Assembly (NCBI RefSeq): GCF_000150955.2
Contig: NC_011690.1
Span: forward strand, 310,001 to 374,000
DNA: 64,000 nucleotides
Source of the DNA: Phaeodactylum tricornutum CCAP 1055/1
Lineage: Eukaryota > Bacillariophyta > Bacillariophyceae > Surirellales > Neidiaceae
Direction of reading: 5' to 3'
In this document: positions 1-64,000 of the stretch, in pieces
How positions within the stretch are numbered: the stretch's first letter is position 1
Layout of the letters: each line of letters begins with the position of its first letter
Position numbers and translations under genes: made by a program
The notes under the pieces: generated by a model
Told to the model about the DNA's origin: nothing
The model's input: the letters and a program-made list of their open reading frames with translations, nothing else
Databases searched by the model: none

Positions 1-590
1 CGGACGAACGTAGCCAAACGATTGTGTGGCAATATCGGGAAGCACTCCAAAGGCGAACGCAAACGGAAAGATTCCATGTGGCGCGAATGCAAAAATCGCC
101 TGGAATTTTTAGTTTCGATATATGTGTGAGAATGCGGCAATGGATAGCGAAATTAGGGCAAGCCCTTGTGTCTCACCTTGTCTTGTTGGACGTCCATAGT
201 AATGCCTTTCGGTTGATCCAAAATCACTTCCATAGCAATAAACTTTACCCACGCTTGGAAGAGGGACCACTTTCGTACTTGGAGCCATTTGCCGACACGA
301 GGAGATCGGTGGGGTCCGCCAATAACGAGAACTGCCAGAATCACGAGTAGAGAGGCATACAAAGCCCGCTTTCGTTTATCTTTAGCTTGCTTCCACCGCC
401 TGTAGACCCATCTTGCGGTCAATGGAACCCATACTAGCGAACCGACAATAAAGATACTGCTGCCAGCGACGATGAGACGATCAAGAAAGGAAATATCGGA
501 GGGGACTCGAACGAGAACGCGACTGTCAGGAGGGTGCAATGGATACACGGAGGATCCTGACGGATTTAGGCCAGATCTTCTTTCTTTCAT
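1..590 (-). CDS. DGAT2-family acyltransferase (N-terminal part, runs off window)
   Basis: Two exons on the minus strand: 590-177 and 99-1, separated by a 77-nt GTGAGA...CAG intron (176-100) that keeps frame. The start at 590 is the first ATG in frame; the upstream in-frame triplets are not ATG. Residues about 40-100 hold two hydrophobic segments joined by a basic loop. Then comes the GP-R...VRKW..F..W block that precedes the catalytic region of DGAT2 enzymes. Exon 2 begins with FAPHGIFPF, matching the HPHG-type motif, but with Ala for the first His. By family, the protein would esterify diacylglycerol (or a related acceptor) with acyl-CoA in the ER membrane to make triacylglycerol. The C-terminal two thirds lie outside the window, so subtype (DGAT2, MGAT or wax synthase) cannot be settled. 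Confidence 0.75.
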
Positions 591-1276
591 GAAAAAACTA
601 GAAAATTGAGTGCTTTCCTCTTGGAGATGTATGTTGAGCTGTCGTCGTCCGATCACAACATTCGAAATGGATCATTGGATCATGGCATCATGGTCCGTGA
701 AAGTGGACAGAGTTTCCGTTAGGTTTTGTCTGTCCTGGCTGGGGAAAGCTGCCTGTGAAAATCCACACGTAATCCGAATGAGATCTCTGGACACGACTGG
801 CCTACGTCATCTACAGAAAGATGTTGTTTTGATCATTTCTCTACTACCTAGATTGATGTTTACAACAGTCTATCTCGAACCCAAAAGAAATCACGTATTG
901 CAGGTCCCTTGTGACGTTGTTGGCGGCATCCGGGTTGGTTGAAGGAACTTTCTTGCGTGATCTGCGAGGGCTTCATCTTTTTGGTATTCCCGGGATAATG
1001 CATTTTGGAGTGTTTCACAGTCAACGGGCCGTGGATGTGGAAGACATTTGGAGCCGTTTTGTTCTAGAGCTACGCTTGATAGTGTAAAGTCCCGTACTCC
1101 TCTCGGGGAACATTCATCCCTTGCAAAAAGTTCTAGTTTTTGCATCAAGCAACAAGATTTGAATCCGGCTGACGCTGTTTGACGTGCCTAATCGAGTGCA
1201 AAACGTGAGCGATTGCTTTTCAACGTGGTATCGTAGATTTCTGAGCTCCCTTGTGAAACGAAATTCATGCTCCATC
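591..1276. other. Divergent intergenic region, no gene seen
   Basis: About 690 bases lie between the divergently transcribed acyltransferase and the OB-fold gene. Open frames here are short, overlap on both strands, and begin at non-ATG triplets. I see no RNA gene. It presumably holds both promoters. Confidence 0.5.
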
Positions 1277-2574
1277 ATGACCACAGCTGCACTTCATGCT
1301 AACAATCCTCATGCCATGAGAGTAGCTACGAATACAGGCCCTCGGCCACAACTTCGTCGAGCTGTCTACATTCATGTTTCGGACCTCACAAACGCCTACA
1401 ACATCGATCACGCTCGCCTTGAGGAAGAACTTATTAGGGTGCAAACTAACCGAGACAAACCTTCCGAGCCTAGCTCGTCTCGATTTGGTGTTCCTACAGA
1501 GCTGGATACAAGCGCCTCACAAAAAAGATTGCAGCCCCCTCGTGGAGGCTACAATCTATGCGTGTAAGTGAATTATTCTCCACGATTGCGGCCGTCTACG
1601 GTGTAGCGGTTACTTATCTCATTCATTTACTCGACTATAGTCTGGTGGGAAAGGTCGAAGTTGTAGTAGATAAATATCGGGTCGATGGATCCCGGGTTCG
1701 ACTGGCTGAAGTCGAAGTAGGGGACGAAACTGGAACGGTCTCTCTTCGAGCCAGAGACGAGCAGATCGATGGGCTAACGGAAGTTTCCCAGCGGGCTGGC
1801 GCCGTGGTATTGAGAAATTGCACCCTTGAGCTATATCAAGGAAAGCACATTCGCCTGGCGATCACAAAATGGGGAAAACTAAACAGCTTTCCGGATCAGA
1901 TCGCCAGTACTCCGCCTCCACCGAGCAAAATGAATCACGATCGCAATTTTTCTTTGATTGACCTCAGCATGGTTGCGAGCGAAATGGCAAGTGACCCGTA
2001 CAGGTCGACAGAAGCAGATTCGCATAACTCTTCCATTCGTCAGCAGTCTTATCCTCCTGCCCAGCCTAGACGCGGACAAGGCAGAAAAAGTTCTACACTC
2101 AAAATGCAGACTGGTGCGTCGGTCGTCTCTCACCACTATCCTACCAGTGCGAGCGCAATCCCAATGCCTTACAGCCAAGGTAATTTACACGGCTATGGAT
2201 ACACAGAAAGCATGGAGCCGCAACCATACACGTACCATACTCGACCTCATGAAAGAATGACCTCGGCTCAACAGCAGCAATTGATGATGCAGCAACACTA
2301 CGAAATGCAACAACATCAGTTACAGCAGATGTACCAGCATGCATCCCAGGGCCGTCAGCAAATGCTTTCATCGCAGCCAATAATGATTGCTCCAGGCTTG
2401 CAAGCCACCTCGAGTTTCGACACCGTTCCAGAGACTTCGCCGTTCCTTACCTCTGGACATGGTGCTGCCGCAAGTCCTAAACAGCAATCGCAATCCAATC
2501 CTACATTGCGCTCAGACTCTCCCCAATCTCAAGGGAAAATGAACCCACAAGCCGCCACCTATGATCCTCCCTAG
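1277..2574 (+). CDS. OB-fold ssDNA-binding protein, SOSS-B / hSSB-like
   Basis: Exons 1277-1563 and 1641-2574; the GTAAGT...TAG intron (77 nt) restores frame across a Val codon, giving 406 residues. The start is the first in-frame ATG. Residues about 95-175 form one OB fold: GKVEVVVDKYRVDGSRVR, then VGDETGTVSLRARDE, then LRNCTLELYQGKHIRLAITKWG. This has the order of the SOSS complex subunit B / hSSB1 OB fold. The second half is low-complexity, rich in Gln, Met, Ser and Pro, with runs such as AQQQQLMMQQHYEMQQHQLQQMY. Likely role: single-strand nucleic-acid binding in DNA repair or RNA handling. No Integrator or SOSS partner genes lie nearby. Family assignment rests on one domain; the ~95-residue N-terminal extension is unfamiliar. 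Confidence 0.7.
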
Positions 2575-2698
2575 GTTAAACCTAGCGAAAAGTAAAGGGT
2601 GGCTAGGCTCGGAGGTTAAACGGCCGAGCAAGTGACGACAGCTTTCGACAAATGTCAATACGAAAACCACTAGTGCTCTCCAGCTATATTTTGAACAA

Positions 2699-3866
2699 TT
2701 ATATCATATTTTTCCTTTGCTGAAAAAGGTCTATCACGGGTCGTAGAAACGTACATCGATCCTCATTAGACTGATACCTTTCTTGAACGTTCAACTCATC
2801 GTTTCGTTGATATAAAGGTTGGCTTTCAATGCCCACTAGGTCTGCTTTCGTGTCGCAATTTTTGCTTTGTTTGGTGAGCAAGGCGAGACGGATGAGCTCA
2901 TCGATCGCTCCATCGACATGCTCGCCAGTAGCGGCACTGACCTCAACGTGTTTCAAACCGTTTCGCATGCACCAAAGCAAAACCATTTCACGATCCGGGT
3001 GCGAAGCGTCTTCCGAATTAAGCAAGGATTCTAAATAGGATCCGTCGGTTGTCCAGTTTTCACGATTGGCAAGAAAGCTGGAGATCTCCATTCTGCGGTG
3101 GCTTTGTTTCCGTTGATGTTTCTTCTTCATCGGATTGGGGGATAACTGCGTAGAAACACGATACTCGTACCGAAAGTCATTGCCTCGAAAGGACCCAGCG
3201 AGTCCCAGGACGTCTCGTTGCGAAACTCTACGGGGATGGACCCACGTCGAAGCGCGTTGCTGGTCAGCAATGAAGAGGTCCAGTTTATTCGCCACAATCA
3301 AAATTGGAACAGGCTTGCTTTGACAAAGGTCCACCAGATCGGCATACCATTTCAAAAGTTGTGTAAACGATGTTGAAGATGTCATGTCGTAGACCAACAT
3401 TACTGCATCAGCTTGCCGGAAGAACGATGCCCCCAATGAAGCTGCGTCGGTGTGTCGCCTTTGACGTTTCGAATAGAATCGTTCCCGACCAGGCGTATCC
3501 TGAAAGAAAAAGAACTCTGAGTTTACGCCCGTCTTCAGCCAAAAGCAGCTGCGTTCCTTTTTAAATACGATGCCTACGAGCCTGCCCGTGGGCCCAATGA
3601 CTTACCCACATTTGAAGATTGATGAGAACATGTGAATCCGTAGACGACGAATTATGCTCCTGCAAAGGATTCGGCACGCGTCCCGTATAGAAGTCGGAGC
3701 CTAGCGTAGGCACACGAGTTCCAGCCTGAAAGGCATTGTGAAAATATCGCCTCAAGAGGGACGTCTTTCCGGCACCAGCTGCACCGAGTACCAGGCACTG
3801 TAGCTTAACTCGGCATCGCTGATGTTGGGGCTGGGGAACTCGGTGCATTGGAACCCCTTTCTGCAT
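2699..3866 (-). CDS. Rab-like small GTPase with large insertion, no prenylation tail
   Basis: Exons 3866-3606 and 3499-2699 (intron 106 nt, GTAAGT...CAG, phase 0) join to the diagnostic LQMWDTPGRERF switch-II motif; 352 residues. Walker A/G1 is GAAGAGKTS near residue 30, G4 is NKLD and G5 is SAATG. Between G4 and G5 there is about 90 residues of extra sequence (FRGNDFRYEYRV, a KKKHQRKQSHRR basic patch) that ordinary Rabs lack. The C terminus (FQQRKNMI) has no Cys pair or CAAX box, so the protein is probably not prenylated. The family is small Ras/Rab GTPases in vesicle traffic; the exact branch (Rab-like) is open. It converges on the OB-fold gene with only ~125 bases between stops. Confidence 0.8.
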
Positions 3867-4487
3867 TGCGAATTCAGTGTGAATTTTTTTTAAGAATGGA
3901 AGAGATGTTTCTGGACCATATCAAAATGCAATTCGATAGTATCCTCTGTTATCGTATCGCGGTAGCGATTCTATATCGGGTTCGCAACACGGTATGCTTT
4001 CCAGAATATGAACAAGGAGATGTTTGTAGTCTCTGTGGAAGCATCAGTAGGAAAGTACACCGAATCTAAGCATGGCCTGTTCTCCTTCTGGCAGTGATAT
4101 AGCAGTTGGGATCCTACTTCGTGTTTTGTCGGTCTGTCTTGAAATTTATAGAGTCACTGAACTTCCATTAGCGCTAACTTCACAGTCACAGTCAGCAATT
4201 TGTTTTTCACCATGGTGGTGGCGGGGTCCAGAAAGCGAAGAATTCCAACACTAGGTTGGCCATGGAAGGGATATATCCCAACGACAAAAGTCTTGCTTAA
4301 CTGTAAATTGTTGGTTGAAAGGACAGACAGGTCTACACGAATCCTGTGGTCTTTAGCCATAAATCAGACATTCTCGAATTTTGATAGCACAAGAATGGCA
4401 AGACCTGCAACGTTGTTTTTGCTCGCCTGTCAACAAAATACACACTAGGTTTTTTTGGACCTGTTCTGCCAAACATCGGCAATCAAC
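3867..4487. other. Divergent intergenic region with a double TNA-CWG-TNA footprint
   Basis: About 620 bases between the Rab-like and PAC4-like start codons. No convincing ORF or RNA gene. The only notable structure is the overlapping repeat at 4180-4194, described separately. Confidence 0.5.
4180..4194. repeat. Double footprint-like word TCACAGTCACAGTCA
   Basis: Reads TCA-CAG-TCA-CAG-TCA: the same TNA triplet three times with CAG between. It is what two successive insertion/excision rounds at one target would leave, if TNA-CWG-TNA is a transposon footprint. It lies in non-coding DNA. Confidence 0.5.
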
Positions 4488-5163
4488 ATGGTTGAGGTTA
4501 CGCAGGACGCACCGCGCATGGATATCACCACATTTGCCGTAAATTTGCCACCAGCAATCGTACAAGGGTTCGACGAGCCCATTGTCGATGACAGTGTTGG
4601 CATCAGTCTGGGAGATCAGGGCATTGTGGGGACAATCACGTTTTCCAAGAAGGCCGCCACAATTTGGTTTGGCTGGGGATCGTTACAATCCTCCAAAACA
4701 TCAGGCCCTGGCGGCAATGCGGGCTACGGGGCCACGCCAGTCGGGGCAAAATCCCTATGCGTCGGTACTGGTAAGAATGTTCGAACTTGGTAACTGCGTG
4801 GCTCCTCTCTAGCAATCGTTCTAATCCCCTTTTTCTTTTCCATCAGCACCCAATCTTTCTATGGGGCCGCTGGTTGTGGCGATGCCTCGTCCACGGTACA
4901 AAGGATCCCTTTCTATATCGGCTGAACCTTCTACATCCAAACTGATTGGATATGATGATGAGGGCGACGAAATGGTGGCTCGACAAATGAGTTCGCGTCT
5001 AAGTCAACGTCTCGGCATTGCCATCTTTGTGTCCTGCAGCTTTACTGGCGCTCCTGCTATGGCAACAGATGGCGTTGACCAGAGCATAGTGCAACATCGA
5101 GCAGCGGCCTTTGCGGAAAGAGAGGTATATCGGATCCTTAACAAAAAACTAAATTCTGTGTAA
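4488..5163 (+). CDS. Proteasome assembly chaperone 4-like protein
   Basis: Exons 4488-4770 and 4847-5163 (GTAAGA...CAG, 76 nt, phase 1) give 199 residues. The start is the first ATG in frame. The C-terminal half carries LVVAMPRPRYKG, then STSKLIGYDDEGDEMVARQMSSRLSQR, then IFVSCSF and a terminal amphipathic helix ending EREVYRIL. This is the order seen in PSMG4/PAC4 (LAVAM..., ..STSLLG..., A..LA.R....VFVSYN). The family heterodimerises with PAC3 and helps build the 20S alpha ring in the cytosol. The N-terminal ~90 residues (IWFGWGSL) fit the first beta strands of the fold. Assignment is by motif order only. Confidence 0.6.
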
Positions 5164-5242
5164 GAATAGGACTAAACAGACAAAGTCGTGTACATGCCAT
5201 TACTTTGTTTAATGCCAAATAACCCGACTGCGGTTTCAATTC

Positions 5243-5844
5243 TTACGGACAATCGTCGACGATACGATCAGGAATATACACGGTCATGCCGTCCATTTCC
5301 TTAACTAACTTTACTGCGGAAGCCAAACGGCTGCCCTCATAAATTTCGTCAAAGCTCCAGTGATCATCTAGCATCTGCTCTTCCACCGGCGTCATGCGCT
5401 GGGCCTTGTCCGAGCCTTTGCCAACCAGAACGACGTGATCGTAGCCCGAAGTGGTGCCCTCGCCAAACGTCGGCTCGAACCAGGTCTCCGTACGCGCTTC
5501 CTCCGGTGCCGAACCACCACTTGCAGGGCCAATGTCGATATCGTACATATCGCAGACTTCGTACAGAGTTCGGCCTACACACAATGGAACAAGAGAATAT
5601 GTGAGTACAGCAATCAGAATTTGTGGAGAATAAGTATCTTCCATCCTTTTCTACTGTTTTTCTTACCAATAACACCTTTTATTTTCCGCCGGGCGCCGCT
5701 CGGATCAACGAGAGTCAGATCTATCAAAAGATCCCTTACGGAAGGGACTGTCGCTGGAGCGCTCGTTACTGGAACGTTCGAACTAAACATCAACCGTCCC
5801 GTCAGTTGCGGAGTAAACACTTTTTTGGCGAATATTCGAATCAT
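5243..5844 (-). CDS. Mitochondrial-type ferredoxin-fold protein lacking cluster cysteines
   Basis: Exons 5844-5667 and 5574-5243 (GTAAGA...TAG, 92 nt, phase 1) give 169 residues. The start MIRIFAKKVF begins a basic, Ser/Thr-rich N terminus typical of a mitochondrial presequence. The body follows adrenodoxin-type ferredoxins: LTLVDPSGARRKIKGVIGRTL..., then SRLASAVKLVKEMDGMTVYIPD, which parallels SRLGCQ...LTK.MDGMTVRVP. All four ligand positions are replaced: the CxxxxxCxxC loop reads GPASGGSAPEEARTE, and the last Cys is Ala. It cannot hold a normal 2Fe-2S cluster. Ferredoxin-like bridge subunits of mitochondrial complex I (C1-FDX/NDUFX) are a plausible home; that is inference. Confidence 0.7.
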
Positions 5845-7374
5845 TTTTTGAGACCTAGGTCGGTCCTGGACTTGGAGTGAACACTTTAAGCGCACAGATA
5901 CAACCGACACAGTATCGACGGATCCAAAGGGTCCGTATCGGATATTGTCGTGCTGTGGTAAGAGGGATGTTGCGCAGATACTTCGGGATTTCCCCCCGTG
6001 TCCTGCGCTTGTTGCAGCGTCAACTTTCGCAGCGGCAGTCCGTTCACGACATAGTCGCGACATGACCACGTTATTCCGGTGTGACGTCGACTTCACAGTC
6101 AGTCTGCCCGTCGGTTAGATCAGGAGACACATAATCTTTCGACGGCAAGACGTAACTGAAATTCACAGGCATCGATACCAAATGTGTAGCTCAGTCAAGC
6201 AGCTGACTGTGAGAGCACTCTACCCCTCAATGGTTTTGTGCTTCCCCCGTAGGGAAAGATAAAACTGTTGCTTATTAACAAAATTAGAAATAGGAGCGTA
6301 TATCCCGGCAATACATATGAATTCATTTTTGTCATTAATGCAATATCGCTTCATTGTGACCCACGCAACGGATGAGCCTAATCAAGAAAGCCTGTGTGTT
6401 ACAGCATCTGAAGGAGCCTCTTTCACGAAGGGTTTCACAAAAGCAGCGGTGTGATTGTGGGACGGGATTTCAACTCTATAACTTGCAGCAGCCGCACAGA
6501 TTTGCTTTACCTCTAGACAGTGGTAGGTCTCCGGATCAGGCACCCCGGGTACTGCTTTGTCGAATAAAACGTAACGAAACAAAACGGAGTCGCCCCTTGT
6601 TCTCCTTTGCCCTTCTACCTACCTGACCGCACGTTATCTTATCTTCTCTCCGTGCGACTCTCTTCGTGGATCGAAATCAGAAAGGACGTCACCTGTTCTG
6701 CTGGAAGAAGAAGGCTTAACTGGTAAAGGCAAGTTCAAGTGTATGCGTCTCACAACCATCTGGTTGGGGAAGGCTTATGACCTCAAGCAGCCAATCCTGA
6801 TCCTTGGAGGTATTCGGCTTCGGTCTGTGACGTCATCTTTCGGTCTAAGTCTGGAGCTGATTATCTTCACGAGGAACAAGGGCGGATGCAAGTTCACCGA
6901 CGTACTACTACTACTGCGACAAGGAACTCGACACGAAAAACAAATGGCCTCCGCGTGTGGCTGTTCGCCTGCACTCGATCGGAAGGCGCACGTGAGCGGC
7001 GTAAAACCAGGAACGCAATTTTCCAACAACGCAGATAACCTCTCCAGCGACAATCAATGACTACTAGTGGTTAGTTAGTAGTTAGACTCATCGGAAAGGT
7101 GAAACCTGGATAACTATCTATCTTGACTCTAGAGACAAGACTAATAGAAATCGTGAGAGCAGTCGCGACGGGTAGTTGGCACCGATCGGAATACTGGAGT
7201 CGCGAAGGCGAATTTGATAGAGGAACGCCTCGTGCTTCTGTGCGCAAGCCGCGTAGGACTGGTTCGCGTCGATTGTTCTCCTTCGCTTCGATTGTTCCTC
7301 CAAGCAGCTCTCGAGTGGACGAAAAGCACACGCGAGCGTGTTGGAGGAAAAAGCAATTCTCACATCTGCTAGCA
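5845..7374. other. 1.5 kb intergenic region, no gene supported
   Basis: Divergent region between the ferredoxin-like and LRR genes. Several short overlapping frames are open on both strands; none has recognisable motifs or a splice partner. Footprint-like words lie at 6093-6101 (TCACAGTCA) and 6204-6212 (TGACTGTGA). Confidence 0.45.
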
Positions 7375-10196
7375 ATGGATGTGACCGAAACCGTTTCCTT
7401 TGCAATACCCTTTACAGTTAGACACCAATACTTACAACATCACAACATGCCTCCCAAACCTCAAGAACACCAGCAAGGGGAACCCGAACAAGACGCAGAC
7501 GAGCACCACTCGAGAACTTCCAGCAAGAGTAGTCTGTCAGGGCGCGAACCACTCCTGTTTGACAATGCAACTCTGTTGTCCGCGTCTGGGCATTTACCAT
7601 CGGAGACTTCTCGTAGTACTTTAGACGGTGAATTCGCTGTCAATACTGCTACGGAGATGGACTGTGATATCTCACTTTCAATCATGAATCGTCCATCACG
7701 GGATGTTGTTCTTCAACGATTATCGGAAGCCCTGCTCCGGAGATCTCTGACAAAGGTATGTGGTAGCGACATATATGATCCTTGGTGCCAAGACTGGTGC
7801 TATCTACAAAGTTCGCTCTGACACACTTTCTTTCTCTTGCTGCTTTCATTAAACTTTCGTCACTCGCCGTAATTTCAAAGATTGACTTGTCCCAACGAGG
7901 AATTCGAACCTCAGATGCTCGACTCATCAACATGGCACTGGCCCAGAACGCATCCCTGACAACCTTGAAACTGGGATACAATGATCTCGGGGACGACGGC
8001 TTGCGAACATTGGCAAACGGTATCGCTCGCCACGGGGCTTTAGAAAGCCTGGATCTAGGGTTCAACAACATCGGCGATAATGGTTGCCGCGCTTTGGCCG
8101 AAGCAATTACTGCGCAACCCATGTCACTTTCCAGATTGCGGACTCTGTATCTTGCAGGAAACGCATTGGGCGAAGATGGAGCATTGGCCATTGCCAAAAT
8201 CGTCCAGCACGGATCTCTGGAAAAGCTGTATCTCACTGGAAATCGCCTAGGACCAGATGGAGTTAGAGCCATTGCTGAGGCAGCGTTGGAGCTACAGCTG
8301 GAGAAAATTCACAAAGTCAACATCAATTGCGTAAACAGTCTTCAAGCAAGCAGACGTGGGATCAAGGAACTGTTTCTCGGAGGCACTGGATTGGGCGGTG
8401 TTGGTTGTCAGGCTATCGCGGACTTGTTAGGGCAATCGTCAACTCTGCAAGTTTTGTCTCTGGCGAACTGCGACCTAGACAATGATTCTTTGTCAGTCTT
8501 GGCATCCAGTATCAAGTCAAATAGGGAGCAATTACCCCTGGAGTCTCTTCAATTGTCATTTAACCAGATATCTTGCAAAGGAGTCGAGAGTCTTTCAAAT
8601 GCTATATGGGGATGCCGTTCACTTCGAGAGCTGCTTCTCGACAACAATCAGATCGGAGACCGCGGGGCGGGGCAAATCGCTGCCGTCTTAGCCTCTGCGA
8701 ATCGCTTGGAGACCCTAAACGTTGGCTTCAATCGAATCAAAGCAGTAGGCATTAAGGCGATCATGAAGACTGTTCCCGAAAGCGAGAGTTTACATTCCCT
8801 TTCTCTGTCGGGGAACACCGTTGACGCCAGTGCCGCGAGAAGTATTGCCTATGCTCTGGCATTCAATCATTCTCTTCTTTCGCTCTCGCTAGTGAACACC
8901 TCAATTCAACATGAAGGACAGCGACATATTACTGCAGGAATTGTTTCCAATAGTCACATTAAACTCTTGCAACTGAACGGCTTCCGAATTGGCCCGATCG
9001 TTGTCACGCTCGGCTTTCCAGCTGCCTTGGAACATTGGAGCAATGATCAGATTCTCAACTTTATTCATTTAATGTGGGACAAATCCGCTGAGTTGGTGGC
9101 ACAACAGGAGCACGAGGCAAAACCAGTCTTTGACACATCACGCTTTTTCTCGAAGGCGAATCCTCGAGATCGAGCGGCCCCGTTGGACGCCGCGGTCGTG
9201 GTTGACGTGGCAAAGAAGGCCTATGTGGAACTTGTTACGGAGGGGGTTGATATTTTTTCAAAGCGACCTGGCAATATGCACGAGCTGTCGCCGCTACCAG
9301 GTGATAACTTCATAGTAGAGTCGACGAGGAAGGTCGGAGAGAACAGCTATGCCGAATCGTCGCTTGAAAGCCATGTTCAAGCTCGTTCTTTCGTGACATC
9401 CCCAGAATTAGCCGGCTCTGAAACCTATGTTCCAGATCCTCAGCGAAAGAAACGCGTCATTGAGTGGCTTTGTTCTAATATTCAGAACCTGAACAAAATG
9501 GCCCAGCAGCCCTTTAACTCGAAAGAGTTATGGGCGCTTCACCAGCGATACTTTACGCCAGTCGTCAACGAGTGTGGCGGAAGCGTCAACCCTACTTCAG
9601 AAACGTCCAACAATCAAAACGGGAATCCAAAATTACACGCTTCCAGGGTTTCTCGATCTAACTCGACTGAGAACCCAGCTGATATGATGAATGATTCAAC
9701 GGATGACACACTGATGACCCAATCGAGTGACCCTTTCATCTTGGATTCGCCTCAAGGCATCGTTTCCTTGCCCGTTCTGAAAAGAAAAGTGTCTTACCGA
9801 TTTCTTGGTGATGCAATGGTAAATTCAGCCCCTCGAATGTCAAATTGTGTGGAGATGCGCGGGCCTGAGACAGAACAGCCAATTTCGAACGGAATGGTGT
9901 CCATGATGATTGAAGGAGGCCCGGTTGGCCACTCGATGCCTCGCAAAACCAAACGTGCACGGAGGAATCGCACTCGCATTTCATTTCTACCTCGTGTGAA
10001 GGTAAAGCTGGATTCGTATTTGGACGTCTGTCACGAGAAAGCGTTGACGATGATGAGGCAACTGTACTTTGTTGAACGAGCAATCTTGCTGGGTCAGTTG
10101 AATTCAGATGTGAACTCGATGCCGTACAGTGCCCGCATGCACTTGCACGGCGTCCTTGCTATGGACGCTGAAATGATTTTAGTTGACATGATATAG
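7375..10196 (+). CDS. Leucine-rich repeat protein (ribonuclease-inhibitor type)
   Basis: Exons 7375-7755 and 7881-10196 (GTATGT...AAG, 125 nt, phase 0) give 898 residues. Residues about 128-400 are tandem ~28-residue LRRs of the RI/NLRC type, e.g. LTTLKLGYNDLGDDGLRTLA and LESLDLGFNNIGDNGCRALA. The rest is non-repetitive, with Ser/Asn-rich stretches, a basic patch (RKTKRARRNRTR) near residue 825 and a C-terminal region ending MDAEMILVDMI. No kinase, NACHT or membrane segment is seen, so it is probably a scaffold. A second in-frame ATG at 7447 (MPPKPQEH) may be the real start: a footprint-like TTACAGTTA lies at 7412-7420, between the two ATGs, and such words are otherwise mostly non-coding. Confidence 0.8.
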
Positions 10197-10319
10197 AAAT
10201 ACATAATCTGAGTGAACAGTTATAACAACTAATTTGCAAAACACTTTTAGAAAGTATGCGAACTACCTCCGTGACAAGCTAATTATTTTGCTTGGGCGAA
10301 AGGCAGCTATTGTGCTTTC

Positions 10320-11974
10320 TTAACAAGATGATACCACGATCGAGGGATCGTTGCTCGTATCGCAATCCAAGCTACTGTGTACATGCAACGGCTGATCGGG
10401 TGAAGTCGATCGAGGCCGACCCGTGGTTTCATTTCTCGTATTGTTGTTCTCTGTACAAATGACTTTCTGATGGCGCAGGGTAGCGCTCACGCGAGGTCCA
10501 CGTCGAGCTGGCTTTGTTCGCAATCTTTGATCGCCATTCCCCAGCCGCTTTACAAGCTGCTTACCCGCTGTAGTCGTCTTCGCCCAGTCTTGCCAACGTT
10601 GCCCAGCATTGCGATTGCGTTGAATTGTCACTGCCTGTGGTAACAGACTCCACGGCTCCCAACCACCGAGACGACGCAAAATTCGAGCATCAAAGAGAGC
10701 ATCCCGAATTTGAGTGTCGTGGAACACGCTAGACGGGAGCTTTTCACCAGCAGACCGAATCCATTCCCGTTCCGTTTGTTCCCACGCGAATAATGCGTGG
10801 CTGGTCTCGAACAAGACGTTAGCGATCGTTTCCACCACTGCTCCCGAGACTGCTTCCCGGCAGGACACCGCTTGTTGGAAATAAAACCCCGGAGAGTCCG
10901 TACGGTAGAGTCCGAGAAGGAGCTCACGAGACGATTAGTGAGCTGATATGCGTAAGAGCGGAGAGTCGACTCCATGGCGATTGATGTTTCCAAAAGGTCG
11001 TTTTTCGATAGCGCGACCTTGTCGTAGTTGGTGTTGTCCTGATGAATCTGTAGGTTGGTGTTTGAATATGTGCCGTCGTTGGAAAGACGCACAAAATGCG
11101 ACAAATCTTGCGGACCCAAACACGAGGCCGTGGCCACAAAGTCAGCTAGCGACAATGACGAAGACGAACGGGAAGTCATGCGGTCGACATCCGATACCTT
11201 CCGGGGCGGTACAGAAGGTGTACCCTGATCGTGTGTAACAGTGTCCGGTGCGTCGCCAACGAGAACGAGACTATCTCTGTTTGGCTTCCATTCGTCTTCG
11301 ACGATGCGCTGGACCAGGATATCCACAATCGCTTCGGCTGATGGTAGAGAAGTGTCGTGACCATTTTCTGCCGGTGGAGGATTTTGATTGGATGGGTCTC
11401 CACTGGTCGGATCGACCCGTGGTCGCTTTCGTGGTTGACGCATTGCCAACTCGTTGGAACGTTCGGTACCCTCGGACCTGCGCTCCACCCAGACGTACGT
11501 TGTGGGGGAAGACTGTAGGTGAGCTCGATACCGTGTCAGAAATTGCGGATTCTTCTCGTCTTGTTCGGCCCGTTCGGCCCGATCGTCCCCCTGTCGGCAG
11601 TCCACTTCGACGAAACGCAGCTGTTCGGTTCGGGCCGTGAACGATCTGGCATCCAGTGTACAATCCAACAGGAGTAGTTCCCTTGTCGCCGCCTGCAAAA
11701 TATCTCGATGCAATGGAAAAAACCGATTGGTGCCAAGATTCGTTATGGTTTGCCGAGGCGACGAAGATCCGTTCGTACGGTCCTCGGCGGGACTTTCGTT
11801 ATCGGCACGGAAGGGCCAAAGCGCCGATTGTGGATAACACAGTGGTTTCCATTGTCTCGCCCCGTTGGCTTTTGTCGATGGACGGTGAGGCGGTCGAGTC
11901 GTTTCCCGTACCGCTGGAGCGCCTCCAGCTTTCGCCGCCGTCGAGGCGGCAGCAGTATCAGTGGCCGTGCCCAT
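10320..11974 (-). CDS. Unknown protein with a frame break near 10,870-10,935
   Basis: I do not recognise this gene. A first frame runs from ATG 11974 (MGTATDTAAAS) to about 10,930. It includes FFPLHRDILQAATRELLLLD, a basic cluster RQPRKRPRV (likely nuclear signal) and an acidic/Ser region. A second frame, shifted by one, then continues to 10320 with more protein-like sequence: FYFQQAVSCREAVSGAVVET, then LFAWEQTEREWIRS. The first frame beyond the break turns into Cys/Ser/Arg-rich sequence unlike protein. The obvious GT...AG pairs in the gap are 33 or 57 nt and keep the wrong frame. So this is either a sequence error, a genuine frameshift or an intron I could not place. Confidence 0.5.
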
Positions 11975-12623
11975 GGTGTGTGGACTAGAATGCCCCCAAA
12001 ATCGACCGTGGGACAAACGACACGACACGAATCGACCACAAGTTGACGGCTTGGACCGTAACGGAGAAGTCAGCAAGTTAGCAAGCAAGCTAGCAAACAC
12101 ACTGGCTAGCTTTTGCTCTGGTCACTGGTGAGATAGAGGGGGGTACCAATGCACACACACACATGCACACACGGCAAATATCGATTGGTGTGGTCGTTTC
12201 CGAAAAATGGACATTTTCTCAGAACTGAGTCGATTCGACGGGTTCGTGCCAGGGAAAGCCAAATATAGCAATGACTCGGTCGCCGCCGTTTTCGTGGGAT
12301 CGACGAAGAAGAATGCGTTCGTGAAACAGAAAGTCCAGGCACCACTTTGTGTATAGGGGACCAGAAGCGAACCATCCCACCAAAACCCGGTTGTTTGACA
12401 AAACCCTGTCCAGGGGCAGATTCGACCAAAACACGGAACGGATTGTGACATTTGCCACACCATGTCGAAGAAAAGGATATTGGCATATGTACCCTTCCTG
12501 CCCTCCAAGGACCGCTTCCCGGCTCTGCTGGTTCGACATTGACATCAACATTGCCGTACATCGACACAAACCCGCATTTTTCGTTTGCACTTTGTAGGTC
12601 TCCGTAACGAATTTTACATTAGC
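11975..12623. other. Divergent intergenic region
   Basis: About 650 bases between divergent genes. The long minus-strand frames here overlap the phosphatase gene and each other and look like shadows. A CA-rich stretch lies near 12152-12172. Confidence 0.4.
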
Positions 12624-13544
12624 ATGAGGCAGAGACGGCTTCGAAGTCAAGTATGGGTAGCTCCATTCCTCGCACTGGCACCAACAGCGACGAAACCGAA
12701 CGTGGCGGCGTTCTCGCGAGGCAGCTCGTTGCCTACAAGCACGCTCCAGGCCCAGAAGTCCACCGATATTGTCTTTGTGCGTCACGGATGTACGTACATG
12801 AACGAATACTTGGGTCAGGGGCCGTCGTTCGGAGCACCATACTTTACGGACGTCTTTCGGGACGCGCCGGCAAGGGATCGCTATCACGATACTCCCCTTA
12901 GCGAGCGCGGTTGGCGACAAGTCCGACAACTCCAAACGGACCAACCTGACTTTGTGCACGATGTTGATCTCGTCGTTGTCAGTCCCCTACGAAGGGCTTT
13001 GCAAACCTTCCATCTAGGTCTTTCCGAATGGGTAGGGCAACAGTCACCAGCCCTAGCCTCCGCCCGCACTCACCCGTCTACTCCCCGCCGTCACGTTCCC
13101 ATCATCGCACACCCCGCCGCAGCCGAGCGTTTGTATCTCGTCAGTGACGTTGGAAGACCAGTATCACTCTTGAGGCAGGACTATCCGTACATCGATTTCG
13201 ACACCCACTTTACCGACGATCCACAATGGTGGTGGCGGCACAACCCTGTCGGTGACGGGCCCTACCAAGAATGGCGTCCCACCGGACAAGGACAAGCCTA
13301 CGCTTGCTGGAGTGAACCACAGCACGCCTTTGACGCTCGCATGCATCATCTGTACGCATTCTTGCGGACGCAGGTGGCAGGGGGAAAGTACCGTACGATT
13401 GCCGTAGTTTGTCACCATGGCGTCATTGATTGGATGCTGGGACAAAACTTTGACAACTGTCAGTGGCGTCGCGTTCCCTGGCAGGAAATTCAACCGGCGG
13501 CCCTATCAATACCCACTACCACCGTGCGGAATGCGCCGAAATAG
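12624..13544 (+). CDS. Histidine phosphatase (phosphoglycerate mutase-like)
   Basis: Single exon, 306 residues from the first ATG. After a ~45-residue Ala/Arg/Ser-rich N terminus (possible targeting peptide) comes IVFVRHGCTYMNEYL with the RHG signature whose His is phosphorylated. It is followed by DTPLSERGWRQVRQLQ, VVVSPLRRALQT (conserved Arg) and near the end VVCHHGVIDWML with the second catalytic His. This is the cofactor-dependent PGM / histidine phosphatase superfamily; the substrate cannot be told from sequence (sugar phosphates and small phosphoesters are usual). A decayed copy lies 3.2 kb downstream at about 16.40-16.81 kb. Confidence 0.85.
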   Translation: MRQRRLRSQVWVAPFLALAPTATKPNVAAFSRGSSLPTSTLQAQKSTDIVFVRHGCTYMNEYLGQGPSFGAPYFTDVFRDAPARDRYHDTPLSERGWRQVRQLQTDQPDFVHDVDLVVVSPLRRALQTFHLGLSEWVGQQSPALASARTHPSTPRRHVPIIAHPAAAERLYLVSDVGRPVSLLRQDYPYIDFDTHFTDDPQWWWRHNPVGDGPYQEWRPTGQGQAYACWSEPQHAFDARMHHLYAFLRTQVAGGKYRTIAVVCHHGVIDWMLGQNFDNCQWRRVPWQEIQPAALSIPTTTVRNAPK

Positions 13545-14625
13545 AGGAAGGGGGTTTGGATGACATGAAATTAGAAGGGGTTAACTGCAAATGCAAATAT
13601 AGCCACGCGACCAACTTTGGTTTTGCGCTGGTTGTCTTTGCAGGGTCCGGCGTGCTTCTAAAGTGACAATTTGTGATCACAATTCCCAATATTGCCAGCA
13701 TTTAAACTCCAAAGTGGGCTGACACTATTGCTATGAGTGTGGTGCATGCCGTGGAGGATACATGATGCTGTGCAATTCATCAAGCTGAGACATGTGGAAA
13801 GGATTTGATCCCAATCTTACACCAAAGAGACAATAAGTTGCTACTGCAACAAAGACCAAAAACCGTTGTGCTTTTGGAACTTCTGCAAAAGAAAAGCTTA
13901 GGTGGACCACAATGATTATGTGAGGGTAGGATTGCTTGCAATGAAATTACTTCCGTAATTTTAAGCATGTCATTTGCCAGGCACTGACTGGGAAAACGCA
14001 CCGAGTAACCTTGACCAAGTCGCAGTGTAGCTTTCATAGCGGTTCACGTGGCTGCATACCTTATTTTGCGGGGAAGCAAGGTTTTCCGTTGGCGTCAGGA
14101 TCGGTCTTATCCAGACGACAACCTATATATCACGATTCGCAAACAAAAGAAAGTCGGCCCGTTCGTTTGGAGCACGCTCGTCGTTGTATTTTCAGTTCAT
14201 AACACTCTAATTGATTGAATTACTTACAGTCAAAGAATTTCCGTTGACTAGCTTCTGAACCCAATCAACAGTTTTTGTGCTAAACACTTAACTCTCTTAG
14301 TACAAAAACAGCTCACATAAACTGTCAGTCTCCGTAATTTGATTTCCATTTCATAGATCAAGACAGTACAAAGTTAAGAACTTCGTGGGGCAAAATCGAC
14401 GTGCCTGGCGCTGACGAAGGAAAAAAAATCATGATTAATATCAATCGAAGGCTTTTGGCGATATTAAATTTTTCGAATATTGACAGTACAATCTAAAATA
14501 CTGATCGAACGGCGCTTAACTGTCGTTTTCATCGCAATTACCCTCTCGACAGACTAACTGCCATTTTTACAATCACTCACAATCCCAATTACATATTATA
14601 AACCTCACAATCTTCAGCAAGCACC
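13545..14625. other. 1.1 kb intergenic region, AT-rich, with a small hairpin
   Basis: No supported gene. It becomes AT-rich toward the next start; a TATA-like ATATTATAAAC lies about 30 bases before the ATG at 14626. A footprint-like TTACAGTCA is at 14224-14232, and an inverted repeat at 14269-14311 is listed separately. Confidence 0.45.
14269..14311. repeat. Inverted repeat hairpin with CAG-type end
   Basis: CAGTTTTTGTGCTAA (14269-14283) is matched in inverted orientation by TTAGTACAAAAACAG (14297-14311), with two mismatches and a 13-base loop. It could be a decayed mini element or a chance hairpin. No clean target duplication flanks it. Confidence 0.35.
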
Positions 14626-15705
14626 ATGGCCAAAGTGCGCCCACCTCACACCAACCGCTTAAGAATGATGCTTCGCAATATGCCTAGAAAGGAAATGTCG
14701 GCTGCTTTCATTGCCTCTACTCTTTTGCTTCTCATTTTCATGATGAGCTCCGGTACAGAGACAGACATGAGCTTCAAGGATGCCTCTCTCAGATCCTTGA
14801 AGGCTATCAGCACTACCACGACCATTCCCAGCACCTGCAATGCTGCCTTGAGTTCGGACTTTGCATCCTCCTCCATGGTGCCGAAAGTTTCCAATGACAA
14901 CGCCAGGAGACTGGCTCAAGGTGGCTACACGCTCATTGCTCAGGGTTCTGGACCGGTCGAGCTGGTAGGACTCTTCTCTATGGCCCTATCCGAGATTCAG
15001 CACTCCAGCAATATTTTTGGCTCTGTTGGAGAACTAGGAGTTCACCATGGGCGGTTTACCAGTTGTCTCTTTATTACAGCACGCGAAAATGAGAAGCTTG
15101 TTATCGCTGACATTTTTGAACAGCAAAATAAAAACGAAGATAAAAGTGGCAACGGAGACAAGGCCAAATTTATGGAAGGATTGGCGGTCTATGGACTTGA
15201 AGAGAAAGATCTTCACACGGTATTCACCGGAAGCACCCTCGAGATCCCCATGAACTGGTCCCAAAAAAGAAACTTTGAGCCGTTTCGTTTGGTTTCCGTT
15301 GACGCAGGCCACACTGAGCTCCTGACGAAAAATGATATTACCATTGCCTCTTGCAATCTTTTGATAGGTGGCATTATAGTTCTTGATGATGTTCTCCATC
15401 CACATTGGCTTGGTGTCACCGAAGGAATCTTCAACTATTTCCATGAAATGAAGGGAAATAGCCGCCAGCAGCTTTACCCCTTCTTGCTTTGCAATGGCAA
15501 GTTATTTTTGACCAACGATCTCGCCAGTCACGGCAAATATTACAACTCGCTCAAGAACAACCCAGTCGTCAACATGTTTCTTGCAACAGATGCGACAATG
15601 TGGGGGGGAAGTAGTATGTTTCTCATGAATGAAGCGGAATTTCTATTCTGTCATAGCCCCGAGTCTTTCAATGCTCATGACGTATGGGCAAGTCTCGTGT
15701 ATTAA
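14626..15705 (+). CDS. Membrane-anchored methyltransferase-like protein
   Basis: Single exon, 359 residues, good ATG context (CACCATGG). Residues 25-42 (AAFIASTLLLLIFMM) form one membrane anchor after a short basic tail, i.e. a type II topology. The body resembles the SAM-dependent Methyltransf_24-type domain: VGELGVHHGRFTSCLF in place of motif I, then LVIADIFEQQ, LVSVDAGHTELLTKNDI and LIGGIIVLDDVLHPHW.GV.EG. The GxGxG loop is only loosely kept (GELGVHHG). Such proteins often act on sugars or small metabolites in the secretory pathway; substrate unknown. The anchor and low Cys content suggest a Golgi or plasma-membrane enzyme with lumenal domain. Confidence 0.6.
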   Translation: MAKVRPPHTNRLRMMLRNMPRKEMSAAFIASTLLLLIFMMSSGTETDMSFKDASLRSLKAISTTTTIPSTCNAALSSDFASSSMVPKVSNDNARRLAQGGYTLIAQGSGPVELVGLFSMALSEIQHSSNIFGSVGELGVHHGRFTSCLFITARENEKLVIADIFEQQNKNEDKSGNGDKAKFMEGLAVYGLEEKDLHTVFTGSTLEIPMNWSQKRNFEPFRLVSVDAGHTELLTKNDITIASCNLLIGGIIVLDDVLHPHWLGVTEGIFNYFHEMKGNSRQQLYPFLLCNGKLFLTNDLASHGKYYNSLKNNPVVNMFLATDATMWGGSSMFLMNEAEFLFCHSPESFNAHDVWASLVY

Positions 15706-16399
15706 CACGAGTGGAGCTTTAGTGGGTGCTGTGGCATTTGTAATGTAATGGCGGCTTTTGGCAATAACCAATCGTGTAGCACGGATCCTTTTCTTATCAA
15801 TCTGTATAAAGTACAGAATAATGATAAGAACATTATCCCGGAGGCAATTTTGGAAACTGCTTGTACATTGTTTCCGTTTTGGTGTATTGCTAGAAGGGCA
15901 CGTTGTTTACAGTCTGGGCTTCTTCATAGCTTTCGGCTCCGAAATAGTATCAGTTACCTCCCTTGGATGCAAATTTTACGGTCCTTCCAACATTACAACT
16001 TTTTCGACATTGAGCTCAAATCACAGTGATCATATACCGAGAATTTTAGTTCGACGGGAGTGTAATAGATAGGGAATACTTCACGACAAAGGAGTTTCAT
16101 CAATCGACACTGTGCACAGAAGCTTCCCACGGCTTCAAAGGACAAAACCGATTCCACCGACAATTGCAGATCAAGCTTGCCCTGTGATGGACTGACTCCT
16201 CCTACACGAGTTCCTAAAATTTCAACATGGAGGGTGCAATCACTTCTGATATTGTATAATTGGTAAAGGCAATGCCTGGTGTTCGATCTAGATGTAGGCA
16301 GCCCGCTCCGGCAGGATAAGCAAACCTGCCGTTTCGGTCGCTCTAAGTTGACGTAGCATCAATCACCAACCATCAGCTACACTTGCAAGGACAAGTCTT
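15706..16399. other. Intergenic region, no gene seen
   Basis: About 690 bases after the methyltransferase-like gene. Short frames overlap without motifs. A tRNA-like word near 16258-16290 does not fold into a cloverleaf by eye. Confidence 0.4.
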
Positions 16400-16810
16400 T
16401 TCCGTTTCGTCAAATGCCCGTTGTCAAACGTTCCGCCGCAGCTCAGTGCTTGTATCTCATCAAGTACACCTAAGATCAGTATCGCTTTTAAACAGCGTCA
16501 ACTTTAACAGTTATTTTGTAGACGATCGAAAAGGTTGTGGTAGCACAATCCTGCCCATAATGTTCCTTACCAAGAATGGCGTCCCCCTAGACAGGGACAA
16601 GCAGACACCGCAAAAATAAGCGCAGCACATCTTGGATGCTTGCATGCAGCACCTGTTGGCTAGGACAATTGCTTTAGTTTGTCTCCACGAAGCGGTCGAT
16701 TGGACGCTGCACCATTATTTTGACAACCCTTAGTGAACCCAGTATCCTTCCCGTAAATTCTGCCTGTGGTCATATTAACGCCTACCGCTACCTCGCGGAA
16801 TAGGCAGAAA
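16400..16810 (+). pseudogene. Decayed copy of the histidine phosphatase gene (C-terminal half)
   Basis: The stretch follows 13,090-13,555 of the gene at 12.6-13.5 kb in order and orientation. Matching landmarks: CGCCGCAGC..AG.G.TTGTATCTC, CAGTATC.CT, TACCAAGAATGGCGTCCC, GACAAGCAGAC..GC, GTAGTTTGTC..C, GATTGGA.GCTG and TTTTGACAAC. There are many substitutions, indels and stops, so it is not coding. It lacks the RHG exon region. The active-site region CHHGVIDW is replaced. The parent is intronless, so processed versus DNA-level copying cannot be told. A TAACAGTTA word (16505-16513) sits where the copy is longer than the parent. Confidence 0.75.
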
Positions 16811-16908
16811 GTGAGGCAAGGAACTCAAGCGTTGAATGATACTGCTATTTTCAATATTTGTAACCAAAGCCACGTCCTCATTGGTTTCTATTCAGTAGAG
16901 TCCTGATG

Positions 16909-17937
16909 TTAGCCAAATTGACAGTTACTGCGTCCAAGCAGTTCCACCACATCCAGCAAGTCTTCAAACACGAGTGCGCCTCTTCTTTTCCATTCAGCAG
17001 CAAGCTCATCTTCTCCGTATCGACTCAAGAGTGCCGCGTGCATCCCTGCTCGACGAGCCCCCTCAAAGTCCTTTTGGAAATCGTTCCCGATGTGAAGGAC
17101 TTGAGAGGGAAGCAAAGGATCGTTTACGTCGTACGAGTTCTGTGATACTAAATACAGCTCAGCTTGCTTGAGTGCTGCCAGAAAGAATCGGGCATCCGGT
17201 TTTTCCAAGCCAAAATCTTTGGAAAAACATTGAAATTGTAACTCGTCGTGCGTCAAACCGAGCATGGGTAGTATGGAGTCACCGTACCGTTCGTCAGCGT
17301 TGCTCAAGACACCGCACACTATGCGACTACGGTTTGCCCATTGTAAAAAAGGTAGCGCATCGTCGAATTTTTCATAGCAAGCTTGAGAACCAAATATGGA
17401 GTAAATTCGTTGAAAAACAGCTTCTTGTTGCGCTTCGTTCATTCTGGCACCAGCAAGTTCGAAGGAACGGAGTACACACCGTTTCCACCATTCTTTCGCC
17501 GAAATGTCATGGCCACCGAAGCAAGGATATATTTGGCAACATTCCCTATAGCCTTGGCTGAAGGCCTTGTGAATAGGCAGAGGGCCATTATGACCAGTGG
17601 AACTCGCAGGATCATCTGGGACGAAATCAATACCACATTTCTGTGCCGATCCAAGATAGTGTTCTTCAATCGACCCACGAAATGATACAAGTGTTCCAGT
17701 CACATCACACGTAATCACACGGACTCGCTTGGGATGAATCTTTGGCCATGTTCCCATGAAGCGGCATACCGTATGTCGGCAAAGGGCTGTGGTAGCGTTG
17801 TGAGGATTTTGAGGATAACAGCTCACAATCTTGGTAGCTATCGCTTGTCCACCTCCACAAATTGGCAACTGCCTCAAAAAATTCGCACGCGCCATTATAA
17901 TTGGTGCAGCCTGGAAATTCATTCCAACACGTCTCAT
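16909..17937 (-). CDS. HAD-superfamily hydrolase (HDHD3-like)
   Basis: Single exon, 342 residues from the first in-frame ATG (MRRVGMNFQ). The ~70-residue basic N terminus may be an organelle presequence. HAD motif I is VITCDVTGTLVSF: the nucleophile Asp is present but the usual acid/base Asp (DxD) is Thr. Motif II is VLSNADER, motif III the Lys in GLEKPDARFF, motif IV HIGNDFQKDFEGARRAGM. The helical cap sits between motifs I and II, as in subclass I. The order matches HDHD3-like HAD proteins, in which the second Asp is also often missing. The reaction is unknown; loss of that Asp argues against classical phosphomonoesterase chemistry. Confidence 0.8.
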   Translation of the reverse strand: MRRVGMNFQAAPIIMARANFLRQLPICGGGQAIATKIVSCYPQNPHNATTALCRHTVCRFMGTWPKIHPKRVRVITCDVTGTLVSFRGSIEEHYLGSAQKCGIDFVPDDPASSTGHNGPLPIHKAFSQGYRECCQIYPCFGGHDISAKEWWKRCVLRSFELAGARMNEAQQEAVFQRIYSIFGSQACYEKFDDALPFLQWANRSRIVCGVLSNADERYGDSILPMLGLTHDELQFQCFSKDFGLEKPDARFFLAALKQAELYLVSQNSYDVNDPLLPSQVLHIGNDFQKDFEGARRAGMHAALLSRYGEDELAAEWKRRGALVFEDLLDVVELLGRSNCQFG

Positions 17938-18261
17938 GTCGTTGATACCGTGGACAACGACTGAAGAAGGAGGGCGTGGACAGTTGTGCAGTAAGCCACG
18001 AGACAAAACAAAAATGGATAAGGTGGGATAGAGAGCAACCTGACGGTGAGTTCTCTTTCGGCCACTCGAACCAATCTAGTGGAGGGCTAGGTCTTTAGCA
18101 GAATTCGCTCACGTTTCCAATCGAATTGAAACGCGATGGTCTTCTAATTCTAGTTTTCTCTTTATGCTAGAGATAGCAGAGCTGATTCAACAAGCAATTC
18201 ATCTTTCTAGTTCATCTAGAATCCCGTTAAACAAGGTTGAAGAGACTTTAGTTTGTTCTGA
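17938..18261. other. Short intergenic region
   Basis: About 320 bases separate the HAD start from the SF3B2 stop. Nothing recognisable. Confidence 0.4.
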
Positions 18262-19830
18262 CTAGAATTTAAAGTTCTTGCCAATATCATCGTCTTCATC
18301 TTTGCCTTTCCGCTTGGACGATTCACCAGCTGGTAAGGCCTTGGATAAAACGCTTTCGGCACCCTCAGGTATAGCTGATTGTAGTCCTGGAACCAGATAG
18401 GACATTTCAGAAGCAAAGACAGTTCCCTGAGAAGTAACGGCCTTGGTTTGGTCAATAATCTGATAGAGTTGCTTCGGCGCCGAAGGATCCATAGGTGTTT
18501 CATTCCCATGCTGTTTGCGTAGATCCATGGGTCCTGAGGATGTCAAGCTCGGAGGTGGAGACAATACTGAATCTGTACCATCGACAACCGTAACCTCTGA
18601 TTCTTCTTCCTCCTCACTTGATTCTTCCATGTCTTCGTCGCTCGACTCTTCTTCCGACGCTTCGGCATCGTCGACAAAGCCTGTTGGTAGCGCTCCCCAT
18701 TGTGCTTTGGCAATCGTTTTGCCGTCGCTTGTCACAAGGGCACTGTTGGTAGTATCCTTGCGAGATCCGGTACCGGGGGCGTCAAAAGGATTGCCGCCGT
18801 ACAGTGGGCGACCGTAGGCATCAATCGGTGGCTTTCCCCAGCCACCTGGGTGGTAGCCATACTGACACTCTTGTGTTGGCAACGGGGCAGTTAAACCAGG
18901 AATCTTGAGAGACGGATAGCTCGGTGGTGGTCCGTAACGTTGCATATTCAGCAGCCACGGTGGCGGCGAGGATTCAGAAGCCATGCCCAACGCATCCCGG
19001 AGTTTCTGGCTCAACGGCCCTCCAGGCTGCACCTTTGCCTGTACCTCGAGCTCTTTTCCTTCGTAGTAGGTATCTCCAAACTTTGTGAGATTTGCCGGTT
19101 TAGTTTGATGCTTGAAAAAGGCATCGTGTAGAGTTTTGTAATCGACATCAATGGCACCCATTTTGGGAGCAACGCGCGAACGATTTTTCTGTTTCGCAGA
19201 CATGTCTGATTCAGCCTCCATGACTGTATCACGAATTTCGGTAATACCGGTCTTGATAATGAAATCAGGGAGTTGAAATGGCGGCTTTTCAAAACCCCGC
19301 TTGCCCTGCAGGTATTTACGCTTCCGACCCCAATGTCGCGGGACAGGTACTGTGCCAGCAGCTGCCTTGAGCTCGATGAGAAAATCCGGATCGGCGGCGG
19401 TCACGTCATGTGCTTCTACCAAGTCAGGGCGAAGTACACGCCTCTTGAGTTCGGCAACTGATGGACGCAACAATTCGCGAAGTTTTCGCTTGCTGACCGC
19501 ACCACCATCTTCCTCATCTTCATTGGACTCCTCGTGTCCGCCCTCGATATCTACACTTTTCGCTTCGGAATATTCACCACGATCGTCATCCGAAACAACC
19601 ACAGCCGCAGCTCTCTCCTGAAACTTTCGCAAAGCGTCAAACGCCTCATCGGCTGGCAAGATGGGCTCGGCAACGTATTCGACCTCCACCTCGTCTTCAT
19701 CGTCCTCATCTGCTTTCGCCACTTCCGCGCTTTTTTGGTTTTCGGCTTCTTCCTCTTTACGCTGGTCTTCGCGCTCGCGCTTTTTGCGCTCTCTCTTTCG
19801 GCGATTGCGCTCAGCAGTCGAAAATCCCAT
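18262..19830 (-). CDS. SF3B2: Splicing factor 3B subunit 2 (SAP145 / Cus1)
   Basis: Single exon, 522 residues. A highly charged N terminus (RNRRKRERKKREREDQRKEE) is followed by acidic stretches. Then comes the DUF382 core: DVTAADPDFLIELKAAAGTV, VPRHWGRKRKYLQGKRGFEK, PFQLPDFI.KTGI..IRDT. The PSP domain follows: LREALG-type FGDTYYEGKELEVQ, then GPPPSYPSLKIPGL and YGYHPGGWGKPP. The C terminus has an acidic Ser/Glu run (SEEESSDEDMEESSEEEEES). It is part of the U2 snRNP SF3b complex, where it contacts SF3B4 and pre-mRNA near the branch site. It is shorter than the ~900-residue animal protein and closer to yeast Cus1. Stretches of ~430 bases (19831-20256) without features separate it from MCM8. Confidence 0.95.
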   Translation of the reverse strand: MGFSTAERNRRKRERKKREREDQRKEEEAENQKSAEVAKADEDDEDEVEVEYVAEPILPADEAFDALRKFQERAAAVVVSDDDRGEYSEAKSVDIEGGHEESNEDEEDGGAVSKRKLRELLRPSVAELKRRVLRPDLVEAHDVTAADPDFLIELKAAAGTVPVPRHWGRKRKYLQGKRGFEKPPFQLPDFIIKTGITEIRDTVMEAESDMSAKQKNRSRVAPKMGAIDVDYKTLHDAFFKHQTKPANLTKFGDTYYEGKELEVQAKVQPGGPLSQKLRDALGMASESSPPPWLLNMQRYGPPPSYPSLKIPGLTAPLPTQECQYGYHPGGWGKPPIDAYGRPLYGGNPFDAPGTGSRKDTTNSALVTSDGKTIAKAQWGALPTGFVDDAEASEEESSDEDMEESSEEEEESEVTVVDGTDSVLSPPPSLTSSGPMDLRKQHGNETPMDPSAPKQLYQIIDQTKAVTSQGTVFASEMSYLVPGLQSAIPEGAESVLSKALPAGESSKRKGKDEDDDIGKNFKF

Positions 19831-20256
19831 GGTCGATTGTTGGCGTTGTTGCGATCTACTGGTATGACTTTCATAAATCTATCAGTATTGCCATCGCAGT
19901 CCTCATCGTAACGAAAACAGAAGATGTCCCTGTCTGCCTACCGTAGGTCGTCCTCCGTAAGTACTCAAAGTGAGTCAAAACGAACAGGATTTGATTGGCT
20001 TTCTATATCGAAAGACCCGTCATCTGACTCATTTTCCAAGTTAGACAAATTTGGAAACACTACGACCTCTCTCTAGCAGCTATATGGATAGAGAAAGACA
20101 GGACCTATACAACAAAAGCAAACCCACGTATTTTATGCAGTTTATGAGCTACCACAGCTTCCTTTCTGTCAGTAGATCTTATTTGAAGCGTACTAATCAG
20201 AAGGCAAAACATTAGAGCGCAGCTTGGAGATATCGTTCTCGCCAATTCGTACTCTC

Positions 20257-22981
20257 TCACAAAATTTGGTAGTTCCCATTGGACTTTCTCAAAATGATAC
20301 CGTTGCTTCGGAGGTCTTCAACCAGCGGCTGGAATTCGCTCAAACCGCAATTTACTTTGTCTGCAATCCGTCGGAGATCGTCAAGGCTACATTCAGCTCC
20401 GGCTCCAATTAAGCGCTGCATCTCTTGGACGAAGGCCTTTTTCATTTTCTTATTGCTTTTGCCGCCAGCACCTCCACGTATTGGATCAAGCACGCCGCTT
20501 TCGTCGCGGTGCACTTGCTCAACCGATTTGCTCATGAGTTCAACCACATCCAAGGCGTCTTCCTTGAGGACAAAGTCACGCAGACATGCCTTGGCTCGTG
20601 CCTGACATAAACGAATCAAGGCTTCGAGCTGACGCGTGGTAATAGGGACAGTATCCCGTGGACGGCGTCCTCCGTCAGCAGGATAACGCAAGTCCATGAA
20701 GAAATCCTTTAATACAGTTGCAGCTTCAGCTGTCATTTTTGGTTTGCAATACTCGCGCGCGTAAGCAATATAATCCCGGACTAGATCAGCCGGTAGTGGG
20801 TCCTTTTGAAAGCCAGTTACCCACGCAAGTCGTTCTGAGAGAGGTATCCGTTGCGTACCTTCACCTTTCCCGTTTCCAGCGGTCATGACTCGTTGAGAAA
20901 GATCGATATCGCTATGCATCAAGGGATTGTTATTGCTGCCGTTTCGGTAAAGATTCATAATGTTGCTCGACACCATCCGATCTTGCTCTTTATTCGCACG
21001 ATCACGTAAAATATATACTAGATCAAATCTTGACAAAATTGGCTTGGCCATGTTGAGATTTTCCGCAACCGTCTTGTTCATGTTGTAGCTACCGTGCTTG
21101 GGATTGGCGGCGGCAATAAGACTACACCTCGCCGGTAGGGAGGCCACAACGCCAGCCTTGGCGATAGAAACTTGCTGTTGCTCCATCGCTTCCAGCAGAC
21201 CATCCTGGTGGTTTTTCGCCATTTTGTCGAACTCGTCGATGCAGCAGACGCCTTGGTCAGCCAACACTAGAGCACCCGCTTCGATACCCGACTCACCCCC
21301 CTCTTCTTTGGTCAATGTGACGGTCAGGCCCGTGGTGGACGAAGTATTGCCACCTACATACACAGAGCGGGCCGCGAGTTGGCATGCCGCCAAAAGCATT
21401 TGCGATTTACCCATACCTGCACAAATCGAGGCTCTGAGGGTAAGCCACAAGAATTGGAACAAGGAAAAACAATGTTCTCGGATACACACCTGGATCACCG
21501 ACAATCAGAATGTGTGAATTCGAACGGATCGACTGCCCCTTATCCATTCCTCCTCCAGAACTACTCGGCGGTGTTCCCCCTAGCAAGCACAAGAGGAGTC
21601 CAGCCTTGACTTCGTCATGTCCGATAATAGAAGGACACAATGACCGCACCAGTAGATCGAACGGGAAGGCCCGTCGCTCGGGCAAGCCAAAGTATCGATG
21701 ATCCGCGTGACACAATTGAGTAATGGCCTGCAGCTGCTGTGAGGTATACACAACTTGCGCGGTCGTTTTGGACGTTTGTGATCGGCTCCCTCGTTCCGAG
21801 AGCGTAGTAATGGAGTGTGCTTGCAGAAAGAGTTGGTACGTAGAGGTTTCTTGTGCGCGCTTACCTGTTTTTCCGGCGGCCACGGCCGTATTGACGGCGG
21901 CTACGGTGGCCGCCAGCATGACGAGATCTCCGGGCCGGCACACGTCCACCAAATCCTGAACGCATTCGACCACTAGCTGACGGGGTGTCCGTCCCGCGTG
22001 TGATATGGACTCTTCCTGGGCTTCCTGCAAACGCAGTTCCTGGACGTTGGTGTAGCGAGTGGTGGGACGGACCAAAGAGAAAGTGCGACTGGTACAGGAG
22101 GTTCCACTGCAACGGGTTGGGAGCGAGTACCGTCCTGCAGTAAAGGCGTGCGTGACGAGTACTCCGCACTTTCCGCACGCAAAGTCGGCGGTGGCGATCC
22201 GCAGTCGTTTGGGACGTGCTTTGACGACGTGGCCTTGAACGGTCAAGAGCTTTCCCACCAAGCCTGTTTTGATGTCCATCATTTGAACAGTTGGTTGGAC
22301 GTGCACAAATCTCACATGGATCTGTGTCGAGCCGATAAAGCGATCTACCTCCGTTTCATACGACGTGCAGTGTTCGTCGGTTGTTGATTGCTGTTGATGT
22401 TGTTGTTTTTGTGCGTACGCGTTGACAATGGCGAGAGCCATCGCACAGCCCACGACACGGAGACCATCGTGGGGCATGTGATAGAGAAAGGCTCCCAGCG
22501 ACTCGCGTCGGACAAAATCATCCGTCGGCGTTTGACCCTGACATTCGAAATGGTTAAGTTCCGAAAGAAAGTCTTCGTGATGAATGGCAATCACACGACG
22601 GCCTGGTGCGAACAAGCGCGGCGACCGAGTCTTTGGTGACGTACAACGGTCGCTGGTGCCCGAGAGGGCGAGCTTCAGGAACGGTGCCAAACATGTTTGG
22701 GACAAATCTTTGACCCATCTCGATCGTCCAATCTCAGTGTTTCCCACTAGACACGAATTTTCAGACAATAGGGTGCCAAGGAAATGCCGTAGACGGACGA
22801 CAAAGGAAAAAGCTGGTTCGGGTACACGGCGTATCGCAGATTTTCCCAAGACCTCATTACTGGGTTGGACATCCACCAATTCTCGTGCGTGGATGGTCCA
22901 GAGTCGTAACAGTTGATCCTTTTGATCGGTATTGAGTTCTGGTGGGACTGAACGAAGTCCTGTCGTTGTTTCTGCTGTCAT
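20257..22981 (-). CDS. MCM8: MCM8 DNA helicase
   Basis: Exons 22981-21490 and 21416-20257 (GTGTGT...CAG, 73 nt, phase 1) join inside Walker A to give GDPGMGKSQML; 883 residues. The N-terminal half has the OB fold with a zinc-binding site (CGKC...C..TSC). The AAA+ core shows LCPSIIGHDEVKAGLLLCLLGG, Walker B with CCIDEFDKM, the arginine-finger LSRFDLVYIL and sensor AAANPKHGSYN. GNTSSTTGLTVTL plus ALVLADQGVCCIDEFDKM match MCM8 rather than MCM2-7 or MCM9. MCM8 partners with MCM9 in homologous recombination and inter-strand crosslink repair. The start at 22981 is the first in-frame ATG. Confidence 0.93.
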
Positions 22982-23530
22982 GGTGGATCGGACCGACAAA
23001 TGATACTGTCGGAGGTGTTTTTCGAGCGAGAGCTGGAGAAAGTAACAATCGACCTGTCGAGTCGGCTTTTTTTTTGTACCTTTGACATAACCCTAGCCAA
23101 ATATGTGGGAGGGATGGTGTGGAGCCGTCTGCGAAACGGACGTTGACCAGTAGCGAACAAATCCAAACCCTCCACCAAAGAGTATAAAACGTGACCTGGA
23201 TGCGGCTGTGGCTGAAACAAGCAAGTGTATATGTGGTAGCGACGGTGTCAACTGTAAATCGTGTTGAGCGGAGGAAACCGATGGGAGCATGCGATCGGTT
23301 TTAATTGCTTTCGCAGTTCTTCAACGAGCGAGACCAACGTGATTTTCCATGCCAGAGCACCCAAAGACAATCGAAAAGTGAAGGTTTTTCTATACCGTTC
23401 CCTTTAATTGTCACAAAGTCACGCGATTGTGAGAAGCGGCGCGTGTGTTTATGGTTAAAGAAAGCTCTTTTCCGTAAGCAATTCGAAATATTTTCTGGTG
23501 CTCAATCAAGGCAAAGTGCAACAGATTCTC
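22982..23530. other. Divergent promoter region of MCM8 and the fluoride exporter
   Basis: About 550 bases between two divergent starts. A CACCAAAGAGTATAAAACG stretch near 23173-23191 is TATA-like on the plus strand. No gene seen. Confidence 0.4.
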
Positions 23531-25128
23531 ATGACGGATTGGCAGAGTCTCGACCAATCGTCGTTGAACGTACGGGTTGATCCTTCAACAGCGTCATCCC
23601 CATCCACCGACCTTCTTGCGTCCAAAAATGATGGCTTGGCGACAAAAGCTTCGTCATCTTCTAAAATGGACGCCGGTAAGCCTCCTACTGCTGTTGCTGC
23701 TGGTGGTAGTGGAGCGGCCAACGAAACAGTGGGCTGTGAGTTTTCGATGGAACGCAATCCCCCTTGGAATGGCGGCCAACCCGCTGTAGAAGACTCCAAC
23801 GGCAAAATCATTGACGCTCTCCAGGAAGATGTGGGTGACTCCACCTTTTCTCCAAGCCCACAACTATCCAAAGGCAATCGCGGACAGCACGTTTTATACA
23901 TTTCTACGTTTGCCGTATTTGGCACCGTTATTCGTGTCTTTACGGGTCGTCTGTTTGGAGGGGATTGTGGAAACACAGCCAGCACGTCCACGTCGGTCGT
24001 AGCCGACTTTGTCGAACCGTGGGCGTCTCTTGTGTGCGTCACGGCCAATGGCAAGACAGACCAGACCGGAGGGGCTTTGTTTACCGATTTGCCAGCCAAC
24101 ATGCTCGGTTCGTTCCTGATTGGTGTGCTGTCTTTGATGGGAACTCATCGCAATAGGACGAATCATCCGTTACCATGGTTTCGCGCCGATCATCCCTTAC
24201 AGCGGCATACCGCCTTTCACGTGGCCCTAGTGACCGGATTGTGTGGATGTTTGACAACCTGTAAGTCTACGAAGCGGATGGGTCTTCGTGTGACTAGTGT
24301 GCGAACTTTGTTTGGACTCACGAGCATTCTCGGCATTTTTTCTGGTGTACCCGTTGCGCTACAGTTGCTTCGTGGAATACACAAATGGTTGTCATGCTGG
24401 ACGGTACCGATACGGTTTTAGGGTCACAGCCGGTACCGGCTTTGTTTGGGTACCTAATTGGTATCTCCACCGCCGCGACTAGTTTTCTTTCCGGGCGTCA
24501 CTGCAATATGTTGCTACGCTCCCGGCATCGGGAGTCTTTGAGTTCTACTCGCAACGACATTCCCGCGGTGGATACCGAGCTGGGACAACCGGTGCTTGAA
24601 CGTCCGCCACCGCCGTCATCCAGAGCTCCAGTTCAGCCATGTTGGCTCACTCGTCTACTAGGCATACGCGTGGCCCCGTTCTTGGTCGTGACGGTGTTGA
24701 TTGGTGCCTTCGTCGTTGGTGATGTTGTTTATCAGGTTCCCTTTTACCGCAAAATGTGGATCTCGATCGCGTTGACACCGTTGGGAGCGTTACTGCGGTG
24801 GCGCCTTTCTCGTTGGAACTCCAAGATTGTCTGGAATCGACTCGCCTGGGTGCCATGGGGAACGCTCGTCGCGAATCTACTCGCCGCTGTGCTCTCTGCG
24901 GCGGCCGAAGCGATCGGCGAACGTTACTACAAGAACGACGCGTGGACGTTCACCATTTGGAAAGGCGTCGGGGCGGGCTTTGCTGGGAGTCTTTCCACTG
25001 TCTCTACGATGGTCAAGGAAATGTTCGCCATGGATTCACCGGCGCGTGCGTATTTCTACGCTACGGTCACAGTAATAGCAGCCGCTCTACTGAGTCTCGC
25101 CGTTTACAGCCCCATCATTCGGTCGTAG
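23531..25128 (+). CDS. Fluoride export channel FEX/CrcB with two fused domains
   Basis: Exons 23531-24260 and 24365-25128 (GTAAGT...CAG, 104 nt, phase 1) give 497 residues; the splice restores GLCGCLTTFASWNTQM, the CrcB signature GxxGxxTTFSTW. Residues ~1-115 are an acidic, Ser-rich cytosolic tail. The first CrcB domain (TVIRVFTGRLF, ANMLGSFLIGVL) has an inserted loop. The second (PLGALLRWRLSRWN, GTLVANLLAAVL, GAGFAGSLSTVSTMV) follows, linked by an extra membrane span, as in eukaryotic FEX. The dual-topology channel exports F- across the plasma membrane. No guanidine- or fluoride-responsive RNA element is expected or seen in a eukaryote. Confidence 0.88.
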
Positions 25129-25254
25129 ACACGTGTAAAACTATAGCCAGACGCCTATACTACAATCACAAGTGCCTAGAAAGAGGAATGTGGCCTTGTT
25201 GGTGTAGTTAGGTTGATCCAATCGTTCTACGCTACTTAAAACAATTACCACCAG

Positions 25255-27438
25255 TTATTCCATCTTGTGGGACACGGATACAACAAGCGCTTGCGAGTTC
25301 CGCGACGAAGGTGCCGAAACAAGCGACTGCACCCAGGCCAAGGGCTCGGGTTCCAATCCAACGAGATCGACGCGACCTCGGTACGTTGTGGTCAGGCAGC
25401 GGATAGTGGCGGAAGCCGTGTCGTCGCATGCCGCCACCAGCGTTGTGTGTCCAAACTGTTGACATCCACGGCGCAAAAGATAGATTGCCTGCATGGCGGC
25501 GGGCACGAGCATGGCGACATGCGTACTATGCCAGTCGGCCAAGGGTTTTTCGTCGGGTCCCGTCAAGGAGAAGATCAGGCAGCGGGACAATGCCCGCAAC
25601 GCCCAGTCCGCGCATGTCAGCATCCCCGGCGGAAGTATCCAGGTGTTGTTCGGTTCGGAACGCGCTCGCTGGGTACGGGAAATGAGTGTTTCTCCGAGAC
25701 CGCCAATGTAAACACAGAGCGCTCGCACCAAGGGAACGATCAAGGGTTCCGGTGGGCCGTCGGTGAAGTTCGCATTCTTGGGAAGCTTCCAATCCACCCA
25801 TGCGCGGACATTGGCGTTGTGTCGAGCGGACGATGCGTTCGCATTTAGTGGTTGCCGTTCAGACCCGCCTAACGACTCCAGGATGGTCAACCGCAACACG
25901 TCTTCTTCCAAGGGGACTTCGGGGGTGGCACGGTTGCTTTTGGAAGACAAGAAGATACTCATGTCTCGGACGAGTCGTTCTTGTCGCCGGGACTCTTCCG
26001 TGTCGAGGTTTGTGACCCCCGGTCGGCTCGTTGGTCGGCAAACTTCCGCGACAATGTCCGTGTCTTGCAGGACACTGTACAGTAGGACACCGAGTTGTCG
26101 TTCCATCGAGGAGTCGTCGGCGAGTTGCGCCACGAGCGCGGTCCAGTCGGCCGGTGGATGGAAGAGTGACCAGCGCAGGGCTTCTTCCAGCGCGCCCAAG
26201 TACAAGGCTACGAGTGCGCTCGACAGGCCCAGAGTGGCGTACAAGCCGAACCAGTGGGTGGTGTGTCGTGTCGGGTGCCACCAAGCCAAGGCGAATGCGA
26301 TAGAGACGGCGGGTATGAGTAACGACTGCAGAACCAGCTTTTTCGTCAAGTTGCGCAGCATGAGGTTGATTGATTGGGCGTTGAGGTGGTGTTGTGGTTG
26401 GTAGGGACGTGGGTCGAATTCGTGGGAAACGCCGTCCAACGCTGTCCACACGAGGGGACCGGCAATCGTCCAGATACAAGCCGTGAGGATGGCGGTGGCC
26501 ACGACGGGATCGTTGTCGAGTGACGGTTTCGTGTACCGTGTGAGTACTGTTGTGTTGATGTGGGCCAGGATAACGCCGACGATGAGTGCCACGGTACATT
26601 GGGCGACCGTGGCGGCCAGCGTGGGACTCTGTAATCGACGTCCACGGTTGTCGGGTTGTAGCTGAGAATGATCTTTGGGGTCTAGGTGGACGAACGGATG
26701 GTGGAACCAGAGGCGGAGTGGATTGAGGATGAGTGGAAACGGAGAGCAACGGACTGTTGGAAAGCGCGAGAGGAGACGCAGACACACGGGTGTAAGAGAG
26801 AGAGAGACGGGAGGATGACAGGGGATAAAGTTGGTGTGCGTAGCATACGACACGCTCTTAGCAACTCGTTTCACAACGTGCTTCCATAAGAGATGTCTGG
26901 TTGGCGACGCACAAACGGTCTACACATCTACACACACTGATGGTCCACACGAACGGTACGTACCAATGGACTTGGGTCCGACGTAACGAGCCAGTACGGA
27001 GAGTCCGAGCAATGCGAGGGAGAGTGCCGTTCGCCAGGCTGCCCGGAAGGAAAGAACCGGGAGTGTTTCGGGTATGGCCATGGCGGTTGCCACGGGTCCC
27101 CAGACGTAGCGTGCGAGTAGGAAACTGGTCCATCCGGAAAGGAGGGGCAACCTTGTCGCGTTGTTCCGCAAGGTTTTTTCCAAGGCAATGCGGGAGGAGG
27201 CTAGCTGATGGATGAGTCGGTAGGCGGCCAGGTAGAGTGCCAGCCAGAGTAGGAGAAAGAAGACAGCGTGTCCCCGAGTGACCCATTGCAAGGTGCCGAG
27301 GAAGACGCGGGAGACGAACGGCAGCACGAAGAACGCAGCGGGGGCGGCGGCGACGACGACGGCGAGTCTCTGGTAGACGAGCGTGAGCGCCACCACCTGA
27401 TGCAACGCCGGAGCGGGAGCGCGGTGTTGTGGTTCCAT
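25255..27438 (-). CDS. Multi-pass membrane protein, possibly nucleoporin NDC1
   Basis: Exons 27438-26964 and 26753-25255 (GTACGT...CAG, 210 nt, phase 1) give 657 residues. About six hydrophobic segments fill the first ~300 residues: LAVVVAAAPAAFFVLPFV, HAVFFLLLWLALYLAAY, ALSLALLGLSVLA, AATVAQCTVALIVGVIL, LLIPAVSIAFALAW, YATLGLSSALVALYLG. A soluble C-terminal half follows, with TCADWALRALSRCLIFSLT..DEKPLADW and a final helical region. This plan (six spans, then an alpha-helical domain with L.WALRAL..FI..SL.ED) fits NDC1 of the nuclear pore. The match is on layout and one weak motif, so NDC1 is tentative. The pyrimidine-rich CT repeat before the acceptor is clear. Confidence 0.5.
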
Positions 27439-28258
27439 GGATAAAAGGATTGGTGTATTTCTTACTCACAGTAAGGGTAACTACAGTAAGTGTCTGTAGG
27501 AGTGGATAGATGGATAAGATGTAAATAGAATGGAGTGATGGATAGAATGCGACGAGTGTGGATGTTGTTGGTTTGTGTCCCGTCGTGGAGATAGCTAACG
27601 GTTGCCTCCGGTACGGTACCGTTGGTCGTTCTTCCGTTCGAAGTACCCTAACGTTGTTGGCGCAACCCACGAACGGTCGTTCGCGTTCCCCATTCACAGT
27701 CAGTCGGGTGTGCTGCCTACGACGTTGGGAGGGAAACGGGAGACGTGAGTCGTTCCGGAGTCGGACAAAAACAAAATGGCAACGAAACGTCACCCAACTG
27801 GGACTCGAATGTCCCCGGGCGCCCCTCTCTCTCTAGGTAATTCGTTGGGGGGCCTACAGTCCGCTCCTCGACTACTACTAGCTACTACTAGTAGTAGTAG
27901 TAGTGTGAAACCATTCCTACCTATATATCCACACACGAACGAGAATCCCAATCACGAACGGCGTTCTCGCACCGCCCCCCCTGTTTGTTGGATCCGCGAA
28001 CCGAAACATTGGAACGGGACCATGGCCACAAGGCATGAATACAACCTCCCGTCGGCGCAATCCTCCCATCGAACCTATTCACTGCTACACGTTCGATGTC
28101 CCGTGATAGCGTAACCAGTAAGCAGTAGTGTTAGTCGACAACAAACAACGGTCCCACACGCAATTCCCCTCCGCAAGTCCGGTACGTCTGGCCCACACGC
28201 ACAGGGACGTCGATTCGATTCTACCGTTTCCTTCAGTGTCGTGTGCATACACGACAGC
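27439..28258. other. Divergent intergenic region with triplet repeat palindrome
   Basis: About 820 bases, CG-rich toward 28 kb. It contains TCACAGTAA at 27466-27474, TCACAGTCA at 27694-27702 and an inverted CTA/TAG triplet repeat at 27871-27903. No gene seen. Confidence 0.45.
27871..27903. repeat. Inverted triplet repeat (ACT)n/(AGT)n
   Basis: ACTACTACTAGCTACTACTA is followed directly by GTAGTAGTAGTAG, so the two halves are complementary and can form a hairpin. It lies in non-coding DNA. Confidence 0.7.
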
Positions 28259-30250
28259 ATGACGGCATCACCAAGGGTCGACAAGAAGGAGGATATGACC
28301 CACACGGGTTCCGTATCGACGGATGCGTTGGGTATCGTCCCCGTCCTCGCCAGTGCTGTGACAGTCCCTGGTGCCACGCCCCTACGATTAACCGGTACGG
28401 TGCTCCCGGAATCCAACCTGACTCTCGTTGGTAGGCACACCAACACCGACGCGCACGATGCAACGTGTGAATCAGACACCCGACACGTTCACCAAGAGCA
28501 CGTCCGTGCTCACGTCCAACCAAACACCCGTCCCCTCCGACGCAGTGAACGACTCGGATCACGATCTCGCGTCCCGCCGCCGCCACGGAAAGTTGGGACC
28601 GTTCGTCGACGTTCACGGCGTTTGCAATCGCGAACGTCCTCCGCGTCAGGCACAAGGACAAAATCAAGGTCCATCATGACGACGAAACCTTCGGGTCGAC
28701 GGACTCCGTGTCCCCCACCGTCCCTGACGACGGCGCCACGGACGTGTGTTACAGAGAAACCAATGATACCGTGGACCATGGTGGTCCCACACGTTCCCCA
28801 AAGCCATCTGGACCGTCATTCCCCTGCGGGCAAACCCACCGCCCTCAATCCCGTCGCCACGTCGGAGGTTTCGACAACGGCGTCGCTGTCTACCATTTTC
28901 AGACATACTGTACCGGAGACAGCAAAATTAGCCGGTGCGCAAGATACCACGTCACCATCAGTATCAACGTCGACATCCCAACCCAACCCGTTCGGATCCG
29001 TCTCCGCACCAACACTCCGCACGGAGTCTCCACCGACACCACCTTGCGTCTCCGCCACGACACACCCCGATACAATACAAAGCTCCATCCACACCAACGA
29101 CTCCGTCGAGCTTTCGTCGGTGGCCCATCCTTCCGTCCATCGTGCGTCACCGCCCACTGCCGTCGATCCGACCGACACGCCTCCACCGTGTGCGTTTACA
29201 CAGTCGCTCGGCCGCGCCGGCTTTGCGATTCTCCGTCCCGTGGATCACGGCGTTGCCCTGCGGTTACCCCTGCCCCAGTCCTGTACGCAACGAGCCGTGG
29301 CGTTTCGTGCACGGCAGTTCCGGTTCGGCGATGGTCGTTACGGTACCGCCACGATCCTACCGATCCAGCCGCACCCTGCACCCTTCGTGCAACGGAATCG
29401 GTCCTGCCGTTCCGTTCCGGTGCGGGCGGAAATTCTGCCACTACCGTCGCGTATCCCCACTCCGGGACTTTCCAGTCGACCGCGATCCCTAGAACCTGGT
29501 CCAGTCCCCGTGGTCGAGGCGATGCAGGTCTCGGTCCCCACGCGTCACCGACCCCAGCGGCGGCATTCGGTCACCGCGTACAATTTGGAGATCCCTCAAG
29601 ACCGGGGGACGTACCAAGGCTCTCTTCCAATCGTGGATTTCGAAGACTCGCGCGACGGAATGGAGGCGATCATCCACGGACATGAGTTCAAACCGATTCG
29701 GGCCCCCGACGGACCATTCCACAACGAGTTGCACGGCCGAGTACCCCTTTCGGCATCCGAGGTTCGTAGAATTACACCGGATCCTATTTCGCCAATCGCT
29801 TTCCCGAGGACAGTCGTCGCCAACGACAGTGCCGAAACGGCCATTCTGGAACACCTGGAGCTGGTGATGGACACGTCTTCCGTAGCAACCATCGACCACC
29901 TTTCGTACGGTTCTCGAGAGGATCAAATGCAGCTTTCCCGGGAAGACATGGAGGTCTTTTTGACGCCCGCCGTGAATGCACCGTTTCCGGTAGCAGAGAT
30001 TGATTGCGGGAGGTGGGTTGATACGGCCACGGACGCCGAGGCGACCGAGTTTCTGGCGGGTCTCATGGTCGACGATCCCGAAGCAAGTCTGTCCCTGGCC
30101 ACAACCGTACCACCGTTCCCGGATGCCGTCTCTTTTCCCGAACCGCTGTCCGCTGCCGTTTCCGAGTCGGAATCTCACAACGTGCGTACGCATCCGTCGA
30201 CCCAACCGATCGTGAAAGAAAATGTCGACACACTGTCAACACCGATCTAA
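28259..30250 (+). CDS. Unknown Pro/Thr/Ser-rich protein
   Basis: One long open frame of 663 residues from the first ATG. I do not recognise it. The first ~330 residues are low-complexity, rich in Thr, Pro, Ser, Arg and His. The second half is more protein-like, with AIIHGHEFKPIRAPDGPFHN, LPLSASEVRRITPDPISP-type sequence and acidic C-terminal stretches (DDPEASLSLATT). No domain, membrane segment or coiled coil is evident. The CG-rich composition also keeps two other frames open for long stretches in the first half, so the N-terminal part is less certain than the C-terminal part. Confidence 0.5.
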   Translation: MTASPRVDKKEDMTHTGSVSTDALGIVPVLASAVTVPGATPLRLTGTVLPESNLTLVGRHTNTDAHDATCESDTRHVHQEHVRAHVQPNTRPLRRSERLGSRSRVPPPPRKVGTVRRRSRRLQSRTSSASGTRTKSRSIMTTKPSGRRTPCPPPSLTTAPRTCVTEKPMIPWTMVVPHVPQSHLDRHSPAGKPTALNPVATSEVSTTASLSTIFRHTVPETAKLAGAQDTTSPSVSTSTSQPNPFGSVSAPTLRTESPPTPPCVSATTHPDTIQSSIHTNDSVELSSVAHPSVHRASPPTAVDPTDTPPPCAFTQSLGRAGFAILRPVDHGVALRLPLPQSCTQRAVAFRARQFRFGDGRYGTATILPIQPHPAPFVQRNRSCRSVPVRAEILPLPSRIPTPGLSSRPRSLEPGPVPVVEAMQVSVPTRHRPQRRHSVTAYNLEIPQDRGTYQGSLPIVDFEDSRDGMEAIIHGHEFKPIRAPDGPFHNELHGRVPLSASEVRRITPDPISPIAFPRTVVANDSAETAILEHLELVMDTSSVATIDHLSYGSREDQMQLSREDMEVFLTPAVNAPFPVAEIDCGRWVDTATDAEATEFLAGLMVDDPEASLSLATTVPPFPDAVSFPEPLSAAVSESESHNVRTHPSTQPIVKENVDTLSTPI

Positions 30251-30916
30251 AGCCCTCGGTTGGAACGGGGGGCGTGGGTGATCGGGTCGCAGGCAGTATT
30301 TACTGTGAGACGCCGTTTCGTCCTCGAATGTCTAAAGTAATAATTGGCGTCAATGCTCCATTGTTTACAGTGAGTCATGGTCGTTGTCGTCGTTGCTGTT
30401 GTATATGTTGTTAGTTTGGCACAGGAATGAGGTGACAATGAGTAACCTGCAGTCAGTGTGTGAGTAGGTAGTCAGTCTGTGTGTTCGGAACGGAATGGCG
30501 TTTGGACGAGTGTCCGGGATCGCAGACGGGACAGGATGGGTATTGTATACGGCACCGATCCGATTGGAACGGTATTCAGAGAGAAGATGATTCGTCCCAA
30601 ATTCAGCAAAAGACACATGTTTTGTCCCAATCGAAAGGAATCAACCCAGTTTCCAGCGACGAGGCAAACAGACGGAAACCCAAGCGTCGTCGTACCGTTA
30701 CCCGATGTCCGGTCACGCGTAAGGTATCCCTCCGTCGGAACTCATCCATCGCTACGAACTATCTACCAACCCTATATTCGCTTTCCAACCCGATCGTCTC
30801 TCCTCTCTCGTCTCTAGAGACGACATCATCTCCCACTTGCGCGTCGCTTTCTATGTTCGTGGGTGTCTCGCCACCTATTCTGGGTTGCTCTCGGTAGGAC
30901 ATTCGCAGATTTCGTC
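30251..30916. other. Intergenic region before the trithorax-type gene
   Basis: About 670 bases; footprint-like words TTACTGTGA (30300-30308) and TTACAGTGA (30365-30373) lie shortly after the preceding stop. No gene seen. It probably contains the promoter of the 1.9 k-residue gene that follows. Confidence 0.45.
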
Positions 30917-33900
30917 ATGAACGACAAGGAGATTCCTCCCGAGATTGCCGGTGCCTACCGGGAAGCGAAAGCTCGCGGCTTGCCCGACGGATGGTCTTGT
31001 ACGATTGATGTGAGTCTGTGATCTGCGTATGTGTCTGCAGGAGTCTGTGAACCAGGAGTCTGTGTACGGGTGCACATGGGGTAAACGTTTATCGCGTGTT
31101 TGTTTTGCTTGCGTCTCGGTAGCAACCGTGCGACTCTGGACAAGGTCCCGATGCCCGTGTTGTGTTCCCTCGCATCCGTATCCGCACTCATACTCAATCG
31201 GACTTCTGACAACTCATATGTTTGGTATCCACTTGCTTCTCTTGTGACAGAAACGCAACCGACGCAAATGGACGGCACCGAATGGTCGTTCGTGCGATTC
31301 CATCCCCAAGGCCTTGCAGATTTCGGTCGAACTCGGCTTGTTGCCCTCGGACTTTGTCGTTATTTCGGGAAAACGGAAACGTTCCGCCAAGGGGCAGGCG
31401 GAAAGCAGCAAGGCCTCAAAAGGCCATCATCGACCCTCAACGACACCGGCGACGGCGGCGGCTACCCAAGCATCCAATCACACCAAGCATACGGGGAGTA
31501 GCAGTCACGGTGTGGAAAAACGTCACCCGGAAGATACATCCGATCATTACGCCTACTTGGACGACGCACCCGAAGAACGTGGTCCACCGCCGGAACCCAT
31601 GGATCCCGAGCATTCCTTGGACGTGACAGTGAGTACAAAAAAGGTCGCTACGCCTGCGACAACCGTGCACTGGGATCCCGACAGCCCCGACGGCCGTAAA
31701 GTTGGTTGGAAGATCAAAATTGCCTTGTCCGGGGACAATTGGGTTGACGGACGCATTGTTCGGTACGATCCGTACACGCACAAACATAAAATAGCCTTGG
31801 ACCGTGAGGAAGGTAAAGACGACAAAAATCACGGAGGCAACGAACACACTGAAAGTGACGATGCGGCATGGATATGGTTGCGCAATGAGCAACACAATTT
31901 GCAAGTCGCCACCCGCATTGTCTGGGCGCACGTCAAGGGGTACGCGTGGTGGCCGGCATTAGTAATGGAATCCAACATGCGCGAAGATCGTAAAGACGGT
32001 TACGTTCACGTCGAATTTTTCGGATCGGGTGAAGTCAGTGTCTTGCGCGACTCACCCGAGAGCGTCCGGGACTTTACACCGGATGCGATTGATCCCGTCG
32101 TAGCCAAGCACAAAAAGAAACGCAACGTCAAAGCCTATTCACTGGCTTGCAACGAATGTCAACTCGTACGCAACGTACGCAACGAAGCGGCCGTGTTCTA
32201 TGCCGAAAAAGCCATGCTCATGGCCAACGCACACGCCAACGCCGCCATGAAGTCCAACAACAAAGGGACCGGTAGCCTAGGTGGCTTGGTGGGAAAGTCC
32301 ATCAAGATACATCGTTCCGACGTGAACTATCCATACGGTGATACGCTCACGGGTACGGTCCGAGCGTTTAGCTCCTTTCAAAAGAAATGGCTGGTTTCTT
32401 TTGAAATCTCGGAGCAAACCAAGGCCAAGTACGAGGCAGCGTGGATAAACGTCCTGGCCAAGGACTGTTCCTTGCGTGTCCTCGATAAGGCGAAGAAATC
32501 ATTCGACACCGAAGATTTGGTGCCTTACCTATACGGGTTCAATACCATTCCTGCAGGCAAGTTGGACCCACAACACGCCAAAAGCCGTGATGCCGACCTG
32601 TGTAAGCTGCTAACAGAACGCTGTCATGGTTGCGTCGAGTACCGCAAGCCGGACGATATTCAATGTGTTTGCAAAGAGTGCAGTTCTGTATTTCATTTGA
32701 GTTGTTTGGATCCACCCATAAGTCTGGATACATGGATACGCATGCAAAAAGACAATACACCGTTTGTTTGCTCGCGTTGCACTCCGTGCCGCGGCTGCTA
32801 CCAAAAAGATGTTGCGTTTGGTTGTCACGTACACCCATTGCCTCCAACACTGTCCTTTCCCAACTCGGAAACCTTGAATCTCTGTGCCATGTGCAAAGAA
32901 GCCTACGACGCAGAACGTTTCTGTCCGAACTGTGCCCACTCCTGGGACGATAAAAAATTTGACAAAGTTCGACAACAACTCGAGTTTGTCACTACCAAGA
33001 AGAAGCGCAAGGGAGGCACCACTCTGATTCAAGACACGGCTTCCCCTTTAGTCTTTGGTTCCTTTAGCGGTGACGAAATACTTCCACTTGGTGCCAAGGT
33101 CGATCCAATGCTATTTTATCCCGAAACGTCGAACTGGGGCTATACCGAAGTAGAAATGTTGGTTTGTGATGCCTGTAAGGTGTGGGTACATGCCGGATGT
33201 GCTGGTATAACGGAGGATGAGTACGACACAATATCCGATGGAGACCACCCGATTCATAGCAGGGAATTTCTTTGCCGCGTTTGTTGCCGCAAACGATGCA
33301 AGGACCTTATCTCGGCACTGCAGCAAGAAGATCGCACTGGGTTGTTTGCCGTTCCCGTGTCGGAAAAGGTGGCGCCAAATTACCGAGATATAATCAAGAA
33401 CCCAATGGATTTATTCACAATGTTGGAACGAGCTGAAAGTGAAGAGTACCAAAACTACGCTTGGGTACGAGATATGTTCGAGTTAATGGTGCTGAACGCG
33501 TTAACGTTCAACCGAATGGTAAGCTTTGAGAAATGATTATGGTTTCTCTCACTTCACTAGTGTTGCATCTCACACGCTTTGTTGCTTCAATTCCTGCATA
33601 GTACACGCGGGTATGGATAGAAGTCAAGCGGTTTTACGAAGATTGTTTAAAAAGTATATTTGTGAAGATGGGAAAGGCTGCTCCCCCTGGAAAATGTTGC
33701 AAAGATATTGAAAAGAACTTCGTCAAGGCCGAGGTGCTTCGGAAGCAAGAGGAAGATCGTGTACAGATTGATGAGGCCGTAGAAAAGAAAGATCTTGTAG
33801 CGGGGTTGATGGCGACTACGATTACTTTACCGAAGCTCAGAGACTCCCCTCCAGATGAAAAATCTTGCGTACCGTTTAGAGAGGTCAAGATGCAATCTGT

Positions 33901-36900
33901 TGATGCATTCTACTGTTCTTGGATGGATTGCTGCTATACATGCGGAAGCAGCGGGGCTTCTGATACTATGTTGTTTTGCGTAGATTGTGGTGAAGCCTTT
34001 CATTCATTTTGTGCGAACGCTCCGGTCCACAGTATGGAAGCTTCATCAGTTGCAGGATGGAGATGTCCAAATTGCAAGATCTGTGAGATATCCGGGGATG
34101 TGCCAGCAGACGAAACAAAGATGTTGTTTTGTGAGATGTGCGACCGTGCTTTCACACTCGACCTCCTGGATCCGCCGTTGAAATCAGCTCCTTCCGGTCT
34201 ATGGATATGTGGGCAGTGTGTAGAATGCAAGTGCTGCAACCAAGCACTTGATCCCAGAGGGGCGAGTTTGACCCACTGGTCTCGTCAACCGGAAGTCTGC
34301 TTCAGATGTGGCGGGTGTGACGGCTTGCTGGATGAATCATATCAATGTATGAGCTGCAAGGTATGCGAAAAACTTCTGCGCAGTGACGATGAACATATAA
34401 TTCGTTGCGTCGACTGTGGTGCTCACGTTCATGCATCATGCGAAGTTCGAGCACTGCAAGCCGAAGCGCAGACGGAAGCCCTAAAAAAGCTGGCTACACG
34501 CACTCAAAAGGCCGAGGTACTTCAACATTTCGCTTTTGCTGGAAACTTTGCTGGTGTTTGCTGACTTTTTCTTCCTCTTCTTGCTCCAGAACGTCAAATA
34601 TCAATGTCTTTCTTGCTTTGAACCTTTGGTGGTCGACGCGGACCGAATTGCTTTACAGCAGAAGTTTTTGAGAAAAGTTGCCTGGGAAAGTGTGGTGAAG
34701 GGGACAATCGCCCCAAACGATCAAATATCCCCCTTTGAGATTTTTGAGAAACTATTAGACGAAGTTGATTGGAAAGTTCGTGAGCTTTGGTTCAACGACT
34801 ATCTAAGTGTGATCCAGGAAGCTTTTCTTCTTTATCGCTCGGCATCAGAACGGCACTCTGACGCCCGTCTGGTTGTTCAGCATGTTTTGGGCAATGAACC
34901 GGACATCCCACTTTGGATGGCACAACGGGCACTTCGTTTCATTCTAGTCGTCCGCCGGTCTAAATGGGAGAGTGTCGATGACATAATTTTGAATCAAATT
35001 GACGCTTGTGTAGTTGCAGCAAAATTGGCCGCTTCGTTCCTCCGAACAATTTGCTCTACAATGGGAGTCGATATCGAGAAGAACATATCTTGCTACAAGC
35101 GTGTGTCTGTGCTCCTTGACCCACCAAACGGCAATGGCACGGCAGCCTACCCTGTCGATATCATCGAGGGTGTTTACGATGATACTCTGGAGCAAGCGTG
35201 CAAGCTTGCCGCGAATGAGAATGTTAGTGAGAGCGATATCAATGTCGCTGAAATGAAATTTTCTAGTATGCAGCCGCTGCGTTCATCTCATCCAGTGACG
35301 CTACCTTCGCCTTTGTGTGGTTGGAAGCATATTGCTCAGCTTGCAGCGCAAATGGAATGGAAGGATCCGCGGGAGTGCAGCCTTTGTCACTTGTGCGGTG
35401 ACGACGATGCGGGCTTCCATGATGCTGCGTGCTCAGAAGCAGACGGTGATGAGTACCCACTTCCGAAACTGGGCCGTCTTCTTCCAATGGCAAACGGATT
35501 TTGGGTGCACACTCTGTGTGCCTTATGGAGTTCGGAAGTATGGGAAGCTGCAAATGATGGTCTGATCCACGCAGTTGAAAGAGCCCGTGCTCGGGGTGCG
35601 CAACTTAAATGCTTTGGATGTGGAAGGCCGGGTGCCACAGTGGGGTGCAACAAGAGTAATTGTTCCTTCAACTATCACTTTCCGTGCGCAAAAGCCTGCG
35701 GTGCTGCATTCACAGCGGATCAGCAAGTTTACTGCAAGAACCATCGTTCATCAGCGACGCGCCTCCTATCGAAAGAGGGTTTTGAATTCATGAAAGCACT
35801 CATGGTTGCACCTGAAAAGAAGGCTGTTGCGACGGAAAGAGACCACAACGCCGAAGCGATGGATGACGACCTTTGCTCTCGAGTGGGGTGTTTTGTTCTG
35901 CACTCGCTTGGCAAAATAGAACAGCATCACGAAGGCTTTCATTCCGAAAATTACTTGATGCCTCCAGGGTACACTGCCACTCGAATTTTTTGGTCGACAG
36001 TGCTACCGCGCAGCCGAACTGTCTACATATTGAAGATTGAGAAATCATCCGACAACCGACCCGAATTCTCGATCCTTCCCAGCGATAGCCCCGAAGCGAA
36101 AATTTGCGGAACAACAGTCGGGACTGTGTACGGAATACTTATGGATCGTGTCAGGAAGGTGAACTTTGATCATTTCTCCGATGGAGAACTGTATTCAAAA
36201 CTACCCATAGTTCGACGAACAAGACGCAACACTTTTGGTCTCAACGGCCCACAGGTAAGGTCCTTGTTAAGATATGTAGCATCTCGTTGCTTGCCGGTTG
36301 ATCATGAACTTACACTTCTCTTGCGTTGCTCAGTTTTTTGGCTTTGGTCTGAACCACATTCGTCGCATGTTGGAAGCCCGTCCTGGCGCCGAGGCCGCGA
36401 CCGCTCCACTCAACCCTTCCTCACCCAACTATCGTTTTTGCTATACGCAACCGACTATAGAAGCCATATTGGATTTACAACGAAAACGTGCGGCCGCCAA
36501 GGCGGAACAGGCATTGGAGAACAGTACAGGCTGCGCTCGGACTGAAGGTATGAACGCCTTTGCTCGAAGTGGTGGTAGTGGTCGTATTACTCGAGCCCTT
36601 GTTCGCAGTGCTGAAGAAGACGCGGCCGACGCTGGATCTTCGTCGGCTACAAACAAAAAGAGTGAAGAGAAGGCACAAGCCGACCGCAGCTTAAATCAGG
36701 TCAAGTACCGCAGGATGAAAGCCGTACCAATTGAACAGCGGCTCGTCGCGCGAAGATCGCATATTCATGGATGGGGCTTGTTTACCAAATCGGATATCCA
36801 GAAGGACGACCCAATCATCGAATATATGGGGGAAGTGATCCGACAGCCAATTGCGGATCAACGAGAACGCGCGTACGAAATTTCCGGAGAAGGTAGCTGC

Positions 36901-37263
36901 TACATGTTCCGTCTAGACATGCAGCGCATTGTGGATGCGACGAAGATTGGCTGCATGGCACGCTTTATGAATCATTGCTGTGGCCCAAACGCATACGCGA
37001 AAATTATTTCGGTTGACGCCGAGTTGGGTCAGGACCGCAAGATTGTGGTGTTTGCAAATCGCGACATATCCGCTGGGGAAGAGATAACGTATGGTACGTT
37101 TGAAATTTGGGAAGATGACGAGGGAGAGATTGTTTCCATGGCACTCACTTGCATTAATCTTTCTCATATTGGCATTTGTTTTGCAGATTACAAGTTTCCG
37201 GTTGAAGATGGCAGTCTCCGGTGTACTTGCGGGGCTCCCAATTGTATTGGGCGATTGAATTAA
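30917..37263 (+). CDS. Trithorax/KMT2-type histone H3K4 methyltransferase
   Basis: Six exons: 30917-31009, 31251-33518, 33602-34516, 34590-36254, 36334-37093, 37187-37263; all introns GT-AG; 1925 residues. Order of domains: MBD-like (GLPDGWSCTID spliced to KRNRRKWTAPNGRSCDSI, residues ~20-60); two Tudor-like segments (VGWKIKIALSGDNWVDGRIV; SIKIHRSDVNYPYGDTLTG) around a PWWP (VWAHVKGYAWWPALVM); PHD (CVCKECSSVFHLSCLDPP); a second PHD with bromodomain (NYRDIIKNPMDLFTML); more PHDs; ePHD (WVHTLCALWSSEVW ... CNKSNCSFNYHFPCA); FYRN/FYRC (GYTATRIFWST); SET (RRSHIHGWGLFTK, YMFRLDMQRIVDATKIG, ARFMNHCCGPN, GEEITYDYKF) and post-SET (CTCGAPNCIGRLN). All SET catalytic motifs are intact. The enzyme should methylate H3K4 at active genes. 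The last intron is 93 nt without stops, so it can be read through. Pieces of this gene recur at 48-50.9 kb. Confidence 0.93.
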
Positions 37264-37328
37264 TGTAATTGCATACTTTAAGATCAATATAAGATTGCCA
37301 GCGTTTTCCTAGTGCAAATTAGATAGTC

Positions 37329-37973
37329 TTATACGCGAAAGGATTTGATGATTCGCCGTTCTTCCCGCTTGGCGTCCCGCTCTTTGATCGTCACCCGCTT
37401 GTCACGTACATTTTTTCCCCGACACAAGGCAATTTGCAACTTGACGCGATTTTTATCATTGTAGTAGGCTTTCAAAGGCACAATGGTCATGCCTTGTTGT
37501 TCCGTCTGTTGAAGGAACTTGCGGGCTTCGGCTTTGTGTACCAACAGAGCACGGGGTCGGGTTTCTTCATGCTGAAAGAAGGCCCCAGCCTGACTGTGTT
37601 TGCCAATGTGCACGTTGTAAAGTATGCAGGATCGCCCATCTTTAGTGGGACGAATATAACCGTCTCGTAGGTTGAGTTTGCCGTTGCGAATCGACTTGAC
37701 TTCGGTGCCGACCAAGGATATCCCAGCCTCAATGGTATCAACAATTTCGTAGTTGCGGTAGGCGACCCGGTTCACGGAGATTGTGCTATCCCGCGTCTTG
37801 TTTTTCTTCTTACTTTTGGCGTACAAAGGAAAAGAACACGGGAAGGCAGGCGAAGTTGGAAGCGCTGGTGGGAGGAAAGCTTGCGCTGGGCGAGCGATAC
37901 GGACAAGGAAGATTGGAAGGAGAACAAGCAGCGACCTTGCTCGTATTCGTCGCTGTTGGCGAGAATGTGTCAT
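37329..37973 (-). CDS. smpB: Plastid-targeted SmpB, tmRNA-binding protein
   Basis: Single exon, 214 residues, converging on the trithorax-type gene with 65 bases between stops. Residues 1-33 form a signal peptide (basic start, SLLVLLPIFLVRIARPAQAF) ending at AQAF-LPP, the Phe-type cleavage motif of diatom plastid preproteins; a Ser/Pro/Lys-rich transit stretch follows. The mature part is canonical SmpB: AYRNYEIVDTIEAGISLVGTEVKSIR, GKLNLRDGYI, ILYNVHIGKHSQAGAF, RPRALLVHKAEARKF, GMTIVPLKAYYNDKNRVKLQIALCRGK and a basic tail (KREERRIIKSFRV). It binds plastid-encoded tmRNA and rescues stalled ribosomes in the plastid. Two partial copies lie at 50.94-51.46 and 57.53-58.02 kb. Confidence 0.93.
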   Translation of the reverse strand: MTHSRQQRRIRARSLLVLLPIFLVRIARPAQAFLPPALPTSPAFPCSFPLYAKSKKKNKTRDSTISVNRVAYRNYEIVDTIEAGISLVGTEVKSIRNGKLNLRDGYIRPTKDGRSCILYNVHIGKHSQAGAFFQHEETRPRALLVHKAEARKFLQQTEQQGMTIVPLKAYYNDKNRVKLQIALCRGKNVRDKRVTIKERDAKREERRIIKSFRV

Positions 37974-38404
37974 GGAGAGTCAGATTTTCGTAGAGCTAGA
38001 CTTGCGCGTGGAAGTTTCCTTGCATATCGCTTTAAGGTAGACGGTCTCTCATAGGCAGCAGTAAGATGACATTTGTCAATGTTCGTCATGGTCAACGCAA
38101 TAAATTAACTTGGCGAGTCCATCATCTCTACCAGCATCACTCGTTCGTTCCTTGTGCGATGAGTTCAATAGACTTTCTCTTTCCGGTGCATGCACTTATA
38201 ATTCAAAAGTGACGAGAGGAAATTCACTACCTGTAACATATACTATAATCTGGCTTTGGCCCGGAAAATCGCTAATCCGGCGAAGAGATTTGCATAGTTG
38301 ATGTAGCATGTAACAAAGAGGAGGCTAGAGGGTTCTAACTGGATTCCATTGGTGATTTTCGGCCTCGTTGAGGCCGGATTAGTGAATTTACTTATTTCTT
38401 TCTT
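37974..38404. other. Intergenic region before the fragment mosaic
   Basis: About 430 bases with no gene; AT-richer than its surroundings. Confidence 0.4.
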
Positions 38405-39062
38405 CGGTCCTATCGCATTCCTGTCACAGTCAGCTTTACACTTGCTAGTTCTCTTGCGAGGGTCGGTATAGATTCAATGCTCTTGGCCAAAGACTAGAAT
38501 CAAAGGTATGCTCCGAACACTCCCCCGCGAATTCGGCAAAAAGGGCAATTGCGTAGAGTCCTTTGATTTAAATTCCAGCGCTGATCGAAATTCACCCAGG
38601 AAACAGTTGGAAGTCTTGTAGTGCTCGGGTCTGATAAGATGGGATTTGGTCGATATTTGACGCCTTTAGTGTTAACCATTAGCTAACGTTATCCTCGGCC
38701 AACAAACACGTTGGGCTTTCCGCGATTACGACACGAACGGAAGAATGGAGTATCTATGGGTAGCCGCGAACTCCACACAGTGCGTTTGGTACCAGCGATG
38801 ACTCTGCCGTGCCGAGACGGTAAGATTGACGAGGACCGAGAGGAAAAAAATCCAGCCACGCCTCTGGTTCAAAAGAAGAGCCAACGCCCCGTAAATCATG
38901 ACTTCGGCGGTGTAGTGCGGGCAGGTAATGACGCCGAACCATCCCCCGGTGGGCAGTCGATACGGCGACCGGGTGGAACGAGGACGTAAAAGTGTGTAAA
39001 GCAACGTTTCCGTACCATGAATAGTTCCCCGTGCAGAACCCAATCCTTCACGGTCGTGTGGG
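38405..39062 (-). pseudogene. Truncated, internally deleted copy of the SRD5A3-like gene
   Basis: Follows 58,019-59,112 with high identity, including ~320 bases beyond the stop, but one block corresponding to about 58,589-59,025 (~437 bases) is missing at the junction near 38,974. What remains encodes the C-terminal LPTGGWFGVITCPHYTAEV..., then jumps to an N-proximal stretch. The catalytic middle and the start codon region are absent, so it cannot make the enzyme. It lacks introns, as does the parent. Confidence 0.85.
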
Positions 39063-39991
39063 AATTGGTCCTTTTGTTAGCCTAAGCCACGGCATTGACG
39101 ATTGGAATGAATATTTCTCCGAAATCCTTTTCACAAATACCGAACTTACTTGCAACCAATTGGTGCCGCTAACGCAAGTGACGGCGGTGAGCGCGGACAC
39201 CGGGAATCACTGACATGGGCCGGAATGGCACCGACCAAAGACACGACGAGTCCACAACGAAATTCGCTGTATTGAATTCTTCGACTTCTCGCGTCATTGT
39301 GTTTCACATGGCGAAGTTCGTTGCTGCCCCTACCACCCGTGCTACAGTTTTGTGTCATCAGATTGCTCCGCTCTGTCGCACTTCGTACCAGGCAATACTA
39401 AATGACCAGCAAAGCAGTCTTTTCTTTGTGGGATACAGTGCTGCGAGAAGACTACGGCATTTCTCAATTGTTGGCTGATTCTCGGCAATCCTGCAAACGC
39501 CGTCATCGATGTCCCATTGATCGTGTGGGAGATGCACATGTGTTCATTCAGGACAGACAATACAGAGATCACGTATTTCTACCTGTCCGAAATGGTTCAG
39601 AGCAGATGCAAAGGAGAGTTGACTAACTGCAAAACGTGTAGACTTTTGAACGAGTATACACCACATTCGTAACAACACTGTTGTCTCGTCGCGTGGGACG
39701 TATTTGATGGAAGTTTGTCGAGCGCGCAATGTCAAAGAGTCCACCAGTGTGACAGCGGGACGAGAGACTTTCGCCGATAACATCCGTATTGATGAGGCCT
39801 TGAAACAGAGAGAGAGAGAGAGAGTAAAGAGTCAGACGACTGACACCAAAAAGACCAAATAATTCTCAATGCTGGTGGAATTTGCAATCTTCAAAGGCAA
39901 TACCTGTTGGAAAGCAGGTGGCCAAGCGATGAAACGAGTCAAGCTTTTCGGCATCGCACTCATCAAAACCCGGCGATACATTTTCGACGAT
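39063..39991. other. 930 bases of unassigned DNA inside the mosaic
   Basis: No supported gene. Short frames exist on both strands. A (GA)n run lies at about 39810-39827. The abrupt ends against the flanking fragments suggest this is another copied piece whose source is outside the window. Confidence 0.4.
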
Positions 39992-41020
39992 CTATGTCAT
40001 TACAAAATACGGAACAAAGAAGAACATTTTGACCCCTGAAGAACCCATTGAGTCCAAGGCAGAGGTAAAGATGTAGTCAGGGGAACGTGTTCCCTGTGGT
40101 TGGGTGCTCGTCCAGAATGGCGCAGATCGGGAATGCAGGAGAGCGACAGCTAGCATATGCACCAAGGGTGCATATTCGAGTCGTTGAAAAAGCTTGGCCG
40201 AGACGAACACCGTAACTTGAGCCTGCGGTTCCTTCTCGGGGATGACATCGGCATCCACAATTCCAACCATCAAAGACTTTGCCTTCTTGTGATGGTAACA
40301 GTCCAGACAAAAAAGTACAAAAACGACCGTCTGCAGGAAATCTTCGCAAAGCCGAACATTCAATCCTTGAATGCCGCAAAAGAAGACGTCGTTCAGGGCG
40401 TCAAGTTCTTCGTGTAGGCCGTTCACTGTCAATTGGCTAACAATGGCGTTACTGCGCACGTCGTCCACGACTGGTCCGGTTGCAAGATTGGCAATCCTTT
40501 GATACATCCGTCGGAGCAACGCGGCCAGGTGACTGGCTAAGAGACATTGTTCTCGTTCCGCTCCACGGATCCATTCCCGGATAGGTGCGTACTGATTTTG
40601 CATCAAGTCGACAATCAGATTAAGACAGGTAAAGTATACGTAGGCATTGGACTGAGCGTACGCGCACGCGCTCGTGGCAGTCTCAAGTGTCACGGAAGAG
40701 AGCGGAAAATGGACGTGATCGTTCGTGGGTTCGTGGACTGCCAAGAAAGGAAAGAGCTGGGGTGGTGATCCACCCAGCTGTAACGACTGGGTTTTACATT
40801 AATGAGGCCAACGTAGAGTGCTGGTGTGGTCTCCAGTGCTGGCGGTAAAGTACAGGCAATCAATGCATTGATACAGTTTTGGGATAAAATAAAGTATAAC
40901 GCGGACGGGTCGCGTACCCCGGACACCAGCAGTGTCACGGTGTGTAGCACTTGTGTTTTGACCAGGGGACTCCTGTAGAGTAGACGAAAGTTGATGAGAG
41001 TGTCCGAAGCGAGAGGGAGA
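39992..41020 (-). pseudogene. CLEC16A/FPL-domain gene fragment, copy 1 (longest)
   Basis: On the minus strand, DTLINFRLLYRSPLVKTQVLHTV, then VSGVRDPSALYFILSQNCINALI, a short intron (GTAAAA...CAG, about 40 nt), then LFPFLAVHEPTNDHVHFPLS, LDALNDVFFCGIQGLN and VSAKLFQRLEYAPLVHMLAVALL. This is the FPL domain and following region of CLEC16A/gop-1, a protein of endolysosomal traffic and mitophagy. The start of the FPL domain and the C-terminal half are missing. Its 5' side abuts a fragment of an unrelated gene at about 41,020. The 250-residue frame is open, so some expression cannot be excluded, but no complete gene is present. Confidence 0.65.
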
Positions 41021-42450
41021 GAGATGGTTAGTTCTGGGGGAGTTTGGTTTCGGGTGCTACGGACACAACTATCGACGATCGACCTTTGACGGTTTCGAGA
41101 CAAATCAACGTACCAGACCACTCCGTGCAAGCACCGTTCCGGCGACGAGATCGTAAAAACCCTCGCTTCTTGCTTTCCGACGAACCAGTACTCTCCTTTT
41201 TCGCTTCGGCCGCCTGAACCTCACGAACAGGGATCATGTCGCCCGACAAGTTTTGTCCAAACTTGCGCTCTGTGATAGTCACTGGAGTAGCAGTGTCTGG
41301 ATCGTAGGCTTCCGCATACAAAGTAGGCAACGGAATATCGGTGAACCCTCTCGTCTTCCATAAAACGCGGAACACGCAAACGATATTTTCCGAACATGTA
41401 GCGCTTCATGTCTTTCAGTTTGATTGCCCGTTCTTTGCGAGTCTGGTAGTTTGTTGCAGCCTGCAAGACAGCCGTGTAGCGGGACTAGAGACGGGCCTTA
41501 CAGTTAACTGCATTCTCCCTTTCCTCCTCCGTTAGGTTCGGGTCTTCCACAAACAACTAGTATTGATCCACAATCATCATCCACGGCCCGGAGATGACAA
41601 GCCACTGCAATTCTAAAGATCCAACGCAGAACCCAGCCCCACGGAACCCAACAAATCACAAGAGATCCGGCAAAACACGTCATGGTAATCCAAAAGGCGT
41701 AGTAAGATACCTCCCAAAGAAAAACGCTCGTGGCGATACTAAGCACCACAACACCTTGACCCAATTGCAACTGAATTGGATACAAGACACCTTTGAGAGG
41801 ATTCAACGACGTCTGTGCTGAGAGTGGGTTTTTGCTTTGTGTAGTCATATCCATGTCGCCGGCTTCACCATCGTTAACATCTTCTCCTAGAGCTCCTTCC
41901 GCAATTCTTCGTCATGCTTCCACTCGAACTCCTTTTGCCTGAGACCACGCTATTCTTGTTCAGCTGCGGCTTCGTTGAAGGCTTTCACGGCCTCTATTTT
42001 CTGGCTGGGTTTGACAACACGAGGTTGCGTCTTGCTTGTGGCCAACATGTTGAACACGACAAAAAAGCTACGGCAAGGATGCCAGGGCGATGGTGTTTTG
42101 CGACGATACTCGGAAGACGCAACCATTGCCCAACCAATCGAAAAAACAAGAAAAGACGGGAACAAGATTAACATTGCGCGAAATAAGAATGCCCCATGCA
42201 AAAGCTGTCATTGAATGCAAAGGCAGATTGAAGGTCTTGCCCTGCCCACGACGACAACTGGAAGATGACCACGCCAAAGTAATACCTGGAAAATGCGTGC
42301 AGCCAAGGGTTAGACCCTTCTAGATAACTGCGGAATTCATGCTTGCACAAATCATAAACATACCGTCATACCTGCTTATTGCAGGTAAGGCAGGATTTTC
42401 TCGTAGCTTTGCAACTCTTCAACATGCTTCGTAAACGTCGTCATGCGCCA
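41021..42450 (-). pseudogene. C2/MCTP-like membrane protein, C-terminal gene fragment, copy 1
   Basis: On the minus strand, pieces in changing frames read FTKHVEELQSYEKILPYL, then MLILFPSFLVFSIGWAMVASSEYRRKTPSPWHP, EAVKAFNEAAAEQE, LNPLKGVLYPIQLQLGQGVVVLSIATSVFLW, YYAFWITMTCFAG, VPWGWVLRWIF, EDPNLTEEERENA, KRYMFGKYRLRVPRF and FTDIPLPTLYAEAYDPD. This looks like the multi-span C terminus of a C2-domain (MCTP/tricalbin-like) protein; the family is from memory of similar layouts. A one-base frame change follows RFMED (about 41,345), and a stop interrupts the WMMIVDQY/LFVEDP region; both are also in copy 2, so they predate the duplication. Not a working gene. Confidence 0.5.
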
Positions 42451-43317
42451 CCTGGAAACAACAGATATGGTCGCAAGACAAAACCAAAACTCATTCAAAC
42501 TCATAGGACAGCCTTTGACAGACTCTCTCGCTTATTGTGATCTTTCTCGGCTTCGCTCCCTTTCTATCGACCGGTCCACGCCCTCTTCTGGTCGTCCACA
42601 GTTGCTTTCCGCCGAGCTGCCTGCCGTAGTCATCGTCGTCATCGTCGTCGTCGTGCGACGGACTTTTTCTTTTGGATACAGATTGGCTGTGACATGTTGC
42701 ATGTTGACTGTGCAAGGGAAACTGATTTTCGTAGATCCCAGTGGTCTCGAAAGGTCGAAAGGTCGAATGGTCGAATGGCTACCACCAGCAAGGCAAATAA
42801 ATAATGGACGTAGTGGTCGACGACGTTATCGATATCCGGGTAGCCTAATGAAACATTTTCGACGAGATATGTAGTCGGAAAATACGGAACATAGAAAACC
42901 GTTTTGACCGTCGTATCGGATGGCCCACGCGATAAGGAGTGTGTGTATAGTGCCTACTTACTGTTACACTAACTGTGAAGATCAGGCGATATCATCACGA
43001 CCCTACCCTCCCAACAAGACCATCTTCAAGTATTTTTGGGATACTTCAGCGTTTGATAACGTAAAAAACAGGACGGCCGCTTGATTAGCAGTGAGTGTGT
43101 CCCAAGTAGCTGGAGCTATTAACTGTAAATTGCTTGTGAAAGTTGTGTTTTACTGTTAGTGCTGAGTGTTGTTGGTTGGCATTGCTCGAAAACATACGAA
43201 GACAAGGAGGCTCCCAGTAACATCCACAACCTAGGTAGTTGACTGACTATTCGATACAAACACAGAAGCGTACCATTTACCATATTTTGAAAGGTTAAAG
43301 GAAATAATCTATCTTTG

Positions 43318-43433
43318 TGGACGATTGGATGATTGGATTGTTGGATGGTTGGACGATTGGATGGTTGGATGGTTGGATTGTTGGATGGTTGGATGGTTGG
43401 ATGGTTGGACGGTTGGATGGTTGGATGGTTGGA
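43318..43433. repeat. 8-bp minisatellite (GGATGGTT)n, left copy
   Basis: About 14 imperfect units of GGATGGTT and variants (GGACGATT, GGATTGTT). The right copy at 54,219-54,301 has about 10, so the array has changed length since the 5 kb duplication. All three frames on each strand stay open through it, giving false PSNHPTIQ-type repeats. Confidence 0.9.
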
Positions 43434-43775
43434 CAAAAAGGGATCGATTGTCCGACACTATCCAAGCTATCTTTCCGCCGAAAGCATAGCCCCTTGCCTC
43501 GCCGGGCCAAAATAAAGAGATGGTCTCTGCGCCATCCTGGTCGCAGCCTTCGCCTGCCGCGCGACCCGTTTCCGCTTGAGATCCAGTTATGAGGAACTAC
43601 TTACAAAGATATCTCACCAAATTAGCTCAGCCTCCTGGAATCAACTGCTACAGCCGGGAAACCACGCATTTCTCAATCCCGGTCTGAAAGTCTTACGGTA
43701 TCATCCTCAACGTTGGCGTCATCTGCTAATGCAAAATTGGAGGGAAACTCTGTTCCTGGTCCCTGTTCCTGGCCT

Positions 43776-44810
43776 CTAGCATTTGTTACTTGTTGGTTTC
43801 CCCGCCGCCGCTGCTGCTGCTGCTGCTGCACGGGCAGCCGCCAATGCAGCTAAGCGAGGAGAACGTCGTGGATGCAACCGCGCAATCCGACTTGACCGAC
43901 GACTGGGCACAGTACGATTGGTACGCCTGGAACGACGGGTAGAGGTATTGCGACGACGTCGCGGCTCATCTGGTACTGTAGCGGCTTCCTCTGGCACGGT
44001 TGTCGCTTCTTCTGGCACTGTTGCTTCTACTTCGTCTTCCGTATTGTGAGAACTGTCGTCGTCTGCTTCTCCAGCCACAACACTGTCAACAACAGCAACA
44101 ACACTGTCAACAACAGCAACAACAACACTGTCAACAACAGCATCAACAGGAGGAGGAGGAAGCGAGGTGGTGAGCTCACAGTCAGGAGCAGTGTACTGCT
44201 CTGGTTCTACTGGTTGCGTGGGACCGTCTGTCTTCGCACAAAGCTGTCTCTTCTGCAACCACTGCTCTTCGAACAATTCCATCTCATTCTTCCATGTCCT
44301 GGGTTTGAATCCTGTCATGAGTGCCATTCTTTGCTTGTTTTTTGCCATCCTTTGTTTGCGTTTCTTTTGGAGGTCCGTCATCACCATTGGTGTCCGAACT
44401 ACGACTGTAGAGGCAAAGGTGAGGTGCACTTTCTGCTTTTTCCGGCTTTCCAAGAGATTGGTGTCCTGTATCTTCCTCTGGCTTGTGTTCTCGTGTGGAA
44501 CAGTTGCTGGAAAGACAAAGGCGTGGCTCACTTTCTGCCTTTTACGACTTTCCAATTGATCGTTGTCCTGCACGTACTTCCTCTTGAGGGTGTTCTCTCG
44601 TGGAGCATGGGTTGGAAAGACAACAACATTGTGGCTCACTTTCTGCATCTTGGTAGTCACCAAATGATCGTTGTCCTGTACGTACTTCCTCTTGCGGGTG
44701 TTCTCGCTTGGAGCAATGTACGTGTTTCCTTGTCCTGGTCCTGGTCGGGTAGAACCGTTTACCTTCTCATACAAGTGTGTGAGTTTTGTGGCGTTTGTGT
44801 AGCGCAACAT
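43776..44810 (-). CDS. Unknown basic protein with internal repeats, left copy
   Basis: Open frame of 344 residues from ATG 44810. Residues ~35-130 hold three imperfect repeats of the form ENTxKRKYVQDNDxLxxxKxQKVSH. Then comes a basic helix (LQKKRKQRMAKNKQRMAL), a Pro/Val/Asp stretch (VVDSVVAVVDSVV), Glu/Pro repeats (VPEEATTVPEEAATVPDEP) and an Arg/Ser tail with RRSSRIARLHPRRSPRLAAL and poly-Ala. It looks like a DNA- or RNA-binding nuclear protein, but I do not recognise a family. The right copy differs by in-frame length changes only. A TCACAGTCA word (44176-44184) lies within it, in frame. Nothing here shows a mobile-element enzyme. Confidence 0.5.
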   Translation of the reverse strand: MLRYTNATKLTHLYEKVNGSTRPGPGQGNTYIAPSENTRKRKYVQDNDHLVTTKMQKVSHNVVVFPTHAPRENTLKRKYVQDNDQLESRKRQKVSHAFVFPATVPHENTSQRKIQDTNLLESRKKQKVHLTFASTVVVRTPMVMTDLQKKRKQRMAKNKQRMALMTGFKPRTWKNEMELFEEQWLQKRQLCAKTDGPTQPVEPEQYTAPDCELTTSLPPPPVDAVVDSVVVAVVDSVVAVVDSVVAGEADDDSSHNTEDEVEATVPEEATTVPEEAATVPDEPRRRRNTSTRRSRRTNRTVPSRRSSRIARLHPRRSPRLAALAAARAAAAAAAAAGKPTSNKC

Positions 44811-45929
44811 CTCCCCTTTCGTTGGTTTCCATCAGACTCACCTTGTCCAGCTCCGTCGCGAAAGGCAACTCCTCAATTCCAACAGGATCTCGTGTGAATG
44901 TCTGCATCGCGGGGGGTTGATCGAAGCTTGTCGGAACTACACCCTTATGGCTCTCGTTCTGCCTCTCGCCAGACCAGAATTCGATGTATTTGCAAGGTGG
45001 ACTCATGTCGTTAGTTACAGCTTACAGCTTGGTGTACTTTGTAATTCGCTCGTTGGAATGCGAGCGAGAAACAAGTGTGCGAAGAGGAACGAACGAACAA
45101 ACGAACGAACGAACAAACGATCGATCGATCAAACGAATCACGAAGTGAGGACAGTCCCAACCTTGGGGAAGAAGAGTTGGCGATAGCATCGGGCTCAAAA
45201 GACGTTGGAAATGCACTACTCCGAGGCACCATAAGTCAACCAATGCTCCACTTGGCTCAACTTAACAATGGAAATGGCTCTATTCACGAAATGGATTAAC
45301 GCATTGCCCAATCCATCACCACAATTAGAAATCGGCAGCCAGCCAGCCAGCCAGCCAGCCCCAACCAATTACGGCACGTCCTGTCTACGCGCAGTGGGTG
45401 GTCCACTCGTTGATAAAAAAGGAGGCAGAAAAAAATTCAGATTACATAAGACATATTTTGAAATATTTTTGACTACTTGAGTTTACTTTTTACACTTATG
45501 TTAACTGTAAGCTCTGTCGACAATACCTTCCAGCGAATTCCGTATCCTTCCCAGGCCATTGGCGGACGAGGCGTTTCTCCGGGAACGTCTCGTCGCGCCT
45601 TGTGAATTCACCCCATCACGTCATTGACTATTACGCTCACACTGAATGATCTTGATTGATTGGAGAAACTCTCCCTTATTATTGATGGAGTGCTGCCCGG
45701 AGTGGTACCAAGAAGAATGTCGACGGCCGTCTAAGTTGGTGTAAACTTTTTGGGAGGCGCTTTATAGCAAGCTTCGCCCGAAGCCATCCCAACGCTGTAG
45801 CTTCTGCCAGTTTCGAACTATTCTGGCAGCGACCCAAACATCATTCAATCAATCAATCAATCAGTCAGTCAGTCAGTTAACCAATCAATCAATCAATACG
45901 TTGCCTCTAACTGTAAGAACCACCTCACA
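44811..45929. other. Non-coding stretch with tetranucleotide repeats
   Basis: Contains (GAAC)/(AAAC)/(GATC) runs at about 45,095-45,135, (CAGC)n at 45,336-45,360, and (AATC)n/(AGTC)n at about 45,843-45,897 directly before the CLEC16A copy. Footprint-like TAACTGTAA at 45502-45510 and 45908-45916. No gene supported. Confidence 0.6.
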
Positions 45930-46752
45930 AGAGAAGGACACCGTAACTTGAGCCTGCGCTTCCTTCTCGGGGATGACATTGGCATCCACAATTCCAACCA
46001 TCAAAGACTTTGCCTTCTTGTGATGGTAACAGTCCAGACAAAAAAGTACAAAAACGACCGTCTGCAGGAAATCTTCGCAAAGCCGAACATTCAATCCTTG
46101 AATGCCGCAAAAAAAGACGTCGTTCAGGGCGTCAATTTCTTCGTGTAGGCCGTTCACTGTCAATTGGCTAACGACGGCGTTACTGCGCACGTCGTCCACG
46201 ACTGGTCCGCTTGCAAGATTGGCAATCCTTTGATACATCCGTCGGAGCAACGCGGCCAGGTGACTGGCTAAGAGACATTGTTCTCGTTCCGCTCCACGGA
46301 TCCATTCCCGGATAGGTGCGTACTGATTTTGCAAAAAGTCGACAATCAGATTAAGACAGGTAAAGTATACGTAGGCATTGGACTGAGCGTACGCGCACGC
46401 GCTCGTGGCCGTGTCAAGTGTCACGGAAGAGAGCGGAAAATGGACGTGATCGTTCGTGGGTTCGTGGACTGCCAAGAAAGGAAAGAGCTGGGGTGGTGAT
46501 ATACCCAGCTGTAACGACTGGGTTTTACATTAATGAGGCCAACGTAGAGTGGTGGTGTGGTCTCCAGTGCTGGCGGTAAAATACAGGCAATCAATGCATT
46601 GATACAGTTTTGGGATAAAATAAAGTATAACGCGGACGGGTCGCGTACCCCGGACACCAGCAGTGTCACGGTGTGTAGCACTTGTGTTTTGACCAGGGGA
46701 CTCCTGTAGAGTAGACGAAAGTTGATGAGAGTGTCCGAAGCGAGAGGGAGAG
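45930..46752 (-). pseudogene. CLEC16A/FPL fragment, copy 2
   Basis: Same order as copy 1 (40,199-41,020) with scattered substitutions. It is cut short after EAQAQVTV, where it meets the tetranucleotide repeat and a footprint-like word. It is therefore shorter than copy 1 and certainly not a full gene. Confidence 0.7.
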
Positions 46753-47312
46753 AGATGGTTAGTTCTGGGGGAGTTTGGTTTCGGGTGCTACGGACACAAC
46801 TATCGACGATCGACCTTTGACGGTTTCGAGACAAATCCACGTACCAGACCACTCCGTGCAAGCACCGTTCCGGCGACGAGGTCGTAAAAACCCTCGCTTC
46901 TTGCTTTCCGACGAACCAGTACTCTCCTTTTTCGCTTCGGCCGCCTGAACCTCACGAACAGGGATCATGTCGCCCGACAAGTTTTGTCCAAACTTGCGCT
47001 CTGTGATAGTCACTGGAGTAGCAGTGTCTGGATCGTAGGCTTCCGCATACAAAGTAGGCAACGGAATATCGGTGAACCCTCTCGTCTTCCATAAAACGCG
47101 GAACACGCAAACGATATTTTCCGAACATGTAGCGCTTCATGTCTTTCAGTTTGATTGCCCGTTCTTTGCGAGTCTGGTAGTTTGTTGCAGCCTGCAAGAC
47201 AGCCGTGTAGCGGGACTAGAGACGGGCCTTACAGTTAACTGCATTCTCCCTTTCCTCCTCCGTTAGGTTCGGGTCTTCCACAAACAACTAGTATTGATCC
47301 ACAATCATCAGT
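46753..47312 (-). pseudogene. C2/MCTP-like fragment, copy 2 (last exons only)
   Basis: Copy of 41,021-41,577, from KRYMFGKYRLRVPRF to GFLRPRRRNG, with the same one-base frame change as copy 1. Homology stops at the WMMIVDQY region (47,312). Confidence 0.55.
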
Positions 47313-47958
47313 CGACAATGGCGTTCGTGTGACGATCGGGTTGCCGTTCCAGTGGACGCGAAAGACCGTCTCTCGTACGGTACGTTGCCAACTAACAGTA
47401 ACTACCTAGCTGTAACAGTAAACACGAGATGTAGACTGCGTGTGCTCCAATTCGATCTGGTTGGTTACAGGATCATGGTAGCGTCCGTTCCTTGACCCAC
47501 TCACTCACTCACTCACTCACAGTCAGCTAGCCAGCCAGCCAGCCAGCCAGCTAGTCCGTCCCGTCCCGTACACTTCGGTGGTTGGTTGTTGTTTCTCACA
47601 GTCATTGACAGTCACTGTCAATTCTGCTTATCTCCCCTAACCCTCTTTACTAGCAAAGTCACAGTTAGCTAGTAGCTAGTAGCTAGCTAGTAGAGAGGAC
47701 TGGAGCGTTTCGCTGTATGGTGCTTCCAATTGAACTGGCATTTATACTGTCTCTGTCACCAGCTGTCAAGCTACCTACTCATCGTACGGTTCGAGTCTAG
47801 CTCTACAGTGCGTAGCGTATAATGGAGTACCCGACGCGCCGCTTGGGGACCACGCTGCCGGTCACGGAACAGGCAGGGGTGGAGAAGATTGGACCATGGA
47901 CTGTGAGTTGTGTTCCCGACGGCGACGGCGACGGCGACTGCGATGTTGACAGGTTTAC
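47313..47958 (+). other. Unassigned DNA with an orphan first exon and clustered footprints
   Basis: At 47822-47902 an ATG opens MEYPTRRLGTTLPVTEQAGV... (27 codons) and ends exactly at a GTGAGT donor, with no matching second exon: it looks like the 5' exon of some gene, stranded. Upstream are (ACTC)n and (CAGC)n runs (47,497-47,550), AGCTAGT repeats (47,665-47,692) and seven TNACWGTNA words between 47,393 and 47,667. Confidence 0.45.
47596..47620. repeat. Cluster of three footprint-like words
   Basis: TCACAGTCA (47596-47604), TGACAGTCA (47606-47614) and TCACTGTCA (47612-47620). The last two overlap as TGACAGTCACTGTCA, i.e. TGA-CAG-TCA-CTG-TCA, as if one target had been used twice. Confidence 0.5.
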
Positions 47959-48212
47959 CGCTTTATAGTTATGTTATGTTACGCTACGTTACGTTACTTG
48001 ACAGGACAGGGCAGGGCAGGGCAGGGCAGTGAAAATGTTTCCCGCTCGAGCCACCAAGCGAGTCGCAAGCCAGCGCCGCTGGGAAGTCCAGCAGCAAAAG
48101 GATCGGTAGCCTATTTTTTGTTTGGTGGGAACGTCCATCACGGTGCATCGTTCCGACGTACCTAGTAATGACAACTGTCCGTACGAACATACGCTGTTTG
48201 GCGGGTGCGGTC

Positions 48213-48235
48213 TGACTGTGAGCATTTTACTGTTA
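48213..48235. repeat. Two clean TNA-CWG-TNA gains relative to parent gene
   Basis: TGACTGTGA (48213-48221) and TTACTGTTA (48227-48235) lie where the parental gene (near 32,360-32,380) has single CGA and TTA triplets in otherwise matching sequence. Removing 6 bases from each restores the alignment. The same pair is in tandem copy b (49678-49686, 49692-49700). Confidence 0.75.
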
Positions 48236-49411
48236 GCTCCTGTCAAAAAGAAATGGCTGGTTTATTTTTTTTTTTTCGAAATCTCGGAGCCGACAAAGAC
48301 CAAGTACGAGGCAGCGTGGATAAACAAACGTACGTACTGGGTACTGCCACACTTCGCGTGGCCAAGGACTGTTTTACTTTCCCTTACGTGTCCTTGAAAG
48401 AAAAGGCAACTATCAGAACACGTTCGACACCAAAGACTTGGTAACCTACCATTGTTTTTGCTACACACAACCGACTGTGGAAGCCATGTTGGATTTAGAA
48501 CGAAAACGTGCGGCCGCCAAGGCGGAACAAGCATTGGAGAACAGTACAGGCTGTGCTCGGACTGAAGCTATGAATGCCTTTGCTCGAAGTGGTGGTAGCG
48601 GTCGTATTATTCAAGCCCTTGTTTGCAATGCTGAAGAAGACTCGGCCGACGCTGGCTCTTCGTCGGCTGCAAACAAAAAGAGTGAAGAGAAGGCACAAGC
48701 CGACCGCAGCTTACTGTTAATTGGGTCAAGTACCGCAGGATGAAAGCCGTACCAATTGAACAGCGGCTTGTCGCGCGAAGATCGCATATTCATGGATGGG
48801 GCTTGCTTACCAAATCAGGTCCGACAGCCAATTGCGGATCAACGAGAACGCGCGTACGAAAGTTCCGGAGAAGGTAGCTGGTACATGTTCCATCTAGACA
48901 TGCAGCGCATTATGTATTTGACGAAGATTGGCTGCATGGCACGCTTTATGAATCATTGCTGTGGTCCGAACGCGTACGCGAAAATTATTTCGGTTGACGC
49001 TGAAATTAGTGGGTTAGGTCAGGACCGCAAGATTGTGGTGTTTGCAAATCGCGACATTTCCGCTGGGGAAGAGATAACGTATGGTACAATTGGCAATTGG
49101 AATTCCGGAAGGTGACCAGGGAGAAATTGTTTCCATGGCGAAGGCTGAGGGGGCTCGGTACTCCACAGCAATGATTCAAAAAGCGTGCCATGCAGCCAAT
49201 CCTCGTCGCATACACAATGCGCTGCATGTCTAGACGGAACATGTAGCAATTTGTATTTTGCTTGAAGCTTCCACATATTGGTATAAACAGATCATGAATT
49301 CGTAGAGAGGAGGGTAAGGCCCATCGCGCGCGAATGGGAGGAAAAGGACTTTGCAGATTACACATTTCCGGTGGAAGATGGCAGTCTCCGGTGTACTTGC
49401 GGGAGAAGGGA

Positions 49412-49433
49412 GGGGGGGGGGGGGGGGGGGGGG
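49412..49433. repeat. Run of 22 G at the tandem junction
   Basis: An uninterrupted G homopolymer exactly at the boundary between the two 1.475 kb units. The equivalent place in copy b (50,871-50,885) has GGAAGGGGGGTGGGGG. It may be a replication-slippage product or a sequence artefact. Confidence 0.8.
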
Positions 49434-50905
49434 CGCTTTATAGTTATGTTATGTTACGCTACGTTACGTTACTTGACAGGACAGGGCAGGGCAGTGAAAA
49501 TGTTTCCCGCTCGAGCCACCAAGCGAGTCGCAAGCCAGCGCCGCTGGGAAGCCCAGCAGCAAAAGGATCGGTAGCCTATTTTTTGTTTGGTGGGAAAGTC
49601 CATCACGGTGCATCGTTCCGACGTACCTAGTAATGACAACTGTCCGTACGAACATACGCTGTTTGGCGGGTGCGGTCTGACTGTGAGCATTTTACTGTTA
49701 GCTCCTGTCAAAAAGAAATGGCTGGTTTATTTGTGTTTTTTTCGAAATCTCGGAGCCGACAAAGACCAAGTACGAGGCAGCGTGGATAAACAAACGTACG
49801 TACTGGGTACTGCCACACTTCGCGTGGCCAAGGACTGTTTTACTTTCCCTTACGTGTCCTTGAAAGAAAAGGCAACTATCAGAACACGTTCGACACCAAA
49901 GACTTGGTAACCTACCATTGTTTTTGCTATACTATACACAACCGACTGTGGAAGCCATGTTGGATTGAGAACGAAAACGTGCGGCCGCCAAGGCGGAACA
50001 AGCATTGGAGAACAGTACAGGCTGTGCTCGGACTGAAGCTATGAATGCCTTTGCTCGAAGTGGTGGTAGCGGTCGTATTATTCGAGCCCTTGTTTGCAAT
50101 GCTGACGAAGACGCAGCCGACGCTGGATCTTCGTCGGCTGCAAACAAAAAGAGTGAAGAGAAGGCACAAGCCGACATCAGCTTACTGTGAATTAGGTCAA
50201 GTACCGCAGGATGAAAGCCGTACCAATTGAACAGCGGCTTGTCGCGCGAAGATCGCATATTCATCGATGGGGCATGCTTACCAAATCAGGTCCGACAGCC
50301 AATTGCGGATCAACGAGAACGCGCGTACGAATGTTCCGGAGAAGGTAGCTGGTCCATGTTCCATCTAGACATGCAGCGCATTATGTATTTGACGAAGATT
50401 GGCTGCATGGCACGCTTTATGAATCATTGCAGTGGTCCGAACGCGTACGCGAAAATTATTTCGGTTGACGCTGAAATTAGTGAGTTAGGTCAGGACCGCA
50501 AGGTTGTGGTGTTTGCAAATCGCGACATTTCCGCTGGGGACGAGATAACGTATGGTACAATTGACAATTGGAATTCCGGAAGGTGACCAGGGAGAAATTG
50601 TTTCCATGGCGAAGGCTGAGGGGGGCTCGGTACTCCACAGCAATGATTCAAAAAGCGTGCCATGCAGCCAATCCTCGTCGCATACACAATGCGCTGCATG
50701 TCTAGACGGAACATGTAGCAATTTGTATTTTGCTTGAAGCTTCCACATATTGGTATAAACAGATCATGGATTCGTAGAGAGGAGGGACTTCGCGAATGGG
50801 AGGAAAAGGACTTTGCAGATTACACATTTCCGGTGGAAGATGGCAGTCTCCGGTGTACTTGCGGGAGAAGGAAGGGGGGTGGGGGCGCTCGCAATTGTAT
50901 TGGAC
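49434..50905 (+). pseudogene. Trithorax gene fragments, tandem copy b
   Basis: Repeats copy a almost base for base from CGCTTTATAG onward, with a shorter GGGCA run (two units against four) and scattered substitutions. The inverted SET segment is at 50,635-50,721. Unlike copy a it continues into the parental 3' end (CGCAATTGTATTGGACGATTG) and then the SmpB fragment, so copy b keeps the original right-hand neighbour and copy a arose by tandem duplication of it. Confidence 0.85.
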
Positions 50906-51455
50906 GATTGAAAAAAACTAACAGTAACATAAATGCACACTTTAAGATCAATATAAGATTGCCAGCGTTTCCCTAATGCGAATTAGTTACATTAGTATTA
51001 TACGCGAAAGGATTTTTGATGATTCGCCGTTCTTCCCGCTTGGTGTCCCTCTTTTTGATCGTCACCCGCTTGTCGCGCACATTTTTACCCCGACACAAGG
51101 CAATTTGCAATTTGACGCGATTTCTGTCCTTATACTAGGCTTTCAGAGGCACACTAGTCATGCCTTGTTGTTCGGGCTGTTGAAGCAATTTGCGGGCTTC
51201 GGCTTTGTGTGCCAACAGAGCACGGGGTCGGGTTTCTTCATGCTGAAAGAAGGCCCCAGCCTGACTGTGTTTGCCAATGTGCACGTGCACGTTGTAAAGT
51301 ATGCCGGACCACTCATCTTTAGTGGGACGAATATAACTGTCTCGTAGGTTGAGTTTGCCGTTGCGAATCGACTTGACTTCGGTGCCGACCAAGGATATCC
51401 CAGCCTCAATGGTATCAACAATTTCGTAGTTGCGGTAGGACGACCCGGTTCACAG
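50906..51455 (-). pseudogene. SmpB gene fragment, copy 1
   Basis: Matches 37,264-37,770: the trithorax-SmpB intergenic DNA, the SmpB 3' end and the mature domain up to about AYRNYEIVDTIEAG. The signal peptide and start are missing, and single-base changes break the frame (for example the LKAYYND region has a stop). TAACAGTAA at 50919-50927 is a 6-base gain relative to the parent. Confidence 0.85.
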
Positions 51456-52525
51456 AGATTGTGCTAGGTCAATGGCTTTCTGGGCCGGAAGATGAGCCAC
51501 CTGAGACGGCGCTTGTTACGTCCGAGCTACGCTCTTCCTTCCTTTGCTACCTCAACATTGTGAATGGCAAACAATTGTTTGATCTGCTCAAGGAGTTTCT
51601 GTCGTAAAATTTGTCGACACCGATCCAGATACTGAACCACGATTAAGCACACCCCCGGGCTTTCGAAACATAGTGTGAGGTTGCTTGCCGTTCTAGAGCC
51701 ATCGCGGAACATTTTCGTGCCGAACCGCAACATGCAACAATGCCCCCCATCGCCGGCCGCCGCAATCACGTTGAGCAATTGTAGGTAGCGCACATAGAAC
51801 ACTCCCTCAAAGTCTTTCTTCTTTCGTTCTAGGTCGCGTAACGTAGACGTCCGTGCGGTCCAGGACGAGGATCACAACTCGTGCATCGATGTCAACCTGG
51901 ACTCCTTTAGCCCGGCAAAGGCCGCCCAAGTGGCGCTGTTTGTAGCGTCATCACTAGCTGTGCATCGAAAAGTCATGCGTCTCCGGAGGTCTAAATCGGT
52001 CCCTATTGGGCGGTCTCTCACGTAGAGCTCCAAAAATGTCACCCAGTTCATCCGCCGGATCCGTCCGGTCCATCGGATACATCGCCAGTGGCGGAGAAAA
52101 CACAGAACTTTTTCTAGTCTTTTTTAGGACCATCCAGAGACGCTTCGTGACTCGACACACGGCACGAAAATGTATCGCCATAAGCGCGTTGAAACGGGCA
52201 ACTTCCACGTCGTTACTCGTTGCCCCGCGAAAGTTGCGAATGATTGTTTCTGCCGTGGCGTGGGAGCATAAGCCGTACAACCGGGCTGGCCCAATTGATA
52301 CGCATGAAAGCGGCGAACAGGAAGGATGCCGAGCCTAGTCGACATTGCAGCCGTTGGTAGCGCCCTTGGACAGTGGACTCAATCAGGTCGACAAAAAGAT
52401 CCGACACTCCAAAAAGCTCTTGCGACTCCAAAGTACGTTGACAAAACACTGTTTTTGCTTTGAGAAGTACAATCCGAAGCAGTGACACTACTGGAAGTAC
52501 ATGCGGTGACTTTGTCTTCTCGGTA
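51456..52525 (-). pseudogene. Fragment of an unknown gene
   Basis: On the minus strand, protein-like pieces follow one another in changing frames: SLLRIVLLKAKTVFCQRTLE, LFVDLIESTVQGRYQRLQ, ETIIRNFRGATSNDVEVARF, MAIHFRAVCRVTKRLW, then FYVRYLQLLNVIAAAGDGGH and RQILRQKLLEQIKQLF. I cannot name the family. It begins abruptly at SmpB fragment 1 and ends abruptly at the 5 kb repeat, so it is another copied piece; whether an intact parent exists is not visible here. Confidence 0.45.
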
Positions 52526-53330
52526 CCCAACAAATCACAAGAGATCCGGCAAAACACGTCATGGTAATCCAAAAGGCGTAGTAAGATTCCTCCCAAAGAA
52601 AAACGCTCGTGGCGATACTAAGCACCACAACACCTTGACCCAATTGCAACTGAATTGGATACAAGACACCTTTGAGAGGATTCAACGACGTCTGTGCTGA
52701 GAGTGGGTTTTTGCTTTGTGTAGTCATATCCATGTCGCCGGCTTCACCATCGTTAACATCTTCTCCTAGAGCTCCTTCCGCAATTCTTCGTCATGCTTCC
52801 ACTCGAACTCCTTTTGCCTGAGACCACGCTATTCTTGTTCAGCTGGGGCTTCGTTGAAGGCTTTCACGGCCTCTATGTTCTGGCTGGGTTTGACAACACG
52901 AGGTTGCGTCTTGCTTGTGGCCAACATGTTGAACACGACAAAAAAGCTACGGCAAGGATGCCAGGGCGATGGTGTTTTGCGACGATACTCGGAAGACGCA
53001 ACCATTGCCCAACCAATCGAAAAAACCAAGAAAAGACGGGAACAAGATTAACATTGCGCGAAATACGAATGCCCATGCAAAAGCTGTCATTGAATGCAAA
53101 GGCAGATTGAAGGTCTTGCCCTGCCCACGACGACAACTGGAAGATGACCACGCCAAAGTAATACCTGGAAAATGCGTGCAGCCAAGGGTTAGACCCTTCT
53201 AGATAACTGCGGAATTCATGCTTGCACAAATCATAAACATACCGTCATACCTGCTTATTGCAGGTAAGGCAGGATTTTCTCGTAGCTTTGCAACTCTTCA
53301 ACATGCTTCGTAAACGTCGTCATGCGCCAC
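52526..53330 (-). pseudogene. C2/MCTP-like fragment, copy 3
   Basis: Copy of 41,647-42,450 with a few changes (for example one base less in GAATGCCCATG). It loses the last exons after LVICWVP, being fused there to the unknown gene fragment. Confidence 0.5.
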
Positions 53331-54218
53331 CTGGAAACAACAGATATGGTCGCAAGACAAAACCAAAACTCATTCAAACTCATAGGACAGCCTTTGACAG
53401 ACTCTCTCGCTTATTGTGATCTTTCTCGGCTTCGCTCCCTTTCTATCGACCGGTCCACGCCCTCTTCTGGTCGTCCACAGTTGCTTTCCGCCGAGCTGCC
53501 TGCCGTAGTCATCGTCGTCATCGTCGTCGTCGTCATCGTCGTCGTCGTGCGACGGACTTTTTCTTTTGGATACAGATTGGCTGTGACATGTTGCATGTTG
53601 CATGTTGACTGTGCAAGGGAAACTGATTTTCGTAGATCCCAGTGGTCTCGAAAGGTCGAATGGTCGAATGGTCGAATGGCTACCACCAGCAAGGCAAATA
53701 AATAATGGACGTAGTGGTCGACGACGTTATCGATATCCGGGTAGCCTAATGAAACATTTTCGACGAGATATGTAGTCGGAAAATACGGAACATAGAAAAC
53801 CGTTTTGACCGTCGTATCGGATGGCCCACGCGATAAGGAGTGTGTGTATAGTGCCTACTTACTGTTACACTAGCTGTGAAGATCAGGCGATATCATCACG
53901 ACCCTACCCTCCCAACAAGACCATCTTCAAGTATTTTTGGGATACTTCAGCGTTTGATAACGTAGAAAACAGGACGGCCGCTTGATTAGCAGTGAGTGTG
54001 TCCCAAGTAGCTGGAGCTATTAACTGTAAATTGCTTGTGAAAGTTGTGTTTTACTGTTAGTGCTGAGTGTTGTTGGTTGGCATTGCTCGAAAACATACGA
54101 AGACAAGGAGGCTCCCAGTAACATCCACAACCTAGGTAGTTGACTGACTATTCGATACAAACACAGAAGCGTACCATTTACCATATTTTGAAAGGTTAAA
54201 GGAAATAATCTATCTTTG

Positions 54219-54301
54219 TGGACGATTGGACGATTGGATGATTGGATGGTTGGATGGTTGGACAATTGGATGATTGGACGATTGGACGATTGGATGGTTG
54301 G
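54219..54301. repeat. 8-bp minisatellite, right copy
   Basis: About 10 units of GGATGGTT-type repeat against about 14 in the left copy. A (GTC/ATC)n run at 53,512-53,548 is also longer than its partner at 42,631-42,655. Confidence 0.85.
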
Positions 54302-54644
54302 ACAAAAAGGGATCGATTGTCCGACACTATCCAAGCTATCTTTCCGCCGAAAGCATAGCCCCTTGCCTCGCCGGGCCAAAATAAAGAGATGGTCTCTGCA
54401 CCATCCTGGTCGCAGCCTTCGCCTGCCGCGCGACCCGTTTCCGCTTGAGATCCAGTTATGAGGAACTAGTTACAAAGATATCTCACCAAATTAGCTCAGC
54501 CTCCTGGAATCAACTGCTACAGCCGGGAAACCACGCATTTCTCAATCCCGGTCTGAAAGTCTTACGGTATCATCCTCAACGTTGGCGTCATCTGCTAATG
54601 CAAAATTGGAGGGAAACTCTGTTCCTGGTCCCTGTTCCTGGCCT

Positions 54645-55670
54645 CTAGCATTTGTTACTTGTTGGTTTCGCCGCCGCCGCCGCTGCTGCTGCTGCTGCTG
54701 CACGGGCAGCCGCCAATGCAGCTAAGCGAGGAGAACGTCGTGGATGCAACCGCGCAATCCGACTTGACCGACGACTGGGCACAGTACGATTGGTACGCCT
54801 GGAACGACGGGTAGAGGTATTGCGACGACGTCGCGGCTCATCTGGTACTGTAGCGGCTTCCTCTGGCACGGTTGTCGCTTCTTCTGGCACTGTTGCTTCT
54901 ACTTCGTCTTCCGTATTGTGAGAACTGTCGTCGTCTGCTTCTCCAGCCACAACACTGTCAACAACAGCAACAACAACACTGTCAACAACAGCAACAACAG
55001 GAGGAGGAGGAGGAGGAGGAAGCGAGGTGGTGAGCTCACAGTCAGGAGCAGTGTACTGCTCTGGTTCTACTGGTTGCGTGGGACCGTCTGTCTTCGCACA
55101 AAGCTGTCTCTTCTGCAACCACTGCTCTTCGAACAATTCCATCTCATTCTTCCATGTCCTGGGTTTGAATCCTGTCATGAGTGCCATTCTTTGCTTGTTT
55201 TTTGCCATCCTTTGTTTGCGTTTCTTTTGGAGGTCCGTCATCACCATTGGTGTCCGAACTACGACTGTAGAGGCAAAGGTGAGGTGCTCTTTCTGCTTTT
55301 TCCGGCTTTCCAAGAGATTGGTGTCCTGTATCTTCCTCTGGCTTGTGTTCTCGTGTGGAACAGTTGCTGGAAAGACAAAGGCGTGGCTCACTTTCTGCCT
55401 TTTACGACTTTCCAATTGATCGTTGTCCTGCACGTACTTCCTCTTGAGGGTGTTCTCTCGTGGAGCATGGGTTGGAAAGACAACAACATTGTGGCTCACT
55501 TTCTGCATCTTGGTAGTCACCAAATGATCGTTGTCCTGTACGTACTTCCTCTTGCGGGTGTTCTCGCTTGGAGCAATGTAGGTGTTTCCTTGTCCTTGTC
55601 CTGGTCGGGTAGAACCGTTTACCTTCTCATACAAGTGTGTGAGTTTTGTGGCGTTTGTGTAGCGCAACAT
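54645..55670 (-). CDS. Unknown basic protein with internal repeats, right copy
   Basis: 341 residues, almost identical to the frame at 43,776-44,810. Differences are whole-codon changes in the Val-Asp-Ser repeat and the Pro and Ala runs, plus a few substitutions (e.g. GQGQG for GPGQG, KEH for KVH). The start, stop and repeat unit ENTxKRKYVQDND are kept. Either both copies are functional or too little time has passed for decay. Confidence 0.5.
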   Translation of the reverse strand: MLRYTNATKLTHLYEKVNGSTRPGQGQGNTYIAPSENTRKRKYVQDNDHLVTTKMQKVSHNVVVFPTHAPRENTLKRKYVQDNDQLESRKRQKVSHAFVFPATVPHENTSQRKIQDTNLLESRKKQKEHLTFASTVVVRTPMVMTDLQKKRKQRMAKNKQRMALMTGFKPRTWKNEMELFEEQWLQKRQLCAKTDGPTQPVEPEQYTAPDCELTTSLPPPPPPPVVAVVDSVVVAVVDSVVAGEADDDSSHNTEDEVEATVPEEATTVPEEAATVPDEPRRRRNTSTRRSRRTNRTVPSRRSSRIARLHPRRSPRLAALAAARAAAAAAAAAAAKPTSNKC

Positions 55671-56789
55671 CTCCCCTTTCGTTGGTTTCCATCAGACTCA
55701 CCTTGTCCAGCTCCGTCGCGAAAGGCAACTCCTCAATTCCAACAGGATCTCGTGTGAATGTCTGCATCGCGGGGGGTTGATCGAAGCTTGTCGGAACTAC
55801 ACCCTTATGGCTCTCGTTCTGCCTCTCGCCAGACCAGAATTCGATGTATTTGCAAGGTGGACTCATGTCGTTAGTTACAGCTTACAGCTTGGTGTACTTT
55901 GTAATTCGCTCGTTGGAATGCGAGCGAGAAACAAGTGTGCGAAGAGGAACGAACGAACAAACGAACGAACGAACAAACGATCGATCGATCAAACGAATCA
56001 CGAAGTGAGGACAGTCCCAACCTTGGGGAAGAAGAGTTGGCGATAGCATCGGGCTCAAAAGACGTTGGAAATGCACTACTCCGAGGCACCATAAGTCAAC
56101 CAATGCTCCACTTGGCTCAACTTAACAATGGAAATGGCTCTATTCACGAAATGGATTAACGCATTGCCCAATCCATCACCACAATTAGAAATCGGCAGCC
56201 AGCCAGCCAGCCAGCCAGCCCCAACCAATTACGGCACGTCCTGTCTACGCGCAGTGGGTGGTCCACTCGTTGATAAAAAAGGAGGCAGAAAAAAATTCAG
56301 ATTACATAAGACATATTTTAAAATATTTTTGACTACTTGAGTTTACTTTTTACACTTATGTTAACTGTAAGCTCTGTCGACAATACCTTCCAGCGAATTC
56401 CGTATCCTTCCCAGGCCATTGGCGGACGAGGCGTTTCTCCGGGAACGTCTCGTCGCGCCTTGTGAATTCACCCCATCACGTCATTGACTATTACGCTCAC
56501 ACTGAATGATCTTGATTGATTGGAGAAACTCTCCCTTATTATTGATGGAGTGCTGCCCGGAGTGGTACCAAGAAGCAATGTCGACGGCCGTGTAAGTTGG
56601 TGTAAGCTTTTTGGGAGGCGCTTTATAGCAAGCTTCGCCCGAAGCCATCCCAACGCTGTAGCTTCCGCCAGTTTCGAACTATTCTGGCAGCGACCCAAAC
56701 ATCATTCAATCAATCAATCAATCAGTCAGTCAGTCAGTTAACCAATCAATCAATCAATACGTTGCCTCTAACTGTAAGAACCACCTCCC
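55671..56789. other. Non-coding stretch, right copy of 44,811-45,929
   Basis: Same tetranucleotide runs and footprint-like words as the left copy. Single-base differences only (for example TTTTAAAATAT for TTTTGAAATAT). No gene supported. Confidence 0.6.
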
Positions 56790-57524
56790 AAGAGAAGGAC
56801 ACCGTAACTTGAGCCTGCGCTTCCTTCTCGGGGATGACATTGGCATCCACAATTCCAACCATCAAAGACTTTGCCTTCTTGTGATGGTAACAGTCCAGAC
56901 AAAAAAGTACAAAAACGACCGTCTGCAGGAAATCTTCGCAAAGCCGAACATTCAATCCTTGAATGCCGCAAAAAAAGACGTCGTTCAGGGCGTCAATTTC
57001 TTCGTGTAGGCCGTTCACTGTCAATTGGCTAACGACGGCGTTACTGCGCACGTCGTCCACGACTGGTCCGCTTGCAAGATTGGCAATCCTTTGATACATC
57101 CGTCGGAGCAACGCGGCCAGGTGACTGGCTAAGAGACATTGTTCTCGTTCCGCTCCACGGATCCATTCCCGGATAGGTGCGTACTGATTTTGCAAAAAGT
57201 CGACAATCAGATTAAGACAGGTAAAGTATACGTAGGCATTGGACTGAGCGTACGCGCACGCGCTCGTGGCCGTGTCAAGTGTCACGGAAGAGAGCGGAAA
57301 ATGGACGTGATCGTTCGTGGGTTCGTGGACTGCCAAGAAAGGAAAGAGCTGGGGTGGTGATATACCCAGCTGTAACGACTGGGTTTTACATTAATGAGGC
57401 CAACGTAGAGTGGTGGTGTGGTCTCCAGTGCTGGCGGTAAAATACAGGCAATCAATGCATTGATACAGTTTTGGGATAAAATAAAGTATAACGCGGACGG
57501 GTCGCGTACCCCGGACACCAGCAT
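56790..57524 (-). pseudogene. CLEC16A/FPL fragment, copy 3
   Basis: Copy of 45,930-46,663; cut at both ends, stopping at LLVSGVRDPS. Confidence 0.7.
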
Positions 57525-58018
57525 CAATATAAGATTGCCAGCATTTCCCTAATGCGAATTAGTTACATTAGTATTATACGCGAAAGGATTTTTGATGATT
57601 CGCCGTTCTTCCCGCTTGGTGTCCCTCTTTTTGATCGTCACCCGCTTGTCGCGCACATTTTTACCCCGACACAAGGCAATTTGCAAATTTGACGCGATTT
57701 CTGTCCTTATACTAGGCTTTCAGAGGCACACTAGTCATGCCTTGTTGTTCGGGCTGTTGAAGCAATTTGCGGGCTTCGGCTTTGTGTGCCAACAGAGCAC
57801 GGGGTCGGGTTTCTTCATGCTGAAAGAAGGCCCCAGCCTGACTGTGTTTGCCAATGTGCACGTGCACGTTGTAAAGTATGCCGGACCACTCATCTTTAGT
57901 GGGACGAATATAACTGTCTCGTAGGTTGAGTTTGCCGTTGCGAATCGACTTGACTTCGGTGCCGACCAAGGATATCCCAGCCTCAATGGCATCAACAATT
58001 TCGTAGTTGCGGTAGGCG
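57525..58018 (-). pseudogene. SmpB gene fragment, copy 2
   Basis: Nearly the same piece as 50,948-51,437, sharing its changes, so the two come from one another or one intermediate. It ends at GGTAGGCG, where the sequence joins the 3' flank of the SRD5A3-like gene. Confidence 0.85.
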
Positions 58019-58338
58019 CGGTCCTATCGCATTCCTGTCACAGTCAGCTTTACACCTGCTAGTTCTCTTGCGAGGGTCGGCATAGGTTCAACACTCTCGG
58101 CCAAAGACTAGAATCAAAGGTATGCTCCGAACACTCCCCCGCAAATTCGGCACAAGGGCAATTGCGTAGAGTCCTTTGATTTAAATTCCAGCGCTGATCG
58201 AAATTCACCCAGGAAACAGTTGGAAGTCTTGTAGTGCTCGGGTCTGATAAGATGGGATTTGGTCGATATTTGACGCCTGTAGTGTTAACCATTAGCAAAC
58301 GTAATCCTCGGCCAACAAACACGTTGGGCTTTCCGCGA

Positions 58339-59328
58339 TTACGACACGAACGGAAGAATGGCGTATCTATGGGTAGCCGCGAAGCCCACACAGTGCGTTT
58401 GGTACCAGCGATGACTCTTCCGTGCCGAGACGGTAAGATTGACGAGGACCCAGAGGAATAGAATCCAGCCACGCCTCTGGTTCAAAAGAAGAGCCAACGC
58501 CCCGTAAATCATGACTTCGGCGGTGTAGTGCGGGCAGGTAATGACGCCAAACCATCCCCCGGTGGGCAGTCGATACGGCGACCGGGTGTGTTCACTCCCG
58601 TCCACGGTGTGATTGTGTGGCGACCGTAATTCCGCGAGTAACGTGTGGTGCCGGTACTGCTGGTATTGTGCCCAGAGACCAAAGGCTGCCACAGCAAAGC
58701 GCAGCATCGTGTAGTTTGCATGTCTGGAGGACGCGTCCGGTAGTTCCGCACGACTGTCGTCGCCCTCGTGTTTGCAGCCCAAATCCAGAATGACAAAGGG
58801 GAGGAACGCGTAGTGGACCATGCCTAGTAGATAGCCCGCCACGTGCATAACACTGGTGTTCCGCCACCGATGCAGGAGGAGACACTCGGCCAACCGCCGT
58901 ACCAGGTGAATTGCAATCAAGAGTACTGCCAGATCGATTTCGGGTTTGGCGAGGGATTCTTGGATTCGAGTAATCTTTGTCTGGCTTGTGAGTGAAGTAT
59001 AGGAAAGGTAGCCTAGCGCCAGTAGACCGAGGACGTAAAAGTGTGTAAAGCAACGTTTCCGTACCATGAATAGTTCCCCGTGCAGAACCCAATCCTTCAC
59101 GGTCGTGTGTGAAGAGCCTTCTTTGGTAAGACTGCCACCGGTAGTCTTTCTCCATCCATCCCGTGGCCTGATGCGTATCTTGCCGTGAGCGGACAGCTCT
59201 CGCAGCCACGGAACGTACGGCGATACCAACGCCAGGACGGTCAATCCTGCATACAGCAACGGCACGTGTTTGTGAATCGAGCATATCACGGGCGATGACC
59301 CGAGGGTTTCGAAGGAAAGTAGGAACAT
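58339..59328 (-). CDS. SRD5A3: Polyprenol reductase (SRD5A3 / DFG10-like)
   Basis: Single exon, 329 residues, start at the first ATG (59328). Several membrane spans: VPLLYAGLTVLALVSPYVPW, FYVLGLLALGYLSY, EIDLAVLLIAIHLVRR, AGYLLGMVHYAFLPFVIL. Conserved steroid-5-alpha-reductase C-terminal features: LVRRLAECLLLHRW, PTGGWFGVITCPHYTAEVMIY and the final RYAILPFVS, matching the ...HY.AE..IY and FIPFVF end of SRD5A3. It would reduce the terminal isoprene of polyprenal/polyprenol to make dolichol in the ER for N-glycosylation. Length fits the family (~320). It is the intact parent of the deleted copy at 38.4-39.1 kb. Confidence 0.85.
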   Translation of the reverse strand: MFLLSFETLGSSPVICSIHKHVPLLYAGLTVLALVSPYVPWLRELSAHGKIRIRPRDGWRKTTGGSLTKEGSSHTTVKDWVLHGELFMVRKRCFTHFYVLGLLALGYLSYTSLTSQTKITRIQESLAKPEIDLAVLLIAIHLVRRLAECLLLHRWRNTSVMHVAGYLLGMVHYAFLPFVILDLGCKHEGDDSRAELPDASSRHANYTMLRFAVAAFGLWAQYQQYRHHTLLAELRSPHNHTVDGSEHTRSPYRLPTGGWFGVITCPHYTAEVMIYGALALLLNQRRGWILFLWVLVNLTVSARKSHRWYQTHCVGFAATHRYAILPFVS

Positions 59329-59809
59329 CAGTGCGCTCGCCTTTTTTTCTTCTCGGCTTCACTTTTCCTCCTTTCTATCGATCGGTGGAAGCCTTTCTGG
59401 TCGTCCACTGTCGTCATGGTCGTGCGAAAGAATTGTGGTTTGGGCCCAGATTTTACTGTGACCACGACGACAATCTATTTTTTTGGTGGGGTTTGAACTA
59501 TTTAGAAGTACACTAACCGAGTTTGGATATATGGTAAAACCCGGAATTATACTGTTCGGAACCGGACAACCTTTCGAATGAGACATCGAGGCGACCATGG
59601 CCGAGGACACTCGCGTTTTCGAAAGGCGCTTCACTGTCAAGTTAACCCTCGCTTCGCTGGAATAAGACGGCACACTTCAAAGGACTTTAGCAATTTCTCC
59701 TATTCAATTCAATTCACACGAAGCGTTCACTGCGAAGTCTTTCAGTCACAAAAATTGCTGCCGATTCACGCCGCGCTCGGGTTGCGCTGCCCCGCTGGCC
59801 CTTTTCCGA
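59329..59809. other. Divergent intergenic region
   Basis: About 480 bases between SRD5A3 and the PDZ gene. TTACTGTGA at 59453-59461 and TCACTGTCA at 59631-59639. No gene seen. Confidence 0.45.
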
Positions 59810-62800
59810 ATGAAGACAACGCCCGATGCGACGCCGTCGAGAGACGACGAGACGACGCGTTCTTCTGCGGATCCCGAGGAAGCGCTAAACCGAGACGAGG
59901 AGGAAGAAGTTTTCGGAGGAGACGTAGCAGCAGTAGCGGCAGCAGCGGAATCCTCAGCAATGGTGGAGAGTGACAAGGCAATACCATTGCAAGCGGAAGA
60001 GGCCGACGTCGGAGACGTCAATCCACAAGAAGCCTCGACGCCGGAAACCGAAGTCGACCCGTCAATGGTGGATTTCCGTGTGACGGTTCATGACGATACC
60101 CAACCAACAAACAACGGATATGCCGAGGACAATTCCAAAAATAGTAACGACGGTGCCAACGGGGCGTTCCATTCCACGACCCTCGCCCAGGGTGCGGGGC
60201 ATCTCTCCGCAACGAACTCCAATCCCGAACCGTCCCAGCGGATGGCTGTTTCCCGCAAGCGCCGACGCAAGTATCGCCACAGTCGCAGTGCTGCCGTACG
60301 GAACGAATCGACGCGGACCCGACGGGGACTCTCGTTGCCACGGAATCAATACGAATGCGTCTTGTGTCGACGCGCCATTCGGAAAGAAGAAGACAACAAT
60401 GACAACAACAGCTTCGCTACAGATCAACTTCACGTCAACAACCATCCATCCAACGATCCGATTGAGGGACAGCACTTGCACGACATGGAGGTTTACGGGG
60501 ATACTTCCCTTGGTATGAAACTCAGTGTGGTGCGGGGAAAGGTTATTGTGCAAACACTGAACGCACTCGCAGACGGTCGGGCATCACCGGCGCAATTGAC
60601 CGGCAAGGTCCAACGCGGCGATGTGCTGCTGGCAATCAACGGGGTTAGCCTCGTTTCGTTACCAATCGACCAACTCATGCAAGGACTAGGGCCGCTCAGT
60701 ACCCCTCATCCCGTAACGGGAGAGTTTGAACGAAATTTGCGGTTGCGATTTGCGGCCGCCGAAGGTTTAACAATACTACAGCAACACGAAAAGGTCAATC
60801 ACGTGGGCGGAGATACCAACGGTTCACCGATAGACCCTGCCAGCGACGTCTTTTCCCTCTTTCCAATGGTTGATCAATTGAGCGGAACCCCCTTGTTTGA
60901 TGACGAGCCTCTGATGCTACCGACGCTCAAAAAGCAGAGAGACAGGATTCCGCTCCGTGATAATGCAACAGAACAGGCCAATGCTTTGTCGGTGATCGAC
61001 CGTTCGTCCACTGAAGCCACAATCGCCACGCCGAAGAAGTTGTTGCCACTGATTGAGACAATTTCCAGGCAACTGGCGGACTATCGCACCCAAGATCGCG
61101 ATACCTTCTGCAGCGAATTCTTTGAATGGAATGCAGATGCCCCGAAACTCTTACGGGAATCAAAGCCGGAAGAACCTACCGAAGTGTTTACTGTTGTGCA
61201 CGACGAAAGTGACAGTGAAGACGAAAGCACGCCAGAGAAAACGAAAACGGTGACCGAACGACTCGCACTAGGGCGGCGGGCGAGGCGGGGCGCGAGGGCC
61301 CTCAGCTATAGTGCCGAGCAAATTGATAGGGGGGACGATGTTCGATCCTTTCGATCCTGGAATACCACACTTAGTTTGTACAGTCGTGCGAGTACACGGC
61401 GGAGGTACGTTTTGGACCCGGACTCAGCGTTGCCGGTACACTTTGACACCGTACAAGAGGAAGAAGAAGAAGATGGCGACAGCACCGGCAAGGCCTCCGG
61501 AACGTCGGATGACGAAGAACCGATGGATTCCGACGAATTACTCCTACGGCTTGCTGCCCACGATGATATTTGGCGGAAACAGGTGGTGGAATTCTTAGAA
61601 AAGACAATACACGATCCCAGCGAGAACGAACACAAAGACGCGTCAAGTCTGGCAAAAGAGGAAGTAGTGAACGGGGATACCCCGGGCATTGACGATGTTT
61701 TGTCACGAGAACTCGGAAATTTTTTGTTTGGCGAAAACATGACGAAAGTACTAGCAAAAAACAAGAAGCCCCAGGCACTGCCTCCGGAAGAAATCACTGC
61801 AGTGCTTTTTGATTTGACCACCAAGGTATCGTCCACCGTTCCGGACGAAATTACCGCTGCTGGATCGTACTTGAGTTTTCGATCGCGTTTGGTCCCCTTT
61901 ACTGGTATGAAACGGCCGACTCCTGGAAGCGATGCCATGCTTGCTACTCGCTTTCTCTTGGACGATGCTTTACCAGTTTGGCTCAAGTCTTACAGACCTC
62001 TGCCATGGGACCAAAGGCGAGTCTTGTGGCCATTGGATATGCAAACGTCGACGGCAGAGTCTTCAATGGCCGCCAGTGTCATGTCGGATGATCTTACTCT
62101 AGATAGTATGAGTACAAGTCAATACTCGCCTCGACAGCACAAACAGAAGAATCTTCGAGAACAGATTGAAGACCAGGAACTGAACATAGAGTCCAGAGCT
62201 GAGACGTAAGTAGGTCTACACTGCTAGACGAGCAAAGTCTTTGCTTCACTTCTCACCCTTTTCACCACTTCTCCGCGCTATAGATGCTTCTTGGCAACGT
62301 TCTATTTCACTCAAAAGCTGTTACCAGAATTGCTACACAAGCAAGCAAAGGCTAAGGACGCATTAGACGGATGCTTGTTTGAGGATCTCACATCGTTCGT
62401 CGAAAGATATGGATCATACCTTAAAATGCATACATGTTTGGCGTACGCGGCAGTCGTCAGAGCAGACACTGTTATATCCAGACTTCTTGAAGTCGCAAAG
62501 CATGACCCTCGACACAAACAAGCAATGAAACAGTTGTCAAAGGCGCACTCTCTTACGTTCTATGAACCGGTACGTTTGTAAGTTGAAAGATATAGTGTGT
62601 GCAAGTTTGTGTCTCCTCATCTCGGTGCTTATTTGTTGTACTTTCTTCCTAGACTATGCTTTCGGCAATTCTTCAAAAATTGCACGAGCTCAAAAACGGT
62701 TCCATCCAAGCCGAACGCCAACTAGCATTGATAGACTTATGTGTATCGGCTTTTCCGGACGTTCGTCCTTGGCAAGTTCGCAAAGCATGTATAGACGGAA

Positions 62801-63828
62801 AGAACTCTCTGCAGGAGCTTCAGCCACTCTACTATACGTATCTTTCCCTCCTTCTACACCCCACTGATGGTCACGACAATGCACGAAATGATGGTGTTTT
62901 AGTGAAGGTAAAGAGAAAGTTCTATATCAAAATACCGACAGATTTCCACATTTTGCTCATTACACCTTTTTTTGTTGGCCGAACAGGAATGGTGCGAGCT
63001 ATCCACCACCAGCATGGAAGATGGCACATTAGATGGCGATAAACGCACCAACTTTATGTACGTAGCTTCGCGCAATTCCAGTGACCACCTGGCCTATCAG
63101 CGAGACTTAGTATTCCTAGCCAAGCTCGCGATGAAAATTGACGAGGAAAACCTCGTTTTCGACTTGGGTAAGTGCATTGCTCGCGATTTGCACTTTCGAG
63201 TTGAAACTGCTTCGTTATGCTTATTTGACATGCTTTCTTTGCCTCGGAAACAGCGACGGAAATTTTGGACGATCACAAGCTGTCCCGAGACCAGACGACT
63301 CTACGGCTAGTGCTCTCTTTTCTTCGCACTATCGGGTTTAAAGCGCTGGAGGCAGAGAGTAGCGAATTCCGAATCGCAACCCATCCTCTTCGTCGCATTT
63401 TGCGTCTATTCCGAAAGGCGGCGAACAAGAGTTCTCTCATCATTCGTCAGTGCTTTCATGTGCCGACGGAGCTTCAGCGTTTACTGGAATACCGTGTCCA
63501 ACAATCCAGACAAGTCGATTTTGGCACTGTTTTACCGCTGATCGACTTTTTGGCCAGTGAGGCCGTGCCGACCGATGTCTTGGAGGCATTGGTGACGACC
63601 ACGAGCCCTATTGATTTTGGAGAGCAGCTGTACTCCACCTTGCAAACATGTTTGCGTCGAGCGGCACAAGGTTCGCTGAGTAGTGAGTTGTCTGGTTCGT
63701 TGCTACGACTACGGAAGGCTCGGCAGTTTGTTAACGTCGAAAGGCAGTCCGACGAGGGAGGCTTTGCCCTTATGGGACAAAGCGTTTGGAAAAATATGTC
63801 AAAAGGATTGTTGACTGTGAACAAGTAG
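59810..63828 (+). CDS. Large PDZ-domain protein, function unknown
   Basis: Five exons: 59810-62205, 62284-62569, 62653-62907, 62987-63167, 63254-63828; all GT-AG with consistent phase; 1230 residues. The N-terminal ~160 residues are acidic, then basic (SRKRRRKYRHSR). A C-x-x-C pair (YECVLCRRAI) lies near residue 185. One PDZ domain (about 230-310) reads DTSLGMKLSVVRGKVIVQTL...GKVQRGDVLLAINGVSL. The C-terminal ~550 residues are helical and unfamiliar (ATFYFTQKLLPELLHKQAKA; ILQKLHELKNGSIQAERQLA; LRLVLSFLRTIGFKALEAES). A long Glu/Asp-rich middle separates the parts. Probably a membrane-proximal scaffold; no catalytic motif is seen. Confidence 0.75.
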
Positions 63829-63932
63829 TTGAGAGTAGCGTATGGCTTTGATGTAACATAAATAGAACTATCTCGATATTCCTTCTCTAGGGTGATATGC
63901 GGATGCAGAGCTCTGTCGTCCTAATCACCCAT

Positions 63933-64000
63933 TTATAGGGTCGGGCCATCAATGCCAGCCTTCTTGTACTGATCGAAAACAACCTGAACGTCACGCTTGC
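63933..64000 (-). CDS. C-terminal end of an unknown gene (partial)
   Basis: On the minus strand the window edge reads KRDVQVVFDQYKKAGIDGPTL and a TAA stop at 63935-63933. It converges on the PDZ gene with ~105 bases between stops. Too short to name. Confidence 0.5.
   Translation of the reverse strand, partial: KRDVQVVFDQYKKAGIDGPTL

What the first reader, a model, noticed from the sequence alone, without database searches (positions are those of the whole stretch)
4180..59639. Window-wide excess of TNA-CWG-TNA, with the same N on both sides
The word TNACWGTNA is its own reverse complement as a class and is expected about once per 8,192 bases (about 8 here). By eye I find roughly 50, for example at 4180, 4186, 6093, 6204, 7412, 14224, 27466, 27694, 30300, 30365, 38424, 41498, 42958, 42970, 43120, 43150, 45502, 45908, 47393, 47413, 47517, 47596, 47659, 48213, 48227, 48711, 50182, 50919, 58038, 59453. 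Some are repeated through the segmental duplications. In well over half, both N are equal (TCACAGTCA, TTACTGTTA, TAACTGTAA, TGACTGTGA), where 25% is expected, so the natural parsing is a direct repeat of TNA around CAG or CTG. They are mostly intergenic, intronic or pseudogenic. Established knowledge: Tc1/mariner elements such as Sleeping Beauty leave TA-CWG-TA on excision, the CWG being the last three bases of one end. The pattern here fits an element of that superfamily, with ends CAG...CTG but a 3-base TNA target duplication. No transposase is seen in the window.
Basis: partly seen in the sequence, partly recalled or inferred. Interest (0 to 1): 0.9.

Follow-up and report, generated by a model that had tools for sequence, protein, structure and literature searches.

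The report
Six-base scars of jumping DNA
This stretch of what looks like an algal genome is peppered with six-base scars of one pattern, best explained as the marks left where a cut-and-paste mobile element hopped in and out again, although no such element was found in the stretch.

Summary
TNACWGTNA occurs 55 times in 64 kb, against 7.8 ± 2.8 in 200 dinucleotide shuffles. Without second copies of segmental duplications 42 remain, 30 with equal N, against 1.7 in shuffles. The 23 other letter permutations of the word give 0-5 matched hits; 50 kb of E. coli gives 2. Single-mismatch relatives are at chance: a sharp word, not a degenerate motif. It avoids domain-supported coding sequence (1 of 30) and prefers a YTNAR target.

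The strongest evidence is paralogous empty sites. Three scars in two broken copies of a PHD/SET gene region are absent from the open gene: one TNA (once CGA) stands there where the copies have TNA-CWG-TNA, a gain of 6, 7 and 5 bases.

Best explanation: excision scars of a cut-and-paste DNA transposon with a 3-bp TNA target duplication, ends CAG...CTG, and 3-base overhangs annealed with one A·A mismatch (hence W about half A, half T). This works like Tc1/Sleeping Beauty, but the duplication is not TA, and neither element nor transposase was found, so membership is not claimed. The genome was not available.

The parts
1015..1023 (.). matched scar TCA-CAG-TCA
4180..4194 (.). double scar TCA-CAG-TCA-CAG-TCA (words at 4180 and 4186), as a second event in the TCA made by the first would give
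4298..4306 (.). matched scar TAA-CTG-TAA
6093..6101 (.). matched scar TCA-CAG-TCA
6204..6212 (.). matched scar TGA-CTG-TGA
7412..7420 (.). matched scar TTA-CAG-TTA
27694..27702 (.). matched scar TCA-CAG-TCA
31624..31632 (.). matched word TGACAGTGA inside the PWWP/PHD/bromodomain ORF; the only matched word in Pfam-supported coding sequence, probably chance
32361..32370 (+). empty sites in the open PHD/bromodomain ORF: CGA (32361-32363) and TTA (32368-32370), facing the scars at 48213 and 48227
36691..36693 (+). empty site TTA in the open SET-domain ORF, facing the scar at 48711 / 50182
38424..38432 (.). matched scar TCA-CAG-TCA; copy at 58038
40423..40431 (.). matched scar TCA-CTG-TCA; copies at 46154 and 57015
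41498..41506 (.). matched scar TTA-CAG-TTA; copy at 47229
42958..42966 (.). matched scar TTA-CTG-TTA; copy at 53859
43120..43128 (.). matched scar TAA-CTG-TAA; copy at 54021
43150..43158 (.). matched scar TTA-CTG-TTA; copy at 54051
44176..44184 (.). matched scar TCA-CAG-TCA; copy at 55036
45502..45510 (.). matched scar TAA-CTG-TAA; copy at 56362
45908..45916 (.). matched scar TAA-CTG-TAA; copy at 56769
47393..47421 (.). two matched scars TAA-CAG-TAA at 47393 and 47413
47517..47525 (.). matched scar TCA-CAG-TCA
47596..47620 (.). scar cluster: TCA-CAG-TCA at 47596 and TCA-CTG-TCA at 47612, with the unequal word TGACAGTCA at 47606 between them
47959..49423 (+). broken, rearranged copy of PHD-gene and SET-gene pieces carrying three scars; no ORF of 150 aa or more here
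48213..48221 (.). matched scar TGA-CTG-TGA with an empty site in the gene; copy at 49678
48227..48235 (.). matched scar TTA-CTG-TTA with an empty site in the gene; copy at 49692
48711..48719 (.). matched scar TTA-CTG-TTA with an empty site in the SET ORF; its copy at 50182 reads TTACTGTGA (one substitution)
49434..50885 (+). second broken copy of the same pieces, with the same three scars (one of them changed by one base)
50919..50927 (.). matched scar TAA-CAG-TAA; the related end of the SET ORF has an 11-base gap there (supportive, alignment not unique)
59631..59639 (.). matched scar TCA-CTG-TCA
61210..61218 (.). matched word TGACAGTGA inside a long ORF with a sub-threshold PDZ match; may be chance
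63812..63820 (.). matched scar TGA-CTG-TGA

Best explanation
Nearly every equal-N word (about 28 of 30, after the 1-2 that chance gives) is an excision scar of a cut-and-paste DNA transposon. Insertion at a YTNAR target duplicated the three bases TNA (3-base stagger). On leaving, the transposase cut the non-transferred strands three bases inside the element, leaving CAG on both broken ends. The two CAG 3' overhangs pair as C:G, A·A, G:C; repair turns A·A into A:T or T:A, and the site is sealed as TNA-C(A/T)G-TNA, six bases longer than before. Shown: the word, its sharpness, equal N, the W balance, the target preference, and gains of about 6 bases in copies against empty sites. Inferred: the element's ends (CAG...CTG), the overhangs, the direction (gain in the broken copies, since the gene frames are open), and that scars were made by hops of few element copies. 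An IS630/Tc1/mariner-like enzyme with a 3-base target is my first guess for the superfamily (about even odds).
For: Matched words 30 vs 1.7 in shuffles, single-mismatch words 34 vs 31.3 ± 5.8. The N matrix in CAG orientation is diagonal: 10/15/7/10 of 55, copies included. W is 16 A and 14 T among the 30; with N free, C and G at W gave 0 and 2 words. Outer flanking base over 60 flanks: C 25, T 24, G 10, A 1; chi-square p 1.8e-7 against all TNA of the same sequence. Three empty sites in open gene sequence against scars in broken copies: BLAST gaps 6, 7 and 5. Double scar TCA-CAG-TCA-CAG-TCA at 4180. Matched words in supported CDS 1 of 30, about 11 expected by length, p 2.9e-5. Words in duplicated copies change about as the surroundings do (2 of 126 vs 102 of 8368 bases), so no constraint is seen, at low power. 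The CAG leftover of Sleeping Beauty and the 3' overhangs of Tc1/mariner are stated in PMC8151067 (passages read); the TACWGTA footprint in PMC4378557 (passages read).
Against: No complete element TNA-CAG...CTG-TNA with inverted ends: 190 same-TNA pairs within 8 kb, 1 with 7 matching end bases and 0 with 8; three control end words (37, 158 and 34 pairs) gave 0-3 at 7 and 0-2 at 8. No transposase family among the Pfam hits of 29 translated ORFs. A ratio of 30 scars to no element is unusual. At two of the three empty sites the BLAST gap is 7 and 5, not 6, so an extra 1-base change must be assumed at each; MAFFT puts the first two gaps together as one of 13. Unequal-N words are mildly in excess (12 vs 4.7 ± 2.1), four of them TCACAGTAA on one strand or the other; not explained. 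Scars cluster, which random hopping alone does not predict. The genome could not be searched.
Confidence: 0.85

Rival explanations
1. A regulatory or RNA-processing motif (for example a dimeric bZIP- or MYB-like site, half-sites TNAC and GTNA) kept by selection.
For: It avoids supported coding sequence (1 of 30) and clusters (9 neighbours under 150 bases apart; mean 3.7 in 1000 random placements on 892 candidate sites, 9 or more in 2 of them).
Against: A protein is not expected to read 'equal N': homodimers on inverted half-sites would want complementary N, which is 3 of 55. No near-miss excess. Three scars face gaps of 6, 7 and 5 bases in the open gene. No lower substitution rate seen in the words (2 of 126 vs 1.2%, low power). 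Distance to transcription starts was not tested.
Confidence: 0.07
2. Scars of a PIF/Harbinger-group (PHIS) element of the NuwaII kind, which targets C|TNA|G, instead of an IS630/Tc1-like one. This is a rival only on the superfamily, nested in the best explanation.
For: TNA with outer pyrimidine/purine flanks resembles the C|TNA|G target of NuwaII (PMC4482050, passages and section 8 read).
Against: NuwaII ends mostly start GG, not CAG. mPing of this group is repaired precisely with help of its target duplication (title and start of abstract of PMC4561436 in the listing), and rice mJing leaves varied footprints (PMC6850418 passages). A uniform CWG with W about half and half fits 3-base mismatched overhangs better.
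Confidence: 0.25
3. A non-transposon break-repair process: an endonuclease or abortive transposase that breaks TNA with a 3-base stagger, fills it in and adds CWG.
For: No element is seen in 64 kb, only the short word.
Against: A constant, symmetric CWG is the natural product of element ends; no enzyme adding such a trinucleotide is known to me (recalled).
Confidence: 0.06
4. Chance, composition or simple-repeat slippage.
For: Some words lie in repeat-rich sequence (47480-47700).
Against: Shuffles, the other direct-repeat cores and letter-permuted words are all far lower. The three empty sites have no CTG beside the TNA to slip on.
Confidence: 0.01

Closest known systems
Sleeping Beauty / Tc1 excision footprints (TA-CWG-TA)
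   Same: Direct target repeat around C(A/T)G, the last three bases of the element ends; PMC8151067 and PMC4378557 (passages read).
   Different: Three-base TNA in place of the two-base TA duplication; a dense natural set of scars without a visible element.
NuwaII transposons (PHIS superfamily)
   Same: TNA target duplication with flanking preference C|TNA|G (PMC4482050, passages and section 8).
   Different: Their ends mostly begin GG; the scars imply ends CAG...CTG. The host species named in the section read are animals, fungi and plants.
pogo/Fot elements (IS630-Tc1-mariner group)
   Same: A branch of the Tc1-like group in which most elements have a 3-base duplication, TAA (PMC7386202 passages), so a 3-base stagger is possible in that group.
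   Different: TAA, not TNA; 'footprint' does not occur in that paper.
TBE elements of Oxytricha (recalled)
   Same: Tc1-like group with a 3-base target (ANT; recalled, from no call).
   Different: Target ANT, not TNA; precise developmental excision (recalled).

Membership tests
IS630/Tc1/mariner | TA target duplication | tested here: not met
   The duplicated unit is TNA with N free and equal; pogo/Fot with TAA shows that the group is not strictly TA.
IS630/Tc1/mariner | 3-base CWG excision footprint (Tc1/Sleeping Beauty type) | tested here: met
   30 matched TNA-CWG-TNA, W 16 A to 14 T; three empty sites.
IS630/Tc1/mariner | DDE/D transposase of the family | tested here: inconclusive
   None among 29 ORFs of this window in Pfam; the genome is not held.
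IS630/Tc1/mariner | Terminal inverted repeats starting CAG | tested here: inconclusive
   No element found in the window; ends are inferred from scars only.
PHIS / NuwaII | C|TNA|G target | tested here: inconclusive
   TNA met; flanks C 25, T 24, G 10, A 1 of 60, so YTNAR and not strictly C...G.
PHIS / NuwaII | Ends mostly beginning GG | tested here: inconclusive
   Indirect: the scar core is CWG, which implies C...G ends if it comes from the ends; no element was seen.
PHIS / NuwaII | DDE transposase plus Myb/SANT protein | not testable with these tools
   Genome not held.
Transcription-factor site | Graded degenerate matches and gain by point changes | tested here: not met
   Near misses at chance; gaps of 6, 7 and 5 at three sites.

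The most novel reading that the evidence does not exclude
An undescribed DNA transposon lineage with a free-N, three-base TNA target and Tc1-style mismatched CAG overhangs has hopped at low copy number for so long, or in such a burst, that its six-base scars, and not its copies, are its main genomic trace. Here that is about one scar per 1.2 kb outside supported coding sequence (29 in 34.6 kb). Such scars would be a readable fossil record of cut-and-paste transposition.
Probability: 0.5. Interest if true: 0.85.

Novelty: new variant of a known kind. Interest (0 to 1): 0.74.

Why it matters
Transposon activity is normally counted from surviving copies. Here scars outnumber visible copies 30 to 0 in 64 kb, so hop rates, targets and ages could be read from scars alone. 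It would also add a 3-base, free-N target to Tc1-style excision chemistry. Finally, it would warn motif hunters that an over-represented 9-base word can be a repair scar and not a binding site.

Tried and rejected
Complete elements were sought as TNA-CAG...CTG-TNA pairs with matching ends up to 8 kb: not above control end words. Any TNA-flanked inverted-end element up to 8 kb gave two candidates with 14-15 of 20 matching end bases and spans of 6.7-7.3 kb, neither CAG-ended and neither tested against chance. Inverted repeats in 1-38000: none of the 25 pairs shown (of 35) has a first arm starting CAG, by eye; 38001-64000 was covered only by the coarser search. Other scar types: TNA-CA-TNA has 14 (about 6.7 expected by composition). 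Of these, 4 are in supported coding sequence and their flanks do not prefer C/T, so I do not count it as a second scar class, although one (50987) lies at a 5-base gap against the related sequence just after the SET ORF.

Relatives: the window's SF3B2-like protein was used to look for DNA of the same or sister species in public contigs. No relatives were returned from viral contigs or genome contigs. A plasmid search given 40000-59700 only found no match.

Literature: 10 searches. Judged from titles and starts of abstracts in lists that were mostly capped, none describes TNA-CWG-TNA scars. The library lacks most subscription journals, so this is weak evidence of novelty. Passages of PMC10288884 added nothing used here.

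A SmpB gene whose leader, read by eye, carries AQAF-LPP suggests an alga with a secondary red plastid, perhaps a diatom; the meaning of the leader and the guess are recalled, not tested.
Full report
WHAT WAS CLAIMED AND WHETHER IT IS THERE. The word TNACWGTNA occurs 55 times in the 64,000 bases, and all 30 listed coordinates are right. Composition is even (A, C, G and T each about 25%), so chance predicts about 8. Two hundred dinucleotide shuffles gave 7.8 ± 2.8, maximum 17. In 42 of 55 the two N are equal; in CAG orientation the N matrix has 10, 15, 7 and 10 on the diagonal and 13 elsewhere. Part of the window is duplicated (38405/58019, 40200/45931/56792, 41642/52521, 47959/49434), so I dropped 13 words lying in second copies. 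That leaves 42: 30 equal and 12 unequal. Shuffles of the remaining 55.1 kb give 1.7 equal (max 5 of 100) and 4.7 unequal (max 9).

HOW SPECIFIC IT IS. Changing any one fixed base of the matched word gives 34 words in total, against 31.3 ± 5.8 in shuffles: there is no halo of near misses. Of direct repeats aNb-xyz-aNb with a 3-base core, simple tandem words left out, TNA with CAG/CTG has 30 and the next class 11. Of the 24 letter permutations of the word, the word itself has 30 matched hits and the other 23 have 0-5; 50 kb of E. coli K-12 gives 2 for the word. The middle base is 16 A to 14 T among the 30; with N free, C and G there give 0 and 2 words in the whole window. The base outside each TNA is C 25, T 24, G 10, A 1 of 60, against about 19, 28, 28 and 25% for all TNA (p 1.8e-7). 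So the target is about YTNAR.

WHY IT IS A SCAR. A binding protein can prefer a base or its mirror partner but is not expected to demand that two distant bases be the same whatever they are; copying does. The copying can be seen. ORFs with PWWP, PHD, bromodomain, FYRN and SET domains lie in a row at 31314-37263, probably one gene. Pieces of them lie, rearranged, at 47959-49423 and 49434-50885, where no ORF of 150 aa or more was listed. The open gene reads GTC-CGA-GCG-TTTAGC and AGC-TTA-AATC where the first copy reads GTC-TGA-CTG-TGA-GCA-TTT-TACTG-TTAGC and AGC-TTA-CTG-TTA-ATT. BLAST places gaps of 6, 7 and 5 bases there; MAFFT places the first two together as one of 13. Each is explained by CTG plus one copied TNA, two of them with one extra single-base change. 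The gene frames are open and the copies are broken, so I infer that the scars were gained in the copies. A fourth scar (50919) faces an 11-base gap and is only supportive.

AGE AND CONSTRAINT. In four recent duplications (0.7 to 3.3% diverged over aligned columns) there are 14 aligned word positions, 13 with a matched word in at least one copy and one unequal. In 13 of the 14 both copies hold the word; in the other (42970) one copy has a single substitution; none faces an empty site. In all there are 2 substitutions in 126 bases against 102 in 8368 overall. Unless gene conversion has mixed the copies, these scars are older than those duplications, and the three with empty sites are younger than the split of the broken pieces from the gene. 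They are not visibly protected by selection, at low power. Matched words avoid Pfam-supported coding sequence: 1 of 30, where 37% of the counted bases lie (p 2.9e-5); the unequal words do not clearly do so (2 of 12, p 0.23). They cluster: 9 neighbours under 150 bases apart, against 3.7 on average and 9 or more in 2 of 1000 random placements on 892 candidate target sites outside supported coding sequence; I have no firm explanation for this. One place (4180) carries TCA-CAG-TCA-CAG-TCA, as a second event in the same target would give.

HOW IT MOST LIKELY WORKS. Tc1/mariner enzymes cut a few bases inside the element on one strand and leave 3' overhangs that end-joining turns into footprints; Sleeping Beauty leaves CAG at TA (PMC8151067, passages), sought as TACWGTA in tumours (PMC4378557, passages). 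With ends CAG...CTG the two overhangs are both CAG and pair with a central A·A mismatch, so repair gives CAG or CTG about equally often; this matches 16 to 14. The mismatch step is my inference from the sequence and recalled knowledge of Tc1-type repair. The duplicated target is three bases, TNA. So the chemistry is Tc1-like and the target is not. A three-base target occurs in that group (pogo/Fot, TAA; PMC7386202, passages), and TNA occurs in the PHIS group (NuwaII, C|TNA|G; PMC4482050), whose ends mostly begin GG. I put the scar reading at 0.85 and leave the superfamily open.

WHAT SPEAKS AGAINST, AND GAPS. No element and no transposase was found in the window. The genome is not held, and no relatives turned up in the contig collections. 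Unequal words are mildly over-represented, and TCACAGTAA (either strand) accounts for four of the 12, one of them (25067) in supported coding sequence. About 0.4 would be expected by arithmetic from even composition. One duplicate copy of that form (50182) differs from an equal scar by one substitution, but four more are hard to explain as decay and are left unexplained.

NOVELTY. Excision footprints are well known. I file it as a new variant of a known kind.

Noticed in passing
37332-37973 (-): SmpB gene (Pfam E 1.3e-47) with an N-terminal leader reading ...RIARPAQAFLPP... by eye, like a bipartite plastid leader of a secondary-plastid alga (recalled).
   Followed up: partly
25067, 27466, 30300, 59453: The unequal word TCACAGTAA (either strand) occurs four times outside duplicate copies where about 0.4 is expected by composition; possibly a second scar form.
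   Followed up: partly
50987-50994: TTA-CA-TTA at a 5-base gap against the related sequence just after the SET ORF: perhaps a shortened scar.
   Followed up: partly
36898-36983, 48879-48964, 49163-49248, 50350-50435, 50635-50720: An 86-base piece of the SET gene is present in both orientations inside each broken copy.
   Followed up: no
38405-59113: Nested segmental duplications with a shared junction at 57523, where four aligned blocks begin or end.
   Followed up: no
23498-25128 (+): Two neighbouring CrcB-like (fluoride channel family, recalled) ORFs, the first below Pfam's cut-off.
   Followed up: no
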